Below, in pieces: positions 1 through 64,000 of a stretch of 64,000 nucleotides of DNA. This stretch comes from Terracoccus sp. 273MFTsu3.1 (GTDB lineage Bacteria; Actinomycetota; Actinomycetes; Actinomycetales; Dermatophilaceae): the NCBI RefSeq assembly GCF_000383675.1, contig NZ_KB911820.1:806001-870000 (forward strand). Direction: 5' to 3'. Below the pieces are notes generated by a model. It made no database searches. It had not been told where the DNA came from and was given only the letters and a program-made list of their open reading frames with translations. The first letter of the stretch is position 1, and every line of letters begins with the position of its first letter. A program made the position numbers and the translations under genes.

Positions 1-2
1 TC

Positions 3-1163
3 GTCGCGTGGGTGCCGCAACGCGCGGCGACCTCCATCGTCGGCCGCACGGTGCGCGACGACGTGCTCACCACCCCGCTCGCGCTCGGGCAGGACCCCGC
101 GACCGCCGGCCGACGGGCCGACGCGCTGCTCGCGGCGCTCGGGCTCGGGCACCTCGCGCAGGCCGACCCACGCCAGCTCTCCGGCGGCGAGCAGCGGCGC
201 CTCGCCATGGCATCGGCCGTCGCGCACGGTCCCGCGCTCGTGCTCGCCGACGAGCCGACCGTCGGGCAGGACCGACTCACGTGGGCTGCCGTGTCCGGCG
301 TCCTGGCAGCCGCGCGTGACGAGGGCGCGGCCGTCGTCGTCACGACCCACGACCCCGGCGTCGTCGACGACGCCGACCGCGTCGTCCGGCTGGAGGCGCC
401 CACCCAGCCGCCGCCCGACCCGGAGCCGGAGCGTCACCCCTTGCTCGCCCGGGTCGGACCCCTGGCCCTGCTCGGGGCGGCCCTGTGCGTCCTGCCCCTG
501 CCCGCGCTGCTCGAGACGTGGCGCCAGGGACTCGCCGTCCTCGTCGTCGAGGTCGTCCTCGGCCTCGTCGGCCTTCTCGCCCCGGGCCGTGGCCGCGCCC
601 CCGAGGGGCGCCTCCGGGGCGTCCTCGCGCGCCTCGCCCCGGCGGCGCTCGCCGTCGTCGGCGTCGCCTGGTCGGCGTGGCTCCTCGGCGGCCGGGACCT
701 CGAGGTCGCCGCGGGAGCCGCCCTGCGCGTCCTCTGCCTGCTCGTGCCCTCGGCCTTCGTCGTCGGCTTCATCGACCCGGAGCGTCTCGGCGACCACCTC
801 GCCCAGCGGCTCCGTCTCCCGGCCCGACCCGTCGTCGCCGCGACGGCGGCGCTCCAACGGCTCCAGTCCTTCGACACCCTGTGGGGCGAGCTCATGACGA
901 CCCGCCGGGTGCGCGGCATCCGGGCCGACCGCGGGGCCCTCGCCCGCGGCCGCGAGGCGGTCGTCGTCACCGGAGGGCTCCTCGTCGGTGCCCTCGGACA
1001 GGCCTCGGCCCTCGCGCTCGCGATGGACGCCCGGGGCTTCGCGGAGGCCCGCCGGCGCACCTGGGCGGGGCCGGCGCCGTGGCGCCTGCCCGACACGCTG
1101 GCCCTCGGCGCCGGCCTGCTCGTGGTCGCCGCGGCCGTCGCGGCCCGGCTGACGCTGTCCTGA
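3..1163 (+). CDS. ECF-type ABC transporter: ATPase fused to EcfT membrane subunit (5' end outside window)
   Basis: Energy-coupling module of a vitamin or metal uptake transporter. The visible protein starts inside the ATPase domain: a Q-loop (VPQ) is followed by the ABC signature LSGGEQRR, Walker B (VLADEPT) and the switch histidine in TTHD. From about residue 145 onward it becomes a polytopic membrane protein with hydrophobic segments and a MDARGF motif, typical of EcfT/CbiQ subunits. Ordinary ECF systems encode ATPase and EcfT separately, so this is a fusion in one chain. The N-terminus, including Walker A, lies upstream of the window, and no substrate-binding S component is visible, so the substrate is unknown. 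Confidence 0.85.
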   Translation, partial: VAWVPQRAATSIVGRTVRDDVLTTPLALGQDPATAGRRADALLAALGLGHLAQADPRQLSGGEQRRLAMASAVAHGPALVLADEPTVGQDRLTWAAVSGVLAAARDEGAAVVVTTHDPGVVDDADRVVRLEAPTQPPPDPEPERHPLLARVGPLALLGAALCVLPLPALLETWRQGLAVLVVEVVLGLVGLLAPGRGRAPEGRLRGVLARLAPAALAVVGVAWSAWLLGGRDLEVAAGAALRVLCLLVPSAFVVGFIDPERLGDHLAQRLRLPARPVVAATAALQRLQSFDTLWGELMTTRRVRGIRADRGALARGREAVVVTGGLLVGALGQASALALAMDARGFAEARRRTWAGPAPWRLPDTLALGAGLLVVAAAVAARLTLS

Positions 1164-1218
1164 CGCCCTCGCGGGGCACAATGGGCGGCGCACACCTGCC
1201 GACAGGAAGGGGCCGCAC

Positions 1219-1755
1219 GTGCCCATGCCAGGCCGACCCCGCCGAGCCACCCGGACCCACCGCACCCCGAGGGCGTATGCCGTCCCGACCATCGCGCTGG
1301 GCCTGTCCGTGTCGCTCGTGCTGGCGATCTCCGGCTGCGGCCAGCCCGCCCCGTCGTCGCCCGACGACGCCGTGGCGCCGACGGTGAGCGTCCCCGTCCA
1401 GCCGACGATCACGGCCGAGACCCCGAGCGACGACGTGCCCGACCCCGTCGACACGACCGACCCCGGCGACGGTGGCCTCTTCGACGCCGCTTCGAGCCTC
1501 ACCGGGGCGACGTGTGCGCCCACGGGCGAGTCGTGGAGCTTCACCGGCACCCTCACGAACTCCGACACGCAGGAGCACACGTTCACCGTGGCGGTCTTCA
1601 TCGTCAAGACCTCCGACGGCTCGGACGTCGCCGGCAAGGAGGTCGAGGTCAAGCTCGCCGCCGGAGCCACCGCGCCGGTCTCCATCAAGGACTTCCACAC
1701 CGGGCCGAGCAAGGGCGTCGAGTGCCTGAGCGGCGTCACGGTGAAGGGCCTCTGA
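1219..1755 (+). CDS. Exported lipoprotein of unknown function
   Basis: A 178-residue lipoprotein. The N-terminus is basic, followed by a hydrophobic stretch ending in a lipobox (AISGC), so the mature protein should be anchored to the outer face of the membrane through that cysteine. A Pro/Thr/Asp-rich linker follows, then a compact domain of about 80 residues with two further cysteines (ATCAP and VECLS), which could form a disulfide and looks beta-rich, similar in style to FxLYD-like domains. The GTG start is chosen because AGGAAGG lies just upstream. The phosphatase gene begins two bases after its stop, suggesting co-transcription. Function not recognised. Confidence 0.75.
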   Translation: MPMPGRPRRATRTHRTPRAYAVPTIALGLSVSLVLAISGCGQPAPSSPDDAVAPTVSVPVQPTITAETPSDDVPDPVDTTDPGDGGLFDAASSLTGATCAPTGESWSFTGTLTNSDTQEHTFTVAVFIVKTSDGSDVAGKEVEVKLAAGATAPVSIKDFHTGPSKGVECLSGVTVKGL

Positions 1756-1756
1756 C

Positions 1757-2353
1757 GTGCGGCTCTACCTCGTGCGGCACGGGCAGACCCACGCCAACGT
1801 CGCCCGTCAGCTCGACACGGCCGTCCCCGGCCTCGACCTCACCGACGAGGGGCGGGCGCAGGCACAGGCCCTCGCCGACCGTCTCGGCGGCGAGGACCTC
1901 GGCGCGATCTACACCTCCGACCTCGTGCGCACCCAGCAGACCGCGGCACCGCTCGCCGGGATGCTCGGTCTCGAGATGGTCGTCCTGCCCGGGCTGCGCG
2001 AGATCCAGGCCGGCGACTACGAGATGTCGACCGAGTGGCAGCCCTACATCGACGCGGTCATCCGCTGGCGCGACGAGCCCGACCACGCGATCCCCGGCGG
2101 CGACAGCGGTGCCGGCTTCATGGAGCGCTACGACGCGGCGATCGCCCGGATCGCCTCCGACGGCCACGAGTCCGCCCTGGCCGTCAGCCACGGGGCCGCC
2201 ATGCGGGTGTGGTGCTCGGCCTCGCTCAGCCTGCCGGCCGACTTCTTCGACGACCGGCGGCTCGACAACGCCCACGTCGTGACGATGGAGGGCGACCCCG
2301 AGGCCGGGTGGCGCCTGCTCGCGTGGGGTGACGAACCGGTCACGCATGGCTGA
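1757..2353 (+). CDS. Histidine phosphatase superfamily protein (phosphoglycerate mutase-like)
   Basis: A 198-residue cytoplasmic phosphatase of the histidine phosphatase fold. The N-terminal LVRHGQT motif holds the phospho-acceptor histidine, LTDEG follows at about residue 30, a conserved glutamate lies in REIQAGDYE, and the second catalytic histidine is in VSHGAAMRV near residue 147. The length is normal for the family. The substrate cannot be told from sequence; relatives act on sugar phosphates, cobalamin precursors or nucleotides. The GTG start follows the preceding stop by one base, and the next gene overlaps its 3' end, so the three genes probably form one transcript. Confidence 0.85.
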   Translation: MRLYLVRHGQTHANVARQLDTAVPGLDLTDEGRAQAQALADRLGGEDLGAIYTSDLVRTQQTAAPLAGMLGLEMVVLPGLREIQAGDYEMSTEWQPYIDAVIRWRDEPDHAIPGGDSGAGFMERYDAAIARIASDGHESALAVSHGAAMRVWCSASLSLPADFFDDRRLDNAHVVTMEGDPEAGWRLLAWGDEPVTHG

Positions 2354-3899
2354 CGCCCGGCCCGCCGGCCCGTGGCGCTGGGCCGGTGCCGTCGCCGGCG
2401 TCGTGCTCGCGGCCGCCTCGTGGGGCTCGGGTGCCCTGCCGCGGCTCAACACCGGGGTGCTCTGGCCTGGCGTCGCCTGGTGGACGCCCAAGGGTGGCTC
2501 ACCCCTGCTCGCCACCGTCGCGGTGCTGGCGATGGGCCTGCTCGTCCTCGCGTGGTGGCGCCTGCGTGACGCCGACGTGTCCGTGCGCTGGTGGTGGGTG
2601 ACGATCGCGCTGTGGTTCGCGCCGCTCGTGGCCGCAATGCCGCTCTACAGCCGCGACCTCTACTCCTACGCCGCCCAGGGCCTGCTCTGGGACCAGGGCC
2701 TCAGCCCCTACGACCACGTCGTCCGTGAGCTCGACTCGCCGTGGCGCGACTCGACGGCGCCGACGTGGCTCGACAGCCCGACGCCCTACGGGCCCGTCTG
2801 GCTGCTCCTCGCCCGGGCCGTCGCGTCGGTCTCGGGCGAGCTGTGGGTCGCGCTCCTGCTCCTCCGCCTCCTCGCCGTGGCCGGCGTCGTCGTCATGGCG
2901 TGGGCGGTGCCCGACGTCGCCCGTCGGATCGGCTGGTCGCCGGTCCTGGCGCTCTGGCTCGGCGTCGCGGTGCCGCTCGTCGGTGCGCACTTCGTCGGGG
3001 GAGCCCACAACGACGCCCTCATGGTGGCCGCGGCGCTGGGTGGGCTGGCCCTGGCGCTGCGCGGGCGGTTCATCCTCGCCTGCGTCGTCGTCGCGCTCGG
3101 GGCCATGGTCAAGGTCACGGCCGTCATCGCGCTGCCGTTCGTCGTCATCCTCTGGGCCCGCCACATCGCGGCCGCACACCCCCCGAGGACGGAGGGGACG
3201 GCATACGCCCGCTGGGGTGACGTCGTGCGCGCGGGCGCGCTGACCGTGCTGTGCTCGGGCGTCCCCATGGTGCTCGGCGGCGTCGTGACCGGGCTCGGGT
3301 TCTCGTGGCTCAACCCGACGGGGACCCCGGGCAAGAACGAGCAGTGGACGTCGCTGCCGACGTCGATCGGGATCACCGTCGGTGCCGTCGGGCACCTGCT
3401 CGGCCACGACGAGTGGCGCGACACGGGCATCGCGACCGCGCGGGCCCTGGGACTCGTCGTGCTGGCCCTGCTACTCGCGCTCGTCTGGCTCGCGGCGCTC
3501 AAGCCGGCGGACACCAGCGGCCTCGCTGCGGAGGATGCCGCGGCCGAGCCGCTCCTGCGACCGGTGCGCGGGGTCGCCTGGGCCATGCTCGCCGTCGTCG
3601 TGCTCGCCCCGGTCTTCCTCGGGTGGTACTACCTCTGGGCGCTCCCGTTCTTCGCGGTGTCGCTCGGCGCCCTCTGGCAGGCGCGGCTCGAACGACCCCT
3701 CGCCGTCGTCGCGACCGTCGTGTGCTTCGCGACGCTGCCCGAGGGCTACAGCCTCGGTCTCACGACGACGGCCGTCGGGGTCCCGGTCGCGCTCGTCGTC
3801 CTCGTGCTGCTGCTGCGGCGCGGGCTGCGCACCGCCCGCCGCACCGACTGGCGGCACCTGCTCGACCTCGACGTCCCGCTCCTTCGCCGTTCGCGGTGA
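2346..3899 (+). CDS. mptB: Polyprenol-phosphomannose-dependent alpha-1,6-mannosyltransferase (MptB family)
   Basis: A multi-pass membrane glycosyltransferase of the GT-C fold that uses polyprenol-phosphate-mannose to build the alpha-1,6-mannan backbone of lipomannan-type glycans in actinobacteria. After the first membrane segments comes the diagnostic luminal region with YSRDLYSYAAQG and TPYGPVW, where GT-C enzymes keep their acidic catalytic residues; more than ten hydrophobic segments follow. The ATG at 2346 is favoured; a GTG 18 bases upstream is also in frame. The start lies within the 3' end of the phosphatase gene, indicating translational coupling. Acceptor specificity is inferred from family only. 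Confidence 0.82.
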   Translation: MADARPAGPWRWAGAVAGVVLAAASWGSGALPRLNTGVLWPGVAWWTPKGGSPLLATVAVLAMGLLVLAWWRLRDADVSVRWWWVTIALWFAPLVAAMPLYSRDLYSYAAQGLLWDQGLSPYDHVVRELDSPWRDSTAPTWLDSPTPYGPVWLLLARAVASVSGELWVALLLLRLLAVAGVVVMAWAVPDVARRIGWSPVLALWLGVAVPLVGAHFVGGAHNDALMVAAALGGLALALRGRFILACVVVALGAMVKVTAVIALPFVVILWARHIAAAHPPRTEGTAYARWGDVVRAGALTVLCSGVPMVLGGVVTGLGFSWLNPTGTPGKNEQWTSLPTSIGITVGAVGHLLGHDEWRDTGIATARALGLVVLALLLALVWLAALKPADTSGLAAEDAAAEPLLRPVRGVAWAMLAVVVLAPVFLGWYYLWALPFFAVSLGALWQARLERPLAVVATVVCFATLPEGYSLGLTTTAVGVPVALVVLVLLLRRGLRTARRTDWRHLLDLDVPLLRRSR

Positions 3900-4025
3900 C
3901 CTCGGCACCGGGGCCCGGTGTCGCGGGTGCCGCGATCCCCGTGGACGGCACGCTGCCGGGTCACGGATCGGCGACAGTTGCCGGCGTCCCCGACGGCACG
4001 GGGCCCGGTGCCGGACACTGTCCCG

Positions 4026-4559
4026 GTGAGTGACTCCGGCTTCGTCGACGAGGCCCCCCTCGGCTCCCCGGACGGTGCCTCCGACCGCCCTGCGCGGCCC
4101 CGGTCCGCACGGAGCCGACGGCGTCCCGGCCCGGCGGCCATCGTCCTCGTCGTGCTCCTCGTCGGCCTCGTGGCCTTCGGCGGCTGGGCCTGGTCGAGCC
4201 GCGTCCACGCCGACGACGTCGCCGCCTACGAGTCGCTCGCGCGCGAGGTCGACGTGCTCGACCGCTCCATGGTCCCGCTCGGGCACAGCGAGCTCCCACC
4301 GTGCCGCGAGGGGGTGGACGGGCGCATCACCCGCACCTACCCGCCCTCGACCGGGCCGCAGGCCGCCGAGCTCGTCGGTTACCTCGAGCAGTCGGGCTGG
4401 ACCGTCCGGCCGGCCGCCCCGCCGGGCTTCGCCCACCTGACGCGCACCGCGTCGGGGCACGTGCTCACCATCGACGTGGTCGCGGCGAGCGAGTCCTCGC
4501 TCGTCGAGTCGCTCACCGCGACGAGCCCCGCCGGTGGCTTCGGCTGCCTCCTGCGCTGA
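4026..4559 (+). CDS. Single-pass membrane-anchored protein, unknown function
   Basis: A 177-residue protein with a polar Asp/Ser/Pro/Arg-rich N-terminus, one strongly hydrophobic segment at roughly residues 38-58 (AAIVLVVLLVGLVAFGGW) and a soluble C-terminal domain that should face outside. That domain holds two cysteines (LPPCRE and FGCLLR) that could pair. The GTG at 4026 is preferred to a start about 108 bases upstream because the extra residues are of low quality and would run into the mptB trailer region. No family recognised. Confidence 0.65.
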   Translation: MSDSGFVDEAPLGSPDGASDRPARPRSARSRRRPGPAAIVLVVLLVGLVAFGGWAWSSRVHADDVAAYESLAREVDVLDRSMVPLGHSELPPCREGVDGRITRTYPPSTGPQAAELVGYLEQSGWTVRPAAPPGFAHLTRTASGHVLTIDVVAASESSLVESLTATSPAGGFGCLLR

Positions 4560-4646
4560 CCGCCACACCGATGCGTGATCCACCGCACGGGCCACATGGT
4601 GGGAATGACGCGGTCCACGGCACACGGCGGTGGGACGCTGGTCCAC

Positions 4647-5861
4647 ATGCGCGCGGTGACCCAGAGCAAGAAGCTGCAGAACGTCTGTTACGAGATCCGT
4701 GGTCCCGTGCTGGCCGAGGCCAAGCGGCTCGAGGACGAGGGGCACCGCATCCTCAAGCTCAACATCGGCAACCCCGCGCCATTCGGCTTCGAGGCGCCGG
4801 AGGACATCCTCGTCGACGTCATCCAGGAGCTGCCGACCGCGCAGGGCTACAGCGACAGCAAGGGCATCCTGTCGGCCCGGCGCGCCGTCAAGCAGCACTA
4901 CGAGGTCCGCGACTTCCCGCCCGTCGGTGTCGAGGACATCTACCTCGGCAACGGGGTCAGCGAGCTCATCGTCATGGCGATGCAGGGCCTGCTCGACAAC
5001 GGCGACGAGGTGCTCATCCCGGCCCCCGACTACCCCCTGTGGACCGCGGCCGCGAGCCTCGCCGGCGGCAACGCCGTCCACTACGTCTGCGACGAGCAGG
5101 CCGGCTGGGCGCCCGACCTCGACGACATCCGCAGCAAGATCACCGACCGCACGCGGGCCATCGTCGTCATCAACCCGAACAACCCGACGGGTGCCGTCTA
5201 CCCGCGCGAGGTCCTCGAGGCCATCGCGCAGGTCGCCCGCGAGCACGAGCTGATCATCATGGCCGACGAGATCTACGACAAGATCCTCTACGACGGCGCG
5301 ACGCACACCTCGATCGCGGCCCTGGCTCCCGACCTGCTCTGCCTGACCTTCAACGGCCTGTCCAAGGCCTACCGGGTGGCCGGTTTCCGCTCCGGCTGGC
5401 TCGTCATCTCCGGACCCAAGGAGCATGCGCGCAACTACCTCGAGGGCCTCGACATCCTCGCCAACATGCGTCTGTGCGCCAACGTCCCGGCGCAGCACGC
5501 GATCCAGGTGGCGCTCGGCGGCTACCAGTCGATCAACGAGCTGATCCTGCCCGGCGGCCGCCTGCTCGAGCAGCGCAACGTCGCCTGGGAGATGCTCAAC
5601 CAGATCCCGGGCGTGTCGGTGACCAAGCCCGAGGGGGCGCTCTACCTCTTCCCACGGCTCGACCCGAGGGTCCACGACATCCGTGACGACGAGCGCTTCG
5701 CCCTCGACCTGCTGCGCGACCAGAAGATGCTCATCGTGCACGGCACGGGCTTCAACTGGGCGACACCCGACCACTTCCGGCTCGTCTTCCTGCCGCGCGT
5801 CGAGGACCTCGAGGACGCCGTCGGACGCCTCGAGAAGTTCCTCTCGACCTACTCCCAGTAG
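4647..5861 (+). CDS. PLP-dependent aminotransferase, AlaA/AspC fold type I
   Basis: A 404-residue cytosolic class I aminotransferase, closest in style to the alanine/glutamate-pyruvate aminotransferase AlaA. The start region QNVCYEIRGPV and the substrate loop NIGNPAPFGF are typical. INPNNPTGAVY holds the conserved PLP-contact asparagine, MADEIYDK the aspartate that binds the pyridine nitrogen, and NGLSKAYRVAGFRSGW the Schiff-base lysine; the arginine near the C-terminus (DHFRLVFLP) binds the substrate carboxylate. The ATG at 4647 is chosen because earlier in-frame starts add only non-conserved residues. It stands alone, with a 10-base gap to a convergent gene. Confidence 0.88.
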   Translation: MRAVTQSKKLQNVCYEIRGPVLAEAKRLEDEGHRILKLNIGNPAPFGFEAPEDILVDVIQELPTAQGYSDSKGILSARRAVKQHYEVRDFPPVGVEDIYLGNGVSELIVMAMQGLLDNGDEVLIPAPDYPLWTAAASLAGGNAVHYVCDEQAGWAPDLDDIRSKITDRTRAIVVINPNNPTGAVYPREVLEAIAQVAREHELIIMADEIYDKILYDGATHTSIAALAPDLLCLTFNGLSKAYRVAGFRSGWLVISGPKEHARNYLEGLDILANMRLCANVPAQHAIQVALGGYQSINELILPGGRLLEQRNVAWEMLNQIPGVSVTKPEGALYLFPRLDPRVHDIRDDERFALDLLRDQKMLIVHGTGFNWATPDHFRLVFLPRVEDLEDAVGRLEKFLSTYSQ

Positions 5862-5871
5862 GCCGTTCGGG

Positions 5872-6153
5872 TCAGCGCGAGGTGGCCCACCACTTGAGGA
5901 GCAGTCCGAGCACGATGCCCCACACGACGGTGAGCAGCAGGCTGATGCCGGCGGCCAGCAGCGCGGGTCGGCGTCCGCCCGGCTCGCGGCGCACGAGGCT
6001 GATCCCGGCAAGCGCCAGACCGAGCAGCTGCGGCAGGAAGACGAACCCGAAGACGACCGCCGACAGCGACGCCACGACCGCACCCCGGGCGATCGGCGCC
6101 CCGGCGGCCAGTCTCGCGGACGCGGCGTCGCGGGGACGATCAGGCTCGCTCAC
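5872..6153 (-). CDS. Small two-pass membrane protein, DUF4190-like
   Basis: A 93-residue protein with a short charged N-terminus and two hydrophobic hairpin segments (GAVVASLSAVVFGFVFLP and ISLLLTVVWGIVLGLLLKWW), joined by a basic loop (VRREPGGRR). That arrangement matches DUF4190-type inner-membrane proteins, whose function is unknown. The GTG start at 6153 lies only 15 bases from the divergent lipoprotein start at 6169, so the two genes must share or overlap promoters. It converges on the aminotransferase. Confidence 0.65.
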   Translation of the reverse strand: MSEPDRPRDAASARLAAGAPIARGAVVASLSAVVFGFVFLPQLLGLALAGISLVRREPGGRRPALLAAGISLLLTVVWGIVLGLLLKWWATSR

Positions 6154-6168
6154 GCGTTCAGGGTAACG

Positions 6169-6618
6169 ATGAACACGAAGACACCGGCGCACGCTCCGCG
6201 ACCGTATGCCGTCCGCCCGGCTCTGCGCGGGGCGCTCGCTGCCGGGGTCGGCCTCGTCGTCGTCCTGTCCATCGCCGCTTGTGGCGGGTCGGACCCGACC
6301 CTCGGTGACCTGCCGGCGGGAGTGGCGGACGCCCGGCCGAGCATCTCGGCGGAGGAAGCGCAGTTCGTCCTCGCCGCGCAGCAGCTCGGGGCGTCGGTGA
6401 CGGGCGCCACGGTCGACGACGACATCGAGACCGGGACGACGACGTGCTGGGCCCTGAAGAACGGCGGCGTCGAGCTGGCCCAGATCGCGGTCGACGACGA
6501 GGACAAGCCGCTCGGCAACACCGGGGACGCGCTGCGCACGAAGCAGCTGATGGCCGCCGGCGTGCAGGCGTTCTGCCCCGACTACGACGACCAGGTCTCC
6601 CAGCTCGACCTGCCCTGA
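6169..6618 (+). CDS. Lipoprotein, DUF732-like
   Basis: A 149-residue lipoprotein with a hydrophobic signal segment and lipobox SIAAC. The mature part begins with a Gly/Asp/Pro linker, then an alpha-helical domain (EEAQFVLAAQQLG) with two later cysteines (TTTCWALKNGG and AFCPDY). The layout resembles the DUF732 family of small exported actinobacterial proteins in which a helix pair is closed by a disulfide; that match is tentative. No ribosome-binding site is obvious and the divergent gene starts 15 bases away, which fits a leaderless or very short 5' leader. Confidence 0.65.
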   Translation: MNTKTPAHAPRPYAVRPALRGALAAGVGLVVVLSIAACGGSDPTLGDLPAGVADARPSISAEEAQFVLAAQQLGASVTGATVDDDIETGTTTCWALKNGGVELAQIAVDDEDKPLGNTGDALRTKQLMAAGVQAFCPDYDDQVSQLDLP

Positions 6619-6658
6619 CGGCGGTCGCGAGCACGCTCTCGGGGCCGGCCCCGGGTCG

Positions 6659-8173
6659 TCAGATCCAGCCGGGCGGGGCCGGCACGACGATGCCGACGAT
6701 GCCGGGCAGGCTCCCGGCCCGACCCAGGTCGACGACCGGGCCCGACGTGGACCGCGCCGCGATCTCGCGGCACTCGATGCCGATGCACCAGCGCGGCACG
6801 CGACCGTCCTGCTCGACCCGGACGGCCATGAAGAGGGTGCTCGCCATGAGCCGGCCCGAGCGGGTGTCCTTGAGAGCGGGGTCCTGGTAGACGACGACGG
6901 TCGGCGGGGCGGTCCCGGTCGGGTGCGCCGTCGCGGCCTCGGCGAGCGCGGCATACTGCCGGCGCGTGTCCTGGTGCGTGCCGATGTCGGCTCGCCACGC
7001 GAGGACCCCGCACGCAGCGAGCACCGCGAGCAGCGCCGTCGCGACGCGGGCGGTCGGCGTCACGCCGGGCTGAGGCGTGGGCGCTCGCCCGACGTGCACC
7101 CCCGCGACCGCGCCGCGGTCGACGAGGAGCAGGGCGACGGCCACCACCGCCGCGAGCCACGTCCACAGCTGGCCACGGGCCTCGGTGACGAGGCCCGTCG
7201 CGAGGGTCTGAGCAGCGTCAATGCCGCACGCGACGGCGAGGGCGAGGAGGAGACGCTGCAGCCGGGGTCGCACGACCGCGTCCCTCCAGCCGAGGGCCAC
7301 GGCGGCGATCGCCACGACTGCGACCCACCACTGCGCAGCCCAGAGCGAGCCCGCGGCCGACAGCCACCGACGAGCGTTGACGCCGAGGGCGTCGAGCGAG
7401 GTCAACGGGTTGGCCTGGCGCCAGCCGGCGACCTCGATGCCGAAGTGCCCGTTGACGACCCAGTTGAGCGAGTAGGCCACCGCGACACCAGCGGCGAATC
7501 CGGCGGCCCAGCCGACGACGACGAGAAGCACCCTGCGCCACGGGGCCTCCCGCAGCGACACGACGGCCAGGACGAGCAGCACGAGGGCGATCGGTGGGTA
7601 GGTGAGCACGGAGGCGATGCCGCTGAGGACGAGCCAGGCCACCAGCCACCGCCCCGAGCGAGCGGCTCCGGGCAGGAGCCAGACCGCGCCGGCGGCCACG
7701 AGGGCCGACGGCGTCAACGCCCCGGGCCAGTAGAGCAGCTGGACCCAGACCGGCGAGGCGAAGAGCGCCGCGCCGAGGAGCGCGTCGGTGACGGGCCGGG
7801 GACGCACCCCGGTCCGGTGGAGCACCCGCCAGATGCCCGCCACGAGGAGCGCGTACGCGGCGGCATACGTCAGGGCGGCGGTCGTGACGGTGCCGTGCTG
7901 TCCGACCAGCCACCACCAGCCGGAGTTGAGCCACCGCCCCTCGCTCACGTTGTAGTACGACGGTGGCACCGCCCCCGGCGAGCCCTCGGGCAGCAGGAAC
8001 GCCCAGTCGTCCTGGCGGATGAAGGGAGTCACCGCCTGAGCGACTCCCTCGGTCACGACGAACGCGGCGGCGATGACGGCGGCGACGCGCAGGCGCACGC
8101 CGACCCGCGGCGTGACGCCGGGCAGGCGCACACCTCGGCGTTCGGACGCGGGGGCGAGGGTCTCGGTCGACAT
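6659..8173 (-). CDS. Large polytopic membrane protein, possible GT-C-like glycosyltransferase
   Basis: A 504-residue protein with roughly ten hydrophobic segments. The first luminal loop after transmembrane helix 1 carries [13 protein letters not shown] and [11 protein letters not shown]; an Asp-Asp pair followed by a GRW motif in this position resembles the catalytic loop of GtrII-like and other GT-C glycosyltransferases. A soluble C-terminal domain of about 120 residues with two cysteines ([10 protein letters not shown]) follows the last helix. Two starts are possible, ATG 8173 (used here) or GTG 8188. The glycosyltransferase role is inference from topology; no partner gene is adjacent. Confidence 0.6.
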
Positions 8174-8349
8174 GGTGGTGGCGCTCACGGGGTCGGGACG
8201 ACACGGACCTGCCGTCCGTGTCGGTGAACCATAGGTACCCAAAGTGCGCCTCCACCGCATCCGGTGCCCGCCTCTCAGACGTGCGCAGGGGCTCGTCCGG
8301 ACCGTGGGTCCCCGGAATACGGGGCCCCGGCCTGCCCGTTGGCACCCAC

Positions 8350-9363
8350 GTGAGTCCTGCCCCGAGAGCCCAGTTGAACATCCTCGATCTCGTCCCCGTC
8401 CTCGACGGTGGCAGCGCCGGTGAGGCCATCGCCTCGACGGTCGACATCGCCCGGCACGCCGAGAAGTGGGGGTACCAGCGCTACTGGATGGCGGAGCACC
8501 ACAACATGCGCGGCGTCGCGTCGAGCTCGACGGCCGTGCTCATCGGCCACGTCGCCGACCAGACCGAGACGATCCGCGTCGGCGCCGGCGGGATCATGCT
8601 GCCCAACCACGCACCGTACGTCGTCGCCGAGCAGTTCGGCACGCTCGCGACGATCCACCCGGGCCGCATCGACCTCGGGCTCGGCCGCGCCCCGGGCACC
8701 GACCCCTTCACGACCCGCGCCCTGCGCCGCAACGAGGCCGCCGCGATGAACTTCGCCGGCGAGGTCGAGGAGCTCATCGGCTACCTCGGCGACCCGGACC
8801 CCGACGCCAAGGTCCGTGCCATCCCCGGTGAAGGCACCCACGTGCCCATCTGGATCCTCGGGTCGAGCCACGGTGGCGCCCAGGTGGCGGCCGCCCTCGG
8901 CCTGCCCTACTCCTTCGCCTCGCACTTCGCGCCGGCCGCGCTGATGAGCGCTCTCGAGGTCTACCGCTCCCGGTTCACGCCGTCGACCGAGCCCGGCGGC
9001 CTCGACGCCCCCCGTTCGATGGCCGGCGTCAACGTCATGGTCGCCGACACGACGGCCGAGGCCGAGCGCCTCTTCACGAGCGTGCTCCAGCGCTTCCACG
9101 GCATCGTCACCGGCCGCCGGGCCGGGCTGCCCGAGCCGGAGGGCGACATCGCGAGCCTCATGGCGCAGTGGTCACCGGCGGAGCGCCAGGCGGTGAACGA
9201 GATGACCCGGGTCTCGCTCGTCGGCACACCCGCCGAGGTGCGTGACGGGCTCGCGGGCTTCGTCGAGGCCACGGGCGTCGACGAGGTCATCGTCACGTGC
9301 GGCGCCCACGACCACGAGGCACGGCTGCGCTCCTACGAGCTCCTCGCCGACGCCTGGCTCTGA
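8350..9363 (+). CDS. LLM-class flavin-dependent oxidoreductase (bacterial luciferase-like)
   Basis: A 337-residue TIM-barrel monooxygenase-type protein using FMN or F420. The motifs are [11 protein letters not shown] at the first strand, YWMAEHHNM with the conserved histidines, [17 protein letters not shown], and [12 protein letters not shown]. This last series matches the actinobacterial MsnO8-like subgroup of the LLM class. The GTG at 8350 puts the first beta-strand ten residues from the N-terminus, as is usual; an in-frame extension to 8218 adds an implausible basic leader. The substrate is unknown. It is followed 49 bases later by OsmC. Confidence 0.85.
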
Positions 9364-9412
9364 GCTCCGGACGCGACGAGCCGCCACCCACGACCTCTGA
9401 GAGGCTGCACCC

Positions 9413-9853
9413 ATGAGCGAGAGCACGACCGCAAGAGACCCCAAGGACCTGCGCCGCGTCACCCTGACCCGCGACAGCGTCGGCCGCTACACCGCCCGCA
9501 ACGACCGCGGCGGCTCGATCACGCTGAGCTCCGGCACCGACGAGCTCTCGCCGGTCGAGCTGCTGCTCGCCGGCATCGCCGGCTGCACCGCGGTCGACGT
9601 CGACACCGTGACGACGCGGCGCGCCGAGCCCGAGCAGTTCGAGATCGAGGTGACGGCCGACAAGGTCAAGGACGAGCACGGCAACCACCTCCAGGACATC
9701 GAGGTGCGCTTCCGCGTGCGCTTCCCCGAGGGCGACGGCGGCGACGCGGCGCGCGAGATGCTGCCCAAGCTCGTCAAGCGCTCGCACGACGAGTGGTGCA
9801 CCGTGAGCCGCACCGTCGAGCTCGGTCAGCAGGTCACGACCACCATCGAGTGA
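9413..9853 (+). CDS. OsmC/Ohr-family peroxiredoxin-like protein
   Basis: A 146-residue OsmC-fold protein. Members reduce organic hydroperoxides through a peroxidatic and a resolving cysteine. Both are present: AGCTAVD at about residue 58 and EWCTVSRT near residue 126, with the supporting SPVELLLAGIAG helix. The N-terminal basic strand (RVTLTRDSVGRYTARND) is usual for the YhfA-like branch. The length fits the family. Its stop is 33 bases from the convergent AraC-type regulator, with a hairpin between. Confidence 0.88.
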   Translation: MSESTTARDPKDLRRVTLTRDSVGRYTARNDRGGSITLSSGTDELSPVELLLAGIAGCTAVDVDTVTTRRAEPEQFEIEVTADKVKDEHGNHLQDIEVRFRVRFPEGDGGDAAREMLPKLVKRSHDEWCTVSRTVELGQQVTTTIE

Positions 9854-9861
9854 CGAAGACC

Positions 9862-9879
9862 CGCCGTCCCCCGACGGCG
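9862..9879. terminator. Hairpin between convergent genes
   Basis: CGCCGTC, a four-base loop, and GACGGCG form a perfect 7-bp GC stem in the 33-base gap between osmC and the convergent regulator. There is no T-run, which is common for actinobacterial terminators. A bidirectional role is inferred. Confidence 0.45.
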
Positions 9880-9886
9880 TGGGCCG

Positions 9887-10810
9887 TCAGGCGTGGTGGG
9901 CGGCGTCGAGCCACTCGATGGGGTCGCCCCACCCGAGCCGGCTGACCCCGTGCCTGTCGAGCGCGCGCACCGCGAGGGTGCGCCGGTGCGCCGCGAACGT
10001 CAGGACGTGCGCGACCATCGCGCCGTAGGAGCAGACGTAGGGCGGGTCGCAGGACGCGTCGACGAAGACGTCGTCGAGCCGACCCCCTTCGATCGCCTCG
10101 CGCACGTGGCCGAGGAAGACGGGTGCGGCGTCGGCGAGACGACGGCGAGCCGACGTCAGCGACTCGTGCTCCTCGACGGAGAAGTCGTAGTCGCGGCTCG
10201 CCATCGTCGCGTTCCACATCGCCATCTGGCCCACGAGCCGGCTGATGATGCGACGCAGCGTGGACGGGTCGGGATCGTCGTCGACGTTGATGACGATCGG
10301 CTCGTCGAGCTGTTCGTCGGTGAGCTGGCCGGCGCACTCGATGAGCTGGCCGGTCAGCCAGATGTGGTGCTCGACCATCCTCTGCACGAGGTCCATGGCA
10401 GTGACCTTTCGCTGGGCCGGGAGGCGTATGCCGCCGGGCGGGTGGAAGTGGATGTCGTTGGCCGCCTCGAGACGGATCGTCCCCGGACGTCCGCGCCACG
10501 CGCTCGGCGTCGTGCCGTACGCGCGACGGAACGCCCGGGTGAACGCCTCGTGCGAGCCGTAGCCCGCCTCGACCGCGACGTCGAGGACGGAGAGGCGGCT
10601 GGCCGCGAGGCGGTAGGCGGAACGCTCGAGCAGCACCCTGCGGCGCAGGGAGCTCGGCGCCTCGCCTGCGCCCGCGCTGACGATGCGGTCGAGGTGGAAC
10701 CGTGACAGGTGCAGCCGGCCCGCGATCTGCTCACCGGTCAGGTCGGGCTCGTCGAGGGTGTCGACGAGCACGTCCAGCCAGGCGCTGAAGGTGTCACGGG
10801 AGCCGGTCAC
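9887..10810 (-). CDS. AraC-type regulator fused to a DinB-like domain
   Basis: A 307-residue protein with two parts. Residues 1-105 form an AraC-type DNA-binding unit: a first helix-turn-helix (GEQIAGRLHLSRFHLDRIV) and a second one (SVLDVAVEAGYGSHEAFTRAF) ending in the signature YGTTPSAWR. From about residue 135 the protein continues as a helical DinB-like domain (LVQRMVEHHIWLTGQL, AMWNATM, VAHVLTFAAHRRTLAVRAL) with histidines placed like a metal-binding site. The fusion suggests a regulator whose activity is tied to a DinB-type sensor or enzyme. The target gene is unknown; it does not lie divergently next to a clear partner. Confidence 0.8.
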   Translation of the reverse strand: MTGSRDTFSAWLDVLVDTLDEPDLTGEQIAGRLHLSRFHLDRIVSAGAGEAPSSLRRRVLLERSAYRLAASRLSVLDVAVEAGYGSHEAFTRAFRRAYGTTPSAWRGRPGTIRLEAANDIHFHPPGGIRLPAQRKVTAMDLVQRMVEHHIWLTGQLIECAGQLTDEQLDEPIVINVDDDPDPSTLRRIISRLVGQMAMWNATMASRDYDFSVEEHESLTSARRRLADAAPVFLGHVREAIEGGRLDDVFVDASCDPPYVCSYGAMVAHVLTFAAHRRTLAVRALDRHGVSRLGWGDPIEWLDAAHHA

Positions 10811-10878
10811 GTCACGATCCTGCGCGCCTCGGCCCGGGCGTACTTGATCGGGTTTGCTCCGTCGGCGAGGCCGCCCGC

Positions 10879-12267
10879 TCAGGGGTAGACGACGACCTTG
10901 TCACCGATGCGCACCGCGAAGAAGAGCGCCTTGACCTGGGCGTGGTCGGCGATGTTGACGCAGCCGTGGCTCGCGCTCGCGTAGCCGAGGCGCGCGAAGT
11001 TGGACGAGTAGTGCACGGCCTGGCCGCCGGAGAAGAACATCGAGTAGGGCATCGGCGTGAAGTAGAGGTTGGAGATGACGTACTCGTACTTCCGGGAGAC
11101 GCTGAAGGTGCCCTCGCGCGTCTCCTTGCCGGGCCGGCCGAAACGGGCCCACATCGACGTGAGCGGCTTGCCGTTCACGACCCACGTGAGGGTGCGGGTG
11201 GACTTGTCGACGCACATGACCCTGCCGGTGCGGCAGCGCTTGTCGAGCGAGGAGAGCGCGGGCACGAGCGGGCGCAGGCCCGCGTAGTAGCGGTGCTGGT
11301 CGAAGGTGCCGGGCGTGTAGGTGAGGGCCCGCAGGCGCGCCCACGTGCGGCTGTCGACGACACCTGACTGGGGCACGTCGTAGGCGCGCTGGAAGGCGAG
11401 CACCTTCTGGCCGAGCGTCCAGCCGTAGGTGCCGGAGAACGCATACGGCCACAGACCCTTGGCGCCGAGGCGCCGCTGGAGCTCGCGGACGTTGGCGGCG
11501 GGCGCCGTGGTGCCGAGCACCACCGGTGACGTCGTCATCGAGACCAGCCGGCTCCACGTGCGCTGGTCGAGCACGCCGGACTGGGGGAGGTTCTGGTCGC
11601 GCTGGAAGGTGAGCACCTTCTGGCCGAGGGTCCAGCCGTAGGTGCCGGACACGGCGTAGGACCAGTAGGAGGTCCTGACGGCACGCAGACGCGACTGGAG
11701 GTCCTTGACGGCGTAGCCGGTCGAGCCCTCCTTGAGACGGGTCGTGGTCGCGGTGAGGGCGACGAGCCGGCTCCACGTGCGCTGGTCGAGCACGCCGGAC
11801 TGGGGGAGGTTCTGGTCGCGCTGGAAGGTGAGCACCTTCTGGCCGAGGGTCCAGCCGTAGGTGCCGGACACGGCGTACGTCCAGTAGGACGCCTTGACGA
11901 GGCGCAGGCGCACCTGGAGGTCCTTGACCTTCCAGCCGGAGCTGCCGGTCGGGATGACGACGGGGCTCGGCGCGGGCGGCGGCGGGGTCGTCGTCGTGGG
12001 GCTCGACGTCGTCGTGGTCGTCGTCGTGGGGGGCGTCGTCGTGGTGGTCGTGGTGGTGCCGGACGTCGAGGTCGTCGTCGCGTCGGCGACCGTGCTCCCG
12101 GCGGTCGAGCCGACCGAGCCCGTGGACGTCGAGGTGCCGGGCGGTGTCGGCGTGCCGGTGAGGTCGTCGGCACGGGCGGCCGGAGCCGTCACGGCGAGTG
12201 CGATGACCGCCAGCGTGGCAGCGACGCTGCCCACGGTGCGATTCCTGTCCATGCGGATGGTCCTCAT
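10879..12267 (-). CDS. Exported L,D-transpeptidase with three peptidoglycan-binding repeats
   Basis: A 462-residue secreted cell-wall enzyme that forms 3-3 cross-links or attaches proteins to peptidoglycan. A signal peptide (AALAVIALAVTAPAARA) is followed by a long Thr/Pro-rich linker, then three PG_binding_1-type repeats of about 75 residues (each with SGTYGWTLGQKVL), then a YkuD domain. The catalytic motif is complete: a histidine in AVHYSS and SASHGCVNI with the nucleophilic cysteine. The ATG at 12267 gives a proper signal peptide. The first two repeats are almost identical in DNA, pointing to recent duplication. Confidence 0.88.
   Translation of the reverse strand: MRTIRMDRNRTVGSVAATLAVIALAVTAPAARADDLTGTPTPPGTSTSTGSVGSTAGSTVADATTTSTSGTTTTTTTTPPTTTTTTTSSPTTTTPPPPAPSPVVIPTGSSGWKVKDLQVRLRLVKASYWTYAVSGTYGWTLGQKVLTFQRDQNLPQSGVLDQRTWSRLVALTATTTRLKEGSTGYAVKDLQSRLRAVRTSYWSYAVSGTYGWTLGQKVLTFQRDQNLPQSGVLDQRTWSRLVSMTTSPVVLGTTAPAANVRELQRRLGAKGLWPYAFSGTYGWTLGQKVLAFQRAYDVPQSGVVDSRTWARLRALTYTPGTFDQHRYYAGLRPLVPALSSLDKRCRTGRVMCVDKSTRTLTWVVNGKPLTSMWARFGRPGKETREGTFSVSRKYEYVISNLYFTPMPYSMFFSGGQAVHYSSNFARLGYASASHGCVNIADHAQVKALFFAVRIGDKVVVYP
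11546..11658. repeat. 113-bp direct repeat, copy A (peptidoglycan-binding module)
   Basis: Identical by eye to 11765-11877, inside the L,D-transpeptidase gene. The copies are 219 bases apart, in frame, and encode the most conserved part of repeats 1 and 2, so recombination between them would delete or add exactly one 73-residue module. Confidence 0.85.
11765..11877. repeat. 113-bp direct repeat, copy B (peptidoglycan-binding module)
   Basis: Partner of 11546-11658. The third module further along the protein is related but diverged, so only this pair is recent or kept identical by gene conversion. Confidence 0.85.
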
Positions 12268-12435
12268 GGTGTCCCCTGGTGTCCTGACCGCGCGACGGCG
12301 GGTGTGAGTCGGCGCGATCGCGCCCTTCATTGTGGCAGGCGAACCGGGCTTTGGCGCGGCGTGCCGACACCTCCCCAGACGCGTCGGCGCGCCGGAAGGT
12401 TGTCGCGGACCGGCGACCGGTCCGGAGGACGGGCG

Positions 12436-13260
12436 TCAGGCCCCCGGGAGGCGGCGGACCGTGAGGATCTGCTCGGCGCGACCGACCGGGCCGCGCACGT
12501 CGTGCAGCGTCGTCGACGTCAGCCCGAGGCCCGTGGGGCCCATCGTCACCCGGGTGTCGAATCCGACCCATCCACGGACCGGCTCGCGGAAGAGGTGCAC
12601 GCTGAGGTCGACGTTGGGGAACATCCACTCCCGCGGCGAGACGCGCACGGCGATGCCGTTGGCGGTGTCGGCGAGGCGCACGAGATCGGCTGTGGGAGAG
12701 CAGGTCTCGCCGTCGACGAGCGGGTTGAGCGCACGGATCCAGGCCCGGGTGCGGCCCGGGCGACGCTCGGCGTCCACCCGGAACTCGAGGCCCTCGATGT
12801 AGCCGCCCTCCCACGTGTCGGCCCCCGCCCACGGCAGCATCTCGCCGGGTCCGGGGATCGGCTCCAGCTCGACGCCGGCCACGGGCTCGGAGTCGTGGGC
12901 GGCGAGTCTCCACGCGTGGGCGCGCACGACGGGACGGTCGTCGACGAGCAACGTCGCCTCGACGAGCTCGATGGTGCGACCGGGGCGGGTCGTGCGCACC
13001 TCGACCCGGCTCGGCCGCGCCGGGATCATGCCGAGGATGTCGAAGGAGATGCGCGCCAGCTGCATCCCCTCCCGTGGCTCGTGGAGGTCGATCTCGTGGG
13101 CGAGGATGCCGCTGACGGGAGCCATGTGCTGCTCGTCGTCGCGCCAGGCGCCCTGCACGTGCACGGTCGGGGCGTAGAGGCCACGATCCAGCCGGCGGTA
13201 GAAGGCCGGGGTGTCGCGGTCGAGCTCGAAGTTGGTGCTGTCGCGGGTCTCGCTGGTCAC
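12436..13260 (-). CDS. Acyl-CoA thioesterase-like double hot-dog protein
   Basis: A 274-residue protein of the TesB/4HBT_3 type: two tandem hot-dog folds. The N-terminal half contains GILAHEIDLH and the central strand RISFDILGMIP, and the C-terminal half RVSPREWMFPNVDLSVHLFREP, a pattern common to actinobacterial thioesterase-family proteins. These hydrolyse acyl-CoA thioesters in the cytosol; the chain specificity is unknown. It lies 30 bases upstream of the TetR gene stop on the same strand and could be in the same transcript, with the regulator first. Confidence 0.75.
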   Translation of the reverse strand: MTSETRDSTNFELDRDTPAFYRRLDRGLYAPTVHVQGAWRDDEQHMAPVSGILAHEIDLHEPREGMQLARISFDILGMIPARPSRVEVRTTRPGRTIELVEATLLVDDRPVVRAHAWRLAAHDSEPVAGVELEPIPGPGEMLPWAGADTWEGGYIEGLEFRVDAERRPGRTRAWIRALNPLVDGETCSPTADLVRLADTANGIAVRVSPREWMFPNVDLSVHLFREPVRGWVGFDTRVTMGPTGLGLTSTTLHDVRGPVGRAEQILTVRRLPGA

Positions 13261-13290
13261 CCGCCCACCCTAGGTGTCGGTGGGTGCCGC

Positions 13291-14001
13291 TCAGACCGCG
13301 CCGTCGGAGAGACCGAGCCCGAGGTCGACCATGCGGACGAGACGCGGTGCGAGCTCGTCGACGGCGCCGGGCGGCAGGTCGCGCAGCGGGCCCTCGAGGG
13401 CGAGCATCGCCATGCCGTGGACGGCTGACCACGCGAGGAGCTCGGCACCGGGACGCTCGTCGTCGGACATGACGCCGGCGTCGACCATGGCGTCGAGCGA
13501 GTCGGCGAGCAGCTGGAAGGGGGTGCGGCCGGCGGCGCCGGCAGCGTCCGGGGAGGCGGCCCGGCTGAGGTCGACCGGTACGGCGAACGCCGCCCGGAAC
13601 AGGCCCGGCTCGTCCATCGCGAAGCGCAGGTAGCCGACACCGACGGCACGGAAGCGGGCACGCGCCCGCTGGCCCGTCTCGAGGTCGTCGGGGACGGCGT
13701 CCATCGTGGCGCTGATGACGTCAGCGGCACGCGCCTGGGCGCGGGAGACGACCTCGCCCAACAGCGCGTCACGGTCGGCGAAGTGGCGGTAGGCCGCATT
13801 GGCCGAGACCCCCACGCGGCGCGTGGCCTCGCGCAGGACGACCTTGTCGGGCCCGCCCTCGCGGGCGAGGTCGGTGCCCGCCTCGAGCAGGGCGCGGCGC
13901 AGGTCACCGTGGTGGTACGTCGCCCGCGCGGGCGGGGTGCCCGACGGGTCGGGTGCCGTGCCGGGTGCCGGGTCGGCGTCGAAGGCGGCGGACGTGCTCA
14001 C
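13291..14001 (-). CDS. TetR/AcrR-family transcriptional regulator
   Basis: A 236-residue regulator. After a Pro/Ala-rich tail of about 28 residues, the DNA-binding domain runs from HHGDLRRALLEAGTDLA through VVLREATRRVGVSANAAYRHF, which is the TetR helix-turn-helix. The C-terminal ligand domain contains WSAVHGMAML, the motif of the WHG-type TetR_C family. The GTG start at 14001 is used. It probably regulates itself and the following thioesterase gene, which is on the same strand 30 bases downstream; that is inference from position. Confidence 0.85.
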   Translation of the reverse strand: MSTSAAFDADPAPGTAPDPSGTPPARATYHHGDLRRALLEAGTDLAREGGPDKVVLREATRRVGVSANAAYRHFADRDALLGEVVSRAQARAADVISATMDAVPDDLETGQRARARFRAVGVGYLRFAMDEPGLFRAAFAVPVDLSRAASPDAAGAAGRTPFQLLADSLDAMVDAGVMSDDERPGAELLAWSAVHGMAMLALEGPLRDLPPGAVDELAPRLVRMVDLGLGLSDGAV

Positions 14002-14036
14002 AGGCCCATCATGCTCCGGGGGTGTCCCGGTGGGCC

Positions 14037-15101
14037 TCACCCGGCTGCGGGATGGGACGGGGGTGTCGCGAGGCCGCGCCGGGTCAGCACGGCGCGGAGC
14101 AGGTCGGGGCGGTTGGTGATGAGACCGTCGACGCCGAGGTCGACGAGACGTGCCATGTCGTCCTCGTCGTCGACGGTCCACGGCACGACGACGAGCCCCG
14201 CGGCGTGCGCGGTGCGGACGAGCGTGGCATCGACGGGGAGGTCCTGCCGCGGTGACAGGGCGACGACGCCGGCGATCCCGGAGGCGGCACGCACGACGTC
14301 GCCGTCCACGGCGTCGATGTCGATGCCGCCCAGCCACGGGGACGCGCCCTCCTCGCCGCGCTCTAGCCGCTCGGGCGAGACGAGGGCGACGAGCCGGGCG
14401 CGGGGCGCGATGCGGTGGACCGCGGTGAGGCTCGCCCAGTCGAACGACTGGACCGTCGCGCGGTCCGCGACGCCGCCCTCGTCGAGCACCGCCCACACCT
14501 TCGCGGCGTACTCGTCGCGCGGCACGGTGAGTCCGAGGTCGTCCGCCTGCACCTTGATCTCGACGTTGAGCCCGACGTCGTCGGCGCCGCGCTCGCGCAG
14601 CAGGTCGACGACCTCGCGGAGCTCGGGCACCCTCGCGCCGGACACCGCGCGCTGGTCCGGGTGGTCGGGGGTCGGTTGGAAGCCGCAGTCGAGCGTGCTC
14701 ACCTGCGCGAGCGTCAGGAGCCGGAAGGGCTTGCCGGAGTAGGGAAAGAGGTCGTCGGACGGGCTCGCCGGCGACGTGTCGCGGCACGTGTCGGGGTTGA
14801 CCCGGTTGTCGTGGGCGACGACGACGGCACCGTCGCGGGTGACCTGCGCGTCGAGCTCGAGGGTCGTGACGCCGATGTCGAGCGCGCGCGAGAAGGCCTC
14901 CAGGGTGTTCTCCGACGTCAGGTCCGCACCGCCGCGGTGCGCCTGGAGGTCGAAGGCGCCGGCCCGTCTGGTCGGGGCGTCCGCGGGCGGCCCTCCGCCG
15001 CCTGCGCAGGCGGCCACGAGGAGAGCGACGAGTGCGAGGACGATCGTGCCGGCGAGCGCCGTGGCGGCGCAGGGACGCGGCTCTCCTCGCGTGGCCACCA
15101 C
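14037..15101 (-). CDS. Glycerophosphodiester phosphodiesterase, lipoprotein
   Basis: A 354-residue membrane-anchored GDPD. Hydrolyses glycerophosphodiesters to glycerol-3-phosphate and an alcohol. A hydrophobic signal with lipobox VAAC is followed by the GDPD core: QAHRGG (catalytic histidine), SENTLEAF, LELDAQVTRDG with metal-binding acidic residues, VVAHD (second histidine), NVEIK and the C-terminal PWTVDDEDDM and GVDGLITNRP. All key residues appear present. The tandem GTG starts at 15101/15098 lie one base beyond the ldh stop, so it is probably translated from the ldh message. Confidence 0.85.
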   Translation of the reverse strand: MVATRGEPRPCAATALAGTIVLALVALLVAACAGGGGPPADAPTRRAGAFDLQAHRGGADLTSENTLEAFSRALDIGVTTLELDAQVTRDGAVVVAHDNRVNPDTCRDTSPASPSDDLFPYSGKPFRLLTLAQVSTLDCGFQPTPDHPDQRAVSGARVPELREVVDLLRERGADDVGLNVEIKVQADDLGLTVPRDEYAAKVWAVLDEGGVADRATVQSFDWASLTAVHRIAPRARLVALVSPERLERGEEGASPWLGGIDIDAVDGDVVRAASGIAGVVALSPRQDLPVDATLVRTAHAAGLVVVPWTVDDEDDMARLVDLGVDGLITNRPDLLRAVLTRRGLATPPSHPAAG

Positions 15102-15102
15102 G

Positions 15103-16083
15103 TCAGAACCCGAAGCGCCGGGCCGTCGCACGCACGGCCTCCGCGGACGCCCGCAGGCCCGCCAGCTCGGCGTCGGTCATCGGCACCTCGACCCGGTCGC
15201 CGACGCCGCCGGAGTGGACGATCGCCGGCACCGACAGGCAGACGTCGCCGATGCCGTAGTAGTCGTCGAGCAGCGAGCTGACGGGAAGGATGCGGCGCTC
15301 GTCGTAGAGAACCGCCTCGATGATGCGCGTGGCGGCGAGGCCGATCGCGTAGTTCGTCGCGCCCTTGCCCTCGATGACCCGGTAGGCCGACTGCACGACG
15401 TCGGTCGCGATGCGGTCGCGGGCCTCCTCGTCGAGGGCGATGCGTCCGTCCGACGCGCGCCACTGCAGGAGCGGCACGGAGCCGATGGTCGCGGACGACC
15501 ACAACGGCAGCTCGGAGTCGCCGTGCTCGCCGATGACGTACGCGTGCACGCTCTGGGCCGCGACGCCCGTGTGCTCGGCGAGGAGGAAGCGCAGGCGTGA
15601 CGAGTCGAGGACCGTGCCCGACCCGAAGAGCCGTTCGGCCGGCAGCCCGGACACCTGGAGCGCCGCATACGTGACGACGTCGACGGGGTTGGTGACCATG
15701 ACGTGCACGGCGTCGGGAGCGACCTCGACGAGCCGCGGCAGGATCGCGCGCATGATGCCGATCGTCGACTCGGCGAGGTCGAGCCGGGACTGCCCCGGCT
15801 TCTGCTTGGCCCCCGCCGTGAAGACGATGACGTCGGAGTCGGACAGCACCTCGACGTCGTCGGAGCCGTCGACGTGCGCCATCGGGACGAACTGGATGCC
15901 GTGGCTCAGGTCGAGCGCCTCGGCGCGCACCTTGGCGGCGTTGACGTCGAAGAGCGCGACGTTCTGCGCGACGCCGCGCATCAACGCGGCATACGCGAGC
16001 GTGGCGCCGACGGCGCCGGCCCCGACGATCCCGAGCTTCGTCGTGCGGCGGCGGGTGCTGCCTGCCGGTGTCTCCACGGTCAT
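15103..16083 (-). CDS. ldh: L-lactate dehydrogenase
   Basis: A 326-residue NAD-dependent enzyme interconverting pyruvate and lactate in the cytosol. The Rossmann motif GIVGAGAVGATLAY lies near residue 20, the substrate arginine region is in KPGQSRLDL, NPVDVVTY is the conserved strand, and VIGEHGDSELPLW contains the active-site histidine. LDLAESTIGIM and the arginine placement favour LDH over malate dehydrogenase. The ATG is preceded by GGAGGA at good spacing. It is followed by the GDPD gene. Confidence 0.9.
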   Translation of the reverse strand: MTVETPAGSTRRRTTKLGIVGAGAVGATLAYAALMRGVAQNVALFDVNAAKVRAEALDLSHGIQFVPMAHVDGSDDVEVLSDSDVIVFTAGAKQKPGQSRLDLAESTIGIMRAILPRLVEVAPDAVHVMVTNPVDVVTYAALQVSGLPAERLFGSGTVLDSSRLRFLLAEHTGVAAQSVHAYVIGEHGDSELPLWSSATIGSVPLLQWRASDGRIALDEEARDRIATDVVQSAYRVIEGKGATNYAIGLAATRIIEAVLYDERRILPVSSLLDDYYGIGDVCLSVPAIVHSGGVGDRVEVPMTDAELAGLRASAEAVRATARRFGF

Positions 16084-16242
16084 CGTCGGTCCTCCGTCGC
16101 TCGTGCCCGTCGTCGCTGCGAGTGTGTCAGCCTCACGGCCTGACTGCCGAGAGGTGGGCGAGCCCGGACAGGGCCGAGCGGGGGCCACCCTTCGGCTCGA
16201 GGTGTCCTCGGGCACGCGGCCGAGGCGTGTGACGATGGGGTC

Positions 16243-17001
16243 GTGGACCTGCCCCTGGATGCCGTCCCGTCGCTGGACGGGTATCCCGTGCAGCCCCCGC
16301 CACTGCGCCCGCCCGTCGTCTTCGACCAGGTCTGGCGCGACCTGACGTTCGTCCACTGGCCCGTCGACCCGGACTCGGTGCGCCACCTCTTCCCGACGGG
16401 CACGCGCCCCGACGTCTTCGCCGACGGGCGCACGTACGTCGCGCTCGTCCCCTTCGTCATGGACGGCATGCGGCTCGGTCGGGCACCCTCGCCCCGGCTC
16501 CCATGGCTCGGAAGCTTCCTCGAGACCAACATCCGGCTCTACTCGGTCGACGACGCCGGGCGCCACGGGGTGCTCTTCCGCTCCCTGGAGACCGAGCGGT
16601 CCCTCGTCGTCCTCGGCGCTCGCGCCGGCCTCGGGATCCCCTACACGTGGGCCAGGATGCGGCTGCGCCGTGACGGTGACGTCGTGACCTACACGAGCCG
16701 GCGCCGGGCACCGGCCCGCGGACTGCGCAGCCTCCTCACGGTCCGCGTCGGGGAGGCCGTCGACCCGACGCCGCTCGAGACGTGGCTGACCGCCCGCTGG
16801 GGCGCGCACACCCGCGTGGCCGGGCGCACGCTCTGGGTGCCGAACGAGCACGACCCGTGGTCCTTGTATGCCGCCGAGGTCGTCGAGCTCGCCGACGACC
16901 TCCTCGGGGCGAGCCGTGTCACCCCCTCCGGACCGCGGCTGCGCGCCCTGTGGTCACCGGGCGTGGCCACGCGGTTCGGCCGCCCGTCACGCGTGGCCTG
17001 A
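16243..17001 (+). CDS. DUF2071 (YqjF-like) family protein
   Basis: A 252-residue protein of the DUF2071 family, which has an acetoacetate-decarboxylase-like fold and no assigned role. Typical family features are the N-terminal WRDLTFVHWPVDP, the strand TYVALVPFVMDGMR, and FLETNIRLYSVD, then GVLFRSLETERSLVV and GIPYTWARM. The GTG start lies about 160 bases from the divergent ldh start. It ends 17 bases before the convergent aminotransferase. Confidence 0.8.
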   Translation: MDLPLDAVPSLDGYPVQPPPLRPPVVFDQVWRDLTFVHWPVDPDSVRHLFPTGTRPDVFADGRTYVALVPFVMDGMRLGRAPSPRLPWLGSFLETNIRLYSVDDAGRHGVLFRSLETERSLVVLGARAGLGIPYTWARMRLRRDGDVVTYTSRRRAPARGLRSLLTVRVGEAVDPTPLETWLTARWGAHTRVAGRTLWVPNEHDPWSLYAAEVVELADDLLGASRVTPSGPRLRALWSPGVATRFGRPSRVA

Positions 17002-17018
17002 GGTGCGGGAGGGGTCGG

Positions 17019-18374
17019 TCAGGCGAAGAGCTCGCGCAGGCAGTCGCCGAACATCGTCGTGTGCGCCTCGACGTCGGCGGCGGTCGTCGCGGGGCTCATC
17101 AGCGCCATGTTGTGGAAGGGCGTCAGGAGGATGCCGCGGTTGAGCGCGTAGAGGTGGAGGTACTGCTGCAGCTCGAAGTCGTCGGCGTCGTGCGCCTCCT
17201 GGCCGTCGTGCGAGGGGCGGCCGGAGAAGTTGTACTCGGCCCGGGCGCCGAGACGCGTCACGTGCCAGTCGGCCCCGACGGCGTCGATGCCGGCCTGCAC
17301 GCCGTCGGCCCACGCGTCGGCGAGCGGCACCATGTGCTCGAACGCCTCGGCTGTCATGACGTGCTCGAGCGTGGCCTTCATGGCAGCCATCGAGAGGCCG
17401 TTGCCGGCGAGCGTGCCGCCGATGCCGCCCACGTCGATGTCCTCCAGCTCGATGGAGCGCGCGATGCGGTCGGCGATGTCCCGGCTGAAACCGAAGGTGC
17501 CGCACGGGATGCCGCCGCCGATGGACTTGCCGATGACGAGCAGGTCGGGCTCGAGGCCGTGGGCGCCGGTGTAGCCACCGGGGCCAGCGCAGATCGTGTG
17601 GGTCTCGTCGTTGACGAGCAGCGTGCCGTAGCGCGTCGCGAGCTCGCGCACGCCCTCGTTGTAGCCGGGGTCGGGCAGCACGATGCCGATGTTGGTCAGC
17701 GCCGGCTCGACGAGGATCGCCGCGACGTCGCCATGGGCCAGGGCGCGTTCGAGCGCCTTGAGGTCGTTGAACTCGACGACGCGCGTCGTCTCCGACGTGT
17801 CGACGGGCGCGCCGATGTTGCTGCCCCGGTCGACCGTCGAGCCGTCGGGGCCCAGCGTCGCGAAGGCCTCGTCGACGGAGCCGTGGTAGCACCAGTTGTG
17901 GACGACGACCTTGCTGCGGCCGGTGAGGTGGCGGGCGTAGCGGATCGCGTGGCGGTTCGCGTCCGTGGCGGTCAGCGTGAACTGCCAGTAGGGGAGGCCG
18001 AAGCGCTCGGCAAGGCCGGTCGAGACCGCGATGGCGTCCTCGGTGGGCAGCATCGTCGTGATCCCGCGGGAGAGCTGTCGGGTCACGGCCTCGACCGTCG
18101 GCGCGGGGGAGTGCCCCATCATCGCCCCCGTGTCACCGAGGCAGAGGTCGACGTGGTCGATGCCGTCGACGCACGTGAAGTGCGCCCCCTCGGCGTGCTC
18201 GACGAAGACCGGGAAGTCGCCGGGCCACTTGACCATCCAGCTCATCGGGACGCCACCGGGCATGTGCGCGGCCGCCTGCTCGGCCAGGGCCCGGGAGCGC
18301 GGGCGAGCCTCGGAGAAGGCTGTCCGCTCGCGGGCGTGCAGCTCGGCGAGACGGGCGCGGTCGACGGTGCTCAT
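17019..18374 (-). CDS. Class III PLP-dependent aminotransferase
   Basis: A 451-residue aminotransferase of the glutamate-1-semialdehyde mutase/omega-amine group. Seen in order: GGVPMSWM and the substrate region, DGIDHVDLCLGDTGAMMGHSP, FTLTATDANRHAIRYAR, LLVNDETHTIC with the PLP-binding aspartate, VIGKSIGGGIPCG with the Schiff-base lysine, and GTLAGNGLSMAA. It lies divergent to an amine-oxidase-like FAD enzyme, and the two could act in one amine (for example polyamine) breakdown route; the substrate is inference. Confidence 0.82.
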   Translation of the reverse strand: MSTVDRARLAELHARERTAFSEARPRSRALAEQAAAHMPGGVPMSWMVKWPGDFPVFVEHAEGAHFTCVDGIDHVDLCLGDTGAMMGHSPAPTVEAVTRQLSRGITTMLPTEDAIAVSTGLAERFGLPYWQFTLTATDANRHAIRYARHLTGRSKVVVHNWCYHGSVDEAFATLGPDGSTVDRGSNIGAPVDTSETTRVVEFNDLKALERALAHGDVAAILVEPALTNIGIVLPDPGYNEGVRELATRYGTLLVNDETHTICAGPGGYTGAHGLEPDLLVIGKSIGGGIPCGTFGFSRDIADRIARSIELEDIDVGGIGGTLAGNGLSMAAMKATLEHVMTAEAFEHMVPLADAWADGVQAGIDAVGADWHVTRLGARAEYNFSGRPSHDGQEAHDADDFELQQYLHLYALNRGILLTPFHNMALMSPATTAADVEAHTTMFGDCLRELFA

Positions 18375-18514
18375 GCCCGCATCATGCCCTGCCGGGCCAC
18401 GTGGTGGAAGTGATGCCACGAACCCGGCCGGACCGCGGATTCCGTAGGTGTTGGAAGGGGATTCAAGCGAAAAGGCACAGGTTCCCAGGGGTTGCGGAGG
18501 GCCGGTGAGGTGGC

Positions 18515-19909
18515 ATGATCCCGCCCATGCCCCCGAGCGGTTACCGCGGCCTCAGCCTCTGGCACGACACGATCGACGACATCGAGCCGCGCCCCTCGCT
18601 CGACACCGACATCGACGTGGACGTCGCCGTCGTCGGGGCCGGCTACACGGGTCTGTGGACGGCCTACCACCTCGTCGCGGCCGACCCGACGATCCGGGTC
18701 GCCGTCATCGAGAAGGAGGTGGCCGGCTTCGGCGCCTCGGGCCGCAACGGCGGATGGTGCTCGGCCCTCTTCCCCGCCTCGCTCAAGCGGATGGCCGCCG
18801 AGCGCGGCCGGGAGGCGGCGGTGCGGATGCAGCACCTGCTGCACGACACGGTCGCCGACGTCGGCCGGATCGCCGACGCGGAGGGCATCGACTGCCACTT
18901 CGACCAAGGCGGCTACCTCTCGGTCGCGCGCAACCCGGCCCAGCTCGAACGGGTCCGCGAGGAGGTCGCCGACCACCGCGAGTGGGGCTTCGGCGAGGAC
19001 GACCACCGCCTCCTCGACGCGCACGAGGTCACCGCGGTCGCCGGTGTCAGCGACGCGCTCGGCGGCTCGTTCACCCCACACTGTGCAGCCATCCACCCGG
19101 CCCGCCTCGTCCGCGGGCTCGCCGACGCCGTCGAGCGCCGGGGGGTCGTCGTCCACGAGCGCACGACGGCCGTCGACGTGCGCAGCCACCGTGTGGTCAC
19201 ACCGCACGGCACCGTGCGCGCCGAGCACGTCGTCCTCGCCACCGAGGGCTACACGCCGACCGTCGCGGGCCGCCGGAGGGCCATCGCGCCGATCTACTCG
19301 CTCATGACGGCGACGGAGCCCCTGCCCGACGACACGTGGGCGCAGATCGGGCTCGACAAGCGCACGACGTTCGCCGACAACCGGCACCTGACGATCTACG
19401 GCCAGCGCACCCGCGACGGACGGATCGCCTTCGGCGGCAGGGGCGCCCCGTACCACTACGCCTCCAAGGTCTCCCCGCTCTACGACCGGGACGAGCGCGT
19501 CCACGCAGCGCTGCGCAGGATCCTCCTCGAGCTCTTCCCGGTCCTCGACGGCGTCACCTTCACGCATGCCTGGGGTGGCAACCTCGGCGTGCCACGCGAC
19601 TGGTTCCCGTCGGTCCGTCACGACCGACACACCGGCCTCGCCTTCGCGGGCGGCTACGTCGGAGACGGCGTGGCCACCTCGGCGCTCGCTGGCCGCACCC
19701 TGGCCGCGATGATCCGCGGCGACGACCCCGAGGGCCTGGCCACGCTCCCCTGGGCGGGGCGCACCTCACGCGACTGGGAGCCCGAGCCGCTGCGCTGGCT
19801 CGGCGTCAACGCCGTCACCGCGCTCATGACCTCGGCCGACTGGTCGGAGCGCCGCACCGGCCGCCCGTCGCGCGCCGCCTCGGCCTTCTGGACGGCGCTC
19901 GGCCAGTAG
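18515..19909 (+). CDS. FAD-dependent oxidoreductase, DAO/PuuB-like
   Basis: A 464-residue flavoenzyme. The dinucleotide-binding motif VVGAGYTGLWTAYHL is near residue 37, followed by VIEKEVAGFGASGRNGGW, the hallmark of D-amino-acid-oxidase-type enzymes such as gamma-glutamylputrescine oxidase. A C-terminal GGNLGVPRDWFPSV and AGGYVGDGVATSALAGRTLA complete the FAD site. The ATG follows a GGTGAGG ribosome-binding site. The 140-base gap to the divergent aminotransferase should hold both promoters. Confidence 0.82.
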   Translation: MIPPMPPSGYRGLSLWHDTIDDIEPRPSLDTDIDVDVAVVGAGYTGLWTAYHLVAADPTIRVAVIEKEVAGFGASGRNGGWCSALFPASLKRMAAERGREAAVRMQHLLHDTVADVGRIADAEGIDCHFDQGGYLSVARNPAQLERVREEVADHREWGFGEDDHRLLDAHEVTAVAGVSDALGGSFTPHCAAIHPARLVRGLADAVERRGVVVHERTTAVDVRSHRVVTPHGTVRAEHVVLATEGYTPTVAGRRRAIAPIYSLMTATEPLPDDTWAQIGLDKRTTFADNRHLTIYGQRTRDGRIAFGGRGAPYHYASKVSPLYDRDERVHAALRRILLELFPVLDGVTFTHAWGGNLGVPRDWFPSVRHDRHTGLAFAGGYVGDGVATSALAGRTLAAMIRGDDPEGLATLPWAGRTSRDWEPEPLRWLGVNAVTALMTSADWSERRTGRPSRAASAFWTALGQ

Positions 19910-19955
19910 GCCGGCGGGTCCGTGGGCGCGTGACGAGCCGCCGTGTGGGGTCGGC

Positions 19956-20777
19956 TCAGGCGCGGTGCGCGCGGTAGGCGCCGTCCGTCAGAACCGGCAC
20001 GAGCGACGACGCGTCGAGCTCCGCCGCGACCGCCACGTCGTCGGGCCAGCCCTGCTCGACGAGCTCGCGGCCGCTCGCGCACGCGTGCAGGGCCTCGCCG
20101 ACCCGGTGCTCCACGGCGAGCCACGCCGCGCCGGCGGCCTCGGCCTCGGGGCTGAGCAGCAGGGGTCCGCCTCGGTGCTCGAGGAGGCCGGCCAGGGCGG
20201 CGACGACGGCTCCCGCACCCCACAGGTCCTCGACGGCGGGCCGCAGGGACCCGTCGGGCCAGCGCTCACCGGACGGGACGACGAGGACCGCCGGCTGCGA
20301 CGCCGGACCGTGCGACCGCCGGGACGTGTCGAGCCAGTCGACGAGCCAGGCGGCCACCGCGGCACGGTTGCGCAGCGAGGCCGCCACGACGTCGGCCCCG
20401 GCGCCGGCCAGCACGGCGGTGGTCGTCGAGCCGTTGGGCGAGGGCAGGACGAGGTCGCCGACGGCTCCCGCCGTGCGGATCGAGGCAGGAGACAGGCTGA
20501 TGCCACCCTCGACGCGAGCCTCTGACCGACCCCGGGCGAGCGTCGCGCCGAGCCCGTCGGCGAAGGCCCGGGCCGACTCGTCCTTCCACCGGTAGGGGTG
20601 CACCCGGATGCCTGCGTCGACGGCGACGGACACGCACGTCGTGAAGCTGAGGACGTCGACGACGACCGCGCACACGGGCGAGCCCGCGGCGACGGCATAC
20701 GCCGTCATGGCCTCCGCGGCGGTGGGCCCCCAGTCGAGGCGGACGACGTGCCGGTCCTGCGCGTGCCACTGCTGCAT
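19956..20777 (-). CDS. 2-phosphosulfolactate phosphatase family protein (ComB-like)
   Basis: A 273-residue protein of the ComB family, named for a Mg-dependent phosphatase of coenzyme M synthesis but widespread in bacteria without that pathway. Family motifs visible are VVVDVLSFTTCVSVAVDAG, VLPSPNGSTTTA, and CASGREL near the C-terminus with the conserved WPDDVAVAAELD segment. No other coenzyme M genes are in the window, so the real substrate in this organism is not known. Confidence 0.75.
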   Translation of the reverse strand: MQQWHAQDRHVVRLDWGPTAAEAMTAYAVAAGSPVCAVVVDVLSFTTCVSVAVDAGIRVHPYRWKDESARAFADGLGATLARGRSEARVEGGISLSPASIRTAGAVGDLVLPSPNGSTTTAVLAGAGADVVAASLRNRAAVAAWLVDWLDTSRRSHGPASQPAVLVVPSGERWPDGSLRPAVEDLWGAGAVVAALAGLLEHRGGPLLLSPEAEAAGAAWLAVEHRVGEALHACASGRELVEQGWPDDVAVAAELDASSLVPVLTDGAYRAHRA

Positions 20778-20797
20778 GGCACCAACCTAGGGGCGGC

Positions 20798-21589
20798 TCA
20801 GCCGCCGAACGTCTGGGTCCAGTACGTGCCGTAGGTGCCGCCGGTCGCGTAGCCGACGCCGATGTCCCGGTAGGTGCAGTCCAGGATGTTCGCCCGGTGC
20901 CCGGGACTCGCCATCCAGCTGCGCATGACCTCCTGGGCGCTCACCTGACCGGCCGCGATGTTCTCGGCGATGGCGCCGCCGTCGTAGCCGGCGGCGCGGA
21001 TGCGCTCGGCGAAGGTCACCCCGTCGGGGCTCGTGTGCGAGAAGTAGTCGCGGCTCGCCATGTCGTCGCTGTGACCCTGCGCAGCGCGCCGGAGGGCGGC
21101 GTTCGCCGACACCGGGCCGCAGCCGGCGCGGGAGCGCTCGACGTTGACGAGGGCCACGACCTGCTGGGCGACGCCGGCCCGTGGTGGGGGTGCCGGTCTC
21201 GAGGTGGCCGACGGCCGCGGGAGGGAGTCCTCCGTCGGCGTCGGCACCGTGACGAGCGGAGCCGGTGCGCGGGTGGTGAGCGACGGTTCCGGCGAGGCGG
21301 TCGGGGATGCGGTCGGGCCGGTGGTCGGGGCGGTGGTCGGGGATGCGGTCGGGGTGGTGGTCGAGGTCGCCGACGGCGTGCGGCCGGTCTCCGTGGCGTC
21401 GGCGACGCGGCTGCTCGGGGTGACCACCGGTACCGAGGGCGTGGACGGCGTCGACGGGTGGCCGGGGCGCAGCCCACCGGACTCGTGGAGGATCGCGAAG
21501 CCGCCTCCGACGAGCAGCGCAGACACCGTCAGGGTCACCACCGCGGCGCGCCGCGACCCCATGGCCGCGGGATCGGTGTGCCGTCCCAT
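20798..21589 (-). CDS. Secreted CAP/SCP-domain protein
   Basis: A 263-residue exported protein: a basic N-terminus, one hydrophobic segment (VVTLTVSALLVGGGFAIL), a Ser/Thr/Pro-rich linker of about 110 residues, then a CAP domain. The domain has VALVNVERSRAGC, RAAQGHSDDMASRDYFSH with the metal-site histidines, AENIAAG, SWMASPGHRANIL and DIGVGYATG, all CAP hallmarks. Cysteines at GCGP and LDCTY likely pair. It starts after a low-complexity linker, suggesting a wall-spanning position. Role unknown. Confidence 0.85.
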   Translation of the reverse strand: MGRHTDPAAMGSRRAAVVTLTVSALLVGGGFAILHESGGLRPGHPSTPSTPSVPVVTPSSRVADATETGRTPSATSTTTPTASPTTAPTTGPTASPTASPEPSLTTRAPAPLVTVPTPTEDSLPRPSATSRPAPPPRAGVAQQVVALVNVERSRAGCGPVSANAALRRAAQGHSDDMASRDYFSHTSPDGVTFAERIRAAGYDGGAIAENIAAGQVSAQEVMRSWMASPGHRANILDCTYRDIGVGYATGGTYGTYWTQTFGG

Positions 21590-21664
21590 GTGCGCCTTTC
21601 GTCGTCCAGCGAGCGGTACCTTACGCGCCCCCCGGCCACGCGTGGACGATGGGCGCGCCCGGGC

Positions 21665-22072
21665 TCAGCCGGCGTCGAGCTCGCGCACGAGGCGGGCCGG
21701 TGCCGTCAGTCGGTAGGATGCGTCGACGAGCTCGGCGACCTCCTGCCAGTCGACCTCCTCCGGCGGGCCGCACGCACGCAGGTCGAGCCCGACCCAGCCG
21801 GAGGGACCGACGTAGGCGGGGTCGTAGAAGCGTCCGTCACCGAGCAGGGCCGGCCGCTCGGCGGCGTCGGGGAGCACGAGGACCGACTGCCGGTAGGGCT
21901 CCGGGTCGTGGTCGCCCTTGACGGTGCCGCCGTAGGTGAGGAAGACCTTCGTCGTGAAGAAGCTCGGCCGCCCGTGCGAGACCTTCTCGTCGGCGCCCGG
22001 CAGCGCCAGACAGATCTCGCGGACCCGGGCCAGGTAGGGGTCCGCGCCGTCGAACATCAGGGGGTGGGCCAC
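21665..22072 (-). CDS. MmcQ/YjbR-family protein
   Basis: A 135-residue protein of the MmcQ/YjbR fold (a double-wing DNA-binding-like fold). It opens with AHPLMFDGADPYLARVREI, a start common in actinobacterial members, which is why GTG 22072 is preferred to ATG 22057. The core EKVSHGRPSFFT, YGGTVKG and GWVGLDL are conserved. Biochemical role unknown for this family. Confidence 0.78.
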   Translation of the reverse strand: MAHPLMFDGADPYLARVREICLALPGADEKVSHGRPSFFTTKVFLTYGGTVKGDHDPEPYRQSVLVLPDAAERPALLGDGRFYDPAYVGPSGWVGLDLRACGPPEEVDWQEVAELVDASYRLTAPARLVRELDAG

Positions 22073-22110
22073 CCGACCACGGTAGGGCCGGCGCACCCCT
22101 GGGAGGTGCC

Positions 22111-22812
22111 TCAGGCGCCGCAGACTCCGCCGCAGCCACCCGCGCCGCAGCCGCCGCCGCACCCGCCCGCCGCGACGGGCTCCGGCACCTCGTGCCTGGT
22201 CGACCACGCGGTCTCGAGGGCCTGGGTGAAGACCTCGACGGGCTGGGCGCCCGAGACGCCGTACTTCCGGTCGAAGACGAAGAAGGGGACCGACTCGATG
22301 CCGAGCATCTTGGCCGTCGCCTCGTCGCTGCGCACGTGGTTGCCGTAGTCGTCGGAGTCGAGCATGGCGCGCACGGCGCCGTCGTCGAGACCGATCTCGG
22401 TCGCGAGCCGCACGAGCACCTCGTGGTCACCGACCGCGAGGCCGTCGGTGAAGTAGGCGCGCATGAGGCGCTCGTGGGCGGCGTCGGCCAGTCCCTGCTC
22501 GGCGGCGAGGTGGACGACCCGGTGGGCGTCGAACGTGTTGCCGTAACGGGCCTGCTCCCAGTTGAACGTGAGGCCCAGCTCGGCAGCCGCCGCGGCCATC
22601 GACCGGTGCTGCGCGACGGCCTGCTCGCGCGTCGTGCCGTACTTGGCCGCCACGAGGTCGACGAGCGCGACGTCCGGGGCCGGCTCGGCTCCGCGGTCGA
22701 GCTCGAAGCTGTGCCACGTCACCTCGACCTCGTCGGCGTGCTCGAACTGCGCGAGCGCGCCCTCGAGGCGGCGCTTGCCGAGGTAGCAGAACGGGCACAC
22801 GATGTCGGACCA
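22111..22812 (-). pseudogene. DsbA/FrnE-like thiol oxidoreductase, N-terminus cut off by prophage insertion
   Basis: A thioredoxin-fold DsbA-family protein. The frame begins WSDIVCPFCYLGKR, where CPFC is the redox active site; family members normally have about ten residues before WSD. Upstream the frame passes into phage DNA (codons for T-S-F) and meets a TAG at 22824-22822, so the native start codon is missing. A GTG inside IVCPF (22800) could in principle restart a shortened protein with the active site at its very end. The C-terminal tail is extremely Gly/Cys-rich (GGCGGGCGAGGCGG). The missing N-terminal codons should be at attR. Confidence 0.85.
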
Positions 22813-22830
22813 GAAACTGGTCTAAACTGC
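22800..22830. other. attL junction
   Basis: Host codons for WSDIV end at 22812 and phage sequence follows. A perfect inverted repeat GACCAG-AAA-CTGGTC (22808-22822) straddles this point, in keeping with the dyad-type crossover sites of large serine integrases. The integrase gene begins 40 bases further in. The exact core dinucleotide cannot be fixed without attR. Confidence 0.65.
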
Positions 22831-22862
22831 TACCCAGAACCGGTTCCGGAAAATGGGGAGAA

Positions 22863-24509
22863 ATGGCCACCAAGAAGAAGCGTAGTGCGTTCAAGCGGCG
22901 AGGCAACCGCGTCATCATCTACATCCGAGTGTCGGACACCACGGGCCGCGAGGACCGCCTCATCTCGCACAAGGTGCAGGAGGACCAGTGCGCGCGGCTC
23001 AGCCAGCGCGAGGGGCTGGACGTCATCGACGTCATCAGCGACATCGACCTCTCTGGCCGGACCTCCGAGAAGCGCGCCATCCGGAAGATCATCGACCGCA
23101 TCGAGCGGGGCGAGGCCGACGGCGTCGTCGTCTGGAAGATCAGCCGCTGGGGGCGCAACACCATCGACTCGATGCTCAACATCGGGGAACTGCAGGACGC
23201 GGGTGGCTTCATCGCTTCGGCCTCCGAGAACCTCGATGAGATCGACACCCCGGCGGGCAAGTTCCAGTTGACCGTCCTGCTCGCCATCGCCCAGATGTAC
23301 TCGGACGAGATCGGCAAGACGTGGGCCAACATCCATGACTACCGGGTCACCAACGGCAAGACGCACAACGGCTCCCCTCGGCTGGGATACGTCTACGCCA
23401 AGCACATCCCGGAGGACGCCGTCGACCGCTACCCGATGCCGGAGGGCGCGGACTACGCGGTCGACCCGGAGACGGGTCCATGGGTGCGCAAGGCCTTCGA
23501 GTGGTACGCCGCCGGGGAGTCCTACCCCGAGATCGTCCGTCGGCTAGAGGCAGCCGGGATCAAGTCGGTGCGGGGCAACCCCATCCGGGTCACGTCCCTG
23601 CGCGGCACGCTGGAGAGCGGCTTCGCTGCTGGGCTCGTGGTGGACCGTCGCGGAGAGGATGTCGAGTACCGCCCCGGCAAGCACGAGGCGCTTGTGTCGC
23701 CGGAGACGTGGGAAGCCTGCCTCCAGCGTGCGAAGAAGAAGTCGGACCCTCGGACCAAGTCCGCCCCGTTCAGGCTCGCAGGGCTGCTGTTCTGTGGCAC
23801 CTGCGGGACGCGCATGGTGGCCCAGTGGCGCACCAACAAGAGGACCCAGAAGAAGTACCGCTTCTTCCGGTGCGGGCGCGTCCAGAAGACCTCCCGGATG
23901 GTCTGCCCGGCCCCCGCACTGGTCGACGAGACCCGCGCCGAGAAGACGATGCTGGAGTGGCTGCGCGAGAACGCCGAGGGTGAGTCGGCGAAGAACACTG
24001 AGATGTCGCGAGCCATGGCCGTCGACCGCGCGGAGGTGGACCTGACCAAGATCGACAAGGAGATCTCGCGGCTCGACCGCTCCATGCTGCGCCTCTACAA
24101 CGAGTACGAGGCGGGCCGCGTGGCGCAGCACGTCTACAAGTTGAAGGAGACGGAGATCCTCGAACAGCGCGAGCGACTCGAAGCCGCCAAGGACAGTGCC
24201 AACATCGCCGTGAAGGTCAACGCCATCCCATCCCTCACGGTCTTCGGGGCAGTGCTCGCAGGCTGGGAGCGCCTCTCTCCCGCCGTCATGAACGAAGCGC
24301 TGCAGGCAGTGGTCGGGGAGGTGCTCGTCTACAAGGCGGACCAGCGGTGGGCCCGCTCGCGCCTGCGCGTTGTAGGACAGTGGGAGGACATGGTGTCCCC
24401 GGGTCTTCGTGACCGAATGCGCGAGGTCCAAGAGGAGGCCAAGCGTCAGGCTGCCGAGGAGGTCAACTGGAAGCCGCTGGCGGCGAAGGCGGATCTGACC
24501 GCAGTCTGA
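22863..24509 (+). CDS. int: Large serine recombinase (phage integrase)
   Basis: A 548-residue integrase that recombines attP with the attB in the DsbA-like gene. The catalytic serine is in IIYIRVSD (Ser24), the resolvase core continues through VVWKISRWGRN and LAIAQMYSDEIG, the recombinase domain spans about residues 170-300, a zinc ribbon has LFCGTCGTRM and the later cysteines in RCGRV and MVCPAP, and a coiled-coil follows (residues about 375-450). GGGGAGAA precedes the ATG. It directly abuts attL, as is usual, and is followed by a strong terminator. Confidence 0.95.
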   Translation: MATKKKRSAFKRRGNRVIIYIRVSDTTGREDRLISHKVQEDQCARLSQREGLDVIDVISDIDLSGRTSEKRAIRKIIDRIERGEADGVVVWKISRWGRNTIDSMLNIGELQDAGGFIASASENLDEIDTPAGKFQLTVLLAIAQMYSDEIGKTWANIHDYRVTNGKTHNGSPRLGYVYAKHIPEDAVDRYPMPEGADYAVDPETGPWVRKAFEWYAAGESYPEIVRRLEAAGIKSVRGNPIRVTSLRGTLESGFAAGLVVDRRGEDVEYRPGKHEALVSPETWEACLQRAKKKSDPRTKSAPFRLAGLLFCGTCGTRMVAQWRTNKRTQKKYRFFRCGRVQKTSRMVCPAPALVDETRAEKTMLEWLRENAEGESAKNTEMSRAMAVDRAEVDLTKIDKEISRLDRSMLRLYNEYEAGRVAQHVYKLKETEILEQRERLEAAKDSANIAVKVNAIPSLTVFGAVLAGWERLSPAVMNEALQAVVGEVLVYKADQRWARSRLRVVGQWEDMVSPGLRDRMREVQEEAKRQAAEEVNWKPLAAKADLTAV

Positions 24510-24520
24510 CGGGTAACGCA

Positions 24521-24554
24521 AGAGCCCCAACCGGGAATCACCGGTTGGGGCTCT
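24521..24554 (+). terminator. Strong terminator after integrase
   Basis: AGAGCCCCAACCGG, six-base loop, CCGGTTGGGGCTCT: a perfect 14-bp stem 12 bases after the integrase stop. Its other side faces the 3' end of the minus-strand pair, so it probably ends transcription from both directions. Confidence 0.85.
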
Positions 24555-24560
24555 CGTGTG

Positions 24561-24689
24561 TCACGCGGCCTCCGCCATCTCCTGCTCTGGGGCGGGGAGG
24601 TCGCCCTGTTGATGAAGTTCGACGAGCGCGGGGCCCATGATGGCCCAGAAGCGGTTCCAGCACTGTTCCTTGTCCATGGCCGGAACCAT
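24561..24689 (-). CDS. Small phage protein, unknown
   Basis: A 42-residue protein, helical and acidic at the C-terminus (LPAPEQEMAEAA), with an aromatic core CWNRFWAIMGPAL. The ATG at 24689 follows the TGA of the upstream gene by one base (TGATATG), so it is translationally coupled; a second ATG at 24677 is also possible. It is one of only two minus-strand genes in the prophage part of the window. Not recognised. Confidence 0.55.
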   Translation of the reverse strand: MVPAMDKEQCWNRFWAIMGPALVELHQQGDLPAPEQEMAEAA

Positions 24690-24690
24690 A

Positions 24691-25197
24691 TCAGACAACC
24701 GGAACAGTGGTCCCGCTTGCCATGCGTGCGGCCCGCTGGGCTGCGATCTGCTCGCGCTGGTAGTCGGCAGCCTCCCGGTGGGTCGCGGGGGTGCCAGAGA
24801 CGCGCACGGCGTCGAACTGCTCACCTGCCAGCAGCGACGTGGCCGCGCGGTGGGTACCCGACAGCAGGACCTCGCGGTCCCGGACAGTGTCATGGAAGAC
24901 GACGGGGTGCTGGTTGCCCGCCTGATGCGCGTCGGCGAAGAGAGTGCCGGGGTTCTTCATGTAGTGCTCGACACCTGCCCGGGTCAGCCCCGGCTGGCTT
25001 CCGTGAAGGTTGCGGGGGTCGACCTTCACCATGTGGGCCTCGGGGTTGGCCAGCGCCTCGTCGACCATGCGCGGGTCGAAGGTGCGGTGGGTGCGGGAGG
25101 GGGACGCCTGCGGGAAGGGGGAGACAGTGGTCGGAGACCCGTCCGGGAACATCTTCTCGACGGAGCCTGCGCCCCAGAACTGGGCCGTTCGTGACAT
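24691..25197 (-). CDS. ParB-like N-terminal fold protein (tentative), unknown function
   Basis: A 168-residue phage protein. The middle contains VDPRNLHGSQPGLT, HPVVFHD, and VLLSGTHRAATSLLAGEQFDAVRV; a basic residue inside an SGTHRAA motif followed by a helix is the layout of ParB/Srx nuclease-like domains. The tail is basic and helical (YQREQIAAQRAARMA). GAGGT precedes the ATG. It is transcribed away from the late genes, from the divergent palindrome at 25226-25253, so a role in lysogeny or superinfection control is possible but unproven. Confidence 0.55.
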   Translation of the reverse strand: MSRTAQFWGAGSVEKMFPDGSPTTVSPFPQASPSRTHRTFDPRMVDEALANPEAHMVKVDPRNLHGSQPGLTRAGVEHYMKNPGTLFADAHQAGNQHPVVFHDTVRDREVLLSGTHRAATSLLAGEQFDAVRVSGTPATHREAADYQREQIAAQRAARMASGTTVPVV

Positions 25198-25225
25198 GGG
25201 TGACCTCTCGTGGTTCACTTGTGGA

Positions 25226-25253
25226 GTCAATCAGTACAAGGGTACCGATTGAC
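25226..25253. promoter_or_regulatory. Divergent operator-like palindrome
   Basis: GTCAATCAGTAC, AAGG, GTACCGATTGAC: arms of 12 bases with one mismatch around a 4-base centre. Each arm ends outward in TTGAC, a -35-like element, one for each direction. It lies between the minus-strand gene at 25197 and the plus-strand gene at 25287. The right arm matches the repeated phage element YGTCAACCGGATC in reverse. Confidence 0.6.
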
Positions 25254-25286
25254 ACGCAACGCTTTCCGAATCTGAAAGGCCCCACC

Positions 25287-26705
25287 TTGGCCCTCTCGAC
25301 ACCCGGACTGCGCGGGCTCTACGAGTCCGACGCCCGTGTCCGAAAAGCCCTCGACTCCGATCAACCCTCGCCCGAGGTGGCCCGCTACCTCGCGGACGCC
25401 GGGTACCAGACCAGCGAGCGGGCGGTGAGACGGCTGCGGGCTCGGGTGGCTCATCCCGACGGGCGGCTGACGCCCAACTCGATCCCGGACCGGCTCATCG
25501 AGAGCCAGAGCAAGAAGCGCATCGAGGGCAGTGCCTCCCTGAAGGACGGCGGCAAGGAGGGGACCTTCGAGGTCCGCCTCCCGGAGCCCATCGTCAACGA
25601 CAACTGGGACCACGTCTTCGAGCACTTCAACCTCGACCCCGAGAAGTTCTTCATCGTCGGCGACACCGTCAACATGAAGATGTCGAAGTGGGAGCAGTCC
25701 AAGCGCACCGAGGACGGCGACCGCGACATGGCGCAACTGAGCGCCTACTCCTACTCGGCCGCGTTCAAGCGCCGCAGCGACGAGGCCATCCGGCCCGAGG
25801 TCTTCGAGCAGTGGCGCATGCAGATCCTCGACCGCCCGTTCGAGCCGGTGCTTCATACGAGGCTCGCGATCCCGCGAGGCACGTACGACCTGAACATCGC
25901 AGACCCGCAGTTGGGCAAGAAGGGCACGGCCGAGGCCGTCGAGAACTGGCAGCGCGGTGTGCGCTGTCACAAGGAAGAGATCAAGCGCCTGACGGCCTTC
26001 GGGACGCCCGTGGAGCGCGTGCACGTCGCGTGGCTCGGTGACGAGACCGAGGGCGTCGCGAACAACTACGGCAACCAGCCCCACACGGTGGAGTTGAACC
26101 AGACGCAGCAGTTGGAGTTGGACTTCGACCTGCGCATGTGGACGCTGCGAGAGTTGCTCGAACTCGGCATCCCCCTCTCGGCGTCCTCCGTCATCTCCAA
26201 CCACGGCGAGTGGACGCGCAATGGGTCCAAGGACGTCGTCACGACGAAGAACGACAACGCCAGCACCCACATCGCCCGGCAGGTGCAGAAGGCCTTCGCG
26301 ACGCTGGAGCCCTTCGGCATCCCGCACATCGACTGGACCATCGGCGAGGACCACCCGGGCATCGTCGTCAACCTGTCCGGGATCGACACCTACTTCTCCC
26401 ACGGCTACATCGAGAAGGGTCGTGGGCAGTCCACGGAGATCCGCACCAAGGCAGCCATCGAGCGCCAGATCCTAGGCGACACGCCGCGATTCGGGCCCGT
26501 TCCGCTCTGGATGATGGCCCACTACCACCACTTCTACGCGCAGGAGTTCGAGGGCCGCACGCTCTTCGGCATGCCCGCGCTGGAGGCCGAGCGCTCGTCC
26601 GAGTACATGCTCCACCAGTTCGGCGTATGGAGCCCTTCCGGCATGTTCGGGGCAGTGGTCGGCGACCACCTCGCTCGCGGCTGGTCCAACGTCAACGTCT
26701 TCTAA
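25287..26705 (+). CDS. Metallophosphoesterase-like phage protein with N-terminal helix-turn-helix
   Basis: A 472-residue protein. Residues about 5-55 look like a helix-turn-helix (SPEVARYLADAGYQTSERAV). The C-terminal half follows calcineurin-like phosphoesterase order with some altered motifs: NIADPQLG, VAWLGDETEG, VISNHGEW and MMAHYHHF correspond to the D-x, GDxxE, GNH and GHxH metal-binding blocks. The TTG start at 25287 is chosen because GAAAGG lies seven bases upstream; no ATG fits. Relatives occur in actinophages; nuclease or phosphatase activity is inference. Confidence 0.68.
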   Translation: MALSTPGLRGLYESDARVRKALDSDQPSPEVARYLADAGYQTSERAVRRLRARVAHPDGRLTPNSIPDRLIESQSKKRIEGSASLKDGGKEGTFEVRLPEPIVNDNWDHVFEHFNLDPEKFFIVGDTVNMKMSKWEQSKRTEDGDRDMAQLSAYSYSAAFKRRSDEAIRPEVFEQWRMQILDRPFEPVLHTRLAIPRGTYDLNIADPQLGKKGTAEAVENWQRGVRCHKEEIKRLTAFGTPVERVHVAWLGDETEGVANNYGNQPHTVELNQTQQLELDFDLRMWTLRELLELGIPLSASSVISNHGEWTRNGSKDVVTTKNDNASTHIARQVQKAFATLEPFGIPHIDWTIGEDHPGIVVNLSGIDTYFSHGYIEKGRGQSTEIRTKAAIERQILGDTPRFGPVPLWMMAHYHHFYAQEFEGRTLFGMPALEAERSSEYMLHQFGVWSPSGMFGAVVGDHLARGWSNVNVF

Positions 26706-26734
26706 TCCCATTACCGAATAAGGAGATTCACCAA

Positions 26735-26914
26735 ATGCCCGAGTTCAAGTTCGACGTCCGCTGGGAGTGGAATAGCACCGTCACGGTCTATGCCGATAGC
26801 CCCGAGGAGGCCGAGGCAGTGGCCGTTTCCGCTGCTCAGGAGCAGTTCGCCGAGGAGATGGAAGGCTCGCTTCCTCCGCAGGACGATATCGAGGTCTACC
26901 CGATAAGCGACTGA
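26735..26914 (+). CDS. Small acidic phage protein, unknown
   Basis: A 59-residue acidic protein (FKFDVRWEWNSTVTVYADS, then an Ala/Glu-rich helix). The ATG is preceded by AAGGAGAT, one of the best ribosome-binding sites in the prophage, within an unusually AT-rich spacer. The stop overlaps a TGACAAG element that recurs downstream of several other phage genes. Confidence 0.7.
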   Translation: MPEFKFDVRWEWNSTVTVYADSPEEAEAVAVSAAQEQFAEEMEGSLPPQDDIEVYPISD

Positions 26915-27082
26915 CAAGAACGTCAAGCGGATCAGTCGCTTTACTTGCGCTATACCTTCAAAGGTGTTCTACTAGTTACTACCAGACAGGCACGACAGGC
27001 GCTTCCGATCTACAGTGGCCACCAAGGACCACGGCGCTTGAAGGCAGGGAAACTGTCTGGTCGAGGAAAGGTGTAGGACACC
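26915..27082. other. 168-base gap with repressor-like site and long-range hairpin arms
   Basis: No good frame with a ribosome-binding site. It contains CGTCAAGCGGATC (26921-26933), an AT-rich patch around 26940-26980, and ACCAGACAG (26981-26989) complementary to CTGTCTGGT (27053-27061), which would close a 63-base loop that itself holds GTGG/CCAC pairs. A structured leader for the next gene is possible. Confidence 0.4.
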
Positions 27083-27298
27083 ATGGCAAGCAATCTGGGC
27101 GCAGACAAGGACACCGCGAAGATGATGCGCGCCGCCACGAAGACGTGGGGCAAGCAGTCCGTCCGTATGACCAAGAGCAACCACATCCAGTTCCTCCCTC
27201 CGCACTCGCGCATCATCATCACCGGCTCGCTCACGGGCTCGGTGACCAGTCAGCGCAAGTTGCGGGGGCAACTGCGCAAGGCCGGTCTCGCAGTCTGA
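27083..27298 (+). CDS. Small HicA-like phage protein
   Basis: A 71-residue basic protein. The strand order in MTKSNHIQFLPPHSRIIIT followed by SLTGSVTSQRKLRGQLRKAGL resembles the HicA dsRNA-binding fold, where a histidine in a short strand is followed by a Ser/Thr-rich turn and a basic helix. There is no HicB antitoxin beside it, and similar orphan HicA-like proteins are known in actinophages. AGGAAAGG precedes the ATG. Confidence 0.6.
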   Translation: MASNLGADKDTAKMMRAATKTWGKQSVRMTKSNHIQFLPPHSRIIITGSLTGSVTSQRKLRGQLRKAGLAV

Positions 27299-27314
27299 GG
27301 CAAGCCGCTCGACC

Positions 27315-27345
27315 GTACAACTTGACACACCGCTGGCCGTACCCT
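27315..27345 (+). promoter_or_regulatory. Phage promoter candidate P1
   Basis: GTACAA, 19-base spacer, TACCCT. Lies 43 bases before the GTG of the membrane protein at 27389. Member of the recurring 19-nt-spacer family. Confidence 0.5.
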
Positions 27346-27388
27346 TAGGGGGACAGTTCCTACGCCCAGTTCGGAGGCCTACACACCC

Positions 27389-27700
27389 GTGTTGACCATG
27401 CTCTCGCAGAGCGCCTCCGAACTGGGCGTAGATGTTGATCCACGGGTTCTCGGGCCCCTCGCTGCCTTCGTCTTCCTGATCTTCACCTTCGAGGTGGTCG
27501 TGTCGGGCAAGGCCTACAAGCGCGAGGTGGAGGAGAACGCACGACTCCGCGAGATGAACGCCAAGATCATCCCAGTCGCCGAGGAGATGGTGTCCCTCTC
27601 CAAGAAGATGATCGAGGTCACCGACAGCACCGGTAAGGCGCTGGAGGACTTCGTCGCTTGGTGGACTACGGAGTCATCGACTCGATGGGTAGGCAGATGA
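27389..27700 (+). CDS. Membrane protein with one transmembrane segment and coiled coil
   Basis: A 103-residue protein: a short outside or periplasmic start (SASELGVDVDPRVLG), one hydrophobic segment (AAFVFLIFTFEVVV), then a charged helix (YKREVEENARLREMNAKI) and an amphipathic tail. The design resembles accessory membrane proteins or minor holins in actinophages, but no lysis genes adjoin it. The GTG start is supported by CGGAGG 11 bases upstream. Its TGA overlaps the next ATG (ATGA). Confidence 0.65.
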   Translation: MLTMLSQSASELGVDVDPRVLGPLAAFVFLIFTFEVVVSGKAYKREVEENARLREMNAKIIPVAEEMVSLSKKMIEVTDSTGKALEDFVAWWTTESSTRWVGR

Positions 27701-27909
27701 GCATTGGCACACCAGTACTCACGAGGGACGAGCGCGATGCGCGCTACCTCTCTCTGCTCGGCGATCTGAACTCGCTCCAGCAGATGACGCAAGACCACCA
27801 TGCCGCTGTCGACCAGCGCATGAGTCGGATCCGGGGAACCATCCTCGCGCTGCACGAGACTCACAACCTCACCGCGTCCGCAACTAGCCTTGTAAACGAT
27901 GTTCGTTGA
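27697..27909 (+). CDS. Small helical phage protein, unknown
   Basis: A 70-residue protein, mostly helix (RDERDARYLSLLGDLNSLQQ, then AAVDQRMSRIRGTILALHET). The ATG at 27697 is chosen since it forms a 4-base ATGA overlap with the preceding gene, indicating coupling; an upstream TTG in frame would overlap further. Possibly a partner of the membrane protein before it. Confidence 0.6.
   Translation: MSIGTPVLTRDERDARYLSLLGDLNSLQQMTQDHHAAVDQRMSRIRGTILALHETHNLTASATSLVNDVR
27860..27890 (+). promoter_or_regulatory. Phage promoter candidate P2 (leaderless start)
   Basis: CTCACA, 19-base spacer, TAGCCT, then 8 bases to the ATG at 27899. The -10 distance is what actinobacterial leaderless mRNAs show. 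The same TAGCCTTG sequence appears in P7 at 37555. It lies inside the 3' end of the preceding gene. Confidence 0.55.
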
Positions 27910-28069
27910 CGCGTGCCAGAACCGAGACGGTGTCTGGCTGTACCACGCCAAGGGGTGCCCTCACTTCGCTTCGCGCGAGGAGGACGGCACACCGGTGGTG
28001 GCGCGCGGCTGGACAGCACAGCAGACCCCGATCAAGGAGTACCCATGGCAACGAAGAGTGACATCGTGA
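27899..28069 (+). CDS. Short Cys/His protein, candidate leaderless gene
   Basis: A 56-residue frame opening with MFVDACQNRDGVWLYHAKG and containing GCPHFASREE, with two cysteines and two histidines that could bind a metal. It has no ribosome-binding site but sits 8 bases behind a TAGCCT -10 box. It overlaps the preceding gene by 11 bases and the next by 25. Too short for routine gene calling. Function unknown. Confidence 0.45.
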   Translation: MFVDACQNRDGVWLYHAKGCPHFASREEDGTPVVARGWTAQQTPIKEYPWQRRVTS

Positions 28070-28401
28070 GCGACACCGACCACCTCACCGGTTGGACGGT
28101 CCAGCAGGGCGGCGTTCCGGCGGCTCCGGAGAGCGTCCCGGGCAACGTCATCAAGGCCGAGGAGTTGCCGCTGGCCTCCTCGCTGGAGAAGCAGGGCGTC
28201 GACCCCAAGCAGTACTTCGCCAACCTCCACATCGTCGCCGGTGAGGACGAGAAGGCCGTCGCGCGTGGCGAGAAGCCGGGCGAGGTCGAGGAGGTCTCGG
28301 CCGAGGACGCCGTGGCCGAGCAGGAGAAGGACGCCGACGAGGCCGACGAGAAGGACGAGGCTCCCGCCAAGGCCCCTCGCAAGTCCGGCAAGGCTGCCTG
28401 A
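28045..28401 (+). CDS. Acidic phage protein with charged repetitive tail
   Basis: A 118-residue protein. The N-terminal half (DHLTGWTVQQGGVPAAPESV, LASSLEKQGVDPKQYFANL) looks folded; the C-terminal 45 residues are an Asp/Glu/Ala/Lys repeat ending in a basic patch (PRKSGKAA). AAGGAGT precedes the ATG. Such tails are common in phage head-associated or DNA-interacting proteins, but no family is recognised. A hairpin follows the stop. Confidence 0.65.
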   Translation: MATKSDIVSDTDHLTGWTVQQGGVPAAPESVPGNVIKAEELPLASSLEKQGVDPKQYFANLHIVAGEDEKAVARGEKPGEVEEVSAEDAVAEQEKDADEADEKDEAPAKAPRKSGKAA

Positions 28402-28416
28402 CCCCACCCCGTTCAC

Positions 28417-28451
28417 GATCCCCGGTTCGACTGACTGTTGAGCCGGGGATC
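28417..28451 (+). terminator. Hairpin, possible terminator or processing site
   Basis: GATCCCCGGTTC, 11-base loop, GAGCCGGGGATC: 12-bp stem with one G-T pair. No T-run follows. The ribosome-binding site of the KTSC gene lies 13 bases further, so it could also be a leader structure. Confidence 0.5.
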
Positions 28452-28473
28452 GGCATATCCGAAGGAGGCCACC

Positions 28474-28950
28474 ATGGCCCGCAGGCGCGTTTCGGTCCCG
28501 AGCATCGCTGACATGATGCGGGGCCAGAAGGCCAACCTCACTGCGTACGAGCGCGAAGTCCTCGGCGCAGCAAATCAACCCAGCGTCTCCGGCCGTGGTC
28601 GGGGAGCAGACGGCATCGGTGTGTCCGCTCGCGCGCAGGCGCAGCAGAAGATGGACCACGAACTCGCCATGGCCATGCAGGAGGCCAAGGAGGGCGACGA
28701 CTACAACCTCCTGCCGTACCAGCCGACCCCGTCGATCAACCCGCCTCGCCCGCGCACGTTGGCAGCGGGCTACGACAAGAACACCGGCGTGATGCGGGTG
28801 CGCTTCCGCGAGGGTGCGGTCTACGGCTACTCCGACGTGACCCCCCGCGAGTGGGCGAACTTCCGCCGGGTGAAGTCCCCGGGCCGCGCGATCAACCGCA
28901 CCTTCAACGGCAAGCCCTACTGGCGAGAGACGATGTTCGAGCAGCACTGA
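28474..28950 (+). CDS. KTSC-domain phage protein
   Basis: A 158-residue protein with a basic, helical N-terminal half and a C-terminal KTSC domain: TLAAGYDKNTGVMRVRF, GAVYGYSDVTPREW, then a SPGRAINRTFNGKPYW end. KTSC domains are named for a Lys-Thr-Ser-Cys lineup in phage and lysyl-tRNA-synthetase-associated proteins; their role is not established, though nucleic-acid contact is likely. GAAGGAGG precedes the ATG. The TGA overlaps a TGACAACCGG repressor-like site. Confidence 0.75.
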   Translation: MARRRVSVPSIADMMRGQKANLTAYEREVLGAANQPSVSGRGRGADGIGVSARAQAQQKMDHELAMAMQEAKEGDDYNLLPYQPTPSINPPRPRTLAAGYDKNTGVMRVRFREGAVYGYSDVTPREWANFRRVKSPGRAINRTFNGKPYWRETMFEQH

Positions 28951-28959
28951 CAACCGGAA

Positions 28960-28990
28960 CTATCACTCTGGTTGTCGGCTTGACTAGCGT
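28960..28990 (+). promoter_or_regulatory. Phage promoter candidate P10 (leaderless start)
   Basis: CTATCA, 19-base spacer, TAGCGT, then 7 bases to the ATG at 28998. A repressor-like site (28948-28960) touches the -35. Confidence 0.45.
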
Positions 28991-28997
28991 GGTCGGC

Positions 28998-29312
28998 ATG
29001 GCACAGACAACGACACACGACGTGGGGCGGCTCTTCTGGCACGTCATCCGCGTGCGGAAGGGTACGCCACTCCATCACCGCGCGCTGACGCAGGAGTACG
29101 ACGACCCCTTCCGCTTCTCGAACTCGCACATCATCAGGCTCCCCTTCGGGCGGGCACTCGTCCTTGGAAGGTGGCACACCGATGAAGCGCTCGACGAGAC
29201 GACTGCTCTGCGCCGGGCTACTCACGTTGCTGGTGCTAGCGGCATCGACTGGGAGTGGGACGTCGACACCGACGACGACGGACGACTCCGACTCCTCTAC
29301 GGTGGACGCTGA
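28998..29312 (+). CDS. Small phage protein, unknown, likely leaderless
   Basis: A 104-residue soluble protein containing RLFWHVIRVRKGTPLHHRAL, RWHTDEALDETTALRR and an acidic WEWDVDTDDDGRLRL end. No Shine-Dalgarno sequence precedes the ATG; a TAGCGT box ends 7 bases upstream. The last 131 bases overlap the next gene in another frame, and both frames look protein-like. Not recognised. Confidence 0.6.
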   Translation: MAQTTTHDVGRLFWHVIRVRKGTPLHHRALTQEYDDPFRFSNSHIIRLPFGRALVLGRWHTDEALDETTALRRATHVAGASGIDWEWDVDTDDDGRLRLLYGGR

Positions 29313-29442
29313 GGCTCAGGAGCGGGAGGCCGTGCAGGAACTGACCCCGGAGAGCCGGGATCGCCTGCGCGCCATGCTCGCTCGAACATCGAGCGACATC
29401 AACGAAGAGTGGTTCGCACTACAGGACTGGGGACTCGCATGA
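29182..29442 (+). CDS. Exported phage protein with signal peptide
   Basis: An 86-residue protein with a clear signal sequence (KRSTRRLLCAGLLTLLVLAA), a Ser/Thr-rich linker, and a helical acidic domain (AEAQEREAVQELTPESRDRL) ending DWGLA. The ATG follows GGAAGGTGG. It starts inside the preceding gene and overlaps it by 131 bases. Export suggests a lysogenic surface role or a lysis accessory, but nothing specific is known. Its stop overlaps the next ATG (ATGA). Confidence 0.65.
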   Translation: MKRSTRRLLCAGLLTLLVLAASTGSGTSTPTTTDDSDSSTVDAEAQEREAVQELTPESRDRLRAMLARTSSDINEEWFALQDWGLA

Positions 29443-29678
29443 TCATCGGCAAGGCGCAGACCGCCTCCGACCTTCACCCGACCTCGCGCAAGGCGCGCAA
29501 GCGGCTGTCCCGCCTCGCTGACGCCGACGTCGTGCGCTACGGTGACAACGCCTGCTCGCAGGTCAACCGGATGCTCGGGGAGTACGTCAACACCTCCGAG
29601 CCGCTGGCACTGGACGACGCCCACACGCAGGCGCTCGTGCTGCTTGCCTCCATCGAGACGCTGCTCTCCCGCCGCTGA
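29439..29678 (+). CDS. Small basic phage protein, unknown
   Basis: A 79-residue helical protein with a basic N-terminal part (TSRKARKRLSRLADADVV) and a leucine-rich tail (ALVLLASIETLLSRR). The ATGA overlap with the exported protein upstream indicates coupling. The stop is followed in four bases by a repressor-like/promoter site. Not recognised. Confidence 0.6.
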   Translation: MIIGKAQTASDLHPTSRKARKRLSRLADADVVRYGDNACSQVNRMLGEYVNTSEPLALDDAHTQALVLLASIETLLSRR

Positions 29679-29681
29679 GGA

Positions 29682-29710
29682 TTGTCAACCGATCCCGACG
29701 GTGGTATTGT
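29682..29710 (+). promoter_or_regulatory. Phage promoter with operator overlap (leaderless start)
   Basis: TTGTCA, 17-base spacer, TATTGT, then 7 bases to the ATG at 29718. The -35 coincides with TGTCAACCGATCC (29683-29695), a copy of the repeated 13-bp element, so a repressor there would block the promoter. Confidence 0.6.
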
Positions 29711-29717
29711 CATTGAC

Positions 29718-29966
29718 ATGACGACAACCCCTGACACTGAGCCCCTCGGCCCCTACGAGGCCACCGTCCTCGCCGAGTTCCCCCGCCGCCACGACCTCAC
29801 GGCCCGGGTCTCCCGGGTGGAGGTGGACGGCGTCATCTACCTCGACATCCGCGAGTGGGTCCCCTCGATCAACCAGTGGGGTCGCGGCATCCTGCTCCCG
29901 GCTCGCATCGCGAAGAGCGTCGGGGCCACCCTGACGGAGGAGACCGCAGATGTCGACGACGCCTGA
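29718..29966 (+). CDS. Small phage protein, PC4-like fold (tentative)
   Basis: An 82-residue protein. VIYLDIREWVPSINQWGRGI followed by LLPARIAKSVGATL resembles the PC4/transcriptional-coactivator p15 domain, in which a DIREW strand is followed by a short loop and a glycine-led strand. Such domains bind single-stranded DNA. The match is by eye. It overlaps the next gene by 17 bases and is apparently leaderless. Confidence 0.55.
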   Translation: MTTTPDTEPLGPYEATVLAEFPRRHDLTARVSRVEVDGVIYLDIREWVPSINQWGRGILLPARIAKSVGATLTEETADVDDA

Positions 29967-30234
29967 GGGGTTCCTCTACGAGGTCCGCTGCGCCGGGTGC
30001 GCGCGGCAGGTCGGCGTCAGCCGCGTCTCCAAGTACGGGGTCTTCTGCGACGAGTTCGACGCGTGGGACTTCGGGGTCTCGAACACCGAGCAGCGTGACG
30101 CGGTCGTCGAGGCCATCATCCGGGACACGGACAAGTCGCAGGCCGAGGTGGCCCGCGAGTTCGGCTTCACCCGCCAGCGCATGTACCAGTTGCGCAGCAA
30201 CAGGGACATCAGGAAGACCGCCGCCGCCAAGTGA
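29950..30234 (+). CDS. Helix-turn-helix protein, candidate small terminase
   Basis: A 94-residue protein. An N-terminal CAGCARQVGVSR pair of cysteines, with another in GVFCDEFD, could form a small metal site. The C-terminal half is a helix-turn-helix (KSQAEVAREFGFTRQRMYQL). It ends directly upstream of the terminase large subunit, separated only by a terminator and promoter, and small terminase subunits are DNA-binding helix-turn-helix proteins in this position. That assignment is by position; it could equally be a regulator. Confidence 0.5.
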   Translation: MSTTPEGFLYEVRCAGCARQVGVSRVSKYGVFCDEFDAWDFGVSNTEQRDAVVEAIIRDTDKSQAEVAREFGFTRQRMYQLRSNRDIRKTAAAK

Positions 30235-30255
30235 GGTGACGCGCGGATCTACCAC

Positions 30256-30290
30256 AAGGCCTCCGGTTCTACAAGAGCCGGGGGCCTTTT
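30256..30290 (+). terminator. Terminator before the late operon
   Basis: AAGGCCTCCGGTTCT, 3-base loop, AGAGCCGGGGGCCTT, then TT: 15-bp stem with two G-T pairs. It separates the early small genes from the terminase. Promoter P3 begins inside its 3' arm. Confidence 0.75.
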
Positions 30291-30299
30291 CCCTACCCT
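30269..30299 (+). promoter_or_regulatory. Phage promoter candidate P3 (late operon)
   Basis: CTACAA, 19-base spacer, TACCCT, 45 bases before the terminase ATG. The -35 lies in the loop of the preceding terminator, so terminator and promoter are interlocked. Confidence 0.55.
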
Positions 30300-30344
30300 T
30301 GGAGACGATGCAGAACTTCTTCGTGGGAATGGGTGTAAACCGGC

Positions 30345-31916
30345 ATGTCCGATCTGGTTGATGAGCAAGACGAGTTTGGCGACGAGACCGAGGCCGAGCG
30401 TGCTGCCCGGGAGATGCTCGAAGACGCCGTCAACTCCATCTCCATGGAGACCGTGGAGATGCTCATCGACAAGATGATGCTCGTGGTCGACGAACTCTCC
30501 GGCCACCCCCTGCGCCCCTACCAGATCCCCTTCGCCCGGCGGATCTTGGAGTCGCTGATCATCAACGACGGCGCGACCCTCACGGCCCTCTTCGCCCGCC
30601 AGAGCGGCAAGTCGGAGACGGTGGCCAACGTCATCGCCGCCGTCATGATCATGTTCCCGCGCCTCGCGAAGATCTTCCCCGACCTGCTCGGCCGCTTCTC
30701 CGAGGGCGTCTGGGTTGGTGCCTTCGCGCCGGTCGACGATCAGGCCGACACCCTCTTCACCCGCATCACGCGCAACCTCCAGAGCGAGCGCGCCATGGAC
30801 ATCCTCGCGGACCCCGACATCGACGAGACGGTCGTCTCGAAGTCGAAGGAGTTCCACCTGAAGAAGTGCGGCTCGCTCGTCCGCAAGCAGACCGCCCACC
30901 CGCGCGCCACCATCGAAGGCCGCACGTACCACCTCATGCTCATCGACGAGTGTCAGGGCGCGGACGAGGTCATGGTCAACAAGTCCATCGGCCCGATGGG
31001 TGCCTCGACCAACGCGACGATGATCTTCACCGGCACCCCCACCTACACCAAGGGCGTCTTCTACAAGACGATCCAGATGAACAAGCGGCAGGCCACCCGT
31101 CGCGGGGCCCGCCAGAACCACTTCGACGCCGACTGGAAGGCCGTCGCGAAGACCAGCGAGAACTACAAGAAGTTCGTGCTGAAGGAGATGCTCCGCATCG
31201 GCGAGGACTCCGACGAGTTCAAGTTGGCCTACCGCCTCATGTGGCTGCTCGACCGAGGGATGTTCGTCACCTCGGAGCGGCTGGAGGAACTGGGCGACAA
31301 GAGCATGGAGATCGTCCCGGCCTACAGCAACTCGCCGGTCATCGTCGGCATCGACCCAGCGCGCAAGATCGACTCCACCATCGTCACCGTGGTGTGGGTC
31401 GACTGGGATCATCCCGACCAGTTCGGCTACTACGAGCACCGGGTCCTCTCGTGGCTCGACCTCGGCGGCATGAACTGGGAGGAGCAGTACTTCCGCATCG
31501 TCGAGTTCCTCTCCAACTACCGCGTCATGGCCGTCGGCATCGACAGCGGGGGAGTGGGCGACGTCGTGGCCCAACGCCTGCGGATCCTCATGCCCCACAC
31601 CGAGGTCGTGGACGTCTCCTCCTCCCGGCCGGAGCAGTCCAAGCGCTGGAAGCACCTGTCGGAGTTGATCGACCGGGGCAAGATCGGCTGGCCCGCGCAC
31701 GCCAAGACGCGACGGCTGAAGGCCTACCAGCGGTTCATCCAGCAGATGGCCGATCTGGAGAAGCACTTCGAGGGCCCACACGTCCTCGGTGCTGCCCCGA
31801 ACGAGCGCGACGCGCACGACGACTACGCCGACAGCCTCGCCATCGCGTGCAGCCTGACGACCGACCTGACGATGCCGACGGTCGAGGTCTCCAGCGCTTC
31901 GTGGCTCCGTGGGTGA
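30345..31916 (+). CDS. terL: Terminase large subunit
   Basis: A 523-residue DNA-packaging motor. The ATPase half has Walker A ARQSGKSE near residue 85, Walker B LMLIDECQGADE near 200 and a coupling FTGTPTY. The nuclease half has the RNase H-like acidic triad in VGIDPARKIDST (about 333), VGIDSGGVGD (about 397) and HDDYADSLAIA (about 490). Length and order are normal. It starts the head operon; its TGA is part of the repressor-like site at 31914. Confidence 0.95.
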   Translation: MSDLVDEQDEFGDETEAERAAREMLEDAVNSISMETVEMLIDKMMLVVDELSGHPLRPYQIPFARRILESLIINDGATLTALFARQSGKSETVANVIAAVMIMFPRLAKIFPDLLGRFSEGVWVGAFAPVDDQADTLFTRITRNLQSERAMDILADPDIDETVVSKSKEFHLKKCGSLVRKQTAHPRATIEGRTYHLMLIDECQGADEVMVNKSIGPMGASTNATMIFTGTPTYTKGVFYKTIQMNKRQATRRGARQNHFDADWKAVAKTSENYKKFVLKEMLRIGEDSDEFKLAYRLMWLLDRGMFVTSERLEELGDKSMEIVPAYSNSPVIVGIDPARKIDSTIVTVVWVDWDHPDQFGYYEHRVLSWLDLGGMNWEEQYFRIVEFLSNYRVMAVGIDSGGVGDVVAQRLRILMPHTEVVDVSSSRPEQSKRWKHLSELIDRGKIGWPAHAKTRRLKAYQRFIQQMADLEKHFEGPHVLGAAPNERDAHDDYADSLAIACSLTTDLTMPTVEVSSASWLRG

Positions 31917-31943
31917 CAAGCGGATCAGCCAAACCAATACCCT
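31913..31943 (+). promoter_or_regulatory. Phage promoter candidate P4 with operator overlap
   Basis: GTGACA, 19-base spacer, TACCCT, 32 bases before the GTG at 31976. TGACAAGCGGATC (31914-31926), one copy of the 13-bp element, covers the -35 and the terminase stop codon. Confidence 0.55.
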
Positions 31944-31975
31944 AGAAGGGTTTCTAGGAATAAGGGAGGCCGACC

Positions 31976-32395
31976 GTGGCTGACGAGTGGAACAACATCG
32001 GCTGGACGTCCCAGAAGGGCGTCGTCACCTTTGACAACAGCGGGCTCGCGCCGTGGAAGATCCCCGCCGACATCCAGACCGTCAAGGTCACCGCCGAGTA
32101 CCAGTCCGCCTCCGGTGGCCGGGCCCGAGGCTTCGTGCAGTTCCGCCCCATGGTCGACGTGCTCACACACCTCCCCACCAAGGCGAACATCATCAAGCCG
32201 AAGTGGACAGCCGCCATCGGTCAGGATGGACTCGCGATCCTGAACATCCCCGCGACCGACGCCACCGCGCTGAGCCCGAACCCCTTCGTGTACGAGGTGC
32301 TCGTCACGGTCAACTACCGGGTCGTCGAGCGCTTCACCTGCAGCCTCCCGGCTGCGACACCCGAGATCGACATCAACGACATCACCCGCAACTAG
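31976..32395 (+). CDS. Small beta-rich structural protein, unknown
   Basis: A 139-residue protein, predicted beta-rich. GQDGLAILNIPATDATALSPN then FVYEVLVTVNYRVVERFTCSLP and PEIDINDI resembles the beta-sandwich modules at the start of minor tail or receptor-binding proteins in siphophages. Here it stands alone between terminase and portal, so a decoration role is also possible. AAGGGAGG precedes the GTG. Confidence 0.6.
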   Translation: MADEWNNIGWTSQKGVVTFDNSGLAPWKIPADIQTVKVTAEYQSASGGRARGFVQFRPMVDVLTHLPTKANIIKPKWTAAIGQDGLAILNIPATDATALSPNPFVYEVLVTVNYRVVERFTCSLPAATPEIDINDITRN

Positions 32396-32403
32396 GAGCA
32401 CCG

Positions 32404-32847
32404 ATGGCCACCAAGACCACCCGCACGTACCCCCTGAAGCACGTCGCCGTCGAGGGCGACACCCCGCGCTCCGTCGCGCTGGCCAGCGACCTGCAGGACG
32501 CCGCCGTAGCCTTCCTCAACGAGGTGCCCCGCACCCACGAGTTTGCCGAGGGGGACGAGGTCTCGCTCGGTGCTGGCCGCGTCTACGACGGCGTCGTGTC
32601 CGTCGCCCGGGTCGAGAAGATCCTCTCCACCAAGAAGGCCACCGACGACAAGACCGTCGCGCTCATCCAGCACAACCTCGCCACGGCCGGTCTCCTGAAG
32701 GGCCGCTTCGTCACCGGCGACTACAACGACGAGACCGCCGACGCCCTGCGCCTCTGGCACGTCGCGCTCGGCCGCGAGAAGGACGGCCCGCTGGACCGCG
32801 TGGTGCTCTACGCCCTCGGTCGCGGCACCTTCAGCGTCGAGGACTAA
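32404..32847 (+). CDS. Structural protein with LysM-like and peptidoglycan-binding-like parts
   Basis: A 147-residue protein. The N-terminal YPLKHVAVEGDTPRSVALAS and FAEGDEVSLGAGRVY have the spacing of a LysM domain. The C-terminal TVALIQHNLATAGLLKGRFV and DYNDETADALRLWHVALG match the PG_binding_1 pattern of two helices around a glycine loop. There is no signal peptide. In a head operon, such a protein could be a virion protein that binds cell wall or simply reuse the folds; both domain calls are by eye. Confidence 0.6.
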   Translation: MATKTTRTYPLKHVAVEGDTPRSVALASDLQDAAVAFLNEVPRTHEFAEGDEVSLGAGRVYDGVVSVARVEKILSTKKATDDKTVALIQHNLATAGLLKGRFVTGDYNDETADALRLWHVALGREKDGPLDRVVLYALGRGTFSVED

Positions 32848-32874
32848 CAGTCCTCGGAACGCCTTCCATACCAT
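32844..32874 (+). promoter_or_regulatory. Phage promoter candidate P5
   Basis: CTAACA, 19-base spacer, TACCAT, 42 bases before the ATG at 32917. The -35 overlaps the TAA of the preceding gene. Confidence 0.5.
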
Positions 32875-32916
32875 ATGAAAGACACCTCTTCCAGTCGTTC
32901 CAGCAAAGGACACCCC

Positions 32917-33321
32917 ATGTCGAGTAACCTTGCGCCCACCCCGGGGTACCCCGAGCGAGTCGGCACCGCCTACGAGGCGAAGATCGCCCCCGCCATCCCG
33001 GGCAACCGTGGCCCCCTCCGCTTCGAGGAGGGCATCGGCACCGACACCGACGTCCCCAACGAGTTCACCAAGGGTGCGATGCAGGGCTACCTGACCGCCC
33101 CGGGCCGTCCGAACCACAACGCCAACGTCTTCGAGAAGTTCCCCGAGGAGACCATGGCCGAGCGGGCCCACGTCGGCTCCGCTGCGTGGGTCGAGTCCCC
33201 GCAGTACCTCGGCGCGTTCGCCCACGGCACCAACACCGAGGTCGCCGCCCAGCGCTTCGAGCAGGACGTCCGCTCCGGTGGTCACTACGCCCGTCGCAGC
33301 CCGGCTGTCGTCACCGACTGA
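32917..33321 (+). CDS. Phage structural-region protein, unknown
   Basis: A 134-residue soluble protein rich in Pro, Gly and acidic residues (APTPGYPERVGTAYEAKIAP, FEKFPEETMAERAHVG). Start ATG 32917 has AAAGGA upstream; an earlier ATG (32875) would begin at the P5 -10 box and is unlikely to be in the transcript. Position before portal suggests a virion or assembly protein. No family recognised. Confidence 0.65.
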   Translation: MSSNLAPTPGYPERVGTAYEAKIAPAIPGNRGPLRFEEGIGTDTDVPNEFTKGAMQGYLTAPGRPNHNANVFEKFPEETMAERAHVGSAAWVESPQYLGAFAHGTNTEVAAQRFEQDVRSGGHYARRSPAVVTD

Positions 33322-33330
33322 GCCGCTGCG

Positions 33331-33615
33331 ATGGTCGACTTCCACGACCGTCGCCGGGTAGCGCTCACCGCGCCCAAGGAGGCCCCCGACCTGCACTCAG
33401 GTTCGGGGGTCTTCCTGTCCCGGAAGGTCATCAACGACTGCTTCGTCATCTCCAGCGAGGCAGGGCCGCTCACCAAGGGCCAACGCATGTACGCCATCCA
33501 CGAGGTGCTCCCCAGCGGCGAGACCGTCCGCCGCATGGACGGCTACCCCACCCCGTACGCCGCGAAGAGGGACGCCCGCGAGATGGAGCCCTCCTCGGTG
33601 CGCCCGCTGCGCTAA
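33331..33615 (+). CDS. Small phage protein, unknown
   Basis: A 94-residue basic protein (VFLSRKVINDCFVISS, RMYAIHEVLPSGETVRRMDG). It begins 10 bases after the previous stop and has no clear ribosome-binding site, so it may depend on coupling. A stem (33380-33410) within its first third pairs CCCCCGA with TCGGGGG and could attenuate it. GC bias in third positions supports coding. Confidence 0.5.
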   Translation: MVDFHDRRRVALTAPKEAPDLHSGSGVFLSRKVINDCFVISSEAGPLTKGQRMYAIHEVLPSGETVRRMDGYPTPYAAKRDAREMEPSSVRPLR

Positions 33616-33642
33616 CAGACGAACTCGGGCCAAAAGTAGACT
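33612..33642 (+). promoter_or_regulatory. Phage promoter candidate P6
   Basis: CTAACA, 19-base spacer, TAGACT, 52 bases before the portal start. CGTCAACCGGACG (33650-33662) lies just downstream of the -10 in stoperator position. Confidence 0.55.
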
Positions 33643-33693
33643 CGAAGAGCGTCAACCGGACGCACCCAACCGCTTGTCAGAGACGGAGTACGG

Positions 33694-35424
33694 ATGTCGG
33701 CTATCTCGTTCGCGGCCCCCTCAGCGAGGGCGTCAGGGGCCGACCTCGCCGTCTCCATCTCGCCGCTCGGTCTCGTCGAACTGGCGGACGAGGAGTTCGA
33801 GGTCCACGGGCCTCGCCTCAACCGCTACGCCACCAACTGGGCGTGGTACCTCGGCCACCACTACTCCGTCGCGAAGCCCGCCGGTGACAACAACCTGACG
33901 TTCAACTACGTCCGTGCGTTCTCCGACTACACGACCAACTTCTGCTTCGCTCGCGGCGTCGAGTTCACGACCTCGAAGATGTACCAGCACATCGTCCCCT
34001 CGCTCTACAAGCGCATCTGGGAGACGGACAACGACAAGATGGCCACCCTCATGGAGATCGGGCAGGGCGGCTCGGTCTCCGGCGACGTCTTCGTCAAGGT
34101 CGCCTACGAGGAGGCGTGGACCGACCCGGCCGGGCAGGTTCATCCCGGGCGTGTCTGCATCCTTCCGCTGAACCCCCAGCACTGCTTCCCCGAGTTCCAC
34201 CCCCACGACCGCAACCGGCTCGTGCGCTTCAAGTTGAAGTACCGCTTCTGGAGCACGACGGCCGACGGCACGCGGCAGGTGTTCACCTACACCGAGGTGA
34301 TGACCGACGAGGCCATCGAGGAGTACCTCAACGACGAGTTGATCGACTCGCGCCCGAACCCGCTGGGCCAGATCCCCATCGCCTTCACCCCGAACTTCCG
34401 CGTCTCCGGCTCGCCGTGGGGCCTGTCGGACATCGGCGACATCATCGGGCTCAACCGCGAGTTCAACGAGAAGGCGTCGGACATCTCCGACATCATCAAC
34501 TACCACGCCGCTCCGGTCACGATCATCAAGGGCGCGAAGCCCGGGTCGCTGGAGAAGGGCGCGAACAAGGTCTGGGGCGGGCTGCCCAAGGACGCCGAGG
34601 TGCACAACCTCGAAGGCATGGGTGACCTCGCTGGCTCGATGGGCTTCTTGGAGACCCTGAAGCGGGCCATGCACGAGATGACCGGCGTGCCGGAGAGCGC
34701 GCTGGGGCAGATGCAGCCGATTTCCAACACCGCTGGAGTCGCCCTCGCAATCATGTTCCAGCCCATGATGCAGCGCTGGAACCACAAGAAGTTGACCTAC
34801 GGCGCGCTGCTGAAGAAGATCAACCGGCTCGCGCTGGAGACGCTCTTCCTCATGGAGCCCAACACGCTCTACTACGACCCGCAGACGGACGGCATCATCC
34901 AAGAGGGTCAGCCCGAGGCCATCGACCCGCGCGACCCCCTCGTCTTCGAGCACAACATCGAGTGGGCCCCGCCCCTGCCGGTCGACGCTCTCCTGAAGTT
35001 GCAGGAGATGCAGATGAAGATGGCCATGGGTCTGGAGTCGAAGCGCGGCGCGATCCGCGAACTCGGCAACGCCTTCCCCGACGAGAAGCAGCAGGAGATC
35101 TTCGAGGAGATGGTCGCGGACGCCAAGTACGAAGGCGCTCTCGCTCTCCTGAAGGCCCAGTTCGCCTCGGCGATCACCGCCGCCACCGGCATGGTCCCGG
35201 GCGCGGACGGCTCGATGGAGCCCCTACCCCCCGCTCCTGCTCCGACCGGAGACAGTGGCTCGGAGGGTGCGCCTGCCCCCGGTCCGATGGCTGCCGCGCC
35301 CAACCCGCTGAACTCCATGGAGGCCGTCACGGCCGAGGGTCAGCAGCAGGCTCTGGCCGAGATCGTGACGCAGGCCTACGGCACGCGCGCTGGCATGCGC
35401 AAGATGCCAACCGGATCGAACTGA
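33694..35424 (+). CDS. Portal protein
   Basis: A 576-residue portal, the dodecameric ring through which DNA passes. Typical features: an alpha/beta opening with FNYVRAFSDYTTNFCFARG, GSVSGDVFVKVAYEEA, VTIIKGAKPG, GMGDLAGSMGFLETLKRAMHEMTG and the long helical stem region LAIMFQPMMQRWNHKKLTYG. A Pro/Ala-rich tail (PLPPAPAPTG) ends the chain. Length and location between terminase and scaffold fit. Confidence 0.9.
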   Translation: MSAISFAAPSARASGADLAVSISPLGLVELADEEFEVHGPRLNRYATNWAWYLGHHYSVAKPAGDNNLTFNYVRAFSDYTTNFCFARGVEFTTSKMYQHIVPSLYKRIWETDNDKMATLMEIGQGGSVSGDVFVKVAYEEAWTDPAGQVHPGRVCILPLNPQHCFPEFHPHDRNRLVRFKLKYRFWSTTADGTRQVFTYTEVMTDEAIEEYLNDELIDSRPNPLGQIPIAFTPNFRVSGSPWGLSDIGDIIGLNREFNEKASDISDIINYHAAPVTIIKGAKPGSLEKGANKVWGGLPKDAEVHNLEGMGDLAGSMGFLETLKRAMHEMTGVPESALGQMQPISNTAGVALAIMFQPMMQRWNHKKLTYGALLKKINRLALETLFLMEPNTLYYDPQTDGIIQEGQPEAIDPRDPLVFEHNIEWAPPLPVDALLKLQEMQMKMAMGLESKRGAIRELGNAFPDEKQQEIFEEMVADAKYEGALALLKAQFASAITAATGMVPGADGSMEPLPPAPAPTGDSGSEGAPAPGPMAAAPNPLNSMEAVTAEGQQQALAEIVTQAYGTRAGMRKMPTGSN

Positions 35425-35429
35425 CCAGA

Positions 35430-35460
35430 TTACAAAAGTCGGTTCGGATGGTGCAAGCAT
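35430..35460 (+). promoter_or_regulatory. Weak promoter candidate before scaffold
   Basis: TTACAA, 19-base spacer, AAGCAT. The -10 lacks the first T of TAnnnT, so it is the weakest member of the family. The 107-base gap also holds AGAACCGGCTG. Confidence 0.3.
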
Positions 35461-35531
35461 AAAGACGTTGAAACTTTCGGTACGCCACCTGAGACACATT
35501 CGTAGAACCGGCTGAACACAGGAGATGTGAC

Positions 35532-36419
35532 ATGAGCAAGAACCTCGCCCGCCTCGCAGCGATGGACCTTCGGGCCCCCGGTGCAATCGAGAACCTGATC
35601 GCCCTTCACCGAGCCAACTTCGGTACCGCGACCATGGAGATCGACCCCGCCGCCCCCCAGATCCCCGCTGACTCGATCACGGTCAACGTCCCCGCGACGC
35701 CCCCGGCCCAGCCGCAGGGTTTCGACGAGGAGGCCTTCCTGAAGTCCCCCGCTGTCGCCGCGCTTCTCGCGTCGGTGCGCAAGGAGGAGAAGGACAAGTT
35801 GTACCCGACCATCGAGGGCCTGAAGACGCAGGTCGCCGACCTCACTGCTTCCAAGCAGGCCGAGATCGCCGCCGCTGCTGAGCAGGCTCGCAAGGACGCA
35901 GAGGAGCAGGCCCGCAAGACGTTCGAGGAGTCGACCGCCAAGGACCTCGTCGCGCAGACGCGCGCGGAGTTCGAGGCCAAGATGGCCGACCTTCAGCGCG
36001 AGCGTGACGAGGAGAAGGCCCTTCGCGAGAAGGAGTCCGCCTTCAACTCGCTCCGCGACTACGCCCAGAGCAAGGTCAAGGCAGCCCTCGACGCCGGTTC
36101 CATCGCCCCCGAACTCGCCGGTCTCGTGACCGGCAACTCGGCCGAGGAGATCGACGCGAGCCTCGCGCAGATGCAGGCCACCACCGAGGCGCTCGTCGCC
36201 AACATGCAGCAGGCCGTCCAGCAGGTCCCCGCCGTTCCCGCCCCGCGTGGCGTCTCCCCCACGGGATTCGCCGCTGGCAACGGACCGATGGAGCAGGTCG
36301 GCGGCACGCGGACCCTGTCCGCCGCTGACATCCAGAACATGTCCCTCGCCGAGTACGCGAAGTTGCGCCCCCAGTTGGGCACGGCGCGCGAGTCGGCACA
36401 CCGAGGCCTCTTCGGCTGA
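35532..36419 (+). CDS. Capsid scaffold protein
   Basis: A 295-residue protein with a long coiled coil (about residues 85-185: KEEKDKLYPTIEGLKTQVADL, then Ala/Glu/Lys/Arg heptads) flanked by disordered Pro/Ala segments. A C-terminal short helix with basic residues (LRPQLGTARESAHRG) would bind the capsid protein. This is the usual scaffold design, and it directly precedes the capsid gene. AGGAGAT lies before the ATG. Confidence 0.85.
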   Translation: MSKNLARLAAMDLRAPGAIENLIALHRANFGTATMEIDPAAPQIPADSITVNVPATPPAQPQGFDEEAFLKSPAVAALLASVRKEEKDKLYPTIEGLKTQVADLTASKQAEIAAAAEQARKDAEEQARKTFEESTAKDLVAQTRAEFEAKMADLQRERDEEKALREKESAFNSLRDYAQSKVKAALDAGSIAPELAGLVTGNSAEEIDASLAQMQATTEALVANMQQAVQQVPAVPAPRGVSPTGFAAGNGPMEQVGGTRTLSAADIQNMSLAEYAKLRPQLGTARESAHRGLFG

Positions 36420-36491
36420 GGCACCCAGAAGTTTCAACCCACCACCGACGCGGGGCACTAGGCCCGTCCGCATAACCCGAAAGAGAACCCC

Positions 36492-37472
36492 ATGGCGAAT
36501 GCAATCACGGGATCCAGCGCCCTCTCGGCCAGCCCGACCAACTACTCCGGCGCGAACTCGCAGTTGTCGCAGGCGATCCAGACCATCTGGTCCAAGGAGA
36601 TCCTGTTTCAGGCGATGCCGATCCTCCGGTTCGAGCAGTTCGCGGTCAAGAAGACCGAACTCGGCGTTCAGCCCGGTCTGACGATCAACTTCATGCGCTA
36701 CAACAACCTCGGTCAGGCCAGCCAGTTGGTCGAGGGTGTCCGCATGGAGACGAACGCGCTCTCCGCCACGCAGTTCAGCATCACCGTCGCGGAGCACGGC
36801 TACGCCGTCGCCGTCTCGGAACTCCTGCTCAACGCGTCGTTCGACGACATCATGGCGTCGGCGTCCCGCCTGCTCGGCCGCAACATGGCCACCTACCTCG
36901 ACGTGTCGGCCCGTGACACCCTCCTCACGGCCTCCAGCACGATCTACGGCTACGACAAGTCCGGCCTGACGTTCGGTGCCAACAGCCCGTACGACCACGG
37001 CACGGCTGCCGCCAACCGCGCGGCGCTCACGGCGAACCACAAGTTCACCACGGCCACGGTCAAGGACGCCGTCGAGACCCTCGCGACGAAGAACACCCCG
37101 CGCTTGGGCGAGACGTACGTCTGCTTCATCCACCCGCACCAGTCGCGTCAGTTGCGTGACGACCCGGAGTTCATCGAGGTCACGAAGTACGCCGCCCCCG
37201 GCAACTTCATGCTCGGTGAGATCGGCCGTCTCAACGACGTCGTCTTCATCGAGACGACCCAGATCAAGCAGGTCGCCGGTACCGCCGGTCTGCCGGTCTA
37301 CCAGTCGATCTTCCTCGGCGACAACGCCTTCGGCCACGCGATCTCGCTGCCGGTGGAACTCCGCGACGGCGGTATCCTCGACTTCGGTCGTGAGCACGCC
37401 CTCGCGTGGTACGCCATCTGGGGCCTCGGCCTCATCACGGACCAGTCGGTCCTGAAGGCCGAGACCGCCTGA
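36492..37472 (+). CDS. Major capsid protein, N4-gp56-like HK97 fold
   Basis: A 326-residue capsid protein. The beginning, TNYSGANSQLSQAIQTIWSK with PILRFEQFAVKKTELGVQPG and LTINFMRYNNLGQAS, is the N4-gp56 capsid family pattern. The core FIHPHQSRQLRDDPEF and GEIGRLNDVVFIETT belongs to the P and A domains. Length is typical. A strong terminator follows, so capsid mRNA is likely made as a separate, abundant unit. Confidence 0.9.
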   Translation: MANAITGSSALSASPTNYSGANSQLSQAIQTIWSKEILFQAMPILRFEQFAVKKTELGVQPGLTINFMRYNNLGQASQLVEGVRMETNALSATQFSITVAEHGYAVAVSELLLNASFDDIMASASRLLGRNMATYLDVSARDTLLTASSTIYGYDKSGLTFGANSPYDHGTAAANRAALTANHKFTTATVKDAVETLATKNTPRLGETYVCFIHPHQSRQLRDDPEFIEVTKYAAPGNFMLGEIGRLNDVVFIETTQIKQVAGTAGLPVYQSIFLGDNAFGHAISLPVELRDGGILDFGREHALAWYAIWGLGLITDQSVLKAETA

Positions 37473-37494
37473 TCAAAGGCCCTCGCGTCAACCG

Positions 37495-37524
37495 GAAGCC
37501 CCCAACCGCTTGGTTGGGGGCTTC
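37495..37524 (+). terminator. Strong terminator after capsid gene
   Basis: GAAGCCCCCAACC, GCTT loop, GGTTGGGGGCTTC: perfect 13-bp stem 22 bases after the capsid stop. A repressor-like site (37486-37498) overlaps the left arm, and promoter P7 begins six bases after. Confidence 0.85.
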
Positions 37525-37529
37525 TGGCG

Positions 37530-37560
37530 TTCACATTCGAACCGGTTCCTCACCTAGCCT
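37530..37560 (+). promoter_or_regulatory. Phage promoter candidate P7
   Basis: TTCACA, 19-base spacer containing GAACCGGTTC, TAGCCT, then TTG. 39 bases before the ATG at 37599. Restarts transcription after the capsid terminator. Confidence 0.6.
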
Positions 37561-37598
37561 TGAAATGCACATCTCGTGACACGACATAGGAGAACCAC

Positions 37599-37940
37599 AT
37601 GGTCACCAACATCAACCCGCAGGACCTGACGGGTCGCAAGAAGGCCGAACTCGCCGCGACGCATGCCGCCGAGCAGAAGGCTGCCGCGCAGCGCATGGCG
37701 ACGATCACCGCCGAGGCCAAGGAGGTCAAGGAGGGCGTCATCGACGTCTCCGGCCCCAACTCCGTCGTGGTCGACGACGTGGAGGTCAAGGTCAAGAAGA
37801 CCGAACTCCGCGTCAACACCCTGCTGGAGAACACGACCATCGGTCACGGCACCAACTACACGTTCGAGCCCGGCCAGAAGTACAAGGTCGAGCAGCACGT
37901 CTACGACTACCTCGACGAACTCGGCTTCGTCTGGCACTGA
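37599..37940 (+). CDS. Head-region protein, unknown
   Basis: A 113-residue protein with a helical Lys/Ala-rich N-terminus (KKAELAATHAAEQKAAAQR) and a beta-rich C-terminus (VVVDDVEVKVKKTELRVN, GTNYTFEPGQKYKVEQHVYDYL). Following the capsid gene, it may be a decoration or head-completion protein. TAGGAGAA precedes the ATG. Confidence 0.65.
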   Translation: MVTNINPQDLTGRKKAELAATHAAEQKAAAQRMATITAEAKEVKEGVIDVSGPNSVVVDDVEVKVKKTELRVNTLLENTTIGHGTNYTFEPGQKYKVEQHVYDYLDELGFVWH

Positions 37941-37973
37941 TCGTCCCTCCTAGGCACCCTGAAGGAGTGACCT

Positions 37974-38378
37974 GTGGCTCTGTCCCCTGACAGCACCCTC
38001 GCCGAGGTGATCGACACGATCACCAAGCGCGGTGCTACCACCTACCTCGGACTGCTCGTCGCCGACATCGGCAACACCGACACCATGGCGACGATGCAGG
38101 AGTACGTCGGCGCTGGCTACGCGCGCGTCGCTGTCACGTGGACAGTCCCGACCGCTCCCAACGTGGGTGACCCCATCGTGTCGAGCAACGTCAACAGCGC
38201 GACGTTCACCTTCACGGCTGACGCCACCCAGACGGTGCTTCATGTCGTGCTGGTGACCGTCCTCGCGGGCACGACCGGCACCATCCGTCGTGTGTGGCCG
38301 GTGGCGACGCCGTTCACGCCCAAGGCTGGCGACACGTTCACGATCAACATCGGCGACCTCGTGCAGGGCGCTGCGTGA
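37974..38378 (+). CDS. Small beta-sandwich virion protein, unknown
   Basis: A 134-residue beta-rich protein: ATTYLGLLVADIG, EYVGAGYARVAVTWTVP, VNSATFTFTADATQTVLHVV, then a repeating Thr/Val end. This pattern occurs in head decoration and fibre-associated proteins of actinophages. GGAGTGACCT precedes the GTG. The stop overlaps the next GTG (GTGA). Confidence 0.6.
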   Translation: MALSPDSTLAEVIDTITKRGATTYLGLLVADIGNTDTMATMQEYVGAGYARVAVTWTVPTAPNVGDPIVSSNVNSATFTFTADATQTVLHVVLVTVLAGTTGTIRRVWPVATPFTPKAGDTFTINIGDLVQGAA

Positions 38379-39199
38379 GCATCCTTACTGAGGCAGTGGC
38401 GAAGGTTCGTCGTGGACTGGGTGACTTCGGTCAGCCGTTCACGGCGACCTTCGTCGGCCTCGGCGCAGACAACGGACGCTGGGACCTCATCGAGACCCGC
38501 GTGACCTCTGCGACCGTGCTTCACCTTCGCGCGGGAGTGACGACTCCTCTCGTCGAGGGCACCGACTTCACCGTCGACTCCGTCGATGGCACCCTCAACG
38601 TCCTGCGGGCCGACCTCCGGCCGCTCCCCGAGAACGACACCCTCATCGTCTCGGGTCAGAGCGCTGGCATGTTCGTCGACTCCGAGATCGAGGAGTACGT
38701 GCACGAGGCCTTCGTGCGCCACAGCAACTCCCGCAGCGTGCGCGAGCGCGTGCGCGACCAGAGCGGCTTCGTCAAGTACGTCGAGCGCCAGATGGAGATC
38801 GAGGACCTGCCCGAGGCAGAGGTCCCGCTCGTCGCCATGCTGGCCACCATCGAGGCCATGTGGGACCTGTCCACCGACGCGTCCCTCGACGTCGATGTGC
38901 ACACGCCCGACGGCACGTCCGTCCCGCGCTCCCAGCGCTACGCGCAGATGCGCAACCAGATCCTCGTGCTGGAGGAGAGGTACAACGACCTCTGCGCCCA
39001 GTTGAACGTCGGCCTCCACCGCGTCGAGACCCTGAACCTGCGTCGCACCTCGCGACAGACGGGTCGCCTTGTGCCCGTGTGGGAGTCGCGTGAGTACGAC
39101 GACAACACGCCCGCTCGCCGGATCCTGCCGCCGGTCGACAACCGCAACGCGGACGAGAGCGACATCCCGTCCAGCATCAACGGCGGAGGGTTCTTCTAA
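38375..39199 (+). CDS. Head-tail connector (adaptor-like)
   Basis: A 274-residue protein. The first 100 residues are beta-rich (QPFTATFVGLG, VLHLRAGVTTPLVEGTDFTV), followed by helices (EEYVHEAFVRHSNSRSVRER, LVAMLATIEAMWDL) and a C-terminal arm with charged residues. Order after capsid and before the tail terminator suggests an adaptor binding the portal. No catalytic motif. Starts in a 4-base GTGA overlap. Confidence 0.65.
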   Translation: MSILTEAVAKVRRGLGDFGQPFTATFVGLGADNGRWDLIETRVTSATVLHLRAGVTTPLVEGTDFTVDSVDGTLNVLRADLRPLPENDTLIVSGQSAGMFVDSEIEEYVHEAFVRHSNSRSVRERVRDQSGFVKYVERQMEIEDLPEAEVPLVAMLATIEAMWDLSTDASLDVDVHTPDGTSVPRSQRYAQMRNQILVLEERYNDLCAQLNVGLHRVETLNLRRTSRQTGRLVPVWESREYDDNTPARRILPPVDNRNADESDIPSSINGGGFF

Positions 39200-39201
39200 C
39201 C

Positions 39202-39768
39202 GTGCCCGCCAACGAGTGGGGCGCGCAGCCCTACATCCCGACGAACACCACCTCGGTGCCCAACCGGCTGGACTTCCGGCGCGGTCGCTTCAGCATCGAC
39301 TTCGAGACGAACCAGATCAACGGCGCGCTGCGCGGCTGGCAGACGGTGAACGGCGACTTCGTCGACTACTACCGCTTCTCTCGCGAGGACTCGCAGATGG
39401 ACGACGTCTACGACGAGGGCACCGGTGGCGGCAAGGTCTACGTCGGGCCCATCGACCTCCCGTGCCTGCACGTGCTCCACACGCAGGGCGGTCGCGAGCA
39501 GCAGGACGGCGGGCTCTACTACAACGACGGGCTCCACGTCACCCTCAGCGTCGACTCGCTCGACAAGGTGGGGCTCACCCGCACGGACGTCGAATCCCAG
39601 CGCTACCTGCTCGACCGGCTCGTCTACGACGGCAAGGTCTTCAAGGTCATCAAGGTCGACGTGCTCGGCCAGATCCAGCGCCGCGACCTCGTCTTCACCA
39701 TCGACGCCGACCAAGTACGCCCGGACGAACTCGTCGGAGACAAGCAGTTCGAGCGCTTCTCGGCCTGA
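39202..39768 (+). CDS. Head-tail connector (stopper-like)
   Basis: A 188-residue protein, beta-rich, with QPYIPTNTTSVPNRLDF at the start and a central CLHVLHTQGG region. The last 60 residues alternate strands (YLLDRLVYDGKVFKVIKVDV, RRDLVFTIDADQ). It begins three bases after the adaptor-like gene and precedes the tail operon promoter, the place of head-stopper proteins. Assignment by position and fold style. Confidence 0.6.
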   Translation: MPANEWGAQPYIPTNTTSVPNRLDFRRGRFSIDFETNQINGALRGWQTVNGDFVDYYRFSREDSQMDDVYDEGTGGGKVYVGPIDLPCLHVLHTQGGREQQDGGLYYNDGLHVTLSVDSLDKVGLTRTDVESQRYLLDRLVYDGKVFKVIKVDVLGQIQRRDLVFTIDADQVRPDELVGDKQFERFSA

Positions 39769-39776
39769 TTCCGGGG

Positions 39777-39807
39777 TTATCTTCCGAACCCGCCTGATCC
39801 GTATCCT
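39777..39807 (+). promoter_or_regulatory. Phage promoter candidate P8 (tail operon)
   Basis: TTATCT, 19-base spacer, TATCCT, then TGG. It lies nine bases after the connector stop and 49 bases before the short leader frame at 39856. Confidence 0.5.
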
Positions 39808-39855
39808 TGGGAACAGCAGTTATCACAACTTCCCATACCGGTCAAGCGAGGCGTC

Positions 39856-39939
39856 GTGTCTGATTTCCAGCATGTGCGCGCGAGTGTCGTAACCGACGCC
39901 GCGCGGTGCCGCCGTACCGGTATGGCGGGGAGCCTCTGA
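39856..39939 (+). CDS. 27-residue leader peptide frame upstream of the tail terminator
   Basis: A GTG preceded by GCGAGG opens a 27-codon basic frame (SDFQHVRASVVTDAARCRRT) whose TGA overlaps the ATG of the next gene (TGATG). Translation could couple the two. It may instead be untranslated leader. An alternative GTG (39906) for the downstream gene overlaps it. Confidence 0.35.
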   Translation: MSDFQHVRASVVTDAARCRRTGMAGSL

Positions 39940-40538
39940 TGTGGCTCCGGAACGAAGATGCTGCGCTGAAGCGGAAGTTCGCAAGCATCACCGTCGAGGA
40001 CGCCAACAGTGGCACCTCCGGTCGTGCCGTGACCGCCCGCTTCCTCACGCCTGAGATGGAACTGGCGCAGTTGACCTACCCCTGCGTCCTCCTCTCCGCC
40101 CAGCAGATGGAGCGCGCCAGCGACCGCGAGCACCGTGGATCCGCCGCAGTGACCTACTACCCGGAGGGAAACCCTTCCGGGGACAGTGCTCGGTTGGACC
40201 CGGCGGTCGCGCCCAAGGTGGAGTTCCCGGTCCCCATGGACCTCATCTACCAGATCACGGTCATGTCGCGGCGCATCGAGCACCGCATGCAGATCGTGAA
40301 CACGCTGGCGCAGCAGGACTTCCTGCCCGCGCGCTTCGGCTACCTGACGGTCGACGAGGACTCCTCGGTCCGCAGCCTGTTCCTCGACGGCGGGCCCGAG
40401 TTCTCTAGCGCCATGGACAACGACGGGAAGCGCGTCTTCATGGCCCACTACGTCGTCCGCATCCCCACCGAGATCCCGCCGGTCATCGCGCCGGAGAACG
40501 AGATCACCGAGGTCGTCCTCACGACCACGGGCCGGTAA
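39939..40538 (+). CDS. Tail terminator-like protein
   Basis: A 199-residue protein between the connectors and the sheath, the place of the tail-terminator that caps a contractile tail. The beginning MWLRNEDAALKRKFASITV and the middle MDLIYQITVMSRRIEHRMQIVN are alpha/beta, then FGYLTVDEDSSVRSLFLDGG. The ATG at 39939 is chosen because GGGGAG sits six bases upstream; GTG 39906 adds a possible PYRYGGEP start and cannot be ruled out. Confidence 0.65.
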   Translation: MWLRNEDAALKRKFASITVEDANSGTSGRAVTARFLTPEMELAQLTYPCVLLSAQQMERASDREHRGSAAVTYYPEGNPSGDSARLDPAVAPKVEFPVPMDLIYQITVMSRRIEHRMQIVNTLAQQDFLPARFGYLTVDEDSSVRSLFLDGGPEFSSAMDNDGKRVFMAHYVVRIPTEIPPVIAPENEITEVVLTTTGR

Positions 40539-40583
40539 GCACAACCGAACCCAACGCAACAAGCCCTTACCAAAGGAGACCCC

Positions 40584-42089
40584 ATGCCTTTCCCCAAGAG
40601 GCCCGGAATCACGATCAACGAGTCGCTCACGCCGCTCCCCAAGATCGACGCAACCTCCGGCCGTCCCTCGGCTGTCTTCGTCGGCCTCAACGCCGCCGGT
40701 GGCCCGGTCGACCCCACCGTCGTCTCCTCGTGGGCGGAGTTCAACCTCCTCTACGGCGGCTTCGGCGTCGGCGGTGACCTGCTCCCGTTCTCGGTCTTCG
40801 AGTACTTCAACAACGGCGGCGGCGCGGCCTACATCATCCGCGCGACGAACGCGAACGCTGCTGTCGCGACGAAGACGTTCGCCGACACCGAGGGTGCCCC
40901 CACCCAGACCCTGACGGTCTCCGCGAAGGCCCCGGGCCTCTACGGCAACTCGATCACGGTCGACGTCACGGCGGGCTCGGCCGCGAACTCGGTCAGCGTC
41001 ACGGTGACCAACACCAAGACCGGCATGACCGAGGTCTACAACGACGTCACCCTCGACCCGGTCGCCCCGCGCAACCTGCTCTCGATCATCAACGGCGCGT
41101 CCTCGCTCGTCACCGTCTCGGCCAACCTCCCGGCCGGTGCGTTCCTCCCGACGTACAACCCCGCGCTCGTCGCGGCTGTCAGCCTCGTCGGCGGCACCGA
41201 CGGCACCGGCACCCCGGACCTCGTCGCGGCCACGCAGAAGATCGCCAACATCAGCGGCATCTTCGACATCAACCTCCCGGGGGTGAACGACGCGACGACG
41301 ATCAACGCCCTCACCACGTGGGCCGCGACGCAGAACAACGTCTTCCTCGTCGTGGACGGCGTCAAGGGCAGCGCGACCGACACCGCCGCGCTCAACCAGA
41401 CGGCCCAGTCGACGCTCGTGCAGGGCTTCACGCCCACGAGCACGGCTGCCGTCTACGGTCCGTGGCTGCAGGCCGTCGACCCCATCGGCGCTGTCGCGGG
41501 CTCCCCGCGCTTGCTGCCCCCGGGTGGCTTCGTCCTCGGCCAGTACGCCCGCACGGACGCCTCGCGGGGCGTGCAGAAGGTCGCCGCTGGCATCGACACG
41601 ACGCTCAACGGCGTCATCGGTCCGCAGTTCCGCTACACCAGCGCTCAGCAGGACACGCTGGCCCCCATCGGCCTGAACATCATCAAGCCGATCCCGGGTG
41701 CGGGCACCTGCATCTTCGGCGCGCGGACGCTGTCCAACGGCATGCCGGACCGCTACGTCAACATCCGGCGCACGCTCATCGCCCTGAAGAACGGCCTGAC
41801 GGAGATCACCCGCTTCGCCATCTTCGAGAACAACGACGACGACCTCCGCCAGCAGGTGCAGGACATCTGCGAGCAGTACCTGCGCACCCAGTGGGCGTCC
41901 GGGATGCTCGCGGGCGAGACGGAGGACAACGCGTTCTTCGTCGTGTGCGACGACACCAACAACACCCCCGCGACCATCGCGTCGGGTGCCGTGAACATCC
42001 AGATCGGTCTGGCCCTCCAGACCCCGGCGGAGTTCATCATCTTCAACATCGGCCAGACCGCCACTGGCACGACCACGCAGACGGTCTGA
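40584..42089 (+). CDS. Contractile tail sheath protein
   Basis: A 501-residue sheath protein, the contracting outer tube. N-terminal KRPGITINESLTPLP and SAVFVGLNAAGGPVD, SWAEFNLLYGGFG, FEYFNNGGGAAYIIRAT are standard; the C-terminal DRYVNIRRTLIALKNGLTEI, WASGMLAGETEDNAFFVVCD and INIQ-type end strands belong to the conserved sheath core. AAAGGAG precedes the ATG. This gene fixes the phage as a myovirus. Confidence 0.95.
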   Translation: MPFPKRPGITINESLTPLPKIDATSGRPSAVFVGLNAAGGPVDPTVVSSWAEFNLLYGGFGVGGDLLPFSVFEYFNNGGGAAYIIRATNANAAVATKTFADTEGAPTQTLTVSAKAPGLYGNSITVDVTAGSAANSVSVTVTNTKTGMTEVYNDVTLDPVAPRNLLSIINGASSLVTVSANLPAGAFLPTYNPALVAAVSLVGGTDGTGTPDLVAATQKIANISGIFDINLPGVNDATTINALTTWAATQNNVFLVVDGVKGSATDTAALNQTAQSTLVQGFTPTSTAAVYGPWLQAVDPIGAVAGSPRLLPPGGFVLGQYARTDASRGVQKVAAGIDTTLNGVIGPQFRYTSAQQDTLAPIGLNIIKPIPGAGTCIFGARTLSNGMPDRYVNIRRTLIALKNGLTEITRFAIFENNDDDLRQQVQDICEQYLRTQWASGMLAGETEDNAFFVVCDDTNNTPATIASGAVNIQIGLALQTPAEFIIFNIGQTATGTTTQTV

Positions 42090-42103
42090 GAGGTAGACAT
42101 CAC

Positions 42104-42661
42104 ATGGCAACCACCACGTCCATCGGACACATCGCCACCGACCCGCTGAGGAACTTCAAGTTCGACGTGAACATCGCGCACCCGGGCTTCCCGGCGGGCT
42201 TCCTGAAGATGGGCTTCATGAACGTCTCGGGCCTGTCCCAGACGACCGAGGTCATCCCCTACCGCGAGGGTGGCATGAACACCACCACGCAGAAGATGCC
42301 CGGGCAGACGGACTTCGCGCCGATCTCGCTCTCGCGCGGCGTCATCGTCGGGCCGCAGCCGGTCCTGCAGTGGGTGAAGCAGTTGTTCACCGTGCAGCAG
42401 GGCACCGGCACGCGCTCGGCGGGTCTCACGGACTTCCGCGCCACGCTGACGATCAACGTCAAGGACCACCCGGTCACGCGCGGCAAGGTGCCCGTCAAGG
42501 CCCAGTTCAAGGTCTACAACGCATGGCCGACGGCCGTCGCGTGGTCCGACCTCGACGCTGGCGCGAACGCGATCATGGTCAACCAGATCACGCTGGCCCA
42601 CGAGGGCTTCGACCACGCTGTGGCGAAGGACTTGGGTGCCAATTCCGAGGCTCGCGTCTGA
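42104..42661 (+). CDS. Tail tube protein, T4 gp19-like
   Basis: A 185-residue inner tube protein. RNFKFDVNIAHPGFPAG and MGFMNVSGLSQTTEVIPYREGG are the hallmark of the gp19/CIS tube family; TQKMPGQTDFAPISLSRGV follows as usual. It begins 14 bases after the sheath and ends in a TGA that is part of a TGACAAG...CGTCAAG element. Length is normal. Confidence 0.93.
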   Translation: MATTTSIGHIATDPLRNFKFDVNIAHPGFPAGFLKMGFMNVSGLSQTTEVIPYREGGMNTTTQKMPGQTDFAPISLSRGVIVGPQPVLQWVKQLFTVQQGTGTRSAGLTDFRATLTINVKDHPVTRGKVPVKAQFKVYNAWPTAVAWSDLDAGANAIMVNQITLAHEGFDHAVAKDLGANSEARV

Positions 42662-42712
42662 CAAGATCGTCAAGTAGATCCCACCATCTGATTCACATGA
42701 GGAGCATTACCC

Positions 42713-43537
42713 GTGACTGACATCCTGACAGAGACCGCCGAAGCGAACGCTGCCGTCGAGAAGTTCCTCCACTCCGGCGACGCCCCCGCCGCCCCGGTGC
42801 TGGAGTCCCCGGAGCCCGGATTCTTCCGGCTTCCCGGTGGCTTCACCCGGGGTGGCGCGGGCGCGGACGTCGTCTACGAGGCCGAGGTGCGCGAACTCAC
42901 CGGTGCGGACGAGGAGTACCTCGACCGCGTCAAGCGTGGCAAGCCCGAGAAGTTCATGGACGCGCTCATCGAGCGTGGTCTCGTGAGCATCGGCGACGCC
43001 CCGGCCTCGAAGGACAACATCGGCCTCCTCCTCACCGGCGACGGCGAGAAGGTGCTGCTGGAGATCCGTCGGGCCACCTACGGCGACACGCTGGAGTGGG
43101 ACGAACTCACCTGTCCGCACTGCGGTGAGCGCTTCGCCCTCACCCTGTCCATCGACGACATCCCGATGACGACGCTGGCCAAGAGCGAGGACCGCAACTT
43201 CGACGTGACGCTGCGCCGTGGAGGTGTGGCCCACTGCCACCTGCCGCGCATGGCGGACCTCCCGACGCTCCCGGCTGACGCCACGGACGCAGAGGCCAGC
43301 ACCGCAATGCTCGCCAACGTCATCGACACCATCGAGGAGCGCGGCAACGTCACCTTCGTCGCCGGTGCCGCCGACGCCGTCCGGTCCCTCGGGCTGGCCG
43401 ACCGCAAGGCCATCCTCACCGAACTGTCCAAGCGCCGCATCGGCCCTGACCTTCAGGCCGTCTCCTTCACGCACGACGTCTGCCAGAAGGAGGTCCCCTT
43501 CCCGCTCACGGCAGGGGACCTGTTTCCGGGACTGTGA
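42713..43537 (+). CDS. Tail assembly chaperone (zero-frame product)
   Basis: A 274-residue protein placed between tube and tape measure. A disordered N-terminus is followed by VVYEAEVRELTGADEEYLDR, a zinc-ribbon pair CPHCGERF with later cysteines, and helices (RSLGLADRKAILTELSKRRI) ending FPLTAGDLFPGL. T4 gp26-type baseplate assembly proteins share the pattern. The next frame carries a 53-codon extension without its own start, so a share of ribosomes probably shifts frame at the end. GAGGAGC precedes the GTG. Confidence 0.75.
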   Translation: MTDILTETAEANAAVEKFLHSGDAPAAPVLESPEPGFFRLPGGFTRGGAGADVVYEAEVRELTGADEEYLDRVKRGKPEKFMDALIERGLVSIGDAPASKDNIGLLLTGDGEKVLLEIRRATYGDTLEWDELTCPHCGERFALTLSIDDIPMTTLAKSEDRNFDVTLRRGGVAHCHLPRMADLPTLPADATDAEASTAMLANVIDTIEERGNVTFVAGAADAVRSLGLADRKAILTELSKRRIGPDLQAVSFTHDVCQKEVPFPLTAGDLFPGL

Positions 43538-43541
43538 CGGA
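43520..43541 (+). other. Putative programmed frameshift site
   Basis: The chaperone frame ends CCG GGA CTG TGA. A +1 slip at CTG-TGA-C, or a -2 slip, enters the overlapping frame and continues with D-G-G-L-A-Y. CTG TGA C resembles the bacterial RF2 site CTT TGA C. A Shine-Dalgarno-like AGGGGA lies at 43513-43518, farther away than in the RF2 gene. Confidence 0.55.
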
Positions 43542-43697
43542 GGCCTCGCCTACTCCGAATATGTAGCGATCATCACGCACAACCCGGCTTGGAAACTCGA
43601 CGATGCACGCCGGTTGTCGGTCCGCGAAAGGCGCTTCTGGCGCAAGCGATTCCGCTACCAAACCGCCGCCATCATCGACGCGAAAGAACACCGGTAA
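43539..43697 (+). CDS. Frameshifted C-terminal extension of the tail assembly chaperone
   Basis: An open stretch of about 53 codons with clear protein character: LAYSEYVAIITHNPAWKLDD, then basic helices (ARRLSVRERRFWRKRFRY) to AKEHR. There is no ATG, GTG or TTG in this frame from about 43450 to 43570, so it cannot be translated on its own. It ends immediately before the tape measure ATG (TAAATG). Chaperones with a shifted extension occur at this place in most tailed phages. Confidence 0.65.
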   Translation, partial: GGLAYSEYVAIITHNPAWKLDDARRLSVRERRFWRKRFRYQTAAIIDAKEHR

Positions 43698-46685
43698 ATG
43701 AGTGACATCGAAGGCCTGATCCGACGGCCGACTGAGCCCAGCCCCAGCAGCATCACCCCGCTGCTCGGAACGAACCGGCTGCAGTCGGCCGTCGATCACA
43801 TGTCCAAGAGCGTGGACAAGGTCTCGGGCTGGTTGGACAAGGCGTCCGACCGGCTCGCGAAGATGTCTGCCCCGACGGCCGGGATGGGCTCCGGCACGAC
43901 GCTCAACGGCGGCAAGCAGAACGGTGGAGGCTCCTCCATCGGCGGCGTCCGCATGCTCGGTGCGGGGGCCTCCAACGGTGCGGCGTCGGGCACGCCGCAC
44001 TCCTTCTTGGGGATGCCGTACCAGCAGAACATCCCCACCATGACGCAGCAGTACGGTGCGCCCACGCAGACCGGCGGCAAGAGCAACGGCGGTGCCGTCA
44101 ACTGGCCCCGCTACGGTGCCGCGCTCGGTGGCGCGTGGGGTGCTGCCACGGTGCAGGCCGGGCTCGACCGCACCCAGTCCTTCGTCGCGAGCAACACCTC
44201 CGCGCAACTCATGACCCGCTCCGTCATCGGTGGGGACTGGCAGCGCCTGCGTACCGGCGTCGTGCACGACAACTGGACGGCGACCTCAGATCAGGACGCA
44301 TTCGCCGGAGTGGCCAACCTGCGCGCCAGCGGCTTCACCTACGGCTCGCGGCAATGGAACAGCCAGATGTCGCAGGCCAAGAACTACTCGATGATGGACC
44401 CCACCGTCAGCGGTGCCGACGCCGGGGCGCGTATTGCTGCCCCCCAGCAGATCGCGACGACGAACTACCTCCTCGGCCGTGGCATCAACACGCGCGGGAA
44501 GACCGGCATGGCCGTCGCCGACCAGATGGTCGACAAGTTCATCAAGAGCAACAAGTCGTGGTCCCAGAAGGACTACGACTCGCTCTGGGGTGCGCAGGGC
44601 GGCGCGCGGCTCGCCACCAACCAGATCGCCAAGGTCGACCCCAACGCGGCGGCGCTCTTCCAAGACCGCCTGCAGGGCACGATGCAGGCCCAGATGCACG
44701 GCATGACCAAGGAGGCCTACCGCAGCGCCATCGACAGCGGCAACTGGGACGCCTTGAAGCAGTACGGGTTCTCCGAGACCGACCTGAACAAGACGAAGGA
44801 GAAGGCTGCCCGCCAGCGCAACATCGACGACAACATGGCTGGCGGCTTCTCGACCGGACTCAACAACGCCGTGGACGCCATCGGCGCGTTCCAAGAGGCA
44901 CTGGAGAAGGTCACCGACGGCCCCCTCGGCGCGATGGCCGGATACGGGCACGGCTGGGCAGGCTCCTCGGGCCTGCTCGGCTCCGCCACCCACATCGGCG
45001 GCTCCATGGCGGGCGGCTACTTCGGCGGCAAGATGGCCTCCTCCCTCGCCAAGAACGGCGTCAAGGGCACCGCGATCAACGCTGCCTCCTCCGGCGCGGG
45101 TGCCGTGGCCAAGGGCGCGAGCGGCGTCGCCAGCGTGGCTGGCAAGGCCGGGAAGTTCATGAAGGGCGTGCCCCTGCTCGGGCTCGGTATCGACGCCGCC
45201 ACGACGGCCTTCCAAGGCGACGAGCGCGACCGGCGCAAGCAGAACGCCATGAGCCACGGCTGGGGCGACGGCATGGCCACCTACATGTCGTGGCGCGACA
45301 CCTTCGCCAGCAACCTCACCTTCGGCCTCTACGGCGGCGCACCGGACACGCAGGACCCCTCCAGCGGCGGCTCCGCAGGCGAGCGCTACGGCATGTTCGG
45401 CACCGGCGGCGAGAAGGGCGGGCAGGCCGTCAAGCCCGTCGGCAACGCTCCCATCACGGCACCCTTCGGCCGCTACAAGAAGAGCGGCAAGGCTCACTAC
45501 GGCATCGACTTCGGCGTGCCCTCGGGCACCCCCGTGCGCGCCAACCGCTCCGGCAAGGTCGTCGTCGCAGGCTGGTCCAACACCGGCTTCGGCAACCACG
45601 TCCGGATCGACATCGGCGACGGCACCATCGAGATCTACGGCCACCTCTCGCAGTTGAACGTGCGGGTCGGCCAGACGATCAAGGCTGGCGACGTCATCGG
45701 CAAGTCCGGCTCCAGCGGCAACTCGACCGGCCCCCACCTCCACTTCGAGGTCCGCAAGGGTGGTGGTGGCACGGGCAACGCCGTCGACCCCTCCTCCTAC
45801 CTGAAGGGCGCAGACAACCCCGCACCGGTGTCGGCCGACGCAGGCAGTGGCTCCTCTGTGGGCTCCGCAGGCAAGGGTGCCGACGGCCTCGGCTCGGCCC
45901 GGTCGATGACCGCCAGCCCGTGGGGCGTCGGCGAGGGCCAGATCGTCTCTGGGGCGCTCGGGTCGCTAGTCGGCTCCATGCGGTCCGGCTCCAGCGGAGA
46001 GGGCGACAGTGGCGCAGCAGACGCGCCCTCCAGCCCTGCCACGGCTGCCTCCGGCCAGTTCCGGGACGTCCTCGCCCGGGCGGGCTTCAAGGGCACCTCC
46101 CTCGGCATGGCCTACGCCATCATGATGGCCGAGTCCGGTGGCAACGCCCACGCGCACAACACCAACAAGGCCACCGGCGACAACTCCTACGGCCTCTTCC
46201 AGATCAACATGCTCGGTGGCATGGGCCCCGAGCGCCGGTCGAAGTTCCACCTCGCGAACAACGACGCGCTCTTCGACCCGCTGACGAACGCCAAGGTCGC
46301 CTACGACATGTCCAAGGGCGGCAGCGACTGGCACGACTGGAGCACCTACAAGCGCGGCGACTACAAGAAGTACCTTGGGGGACAGCAGAAGTCGTACGAC
46401 GTGGGCTCCACGAACATCGACGTCGATCAGGTCGCTCGGGTCCACAAGGGCGAGATGATCCTCGACCCCGTCACCGCCGACGAGATGCGCAAGGCGCTCT
46501 CCTCCAACCGCCCCACCGACCTCTTCGGCTCGAAGGGCGGCAAGGGCGGAGGCATCCGGATCGACAACCTCACGATCCAGACGGCCCACCAGTTCACCGA
46601 CAGCGCGGCAACCGACCTCGCGAAGCAGTTCCTGAGCATCGTCAACAACCACGACGAGGTCAGCACCATCATGGGAGGCAACTGA
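43698..46685 (+). CDS. Tape measure protein with M23 peptidase and transglycosylase domains
   Basis: A 995-residue protein that sets tail length. The first 500 residues are helical with Gly/Ala-rich hydrophobic stretches (AKNGVKGTAINAASSGAG). A peptidase M23 (LytM) domain lies at about 580-700: HYGIDFGVPSG and PHLHFEVRKG supply zinc-binding residues. At about 795-900 a lytic transglycosylase-like domain has MAYAIMMAESGGN, with the catalytic glutamate, and SYGLFQINM. Both could open peptidoglycan during DNA entry. It begins one codon after the chaperone extension. Confidence 0.92.
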   Translation: MSDIEGLIRRPTEPSPSSITPLLGTNRLQSAVDHMSKSVDKVSGWLDKASDRLAKMSAPTAGMGSGTTLNGGKQNGGGSSIGGVRMLGAGASNGAASGTPHSFLGMPYQQNIPTMTQQYGAPTQTGGKSNGGAVNWPRYGAALGGAWGAATVQAGLDRTQSFVASNTSAQLMTRSVIGGDWQRLRTGVVHDNWTATSDQDAFAGVANLRASGFTYGSRQWNSQMSQAKNYSMMDPTVSGADAGARIAAPQQIATTNYLLGRGINTRGKTGMAVADQMVDKFIKSNKSWSQKDYDSLWGAQGGARLATNQIAKVDPNAAALFQDRLQGTMQAQMHGMTKEAYRSAIDSGNWDALKQYGFSETDLNKTKEKAARQRNIDDNMAGGFSTGLNNAVDAIGAFQEALEKVTDGPLGAMAGYGHGWAGSSGLLGSATHIGGSMAGGYFGGKMASSLAKNGVKGTAINAASSGAGAVAKGASGVASVAGKAGKFMKGVPLLGLGIDAATTAFQGDERDRRKQNAMSHGWGDGMATYMSWRDTFASNLTFGLYGGAPDTQDPSSGGSAGERYGMFGTGGEKGGQAVKPVGNAPITAPFGRYKKSGKAHYGIDFGVPSGTPVRANRSGKVVVAGWSNTGFGNHVRIDIGDGTIEIYGHLSQLNVRVGQTIKAGDVIGKSGSSGNSTGPHLHFEVRKGGGGTGNAVDPSSYLKGADNPAPVSADAGSGSSVGSAGKGADGLGSARSMTASPWGVGEGQIVSGALGSLVGSMRSGSSGEGDSGAADAPSSPATAASGQFRDVLARAGFKGTSLGMAYAIMMAESGGNAHAHNTNKATGDNSYGLFQINMLGGMGPERRSKFHLANNDALFDPLTNAKVAYDMSKGGSDWHDWSTYKRGDYKKYLGGQQKSYDVGSTNIDVDQVARVHKGEMILDPVTADEMRKALSSNRPTDLFGSKGGKGGGIRIDNLTIQTAHQFTDSAATDLAKQFLSIVNNHDEVSTIMGGN

Positions 46686-47584
46686 TGTCCGTATTCCTCA
46701 ACGGAGGCGGCAACCAGAAGCCCGGCGTCGGCAGCGGCGGCGGGGGCTGGACGTACGTCACCTCGAAGACGTCGTCGGGCGCGAAGAGCACGGCCACCAC
46801 GGGGTTCATCAGCAACCCTCCGTTCGACTCCCGCACGGGATCGCGCGGGGCCGTCGACTCCACCGGCAAGTTCATCCAGTCGAGCCGTGAGAAGTTGAAG
46901 CGCGGCTACATCATCACGGACAAGCCGAGCAGCCTCGGGAAGCGCTACCTGCTCAACTTCCAGTACAACCCCACGTCCTTCTCGCACTCCGCGAGCCTGC
47001 AGACTGACATGTCCGCCCTCGGTGTCGACACCAACGGCAAGGACGTCGACTGGGCCTCGTTCATGGCCAGCACCGGCCAGTCGGTGGACTTCTCCCTGCT
47101 CTTCGACCGCACCTACGAGACGTGGATCTACAACAAGGACAAGCCCGCTTCCGCGCAGGGTGTGCTCGCCGACATCAAGACGCTCTACGCCATGCTCGGG
47201 CTGTACTACACCTCCGACGCATCGGGCGGCGGGGGCGCGACGGGCGACCCGCTCTCCATCGCCACGCTGTCCCCGACCGGCGTCCTTCAGGCGACCCCCG
47301 TGTGGGTCTCGTTCGGTCCCCTCATGCAGTTCTACGGGATGATCGGGGGGGTCAACGTCACCTTCACCCACTTCACGCAGAAGATGACCCCGGTCCGCGC
47401 TGCCGTCAACCTGAGCCTGACCGTGCTCCCGCGCTCGGAGGACTCGCCCACCCAGAAGGCGACCAAGACGATCAACAACGTGTTCAACGCGGCCAGCGCC
47501 TTCGACACCGCCGACTACGCGCGGCAGCGGCACAACGACCAGATGCTGCAGCGCTCCAGCATGAAGACTGCGTGGATCGCCTGA
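46685..47584 (+). CDS. Baseplate/tube-initiator protein, CIS_tube-like
   Basis: A 299-residue protein. A flexible Gly/Ser-rich N-terminus of about 75 residues precedes YLLNFQYNPTSFSHSASL, the hallmark of the CIS_tube N-terminal domain in contractile injection systems, then DFSLLFDRTYETWIYN and a tube-like end. It starts in a TGATG overlap with the tape measure and is coupled to the LysM gene. Role: collar between hub and tube; from family. Confidence 0.78.
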   Translation: MSVFLNGGGNQKPGVGSGGGGWTYVTSKTSSGAKSTATTGFISNPPFDSRTGSRGAVDSTGKFIQSSREKLKRGYIITDKPSSLGKRYLLNFQYNPTSFSHSASLQTDMSALGVDTNGKDVDWASFMASTGQSVDFSLLFDRTYETWIYNKDKPASAQGVLADIKTLYAMLGLYYTSDASGGGGATGDPLSIATLSPTGVLQATPVWVSFGPLMQFYGMIGGVNVTFTHFTQKMTPVRAAVNLSLTVLPRSEDSPTQKATKTINNVFNAASAFDTADYARQRHNDQMLQRSSMKTAWIA

Positions 47585-47862
47585 TGATCGGACCTCTCTC
47601 CCGGTACGCCGACTCCACTGTGTCGCTGACGGATTCGCCCGAGCGCGGATCGGTCCTCACGGTCATGCCTCGTCGCCCCAGCACTCGCGTCTTCAACTAC
47701 ACCTCGATCTACTTGGAGGACGGTGACCGCCTCGACCTCATCGCCGAGCGCCTCTACGGCGATGGCGCACTGTGGTGGAAGATCGCCGACGCCAACCCCG
47801 AGATCCTCGACTGGTCCGACGTGCCCGCAGGCACCCTGCTGAGGCTCCCCAGTGACTACTGA
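47584..47862 (+). CDS. LysM-type baseplate protein, gp53-like
   Basis: A 92-residue protein with VFNYTSIYLEDGDRLDLIAE, RLYGDGALWWKIADANPEIL and VPAGTLLRLP, a LysM domain as found in T4 gp53-type baseplate proteins. Starts overlap the preceding stop (TGATG) and the end overlaps the hub gene. It likely links baseplate wedge to hub. Confidence 0.82.
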   Translation: MIGPLSRYADSTVSLTDSPERGSVLTVMPRRPSTRVFNYTSIYLEDGDRLDLIAERLYGDGALWWKIADANPEILDWSDVPAGTLLRLPSDY

Positions 47863-49003
47863 GCGCTCCGTATCCGTCTACTTCAACGGTGTCCGGTCGA
47901 CCTCCCCGGTCGTCCGCTACGAGACGCACGCCGCGTTCGGGAAGCACTCGGTCAACGTCCTCGACCTTCGCACCGGCTCGGCGCGGATCGCCTTCCCCGA
48001 GTGGACCCCCGTCGTCGTCGACCTGCGCGTGGGAGCCACCATGGACCGCTGGTACGGCTACGTGCACCACTACGGCGAGGTCGACGACACCCGCGCCTCC
48101 GACGTGTCGAACCAGAACACCCGGTACACCCTCATCGGCACCAGCCTGCCACTGAACGAACAGCGCACGCGCTCGTGGAAGAACATGACCCGCTCCGGTG
48201 TCGTGCGCGAGGTCGCCCGGGCCCACAAGTTCCGCACCATGGTGCAGCGCGACGGCGAGATCCTGCCCTTCATCGCGCAGGCAGGCAACAGCGACATGGC
48301 CCTCCTACAGCAGATGGCGGACGAGTCTGGCTACCGCCTCTGGGTGGATGGCTCCACGCTGCGCTTCATCGACCCCGACACCCTGCTCACCGGCGTACGC
48401 ACCCTCGACATCCGCTCGTTCAACAAGGGCGGCGGACCCGGCACTCCCGACGGGATCATCTCGTGGAGCACCAAGGCGGGCAGCATGGTCCCGCGCGCCA
48501 CGGGCAGCGCTGGGGCACAGAGCGTTTACGGGCTCGACCGGCGAACCGGCACGGTTGTCGGTGCAGCCGTCGACCAGACCCCCTCGGGACTGCCGAGCCT
48601 CACCAAGATCGACACCAACAGCGTCGTGACAGGCACCGGTCAGGCCGTCTCGCGCGCGTCCGCCAACAGCAAGAAGGCCCGCGCGTGGGTCACGGCCAAG
48701 GCCATCGTCGTCTGCAGCCCCGGGGTCAAGCCGGGAGACGTCATCGAGGTCGCGGGCGACCGCATCAAGCCCTACGAGCGCGGCCTGTGGCTCGTCACCG
48801 GCGTCAGCCACCGCGTCCTCAACGACGGCTCGGCCGCTGGCTTCGAGTACCTCACGACGCTCGATCTGGAGCGCGACGGCATCTACTCCCCGTCCTTCAA
48901 CGCGGCCTTCAGGACAATTAACACGCGTGATCTGGTTGCGGCGAGAATCAGAGATGGCTATCGCTGGGAAGCCGAAGTGATGGAGGACGTTCGAGTTGGC
49001 TAA
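47852..49003 (+). CDS. Baseplate hub protein, gp27/late-control-D-like
   Basis: A 383-residue hub protein. It shows the gp27/VgrG-N pattern: MTTERSVSVYFNGVRSTSPV, beta-strands, the central TRSGVVREVARAHKFRTMVQ and LLQQMADESGYRLWVDGSTL segment, and a C-terminal KPGDVIEVAGD strand with ERGLWLVTGVSHRV. It forms the trimeric base of the spike and overlaps both neighbours (LysM, spike-fibre). Confidence 0.85.
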   Translation: MTTERSVSVYFNGVRSTSPVVRYETHAAFGKHSVNVLDLRTGSARIAFPEWTPVVVDLRVGATMDRWYGYVHHYGEVDDTRASDVSNQNTRYTLIGTSLPLNEQRTRSWKNMTRSGVVREVARAHKFRTMVQRDGEILPFIAQAGNSDMALLQQMADESGYRLWVDGSTLRFIDPDTLLTGVRTLDIRSFNKGGGPGTPDGIISWSTKAGSMVPRATGSAGAQSVYGLDRRTGTVVGAAVDQTPSGLPSLTKIDTNSVVTGTGQAVSRASANSKKARAWVTAKAIVVCSPGVKPGDVIEVAGDRIKPYERGLWLVTGVSHRVLNDGSAAGFEYLTTLDLERDGIYSPSFNAAFRTINTRDLVAARIRDGYRWEAEVMEDVRVG

Positions 49004-52000
49004 GTTCGATTCCACGTACCGGGGCCTCGTGGTCCGCACCAACGACCCGCAGGCATCCGCCCGCATCGTTCTGCGGATCCCGCAGGTCCTCGGTACCGCC
49101 GAGAGCGCATGGGCTCGCCCCTCCGCGTTCGCCTCCGGCGTGCCCAACGTCGGTGACACCGTCTACGTCACCTTCGAGGGCGGGGACCTCGCGCAGCCCG
49201 TCTACACCCCACAGACGACCATCGACTCCACCACGACGCCGATCCCGAAGCCGCCGACGGCACTCGACCTGACCCCGGCCACCGTCGTCACGGCCGAGGG
49301 AGTCACGCTCGTCAACCTCTCGGCCGTCTGGGTAGCCCCGACGGAGAACCAAGACGGGTCCGTCCCCGTGCACCTCGCGGGCTACGTCGTCTACCTCTCG
49401 ACCGACGGCGTCACCTACGACTCCGGCGACTACGTCGACAGCGCCTCGTGGATCCGCCGGGCCCTCCTGCCCGGGCGCACGTACTTCGTGCGTGTGGCAG
49501 CGGTCAACGAGATGCTCCAGCGCTCCGCCACCACCTCGGCCGCGCAGGTCACCGTCGCGGCTGCCACGCCGCCCAGCGACTCCGTCCTCGGCCAGCAGAG
49601 CACCACGCTCACCAACATCCAGACCACCCTCACGACGCAGGCCGGGCAACTCGACGGCAAGGCAGCGGTCTACGTGCAGGACACCCAGCCGCACGACTCC
49701 AACGACCCCAAGGACAAGGGCGACGTCTGGATCGACACGGCCAACAACCGCGTCATCAAGACCTACAACGGCAGCGACTGGATCCTGTCCGACGACACCC
49801 GCCTCGCGCAGGCCGTCACCGACATCACCTCGAAGATCACGACCTTCTACGCGGTGGCGGCATCCGCACCCACCGCGACCGCCATCGGCGACCTGTGGAT
49901 CATCACCGACCAGAACAACAAGATCAAGCGGGCCAGCGCGGTCGGCGCAGCCAACTGGGTCGACGTGACGCCGAAGTACAACACCGCCGACCTCATCGAC
50001 TGGCAGAGCATCAACACCGGCATTCAGGGCAAGATCGACGGCAAGGCCGAGACGTACGTCCAGAGCGGCGACCCCTCCGCCGGTGCGACCCCGGCGTGGG
50101 GCACCGAGCACGCGGGCGACATCTGGATCAACAACGGCGTCACGCCACGCGTCATCAAGACGTGGGTCGACGGCACCACGAAGTGGATCGAAGCGGATTC
50201 CCGTGTGGCACAGGCCGTTACGGACATCACCAAGAAGACCACGACGTACTACACGACGACCGGCACGCCCACCGTTCCCACCGGTGGCTTCACCGAGGGC
50301 GACCTCTGGGTCGACAACGGCGTCGTCCCGCAGCAGATCAAGCGCTGGACCTCCGGTGCATGGGCCGTCCTCGACGTCGTGTCCTCGACTTACCTGCAGT
50401 CGCGCGCGACGAACATCATCACCAATGGCTCCGGCCTGCTCGGCAACAACACGAACTTCAGCACGGGGTTCACCTTCGACAAGACCGACGCGCCTACAGG
50501 TGCCATAGGTGCCTTCAAGACTGCCCTCGGGAGTAACGCGTCGCTCAACACCGACGAGTTCATCACGGTCGACCCGACGAAGCGCTGGCAGATGTCCCTT
50601 CAGGCCAAGCAGAAGGGTTCCTCGACCACTGCTACCTGCTACGGCGCGGCGTTGCCCTACGACTCGGTCAAGGGAATCATCGGCCCCAACAACTACATGT
50701 TCATCGCAGGCACGACCACGACGCTTGCAGCCCCGCTCAACCCGGGTGACACGACGATCACCCTGACGTCGTCGGCGAACTGGTACGGCACCTCGGGCAA
50801 GCCTGCAGGCACGAACACCTACAACCGAGCCATCATCTTCTGGGACTACACCGACACCCTCGGCAAGGCGTGGGGCACGGAGACCTTCAGTCGTAACGTC
50901 ACGGCCTTCGACATGTGGGCCGATGGTGGCATCACCGGCAACGTCATCACTCTGCGGACCCCGTGGGCGGGCACTACCAAGCCCTCCGGAACCAGCCTGT
51001 CCAACGCGACGTCCGGCGGTTCGTACATCTACATGACCGGTTTCGCGAACACCGTTGTCCCGCAGACGTGGACGACGTTCTCCTCGACGATCACGGGTGT
51101 CGTCTCCGGCGGCGCGGGGGCGTCCTTCGCCGCCGGATGGCCTCCGGGAACCGCCTACGCGAAGTTGGGCTTCTTGCCCAACCGCGTCTTGGCCACGGGC
51201 TCAGCGGACCCCAACTCCCAGATGTCCTTCGGGCTCATCTCCTTCTCCGATGCTGCTGCCGCATCGGCCGACGCGGCTGCGGCCGACCAGAAGGCCGTGC
51301 TGGCCCAGCAGTCGGCCAACGGCAAGAGCACCAGCAAGTACTCGCCGAACGCCCCGGCTGCCACGGACGCCAACGTCCTCGGCGACATCTGGTTCCAGCA
51401 GGACAGCAACGGCAACGTAATCGGTCAGTGGCTCGGCGGTGGCGGGACGGGCCCGAGTTCCTACCTGTGGAACCAGACGCAGATCTCCAGCGATGTGATC
51501 GCCAACCTCGACGTCGGCAAGTTGGTGGCTGGCAAGATGAACGCGAACATCGTCGTCTCCGGCGAGTTCGCAACGGACGACCCCGGCAAGCAGCGCACGG
51601 TGATGGGCAGCGACGGCATCCAGCAGATCGCTGCCAACGGCGCGATCCTCACCGACCTTCCCAACGACCCGAACAAGATGGCCCGCTTCAGCGGCATCAT
51701 CAACGCCTTCGGCGTGACGGTCAACGACGGCCTCGAACTCCGAGGCACCGGCAACACCTTCGCCATGGCCTCCGTCACGTCGCTGGCCTCCGTCACCGGA
51801 GCCTCCGCAACTGCTGCAGGCTTCACCGTCGACTGGGAGCGCTACGACGCTGGGCTCTCCGGTCCGCAGGGGATCTACGCCACTGCGGGGTTCCATCAGG
51901 AGGTCGACGCGGCGGGGGCATTCGCGGCCTTCGGCTTCTACGGCTACGGCAAGGTCATCACGCCTACGGGCTCCTACGTCTTCCCCGAGATCACCACCGC

Positions 52001-53978
52001 GTCCGGCGGCAAGGCAGGCACGTGGTGCCCCTCGTCCATGGCGATGGTGTACACCAGCGGTGGTCAGCGGATGGTCATGACCGGTGTCGGAACCGCCGCC
52101 GGGGGCTCCGGGGTCAACTACCTGCGCTCCTACGACGTCTCGACCCTCACAAGTGGTGGCACCGTGGCTCCGGTCCAGAAGGCGAACCTCGCCTACGGGA
52201 CGAACGACTACGGTCGGCAGTACCAGATCGGCCGGTGCTTCTCTCCGACAGGGACCAGCACGCTACAGTCGCAGATCGCCATGGCGGATCGAAACGCCGT
52301 GGCCAACACGCTCACCCTGCGGCGGTTCGACGTCAGCGAGACGACGTTCACGCAGCAGGGCTCGGACATCTCGGTGACCAACCCGCTCATCAAGGACGAG
52401 ACACTCTCCGGGGTCGTCTACGGCTCGTCGGCGAAGATGTCCTTCCCGGGCACCGACCAGAACATCTGGGTCGTGCTGGGCACGAAGAGCGCCTACGCCT
52501 TCACCGCTGCAGGTGCGCGGCTGCCTGCGTTCGACTTCCCCATGGGGCCGAACTGCGGGGTGTCCTGTGCGGCAGGGAGCACGGCTTCCGGGGCCAACGC
52601 CTTCCTCGGCTTCCGGGGGTACCAGTGGGGCTCCGACGGCGACGGGCTCGTCACGAAGTTCACCAACATCCACTGGGCCAGCACCGACTCTCCGGTGTGG
52701 TGGGCGGGCTACTCGTGGTTCGACTCGGACCCGACCGGCACAGGCACCCACGAGACGCCTGTCTCGGTGCTCGCGTCCGTGACGATGAAGCAGCGTGCTC
52801 GGCTGACCGTGACGACGCCCCCACTGCCTGACCCGGCGACCGGACAGGGCACCGCGCGGGGAGTCGACGATGTCAACTCGTTCCGCATCTACATGCAGCG
52901 CGGGTCGGTCAAGCCCACCAACGCCACGCTGTGGAAGCAGGCCACGCAGCCCGCCGACCTCGCCACCTCGGTGACGCTCACAGCCATGCCGCAGTGGTCG
53001 GGCACCACCAACCCCCTGACGGCGTCGACCTTCCCTTCGTCGGCACCGGCGGTCATCCAGTCCACAGACCTCGGCAGCGACAGCAAGTCGAAGTTGATCG
53101 TGCGTGGCGACGGCTACCTTCACGGTGAGTCTCTCGACATCAATGGCACGGGTGCTACGGCTCTGTCGGGCAAGGCAGTCGACCAGTTGTACTACGTCGC
53201 TCGCGCGCAAGGCATGCTGTCCGGTGGTGGCAAGATCACCGTCAGTACCAGCGGCGAAGTCCGCTGGAGTTCCCGCCTGATCACCATCGGCCTAGGCCGA
53301 GGCCCGAACATCGCCACGGCCGGGTTCTTCGAGATCACCTGCCCCGCCACCGGCGTCGTCATCCCCGGCGTTGGCGGCGCGGCCAACAAGACGGTCACGG
53401 CCAACGGCATCCCGCTCAACAGTTGGGAGAGCATCTACTACGTGCTCCCGTTCGGGAGTGCGAACACCAGCGTGGATGCCAACCTCCGCGTGGTCAACTA
53501 CACGACCACCTTCACGGTGCCCAACGACTGGGTGCTCGTCGCCACGCGCGTCGCCGACTCCGGCACCATCGCGTTCAACAACGGGCGCATCGTCTCGCTC
53601 GGGTGCACGACGTGGGAGGACACCGGCTGGGTCGACTGCGCCGCCGCTCTGACCGAACAGCCCGGGTTCACGACGACGCTCGCGCGGTACCGCATCAAGG
53701 ACGGGCTCGCCGAGATGTCGTGGGCGGGTTCGAACACCACCGCAGGGCGCGTCATCACCACCAGCGCCACCGGTGACGGTGCCAACATCGACGTCACCAC
53801 CGGTTGGCCCACTGACATCCGCCCCTCCGGCTGGTCCCGGGGTCTCACGCCGTCCATCTCGGGTCCGCCCCTCGGGTACGCGATGACCGGAGCCGGAGTC
53901 CTGACGATCACGGGTGGGTTCCAGAACCAGACGCTCAGCGCCCTAAACCTGTCGGTCACCGGTTCGTGGTTCCTGTAG
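48996..53978 (+). CDS. Giant spike-fibre protein: gp5-like OB domain fused to FN3 and long fibre
   Basis: A 1660-residue protein, the largest in the window. Residues 1-70 are a gp5-type OB domain (YRGLVVRTNDPQASARIVLR, VGDTVYVTFEGGDLAQPVY) which sits on the hub. An FN3-like domain follows (about 85-190), then at least four repeats with a GDxW core (GDVWIDT, GDLWIIT, GDIWINN, GDLWVDN) to about residue 470. The remainder is a beta-rich adhesin-like fibre without recognised enzyme motifs. The TTG start has GGAGG upstream. Joining spike and fibre in one chain is unusual. Confidence 0.82.
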   Translation: MAKFDSTYRGLVVRTNDPQASARIVLRIPQVLGTAESAWARPSAFASGVPNVGDTVYVTFEGGDLAQPVYTPQTTIDSTTTPIPKPPTALDLTPATVVTAEGVTLVNLSAVWVAPTENQDGSVPVHLAGYVVYLSTDGVTYDSGDYVDSASWIRRALLPGRTYFVRVAAVNEMLQRSATTSAAQVTVAAATPPSDSVLGQQSTTLTNIQTTLTTQAGQLDGKAAVYVQDTQPHDSNDPKDKGDVWIDTANNRVIKTYNGSDWILSDDTRLAQAVTDITSKITTFYAVAASAPTATAIGDLWIITDQNNKIKRASAVGAANWVDVTPKYNTADLIDWQSINTGIQGKIDGKAETYVQSGDPSAGATPAWGTEHAGDIWINNGVTPRVIKTWVDGTTKWIEADSRVAQAVTDITKKTTTYYTTTGTPTVPTGGFTEGDLWVDNGVVPQQIKRWTSGAWAVLDVVSSTYLQSRATNIITNGSGLLGNNTNFSTGFTFDKTDAPTGAIGAFKTALGSNASLNTDEFITVDPTKRWQMSLQAKQKGSSTTATCYGAALPYDSVKGIIGPNNYMFIAGTTTTLAAPLNPGDTTITLTSSANWYGTSGKPAGTNTYNRAIIFWDYTDTLGKAWGTETFSRNVTAFDMWADGGITGNVITLRTPWAGTTKPSGTSLSNATSGGSYIYMTGFANTVVPQTWTTFSSTITGVVSGGAGASFAAGWPPGTAYAKLGFLPNRVLATGSADPNSQMSFGLISFSDAAAASADAAAADQKAVLAQQSANGKSTSKYSPNAPAATDANVLGDIWFQQDSNGNVIGQWLGGGGTGPSSYLWNQTQISSDVIANLDVGKLVAGKMNANIVVSGEFATDDPGKQRTVMGSDGIQQIAANGAILTDLPNDPNKMARFSGIINAFGVTVNDGLELRGTGNTFAMASVTSLASVTGASATAAGFTVDWERYDAGLSGPQGIYATAGFHQEVDAAGAFAAFGFYGYGKVITPTGSYVFPEITTASGGKAGTWCPSSMAMVYTSGGQRMVMTGVGTAAGGSGVNYLRSYDVSTLTSGGTVAPVQKANLAYGTNDYGRQYQIGRCFSPTGTSTLQSQIAMADRNAVANTLTLRRFDVSETTFTQQGSDISVTNPLIKDETLSGVVYGSSAKMSFPGTDQNIWVVLGTKSAYAFTAAGARLPAFDFPMGPNCGVSCAAGSTASGANAFLGFRGYQWGSDGDGLVTKFTNIHWASTDSPVWWAGYSWFDSDPTGTGTHETPVSVLASVTMKQRARLTVTTPPLPDPATGQGTARGVDDVNSFRIYMQRGSVKPTNATLWKQATQPADLATSVTLTAMPQWSGTTNPLTASTFPSSAPAVIQSTDLGSDSKSKLIVRGDGYLHGESLDINGTGATALSGKAVDQLYYVARAQGMLSGGGKITVSTSGEVRWSSRLITIGLGRGPNIATAGFFEITCPATGVVIPGVGGAANKTVTANGIPLNSWESIYYVLPFGSANTSVDANLRVVNYTTTFTVPNDWVLVATRVADSGTIAFNNGRIVSLGCTTWEDTGWVDCAAALTEQPGFTTTLARYRIKDGLAEMSWAGSNTTAGRVITTSATGDGANIDVTTGWPTDIRPSGWSRGLTPSISGPPLGYAMTGAGVLTITGGFQNQTLSALNLSVTGSWFL

Positions 53979-53988
53979 CACGTCAACC

Positions 53989-54018
53989 ATCACAACTCAA
54001 CCGGTTCCCCTGAGATAA
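53989..54018 (+). promoter_or_regulatory. Promoter candidate before gp25
   Basis: ATCACA, 18-base spacer, GATAAT. A repressor-like site CGTCAACCATCAC (53981-53993) overlaps its left part, and AACCGGTTCC lies in the spacer. Next ATG at 54027, nine bases after the box. Confidence 0.45.
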
Positions 54019-54026
54019 TCGGAGGC

Positions 54027-54446
54027 ATGCCCATCGAGATGTCTCACCCCTTCCGGATCTCCGCCAACGGCGGCGTCTCGACGACCCCGAACCCCGACGC
54101 GCAGATCGCGCAGAGGGTGAAGGCCCTGCTCTCCACCCAGCCCGGTGAACGCCGCGTCAACTACGCCTTCGGCGTGCCGACCACCTCGATGCTCTTCGAG
54201 AACAAGACGGCTCTGACCGGCGGCATCCTCGCCGGGCAGGTGCGCGACACCCTCGCCGTCTTCGAGCCCGGAGTCGCCGTCGAGAACATCGACGTGACCC
54301 CTTCGGCCGACGACGCCGGGGGTGTCGACGTCGCCTTGGCGTACTCGCGCCGTGAGGCCGCGACCACCGACGCCGGGCTGTCCCGGAACACCAACACTGC
54401 CGTCATCAGCATCGGCGGCACCGTCAGCGAGATTGTGAGGGGCTGA
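54027..54446 (+). CDS. Baseplate wedge protein, gp25/gpW-like
   Basis: A 139-residue protein of the GPW/gp25 family: SHPFRISANGGVSTTPN, QRVKALLSTQPGERRVNYAF and GVPTTSMLFENKTAL, followed by VRDTLAVFEPGVAVENIDV. It nucleates the sheath and is also structurally lysozyme-like in families. Its stop overlaps the next ATG. GGAGG precedes the ATG. Confidence 0.92.
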   Translation: MPIEMSHPFRISANGGVSTTPNPDAQIAQRVKALLSTQPGERRVNYAFGVPTTSMLFENKTALTGGILAGQVRDTLAVFEPGVAVENIDVTPSADDAGGVDVALAYSRREAATTDAGLSRNTNTAVISIGGTVSEIVRG

Positions 54447-55936
54447 TGAGTTCAGTCCAAGCGACCATCGACTACACCTCGAAGGACTACGACGGCCTGA
54501 AGGCCTCGATGCTCGACTTCGCGGCGCAGGTCATCCCCGAGTGGCGTTCGCGCAGCGAGGGTGACTTCGGTGTCGCCCTCGTCGAACTGCTCGCCTACGA
54601 GGGCGACATCCTGTCGTACTACGGGGACCGGATTCAGGACGAGGCCTTCCTCAGCACCGCCACCCGGCGCGAGAGCCTGCTACAACTCGCCGCGATGCTC
54701 GGCTACCAGCCCAGCAACGGCGTGAGCGCCACAGGCACCGTCACGCTGCAGTCCGCCAACCCCGGGCCCGCAGTCGTCGTCCCGGCTGGCACCGACGTGG
54801 TCACCGACTTCATCGCCGACATCGACGGTCGACTGGTCTTCGAGACCGACACGGCTGTCACGGTCCCGGCCAACGGCGGCACGGTGCAGGTCACGGTGAC
54901 TGAGGGCGGGACGCGCTCCATGGTCTCTCTCGGAGCCTCCAACGGCCTGCCGAGCCAGTCCTTCCGCCTCCCCGAGACGGGCGTCCTGACGGGCTCTGTG
55001 CGCGTCTTCGTCGACCGCGCAGTGACGGCAACCGGCACCAACGTCGAGGAGTGGACGCAGGTCGACTTCCTCGTCGACTCCGACTCCACCAGCCGCACCT
55101 TCTCGGTCTCGGTGGACGCGGACGGGGCCTCCTCGATCCTCTTCGGCGACGGGACGGACGGCATGGTGCCCAACACCGGCCTCAACGTCTACGCCACCTA
55201 CAAGACGACCAGCGGCAGCGCTGGCAACCTCAGCGCCGGGAACCTCATCTCCGTCGACAGCCCCAGCCTCGCGGGCGTCTACGTCGCGCAGGACACCAAC
55301 GGGGCGTACCTCTCCACCGCCACCGCCGGTGGCGCTGACCCCGAGACGAACGACCAGATCCGCGCCAACGCCCCGCGCGCCTTCCGGTCCCAGCGCCGAC
55401 TGGTCACCCTGAAGGACTTCGCCGACGCAGCCATCGCTGTGCCCGGCGTGCTGCGCGCCAACGCCTCCGCCGGGGCGTTCTCCTCGGTCTCCGTGTGGAT
55501 CGTCGGCGCGAGCGGGGGACAGCCCACCACGGACCTGATCAACCGCGTGCAGGCCAACCTCAACAGCAAGGTCCTCGCGGGCGTCACCCCGACCGTGGGC
55601 ACCCCCACCTTCGTCAAGGTCAACGTCGGCGCAGCCGGGGCCAACGCCTTGGTCGTCAAGGTCTACGACAACGTCAAGCAGGGCGTCGTCAAGGCCAACG
55701 TCGAGACGGCCATCCGCAGCCTGCTCGCCCTCGCCAACGTCGACTTTGCACAGCGGCTCACGGTCTCCGACTTCTACTCGGCGATCATGTCCGTCCCCGG
55801 CGTCCAGTACGTCGTCATCCCCATGATCGCGCGCAGCGACTCCGCCCAGACGGGAACGGCCGACATCGTCTGCCGCGACTGGGAGATCCCCACCCTCGGC
55901 AACCTCGTCGTCACCGCAACCGGAGGCATCCTCTGA
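54446..55936 (+). CDS. Baseplate J-like protein (wedge, gp6-like)
   Basis: A 496-residue protein of the gpJ/gp6 family: DYTSKDYDGLKASMLDFAAQ, FGVALVELLAYEGDILSYYG, DRIQDEAFLSTATRRESL, then the beta-rich middle with VVPAGTDVVTDF, and the C-terminal RLVTLKDFADAAIAVPGVLR and LTVSDFYSAIMSVPGVQYVV. It forms the wedge ring. It overlaps its neighbours by one base each (ATGA/TGATG). Confidence 0.93.
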   Translation: MSSVQATIDYTSKDYDGLKASMLDFAAQVIPEWRSRSEGDFGVALVELLAYEGDILSYYGDRIQDEAFLSTATRRESLLQLAAMLGYQPSNGVSATGTVTLQSANPGPAVVVPAGTDVVTDFIADIDGRLVFETDTAVTVPANGGTVQVTVTEGGTRSMVSLGASNGLPSQSFRLPETGVLTGSVRVFVDRAVTATGTNVEEWTQVDFLVDSDSTSRTFSVSVDADGASSILFGDGTDGMVPNTGLNVYATYKTTSGSAGNLSAGNLISVDSPSLAGVYVAQDTNGAYLSTATAGGADPETNDQIRANAPRAFRSQRRLVTLKDFADAAIAVPGVLRANASAGAFSSVSVWIVGASGGQPTTDLINRVQANLNSKVLAGVTPTVGTPTFVKVNVGAAGANALVVKVYDNVKQGVVKANVETAIRSLLALANVDFAQRLTVSDFYSAIMSVPGVQYVVIPMIARSDSAQTGTADIVCRDWEIPTLGNLVVTATGGIL

Positions 55937-56592
55937 TGGCCACTTACCCCCTCGCCGTGAAGACCTTCACGCAGAAGCGCAACCTGCTCGACGACGTCGA
56001 TGCCGGGCACATCAACGACATCCAGTCCGAGATCGTGGCCCTCCAGAACGCGCTCGGCACGAGCCCGGGCAAGGACAAGGTCACCGGGGCCACCTACGCC
56101 ACGGTCGACGCGCGCATCAGCGCTGTCCGGGGAGGGACGCACACCGACGCGTTCTACCTCGCCCAGACCCTCGACACGAACACCTTCACGGCCTCCAACA
56201 CCACCGCGTACAACGTCCCGCTCGGCAACAAGTGGTTCGACTACGCCGGTGGCTCGAACGGCACCGGCTACACGATCAAGGAGAGCGGGCTCTACCAGAT
56301 CAACGCAGGCCTCTCCTTCGGCAGCGTCGCGATCCGTGGCAGCCGCCACATGTACGTGCGCCGCTACCCGGGCGGTGGCTCGTCCTACTCGACCTTCGTC
56401 ACCGACTCCTTCACCATTCAGGTCAAGGACGGCCGGTGGACCAACGGTCGGCGCAACGCCTCGATCCTGTACCCGCTCAACAAGGGCGACAAGATCGCCC
56501 TCTGGTGCCAGTTGGAGAACGACACCCCCGACACCGGCAAGTTCCCCGTCCGCTGGGGTCGTCTCAACGGCTACAAGGTGAGGGACCTCTGA
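55936..56592 (+). CDS. C1q/TNF-like tail fibre protein
   Basis: A 218-residue protein. The N-terminal 70 residues (DVDAGHINDIQSEIVALQNA) form a trimeric coiled-coil start common to fibres; the C-terminal half (FDYAGGSNGTGYTIKESGLY, QINAGLSFGSVAIRGSRHMY) looks like a C1q/TNF jelly-roll trimer. It starts in a TGATG overlap with the gpJ-like gene. Probably receptor binding; inference. Confidence 0.7.
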   Translation: MATYPLAVKTFTQKRNLLDDVDAGHINDIQSEIVALQNALGTSPGKDKVTGATYATVDARISAVRGGTHTDAFYLAQTLDTNTFTASNTTAYNVPLGNKWFDYAGGSNGTGYTIKESGLYQINAGLSFGSVAIRGSRHMYVRRYPGGGSSYSTFVTDSFTIQVKDGRWTNGRRNASILYPLNKGDKIALWCQLENDTPDTGKFPVRWGRLNGYKVRDL

Positions 56593-56593
56593 C

Positions 56594-58549
56594 GTGGCGA
56601 CCTACGGGATCTCCCTCTACGGGCGGTCGAAGTACGGGCCCACCACGAGCATCTGGGTCGACTACCTCGTCGAGCCCTTCATCGCCGAGGCCACGGACTA
56701 CAGCACCATCAGCCTCTCGTGGCGCAGCCCGAAGGGCGACTGGACCGCGTTCCGGCTGGTGAAGAACTTCAAGGGCTTCCCCTCCTCGGAGAAGGACGGC
56801 ACGATCCTCTTCGAGAGCACCTCGGCCCGCTCGTCGTTCCTCGACACCAACGTCACGCCCGGCGCGTGGCACTACTACTCCATCTGGGTCAAGTCCGGTG
56901 CCGGTGTGTGGCAGCCGTCGGCGCAGGCCTGCGCCCTCATGCTGGAGGACCACGGCTACGCCCAGCGGCTCTTCGACTCCCTGCCGAAGTACCACCAACT
57001 CACGCAGGGCCTCACCGACAACGCGGAGGAGGCCGAGAACGACGACCTCCGCCGCTTCCTCACCGTGCTCGGCATGGGCTTGGACTACGCCAAGACCTAC
57101 TACAAGAGCCTGCTCTTCGTGAACGACCCGCTGCGCAACCGCGTGTCCCAGTTGGCCTCTCTCGCAGACCAGTTCGGCATCTCCTTCTCTCCGGCTTCGC
57201 CGTCGGGGCTCTTCCGCAAGCGGGTGCTCAACGCGGGCACGCTCGCGCGCGAGAAGGGCACCTACGAGGGCATCCGCAACATCCTCACCCTCGCCACCGG
57301 GTGGGACGTTGACGTGTACACCGGCTCCAACCTGATGCTCCACGAGGACGCCGCCTCCTTCATCCACCCCACCTACGCCACGTGGGATCCGGCCGTGAAC
57401 TACCCTGCGGGAGAGCGGGTTTCGTTCAACGGCTTCCTGTACGCGGCCAAGACGGGAGGGGCCTACGGGGACCCGCAGAAGCCCTCCGGCACCACCGCGA
57501 CCAACACGTGGTGGACCAACGTCTCGAACCTCGCGGACACCACCCTGAAGGCAGCCGACGGCTCGGTCGCCGGGTGGTCGCCCGTCTCCTTCACCGCTGG
57601 TGTCAACCCGCCCACCGATCAGGTGGCGCTCGGCGTCGGGGTGCAGTCTCCGACCGACCCGACGGTCAACTACGCCAACACCCTGCTCATCCGCAACACC
57701 GCAGCCACGACGGCTGACCTCGGCGCGCGCTCGGCCGGAGGGGACCTCAGCGACCCCGCCACGGCCATCCAGCGCGGTGTGCCGCTGCCGCGTCCGCTGC
57801 CGTGGGACGCGACCGTCGAGTACGGCATCGGCGACTACGTCACCTACAGCAGCCGCGCCTACGTCGCGGCCAGCGAGAGCCAGAACGTCACGCCCGGCAC
57901 GAACACCCGAGACTGGGTCATGGTGTCGGACCCCGACGGTCGCACGCAGGTCACGGTGAGCCTGCACGCCAAGGGGATCGACGCTGCCTCGCAGGGCCGC
58001 ACGGTCTACCCGGTGCTCGACGTCTTCGACGACCACGGGGCTCTCATCACGACTGTCGACGGGTCGAAGGACACCACGGCGCTGAAGTACGACTCCTTCC
58101 GCAGCAACGCGCCCGGGGTCACCACCACCCTCAGCGGTGCGGCACCCGAGTACGGCACCGGCACGTGGAGCGTGTCCGGCCAGTGCTTCGAGACCGGCGG
58201 CGTCGGGGCGGTGCTCCCCAAGGGCTCGCTCGTGGTCCTCATCGGCACGGCTGACGGTGTGGTCTCGACGACCTTCGAGAAGCAGTCCCCCGGGCTCACG
58301 CAGGGCCTCATCCTGCGCTACGCGTCGATCAACGCCTACCTGCTCGCCACGCGAGTGGGGCTCTTCAGCGTCTCGACTGGCACCCCCACCCTCATCGCCA
58401 ACTACAGCACGCCGTTCGCTGACGGGGAGCGCATCTACGTCACCCTGTCGGGCGCGAACATCACGGTGAAGAAGGGAACGACGACGGTCCTGACGACGTC
58501 CTCGACCTTCAACCAGACGTCCACCTACCACGGGATCTCGGTGTCATGA
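56594..58549 (+). CDS. gpI-like tail protein with carbohydrate-binding-like modules
   Basis: A 651-residue protein. An FN3-like start (about residues 15-110) is followed by a P2 gpI-like domain, YAQRLFDSLPKYHQLT, DDLRRFLTVLGMGLDYAKTY and REKGTYEGIRNILTLATGWD. After it come two CBM5/12-like modules, WDPAVNYPAGERVSFNGFLY and WDATVEYGIGDYVTYSSRAY, then a lectin-like beta domain. It links baseplate and fibres and could bind surface glycans. Starts one base after the C1q-like gene. Confidence 0.78.
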   Translation: MATYGISLYGRSKYGPTTSIWVDYLVEPFIAEATDYSTISLSWRSPKGDWTAFRLVKNFKGFPSSEKDGTILFESTSARSSFLDTNVTPGAWHYYSIWVKSGAGVWQPSAQACALMLEDHGYAQRLFDSLPKYHQLTQGLTDNAEEAENDDLRRFLTVLGMGLDYAKTYYKSLLFVNDPLRNRVSQLASLADQFGISFSPASPSGLFRKRVLNAGTLAREKGTYEGIRNILTLATGWDVDVYTGSNLMLHEDAASFIHPTYATWDPAVNYPAGERVSFNGFLYAAKTGGAYGDPQKPSGTTATNTWWTNVSNLADTTLKAADGSVAGWSPVSFTAGVNPPTDQVALGVGVQSPTDPTVNYANTLLIRNTAATTADLGARSAGGDLSDPATAIQRGVPLPRPLPWDATVEYGIGDYVTYSSRAYVAASESQNVTPGTNTRDWVMVSDPDGRTQVTVSLHAKGIDAASQGRTVYPVLDVFDDHGALITTVDGSKDTTALKYDSFRSNAPGVTTTLSGAAPEYGTGTWSVSGQCFETGGVGAVLPKGSLVVLIGTADGVVSTTFEKQSPGLTQGLILRYASINAYLLATRVGLFSVSTGTPTLIANYSTPFADGERIYVTLSGANITVKKGTTTVLTTSSTFNQTSTYHGISVS

Positions 58550-59808
58550 CCTCCTACGGCTTCGACAAGAACTTCGCTCCCAACACCACCGCCCTCGGTG
58601 TCGAGGACAAGGTCACCGGCTGGATAGCCCGGACGATCCGCTACGCCCCGGATGGCTCCATCGACCCGACCGTCATCCTCACCGGTGGCGTCGTCGGGCA
58701 CGCCAGCGACAAGTACGCCCTCAACACTCCGGCGCTCAGCACCACGGTGCTCCCGGGTGGGGTCAAGGGCTCGGTCGACGCCGGGGCCGTCTTCACCGAC
58801 TTCGCCCACTACAGCCTCGCGAGCACGCTGGATCCCAACGCCGTCCTCGTGAAGGCGAAGACCTCCGGCGCTGCGTACGACGGCGCTGCCACCGGTGGCT
58901 TCCGACGCGTCAGCATGAGCCTGACGGTCCCGAACGACTCCAACTCCCAGCGGCGGGCGGCGTACGTCGCACCGGGTGTCCGCATCGCAGGCATGGCCCA
59001 GAACAACGGCGTCAACATCGACTCCGTGCAGGTCGAGGTCGCGCAGGCTGGAGCCACGACACCGACGACCTACGCCCCCGCGCGCTCCCTGCAGGTCGGG
59101 GTGCGTCCGAACCGGCTGAACTGGGGCTGGACGAAGGGCTCCACGGGGTGGTCACTCGTGGCCCCCAGTGGCGGCGCATGGTCCGGCGCTGCCCCGACCG
59201 TCATCTCCTCAGGCGCTCCTGACGACAACGGCGCGTTCCTGCGCGGCACCATCAGCACGGCCAGCACATTGGCGAGCGGAGGCTTCGGCTTCGGCTCCTC
59301 GGGGACGGACCTGCTCCCCGTGCTCGCGGGCGTGCCGTGGTCCGTCCGTGCCCTCGTCCGCTCCTCCGCCGCTATCGGGGTCAACGCGCTCGTGCGCTGG
59401 TACAACCAGTCGGGCGCGCAGATCGGTGGCAACACGGCGAGCGTCACCAAGACGCTGGTGGCGAACACGTGGACCGAGTTCCGGTTCGACGGGCTCGTCC
59501 CGCCGAGCGGGGCCACCCGCGCGTTCGTGACGTACTACTCCGTCACGGGCCCGAACTGGGCCATCGGCGACACCATGGACCTCGCCGGGATGCTCATCGA
59601 GCAGGCAGTCAAGGCAGGCACCTACTTCGACGGCCTGAGCGGAGCCGACTACCTCTTCGAGCAGGGCGGCGCTGCCCCGGGCGCGCGGTCCTACTACTAC
59701 GAGGACTACGCCGTTCGGTCTTACCTTCTGAAGCAGGTACTGGCGGAGAATTGCCCTCTGGGAGTCATTCCCGCTGTGCCGCAGTTCGCGGTTCAGCCGC
59801 GTTTCTGA
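58546..59808 (+). CDS. Tail fibre protein
   Basis: A 420-residue beta-rich protein. The start MTSYGFDKNFAPNTTALG, followed by a carbohydrate-binding-like domain around residues 210-345 (WTEFRFDGLVPPSGATRAFV), is typical for phage fibre or receptor-binding proteins. The last 35 residues are hydrophobic and likely trimerise or contact the gpI-like protein. It overlaps that gene by 4 bases (ATGA). Confidence 0.7.
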   Translation: MTSYGFDKNFAPNTTALGVEDKVTGWIARTIRYAPDGSIDPTVILTGGVVGHASDKYALNTPALSTTVLPGGVKGSVDAGAVFTDFAHYSLASTLDPNAVLVKAKTSGAAYDGAATGGFRRVSMSLTVPNDSNSQRRAAYVAPGVRIAGMAQNNGVNIDSVQVEVAQAGATTPTTYAPARSLQVGVRPNRLNWGWTKGSTGWSLVAPSGGAWSGAAPTVISSGAPDDNGAFLRGTISTASTLASGGFGFGSSGTDLLPVLAGVPWSVRALVRSSAAIGVNALVRWYNQSGAQIGGNTASVTKTLVANTWTEFRFDGLVPPSGATRAFVTYYSVTGPNWAIGDTMDLAGMLIEQAVKAGTYFDGLSGADYLFEQGGAAPGARSYYYEDYAVRSYLLKQVLAENCPLGVIPAVPQFAVQPRF

Positions 59809-59820
59809 AAGCAGGCCCGA

Positions 59821-60063
59821 ATGCTCGCTGAGTACCTTCAGTCCGTCATCCGTTCCGTCGTCCCGGTCGCAGTCGCCGCTGTGGTCTCCTTCGGCCTCCG
59901 CTACGGGGTCCACCTCGACGAGGGTGCCACGGCCGACCTCCTCGGTGCCCTCGTGGGTAGCGGCTACTACGCGCTCGTGCGCTGGGCCGAGGAGAAGTTC
60001 CCCAACCTCGGCTGGCTCCTCGGCAAGCCGGGCACGCCGTCGTACGGGAGTGCCGGGGACTGA
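59821..60063 (+). CDS. Holin-like membrane protein 1
   Basis: An 80-residue protein: one strong transmembrane helix (VVPVAVAAVVSFGLRYGVHL), a second weaker segment (DLLGALVGSGYYALVRWA), then a short charged end. Size, position after the fibres, and the partner membrane gene fit holins, but there is no adjacent endolysin. Its stop overlaps the next ATG. Confidence 0.62.
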   Translation: MLAEYLQSVIRSVVPVAVAAVVSFGLRYGVHLDEGATADLLGALVGSGYYALVRWAEEKFPNLGWLLGKPGTPSYGSAGD

Positions 60064-60299
60064 TGTTCCACTTCGCGCTGCTCGCCCTCTCGGTCTTCCT
60101 CGTCTACGAGATCGGGAGGGCGAGCCTGCCCGACCGCGTGCCGGGCATCGTCCACGCTCTGGGCCTCCCGGTGATCGCCCTGCTGCTCAACCGGTACGCC
60201 TCCGAGGAGATCCTCATGGCGGTCGCCGCCGCCTCCGTCGCTGCCGTCATCGACCGCATCATCGTCGGCAGTTCGCGCACCATTTCGCGCGTCAGGTAG
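60063..60299 (+). CDS. Holin-like membrane protein 2
   Basis: A 78-residue protein with three hydrophobic segments (FHFALLALSVFLVYEI, ALGLPVIALLLN, ILMAVAAASVAAVI) and a basic C-terminus (IIVGSSRTISRVR). It is coupled to the first holin-like gene (TGATG). It may be a holin, antiholin or lysis regulator. The tail operon appears to end here. Confidence 0.62.
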   Translation: MFHFALLALSVFLVYEIGRASLPDRVPGIVHALGLPVIALLLNRYASEEILMAVAAASVAAVIDRIIVGSSRTISRVR

Positions 60300-60306
60300 C
60301 AACTAC

Positions 60307-60335
60307 TTGAGCCGATCCGATTGACAGGCTATGCT
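60307..60335 (+). promoter_or_regulatory. Promoter with reverse operator in the spacer
   Basis: TTGAGC, 17-base spacer, TATGCT. GATCCGATTGACA (60314-60326), the reverse complement of the 13-bp element, occupies the spacer. It opens the replication region, 47 bases before the TTG at 60382. Confidence 0.6.
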
Positions 60336-60381
60336 TGTCGAGGAGCGAAACCCGCTCCAAAATCGACCAAGGAGCATTGAT

Positions 60382-61632
60382 TTGAGCAAGAAGACCATCG
60401 CCATCGCGTTCGTCGGCAGCGCCCCGGTGCGACCCCTCGCCATCCGCTCGGCCCTGAACGACTGGCTCGGCTTCGGCGAGCCCGACGCGGACGGCCTCTT
60501 CGAGGAGTCGGCGAAGTACGACGTCAGCCTGCTCTTCCCCGCCGGTCCGGACCACTGGAACCCGGCGCTGGAGGAGGTCTGGAAGTGGTCCGCCATGGCG
60601 AACCTCGAATACGACCTCGTCCTCGACAAGCACGGCAAGGACGACGACTCGCTGGAGTTCGTCGTCGAGGACGCCGAGCAGGTCATCGAGGTGACCAACG
60701 TCAGCAAGGCGCTCGTCGACAACCTCGACAAGACCGACGCGGACGAGAAGTTCATCGTCGCGCTGTGGGGCGAGGAGGGCGACGACGAGGCCGACTCCGT
60801 CCTGACCTTCTCCGAGGCAGCCGGGATCCCCGCCAAGGACCTGTCCGCCGCGCTCGACGACCTCGTCTACGGCGACCCCGAGGAGGACGAGCCCGAGGTT
60901 CAGCCCGAGCCGGACCCGGAGCCCGTGCCGGAGGAGCGCCCTCGCCGAGGTCGTCGCGGTGCCAAGGCCGAGGAGAAGGCCGAGGAGCCCGCCGCTGAGG
61001 AGGCTCCGCGCCGTCGCCGTGGTGCCAAGCCGGAGCCGGTCGCCGAGGAGCAGGCGCTCGACGAGGACGAGGAGACCCTCGACGACGAGCCCGTGGCTGC
61101 CCCGGAGCCGGTCAAGGAGGAGAAGCCCAAGACCACGCGCAAGGCCAAGGAGAAGGCTCCCGAGCCGGAGCCCGTCAAGGACGAGCCGGTGGCCGAGGAG
61201 AAGTCGTGGGGCGAGGCCGGTGCCGGTCACGTCGCCAAGGCCGACATCCCGCCGGTCGTCTGGGAGGCGCTGCAGAAGGCGCGTCGCTACATCGACCACA
61301 TCGACGTCGGCACCGCGATCAAGAACGACGCGGCCGAGACGATCTCCTCGCCCCTCGCACTGCTCCTCGGCAAGGCGCTGTCCGCGCTGGAGAACATCCA
61401 GAACGGCGAGCCCACCACCACGGAGCCGGTCAGCGTCGAGGAGAACGCCGAGGAGCCCAAGCGCCGGGGTCGCCCGCGCACCAAGGCCGAGGTGTTCCCC
61501 TACCTGCACAACGAGGCGGAGGGCACCTACCGCAAGGCCGGTCGTGGCCGTCCCCGCCGTGGCGAGACCCGCGTCGAGTTGACGCAGGAGCAGGTCGACG
61601 ATCTCACCAAGCAGGAACTCATCGAGGACTGA
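60382..61632 (+). CDS. AT-hook DNA-binding phage protein with acidic linker
   Basis: A 416-residue protein. The first 130 residues form an alpha/beta domain (KKTIAIAFVGSAPVRPLAIR, VSLLFPAGPDHWNPALEEVW, VIEVTNVSKALVDNLDKTDA) of unrecognised fold. A Pro/Glu/Lys-rich linker of about 130 residues follows, interrupted by RRGRRGAK and RRRRGAK. Near the end PKRRGRPRTKAEV and GRGRPRRGE are AT-hook-like minor-groove binding motifs. The TTG start is supported by GGAG. Perhaps nucleoid-like or replication-associated. Confidence 0.6.
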   Translation: MSKKTIAIAFVGSAPVRPLAIRSALNDWLGFGEPDADGLFEESAKYDVSLLFPAGPDHWNPALEEVWKWSAMANLEYDLVLDKHGKDDDSLEFVVEDAEQVIEVTNVSKALVDNLDKTDADEKFIVALWGEEGDDEADSVLTFSEAAGIPAKDLSAALDDLVYGDPEEDEPEVQPEPDPEPVPEERPRRGRRGAKAEEKAEEPAAEEAPRRRRGAKPEPVAEEQALDEDEETLDDEPVAAPEPVKEEKPKTTRKAKEKAPEPEPVKDEPVAEEKSWGEAGAGHVAKADIPPVVWEALQKARRYIDHIDVGTAIKNDAAETISSPLALLLGKALSALENIQNGEPTTTEPVSVEENAEEPKRRGRPRTKAEVFPYLHNEAEGTYRKAGRGRPRRGETRVELTQEQVDDLTKQELIED

Positions 61633-61647
61633 CCTCCAGATGACGCA

Positions 61648-61701
61648 GCAGGAGCCCCGGACTGGGAGGCAACGCCTTCAACCAAGTACCGGGGCTCCTG
61701 C
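61648..61701 (+). ncRNA. Nested hairpin in a 230-base non-coding gap
   Basis: GCAGGAGCCCCGG (61648-61660) pairs perfectly with CCGGGGCTCCTGC (61689-61701); the 28-base loop holds AGGC-AAC-GCCT, a second hairpin. It follows the AT-hook gene stop by 15 bases. Could be a terminator or regulatory RNA. The remainder of the gap to 61866 shows GACAACCGGTTGTG (61794-61807), a palindrome, and AT-rich sequence but no credible gene. Confidence 0.5.
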
Positions 61702-61866
61702 GCGGGACGTTCTCGCCGGTGCGGGGACCAACCGCTGCCACGGGGACCAGACCGTGTCCGGGAAGAACGTGAGCACCAACCCGGCCGGAAAGGGACAACC
61801 GGTTGTGCAGCATCAGATTACACGAATCGTTACCGAAACGCTACACAGAATGGACCAGTGACACCC

Positions 61867-62313
61867 ATGTCCGATCTCGGCACCCGCCGAACCCCCTACT
61901 CGATCCCCGACAACACCGAGCCCTTCCCCGAGGACCGGATGTCGTGGGCCATCGAGCAGATCCCTCATCTCTCGCCGCAGGAGTTCGTCGTCCTGCTTCA
62001 TCTCTCCCGCCACTCGTGGGGCCGTTACACCAAGCAGGGTGATGACCTCATCGGCTTCGTGCGCTCCGAGTGGTCCAGCGTCCGCCGCACGGCCGAGCAG
62101 ATGAGCAAGTCCCGCTCGTCGATCCAGCGCGCCATGGCGGGGCTGCGCGAGAAGGGGTACATCACCATCTCGCCGACGACCACCTCGCGCGGGAGCGGCC
62201 CCAGCGACATCAAGATCTGGTGGTTCGAGAGCGACGACATCATGCGCGAGGAAGTCCGCAACGACCCCGCAGCCCTGCCGGAGATCTTCCGCTCCGGTGA
62301 GCCCTCCGAGTAG
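61867..62313 (+). CDS. Winged-helix replication initiation-type protein
   Basis: A 148-residue protein. SWAIEQIPHLSPQEFVVLLH and SRHSWGRY then SEWSSVRRTAEQMSKSRSSI and QRAMAGLREKGYITI form a winged helix-turn-helix of the type in phage replication initiators (lambda O/DnaD-N style). Iteron-like repeats start five bases after its stop, and a DnaB-like helicase lies further downstream, so origin binding is a reasonable inference. ATG 61867 is used; GTG 61858 is in frame. Confidence 0.72.
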   Translation: MSDLGTRRTPYSIPDNTEPFPEDRMSWAIEQIPHLSPQEFVVLLHLSRHSWGRYTKQGDDLIGFVRSEWSSVRRTAEQMSKSRSSIQRAMAGLREKGYITISPTTTSRGSGPSDIKIWWFESDDIMREEVRNDPAALPEIFRSGEPSE

Positions 62314-62317
62314 TCGG

Positions 62318-62385
62318 GGGTGTCCCACCAGTGGGTCACATGGGTGTCCCACTGGTGGGTCGGGGGTGTCCCATTCGTGGGTCAC
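62318..62385. repeat. Three iterons, candidate phage replication origin
   Basis: Three 22-base copies of GGGTGTCCCAnnnGTGGGTC at 62318, 62342 and 62364. Each is itself a near palindrome (CCCA/TGGG). They sit directly after the winged-helix gene and before an AT-rich stretch CTCTTATAAGGAAG. This is the classical layout of an initiator-binding origin. Confidence 0.7.
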
Positions 62386-62396
62386 TCTTATAAGGA

Positions 62397-62433
62397 AGAG
62401 CACTGGCTTTTAGAGCACTGGCAGAGCGCTGGC
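62397..62433. repeat. Second repeat family at the candidate origin
   Basis: AGAGC[AG]CTGGC occurs at 62397, 62412 and 62423. The first and second flank TTTT; the third is back-to-back with the second. Together with the iterons they bracket the AT-rich segment. A GGCAG-CCG-CTGCC hairpin follows (62433-62446). Confidence 0.6.
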
Positions 62434-62464
62434 GGCAGCCGCTGCCGGAGAAGGAAGGACAACC

Positions 62465-63190
62465 ATGACCCGCTACGCGGACAACGACCCCCGAGCGCTC
62501 CTCGGTGATGAGCCCTCGGGCGACCGGTACGGCTCGAAGAAGCCGCCTGCGGCCCCTCGTGGCAAGCCCCGCTCCACCGGCGGCACCGGAAGCACCCGCC
62601 AGACGCGCGCCACGGCCCGCAGGAGCGACGAGGAGACCGTCCGGCAGGTTCGGGACGGCAAGCCTCAGAACAAGGCCTCCAGCGGCCTCTACGACACCCT
62701 CGCCGAGCAGTTCCTCTCGCAGGACTGGATCGCCACGCACCGAGGCAACACCGCGACGGTCCCGACCATCGAGGTGGGCGACACCGGCCGACCACTCATC
62801 GCCAAGATCCTCCGCGACAAGGTCGCCTCGGAGAAGCGCTTCGAGGGTCGCGACGACGAGAAGATCGCCGAGGTCGTGGAGTACGCGATGAAGCACTTCT
62901 TCGACCGGCTCGACAACGACCTTCGCCGGGGGCGGCTTGTCAACCAGTTCGTCAGTTCCGATTGGTGGGATACGCTTATCCCTGAAGCCATCGACCACTG
63001 GCACGCCGTCCGCATCCCGCCCGAGGTGTTCGAGCGCGGACGACAGGAGGCCGAGGCCTTCTACGCGGCGTGGCCCACGCGTGACGCCCGCCCAGCACGA
63101 CCGACCAACCCGCGTGAGGCTGCCGAGCGCTTCGAGCAGATCCTCGCCGCCAACCGACCGAACTACGACGATTGCGAGCCGCTTACGTGA
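62465..63190 (+). CDS. Replication-region protein, possible helicase loader
   Basis: A 241-residue protein. A basic, disordered N-terminus (RSTGGTGSTRQTRATARR) is followed by a helical domain (GLYDTLAEQFLSQDWIATH, EVVEYAMKHFFDRLDNDL, FVSSDWWDTLIPEAIDHWHA). It lies between the origin-like repeats and the DnaB-like gene, to which it is joined by a GTGA overlap, so it may load the helicase or bind ssDNA. No known loader motif is visible. GAAGGAAGG precedes the ATG. Confidence 0.55.
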   Translation: MTRYADNDPRALLGDEPSGDRYGSKKPPAAPRGKPRSTGGTGSTRQTRATARRSDEETVRQVRDGKPQNKASSGLYDTLAEQFLSQDWIATHRGNTATVPTIEVGDTGRPLIAKILRDKVASEKRFEGRDDEKIAEVVEYAMKHFFDRLDNDLRRGRLVNQFVSSDWWDTLIPEAIDHWHAVRIPPEVFERGRQEAEAFYAAWPTRDARPARPTNPREAAERFEQILAANRPNYDDCEPLT

Positions 63191-64000
63191 GTGCCAACGG
63201 CAGGTACCTCCTCTCGAAGGTCGTTGAGACCCAGCGCCTTCAACCCCTGCTCGCTGCGGGCATCGGCCCCCAGCACTTCCCCGTGGAGATCGACCGCGAG
63301 GTCTTCGAGACCCTCCACGACAGTCATACGCGGCACGGGTCGCTCCTGAGCGTGAAGACGCTGAAGATGGACTTCCCGGAGTACAAGTTCATCAAGGTCC
63401 CCGACGACATCGAGATCCTCGTCGAGCGCGTCCAGCGGGACTACCTCGGCTCGATGCTCTCGCTGACGATCAACGCGGCAGCCGAGTCGTGGGACGGCGG
63501 GGACTTCGACGCCGCGCGCCTGTCCATGGAGATCGGCCTGAAGCAGATGCAGGCCAACAAGACCAACGGCCTGCGCACCCTCGACATCCGGTCCCTCGCC
63601 GAGAAGTGGGAGAACGACCGACTCAACACCGAGAAGGGCATCCCGTTCGGCATCAAGGAGATCGACGACGAGACCGGTGGCGTCTTCTCCGACCAGTTCG
63701 TCGTCGTCATCGGCCCTCCCGGCTCGGGTAAGTCCGCCCACCTGCTGTCGTACGCCGACGCCGCTGCCAAGGCGGGCCACCGCGCGCTCTTCATCACCAT
63801 CGAGATGAGCGACGAGCACCAGATGGCCCGCCTCGCGGCCAAGCACTCGGGCGTGCCCTACAAGACCATCCGTCGTGGCACCCCCGACCAGCGCCAGAAG
63901 CAGAAGATCGCCGCCGCGCTGGAGAAGATCGCCGACGGGGAGCGCCTGATCATTCAGGAGGTGCCCGCCGAACTGGCGTCGATGGAGACGGTCAACGACC
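63187..64000 (+). CDS. dnaB: DnaB-like replicative helicase (3' end outside window)
   Basis: The first 271 residues of a RecA-fold helicase. An N-terminal helical domain (LSKVVETQRLQPLLAAGIGP and the following helices) is followed by VIGPPGSGKSAHLLSY, the Walker A site near residue 180, and ALFITIEMSDEHQMARLAA, the DnaB H1a region. The GTG overlaps the previous stop (GTGA). Phage-encoded DnaB would unwind at the nearby origin. The Walker B region lies beyond the window end. Confidence 0.88.
   Translation, partial: MSANGRYLLSKVVETQRLQPLLAAGIGPQHFPVEIDREVFETLHDSHTRHGSLLSVKTLKMDFPEYKFIKVPDDIEILVERVQRDYLGSMLSLTINAAAESWDGGDFDAARLSMEIGLKQMQANKTNGLRTLDIRSLAEKWENDRLNTEKGIPFGIKEIDDETGGVFSDQFVVVIGPPGSGKSAHLLSYADAAAKAGHRALFITIEMSDEHQMARLAAKHSGVPYKTIRRGTPDQRQKQKIAAALEKIADGERLIIQEVPAELASMETVND

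Follow-up and report, generated by a model that had tools for sequence, protein, structure and literature searches.

The DNA analysed here (the window) is a 64,000-nt stretch of the Terracoccus sp. 273MFTsu3.1 genome (G000:C1:806001-870000), to which neighbouring stretches were joined to give 164 kb, numbered throughout in window coordinates. It contains the left part of a complete prophage of approximately 104.2 kb (104,204 bp; 22809-127012), with a GC content of 66% in the prophage part of the window as compared to 73% in the flank. The integrated state is indicated by a serine integrase, an att core and a split host gene (Table 1). The integrase gene starts 49 bp past the left core, and the split gene, which encodes a DsbA/FrnE-like protein, is unbroken in all eight other genomes of the genus but broken at the junction in the lysogen; its reading frame is regained when both host flanks are joined. 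The 6-bp att core was located by eye on the split gene, and no direct repeats of 14 bp or longer shared by both prophage ends were found.

Table 1. Features of the prophage and its left junction (window coordinates)
Feature	Position	Strand	Remarks
Prophage, left part	22809..64000	.	continues to 127012 (L005, L006, L008, L009)
attL core ACCAGA	22809..22814	.	partner copy 127007-127012
Host DsbA/FrnE-like gene, 3' part	22111..22814	-	split by prophage
Large serine integrase	22863..24509	+	PF00239, PF07508, PF13408
Terminase large subunit	30414..31916	+	PF17289; 62-64% identical to Streptomyces phages
Portal protein, SPP1 type	33694..35424	+	PF05133
Major capsid protein	36492..37472	+	PF25209
Contractile tail sheath	40584..42089	+	PF17482 above cut-off; two more sheath domains below theirs
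Tail tube	42104..42661	+	PF06841
Baseplate wedge gp25	54039..54446	+	PF04965
Remaining CTYRAG site	60306..60311	.	between ORFs
Other remaining CTYRAG site	103560		inside ORF 103386-103616

Among the 155 ORFs found inside the prophage with a home-made gene caller, 148 are on the plus strand. Judging from the predicted products, this is an integrated phage with a contractile tail, which, beyond the structural genes, encodes DNA polymerase A, RecA, a class II-like ribonucleotide reductase, primase-like proteins, an RNA ligase, a polynucleotide kinase and Lsr2 proteins. A Pfam scan of 151 of these 155 ORFs, which covers Pfam-recognised modification enzymes only, gave no DNA methyltransferase family.

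A sequence-only reading of the window had reported that AGCT is absent from the 41 kb between 22808 and 64000. The absence is real (0 copies, with 109 expected from a second-order Markov model or 126 from base composition), but the length was underestimated, since the tract spans 104 kb; the whole prophage carries no AGCT, as compared to 308 expected (Markov) or 200 (synonymous-codon shuffle). The chromosome flank is rich in AGCT, as the same reading had noted, with 71 copies in positions 1-22807 where 63.5 are expected and the last host copy at 22707. The AGCT-free gap runs from 22707 to 127193 (104,486 bp); no other gap in the joined 164 kb is longer than 1,607 bp. Seven of eight further 20-kb stretches (L007 and L009-L014) carry 62 to 94 AGCT each, including L009, into which the prophage extends by its final 3 kb; L008, inside the prophage, carries none.

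AGCT is not the only word missing. While AGCGCT is indeed frequent in the prophage (80 copies, 85 expected), which had been read as a sign that the avoidance is specific to AGCT, such specificity was rejected, as no fewer than seven further palindromes are missing just as completely. The words with no copy in 104,204 bp, with their means over 100 synonymous-codon shuffles of 30,223 codons (87% of the prophage), are AGCT (200), CCWGG (401), GCCGGC (116), CCGCGG (107), GGCGCC (102), GGCSGCC (78), CTCGAG (50), CGATCG (46) and ATCGAT (6.6). Eight words fall below one tenth of their expected number with more than 15 copies expected. ATCGAT was probably also eliminated; its shuffle mean lies below 15 and it is scarce in the host flanks as well (1 copy, 9.6 expected). 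Among 214 motifs with a shuffle mean of at least 6, every further zero contains one of the missing words named above. The next-strongest depletions in the synonymous shuffle are CTYRAG, of which CTCAAG forms part (2 copies, 115 expected), followed by GCTAGC (1, 7.5 expected) and CTWAG (6, 30 expected).

Most of these words are at or near normal numbers in the surrounding host DNA. In 59.5 kb of host flanks, observed and expected counts are 180/191 for CCWGG, 202/162 for AGCT, 147/138 for GCCGGC, 100/87 for CCGCGG, 94/96 for GGCGCC, 86/77 for CTCGAG and 90/77 for GGCSGCC; only CGATCG is lowish (38/94), besides the scarce ATCGAT. Control words are normal within the prophage (GTCGAC 148/126, CCSGG 599/571, GATC 563/575, CTGCAG 62/35), and when exact 5- and 6-mers of sufficient expected number are ranked, the strongest depletions are palindromes or CCWGG. 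Many gapped palindromes and bipartite words of the Type I kind were tested as well, and the only zeros among them are low-count ones. One GCCGGC and one CCGCGG that had been thought to lie inside the tract sit past attR in host DNA. AT-rich degenerate words (WACGTW and WKASTMW, for example) are not claimed, the order-2 expectation being poor for these.

Codon choice in the prophage follows the avoidance of AGCT. As had been claimed, Glu-Leu pairs are written GAA-CTN (64 of 77) or GAG-TTG (13 of 77), Gln-Leu pairs mostly CAG-TTG (21 of 33) and Lys-Leu pairs mostly AAG-TTG (24 of 31). GAA is otherwise scarce, with 151 codons in total against 1,749 GAG. TTG codons number 90 in all, and 58 of these are found in Glu-, Gln- or Lys-Leu pairs, where NAG-CTN would create AGCT. 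No tRNA genes were found in window positions 22000-64000, but the prophage carries three further on, for Leu(CAA), Asn-GTT and Lys(CTT) (L008:19769-19842, L009:101-174 and 236-310; window coordinates 123769-124310). Avoiding AGCT imposes TTG after NAG codons, and TTG is read by the Leu-CAA tRNA; it could be suggested, tentatively, that this tRNA helps pay for the avoidance.

A search with the terminase found five Streptomyces phages at 62-64% identity (BRock, present as two records, Alone3, LuckySocke, GiJojo and pSt2308), followed by four more distant records, 47 IMG/VR loci and nine loci in assemblies (five from Streptomyces, two from Nonomuraea, one from Herbidospora and one from an Acidobacteriaceae MAG). 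One locus, L016, is 100% identical and begins at the integrase; it probably represents the same isolate and was not counted as independent. The Streptomyces phages share a contractile tail with the prophage and have records of 112-116 kb. The comparison with Borockvirus, the genus of BRock, covered terminase identity (62% to BRock) and a gene order read by eye from the annotations.

Comparison with related phages, which had been proposed as a check, gave a twofold answer: relatives are also missing palindromes, but each lineage its own set. In 17 of 18 sets (the prophage is one of them; most are partial, and some are genome stretches that contain host DNA), one or more palindromes reach no more than a tenth of their expected number, in combinations that differ between lineages; the exception is L053. 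BRock, Alone3, GiJojo and pSt2308, the four of these Streptomyces phages that were examined, each lack several palindromes, as the prophage does. BRock is devoid of CAGCTG, GAGCTC, CTGCAG, CCGCGG, GCATGC, AGGCCT and CTCGAG, with two GGATCC and one GCCGGC left. Unlike the prophage, the BRock group as a whole misses CAGCTG, CTGCAG, GAGCTC, GGATCC and more, whereas AGCT and CCWGG as such are not eliminated there; it also differs in its large tRNA arrays, with Leu(CAA) one among the many tRNAs of Alone3. The IMG/VR locus 3300047470_000212 (71%) lacks GCCGGC, CTCGAG, CTGCAG, CAGCTG and GAGCTC, and has a single CCGCGG left. Joint loss of AGCT and CCWGG was found only in the prophage and its sister lineage, while AGCT alone is also zero in L146, L147, L151 and L166; words therefore come and go separately. 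A more distant relative, IMG/VR 3300033555_000005 (L098-L100), is without GGCGCC, GAGCTC, CACGTG, CCCGGG, AGGCCT, GGGCCC, TCCGGA and others, with one CGATCG left.

Among eight related Streptomyces, Nonomuraea and Herbidospora genomes, four, all Streptomyces, carry a serine recombinase on the terminase contig at a distance of 68-73 kb, and no such gene was found near the terminase in the other four. All four lineages with the recombinase are also missing palindromes. Several members of the clade with missing sites therefore look temperate.

The sister lineage (L015, L211-L215), at approximately 85% nucleotide identity, allowed a direct look at how the absence is maintained. It lacks nearly all of the same words; the exceptions are one CCGCGG, outside the aligned columns, in all four contigs covering the place (L211, L213, L214 and L215), and one AGCT in L211, where L215 differs. 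Over 23,255 aligned columns (prophage against L015 plus L211) with 3,161 substitutions, placing the same base changes at random predicts 251 gains of forbidden sites in the prophage-to-sister comparison, and 1 was observed; in the reverse direction 248 are predicted and 0 were observed. For fifteen control palindromes the observed and expected gains were 243/369 and 238/366, so random placement overestimates by about a third, not two hundredfold. Approximately 6.3% of the single-base changes in the prophage would create a forbidden site, and with zero sites present, the genome can have taken up at most some 47 unselected substitutions (95%) after it last was free of such sites. The absence of sites has thus been kept by selection, still active, on both branches since the sister split. 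In addition, the sister contigs keep several CTYRAG sites but no CTCGAG; the purge of CTYRAG may therefore be recent in the prophage lineage.

AluI, NaeI, NarI and SacII originate from actinobacteria, AluI being linked with Arthrobacter luteus. In the lysogen itself, the search for an AGCT methylase that had been proposed did not lead to the prophage: the cytosine-5 methylase profile has only two matches, both at host loci outside the prophage, and PF01555 has no match in the lysogen. One of the two methylases is Dcm-like (best NCBIfam subfamily PRK10458, below its curated cut-off) and adjoins a protein with an EcoRII C-terminal domain (E 6e-41; EcoRII structures E 6e-25), the N-terminal half of which has no family match at E 0.1. 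EcoRII cuts CCWGG. Dcm methylates the same word (PMC8565308). The lysogen resembles the EcoRII/Dcm arrangement, with a putative specificity for CCWGG, although this match was recognised only in hindsight. The pair is separated by a transposase-like ORF from a protein with an MvaI/BcnI-type restriction domain (L077:10499-13426; G000:C14, minus strand), which is in one open frame after gyrA C-terminal sequence. Of 184 genomes of the host family, 4 have the EcoRII C-terminal domain, 1 has the MvaI/BcnI domain and 1 has the phage terminase, with the lysogen among the carriers of all three.

The XhoI family (4 of 186 genomes) and the NaeI family (8 of 184) are also found in the host family, neither of them in the lysogen. 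The prevalence of restriction enzymes failed as a discriminator, because the control BsuBI/PstI family is equally common (5 of 184 genomes) even though CTGCAG is over-represented in the prophage. The GGCSGCC specificity was derived here from absence alone. GGCSGCC is reported as an m5C motif of Micrococcus luteus (PMC8565308), which indicates that a cytosine methylase of such specificity exists in an actinobacterium. At L078:5952-10785 (G000:C1 near 394000-399000), C5 methylase, AIPR and DUF4420 genes resemble the MZA anti-phage system, with the matches to MzaE and MzaD below NCBIfam curated cut-offs.

Taken together, selection exerted by the restriction-modification systems of hosts has very probably purged the prophage of many Type II sites, and this selection is still active. 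A particle would inject unmethylated DNA into a cell with a Type II system, where any remaining sites would be cut; genomes with fewer sites would survive for this reason, and over many hosts at least eight specificities would be driven to zero, largely through synonymous codon choice, with selection holding the words there. We infer restriction cleavage as the selecting agent, along with the target of the EcoRII-like protein and hosts that carry the other enzymes. The sequence-only reading had also proposed long selection by host restriction systems, and this part of its explanation agrees with our results, whereas a single AGCT system does not, since at least eight specificities are missing jointly. 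Against the restriction reading, candidates for cognate enzymes were seen for few words (CCWGG in the lysogen, GGCSGCC methylation in M. luteus), the sister lineage is imperfectly clean, and ATCGAT and CGATCG are rare or lowish in the host flanks. The first of these points could favor another palindrome-directed host factor, such as a different defence or a binding protein, but this is very unlikely given that the words have Type II length and symmetry, that methylase counterparts exist for CCWGG and GGCSGCC, and that only orthodox Type II sites show avoidance this strong in the published data drawn on here (PMC6286503).

The earlier alternative was a phage-borne system directed at AGCT. A nuclease or restriction enzyme of this kind, cleaving AGCT in order to break down host DNA or exclude other phages, would require that the site be absent from the prophage. 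It could appeal to nuclease-like prophage genes encoding a PDDEXK_14 protein (L008:14291-14722), an SNase-like protein (L009:1465-1884) and a weak Cas4-like match below cut-off (L005:13115-14218). Such a system is scarcely credible, however, with at least eight unrelated words missing instead of one, no methyltransferase among the scanned ORFs, relatives that lack different words and a surrounding chromosome full of AGCT. Erosion of sites by host cytosine methylation and deamination (C to T) during lysogeny would be a mutational rather than a selective cause. CCWGG, GCCGGC and GGCSGCC are known targets of cytosine-5 methylases (PMC8565308), and for AGCT by itself the C-to-T neighbours amount to 1.36 times the mean of the shuffles. 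However, C-to-T, A-to-G and transversion neighbours of the eight missing words are raised alike (1.14, 1.11 and 1.09), so that no general signature is present and deamination is not the main route; moreover, erosion would not yield exact zeros across 104 kb, and the deficit of gains is seen on both branches. Deamination is accordingly a most improbable cause. If, on the other hand, the purge had been built up in a purely lytic lineage that gained its integrase lately, the prophage would be no exception to the rule for temperate phages. BRock is indeed described as virulent with no predicted lysogeny genes, in the portion of its report used here (PMC7453282), and among the loci compared, the only counterparts of the integrase are in the identical record L016 and in L029, the latter with 19% identity. 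This history nevertheless appears unlikely, as half of the eight relatives have the serine recombinase and miss palindromes too, the integrase gene itself is as free of forbidden words as the rest of the prophage, and the bound of about 47 substitutions leaves little room for unselected change.

The Streptomyces phage FP22 and other actinophages are insensitive to many restriction enzymes; FP22 would be a case of many specificities missing in one large actinophage, as in this prophage. Avoidance of restriction sites by phages has long been known, and the mechanism proposed here is the same one. In their survey, Rusinov et al. (2018; PMC6286503, drawn on in part) found that elimination affected 7.1% of the orthodox Type II pairs. 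It was raised only in non-temperate dsDNA phages, a statistical association and not a requirement, and lysogeny was reported to weaken the selection against sites. As in that survey, the missing words of the prophage are only palindromic and Type II-like, fall below one tenth of expectation and are accompanied by no phage methylation genes found; by contrast, at least eight words are missing from one integrated phage, a breadth that runs against the non-temperate pattern, although the survey used the CB statistic and the present counts did not. Unusual features are the number of specificities lost from a single integrated genome, the sets that differ from lineage to lineage in the clade, the direct test of maintenance and the recovery of a specificity reported once. 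No description of multi-site elimination in this clade was found in the open-licence literature, covered mostly at the level of titles and beginnings of abstracts.

Whether the missing palindromes of the clade form a restriction passport, listing the Type II systems of its hosts precisely enough to predict uncharacterised sites and kept clean by temperate members against the expected relaxation of selection under lysogeny, is evenly balanced in our judgment. Escape from restriction by sequence alone reaches at least eight specificities in this 104-kb integrated phage, and the prophage sequence in effect records the defences met. Missing words could be used to predict the restriction systems of hosts, including uncharacterised ones, and the clade, as a set of related genomes with different missing sets, represents a natural experiment that makes it testable whether temperate phages truly escape restriction-site selection. 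It also provides a warning that one missing word should not be taken as one enzyme.

The Acb2/Tad1 family comprises anti-CBASS and anti-Thoeris sponges. A 72-aa prophage protein (L006:2155-2373; window coordinates 86155-86373) matches the Acb2/Tad1 hairpin domain (E 3e-19), and the phage therefore probably carries active counter-defence in addition to the loss of sites. The phage also encodes a SpoVS-like protein (E 6e-18; L005:16821-17117, window coordinates 80821-81117).
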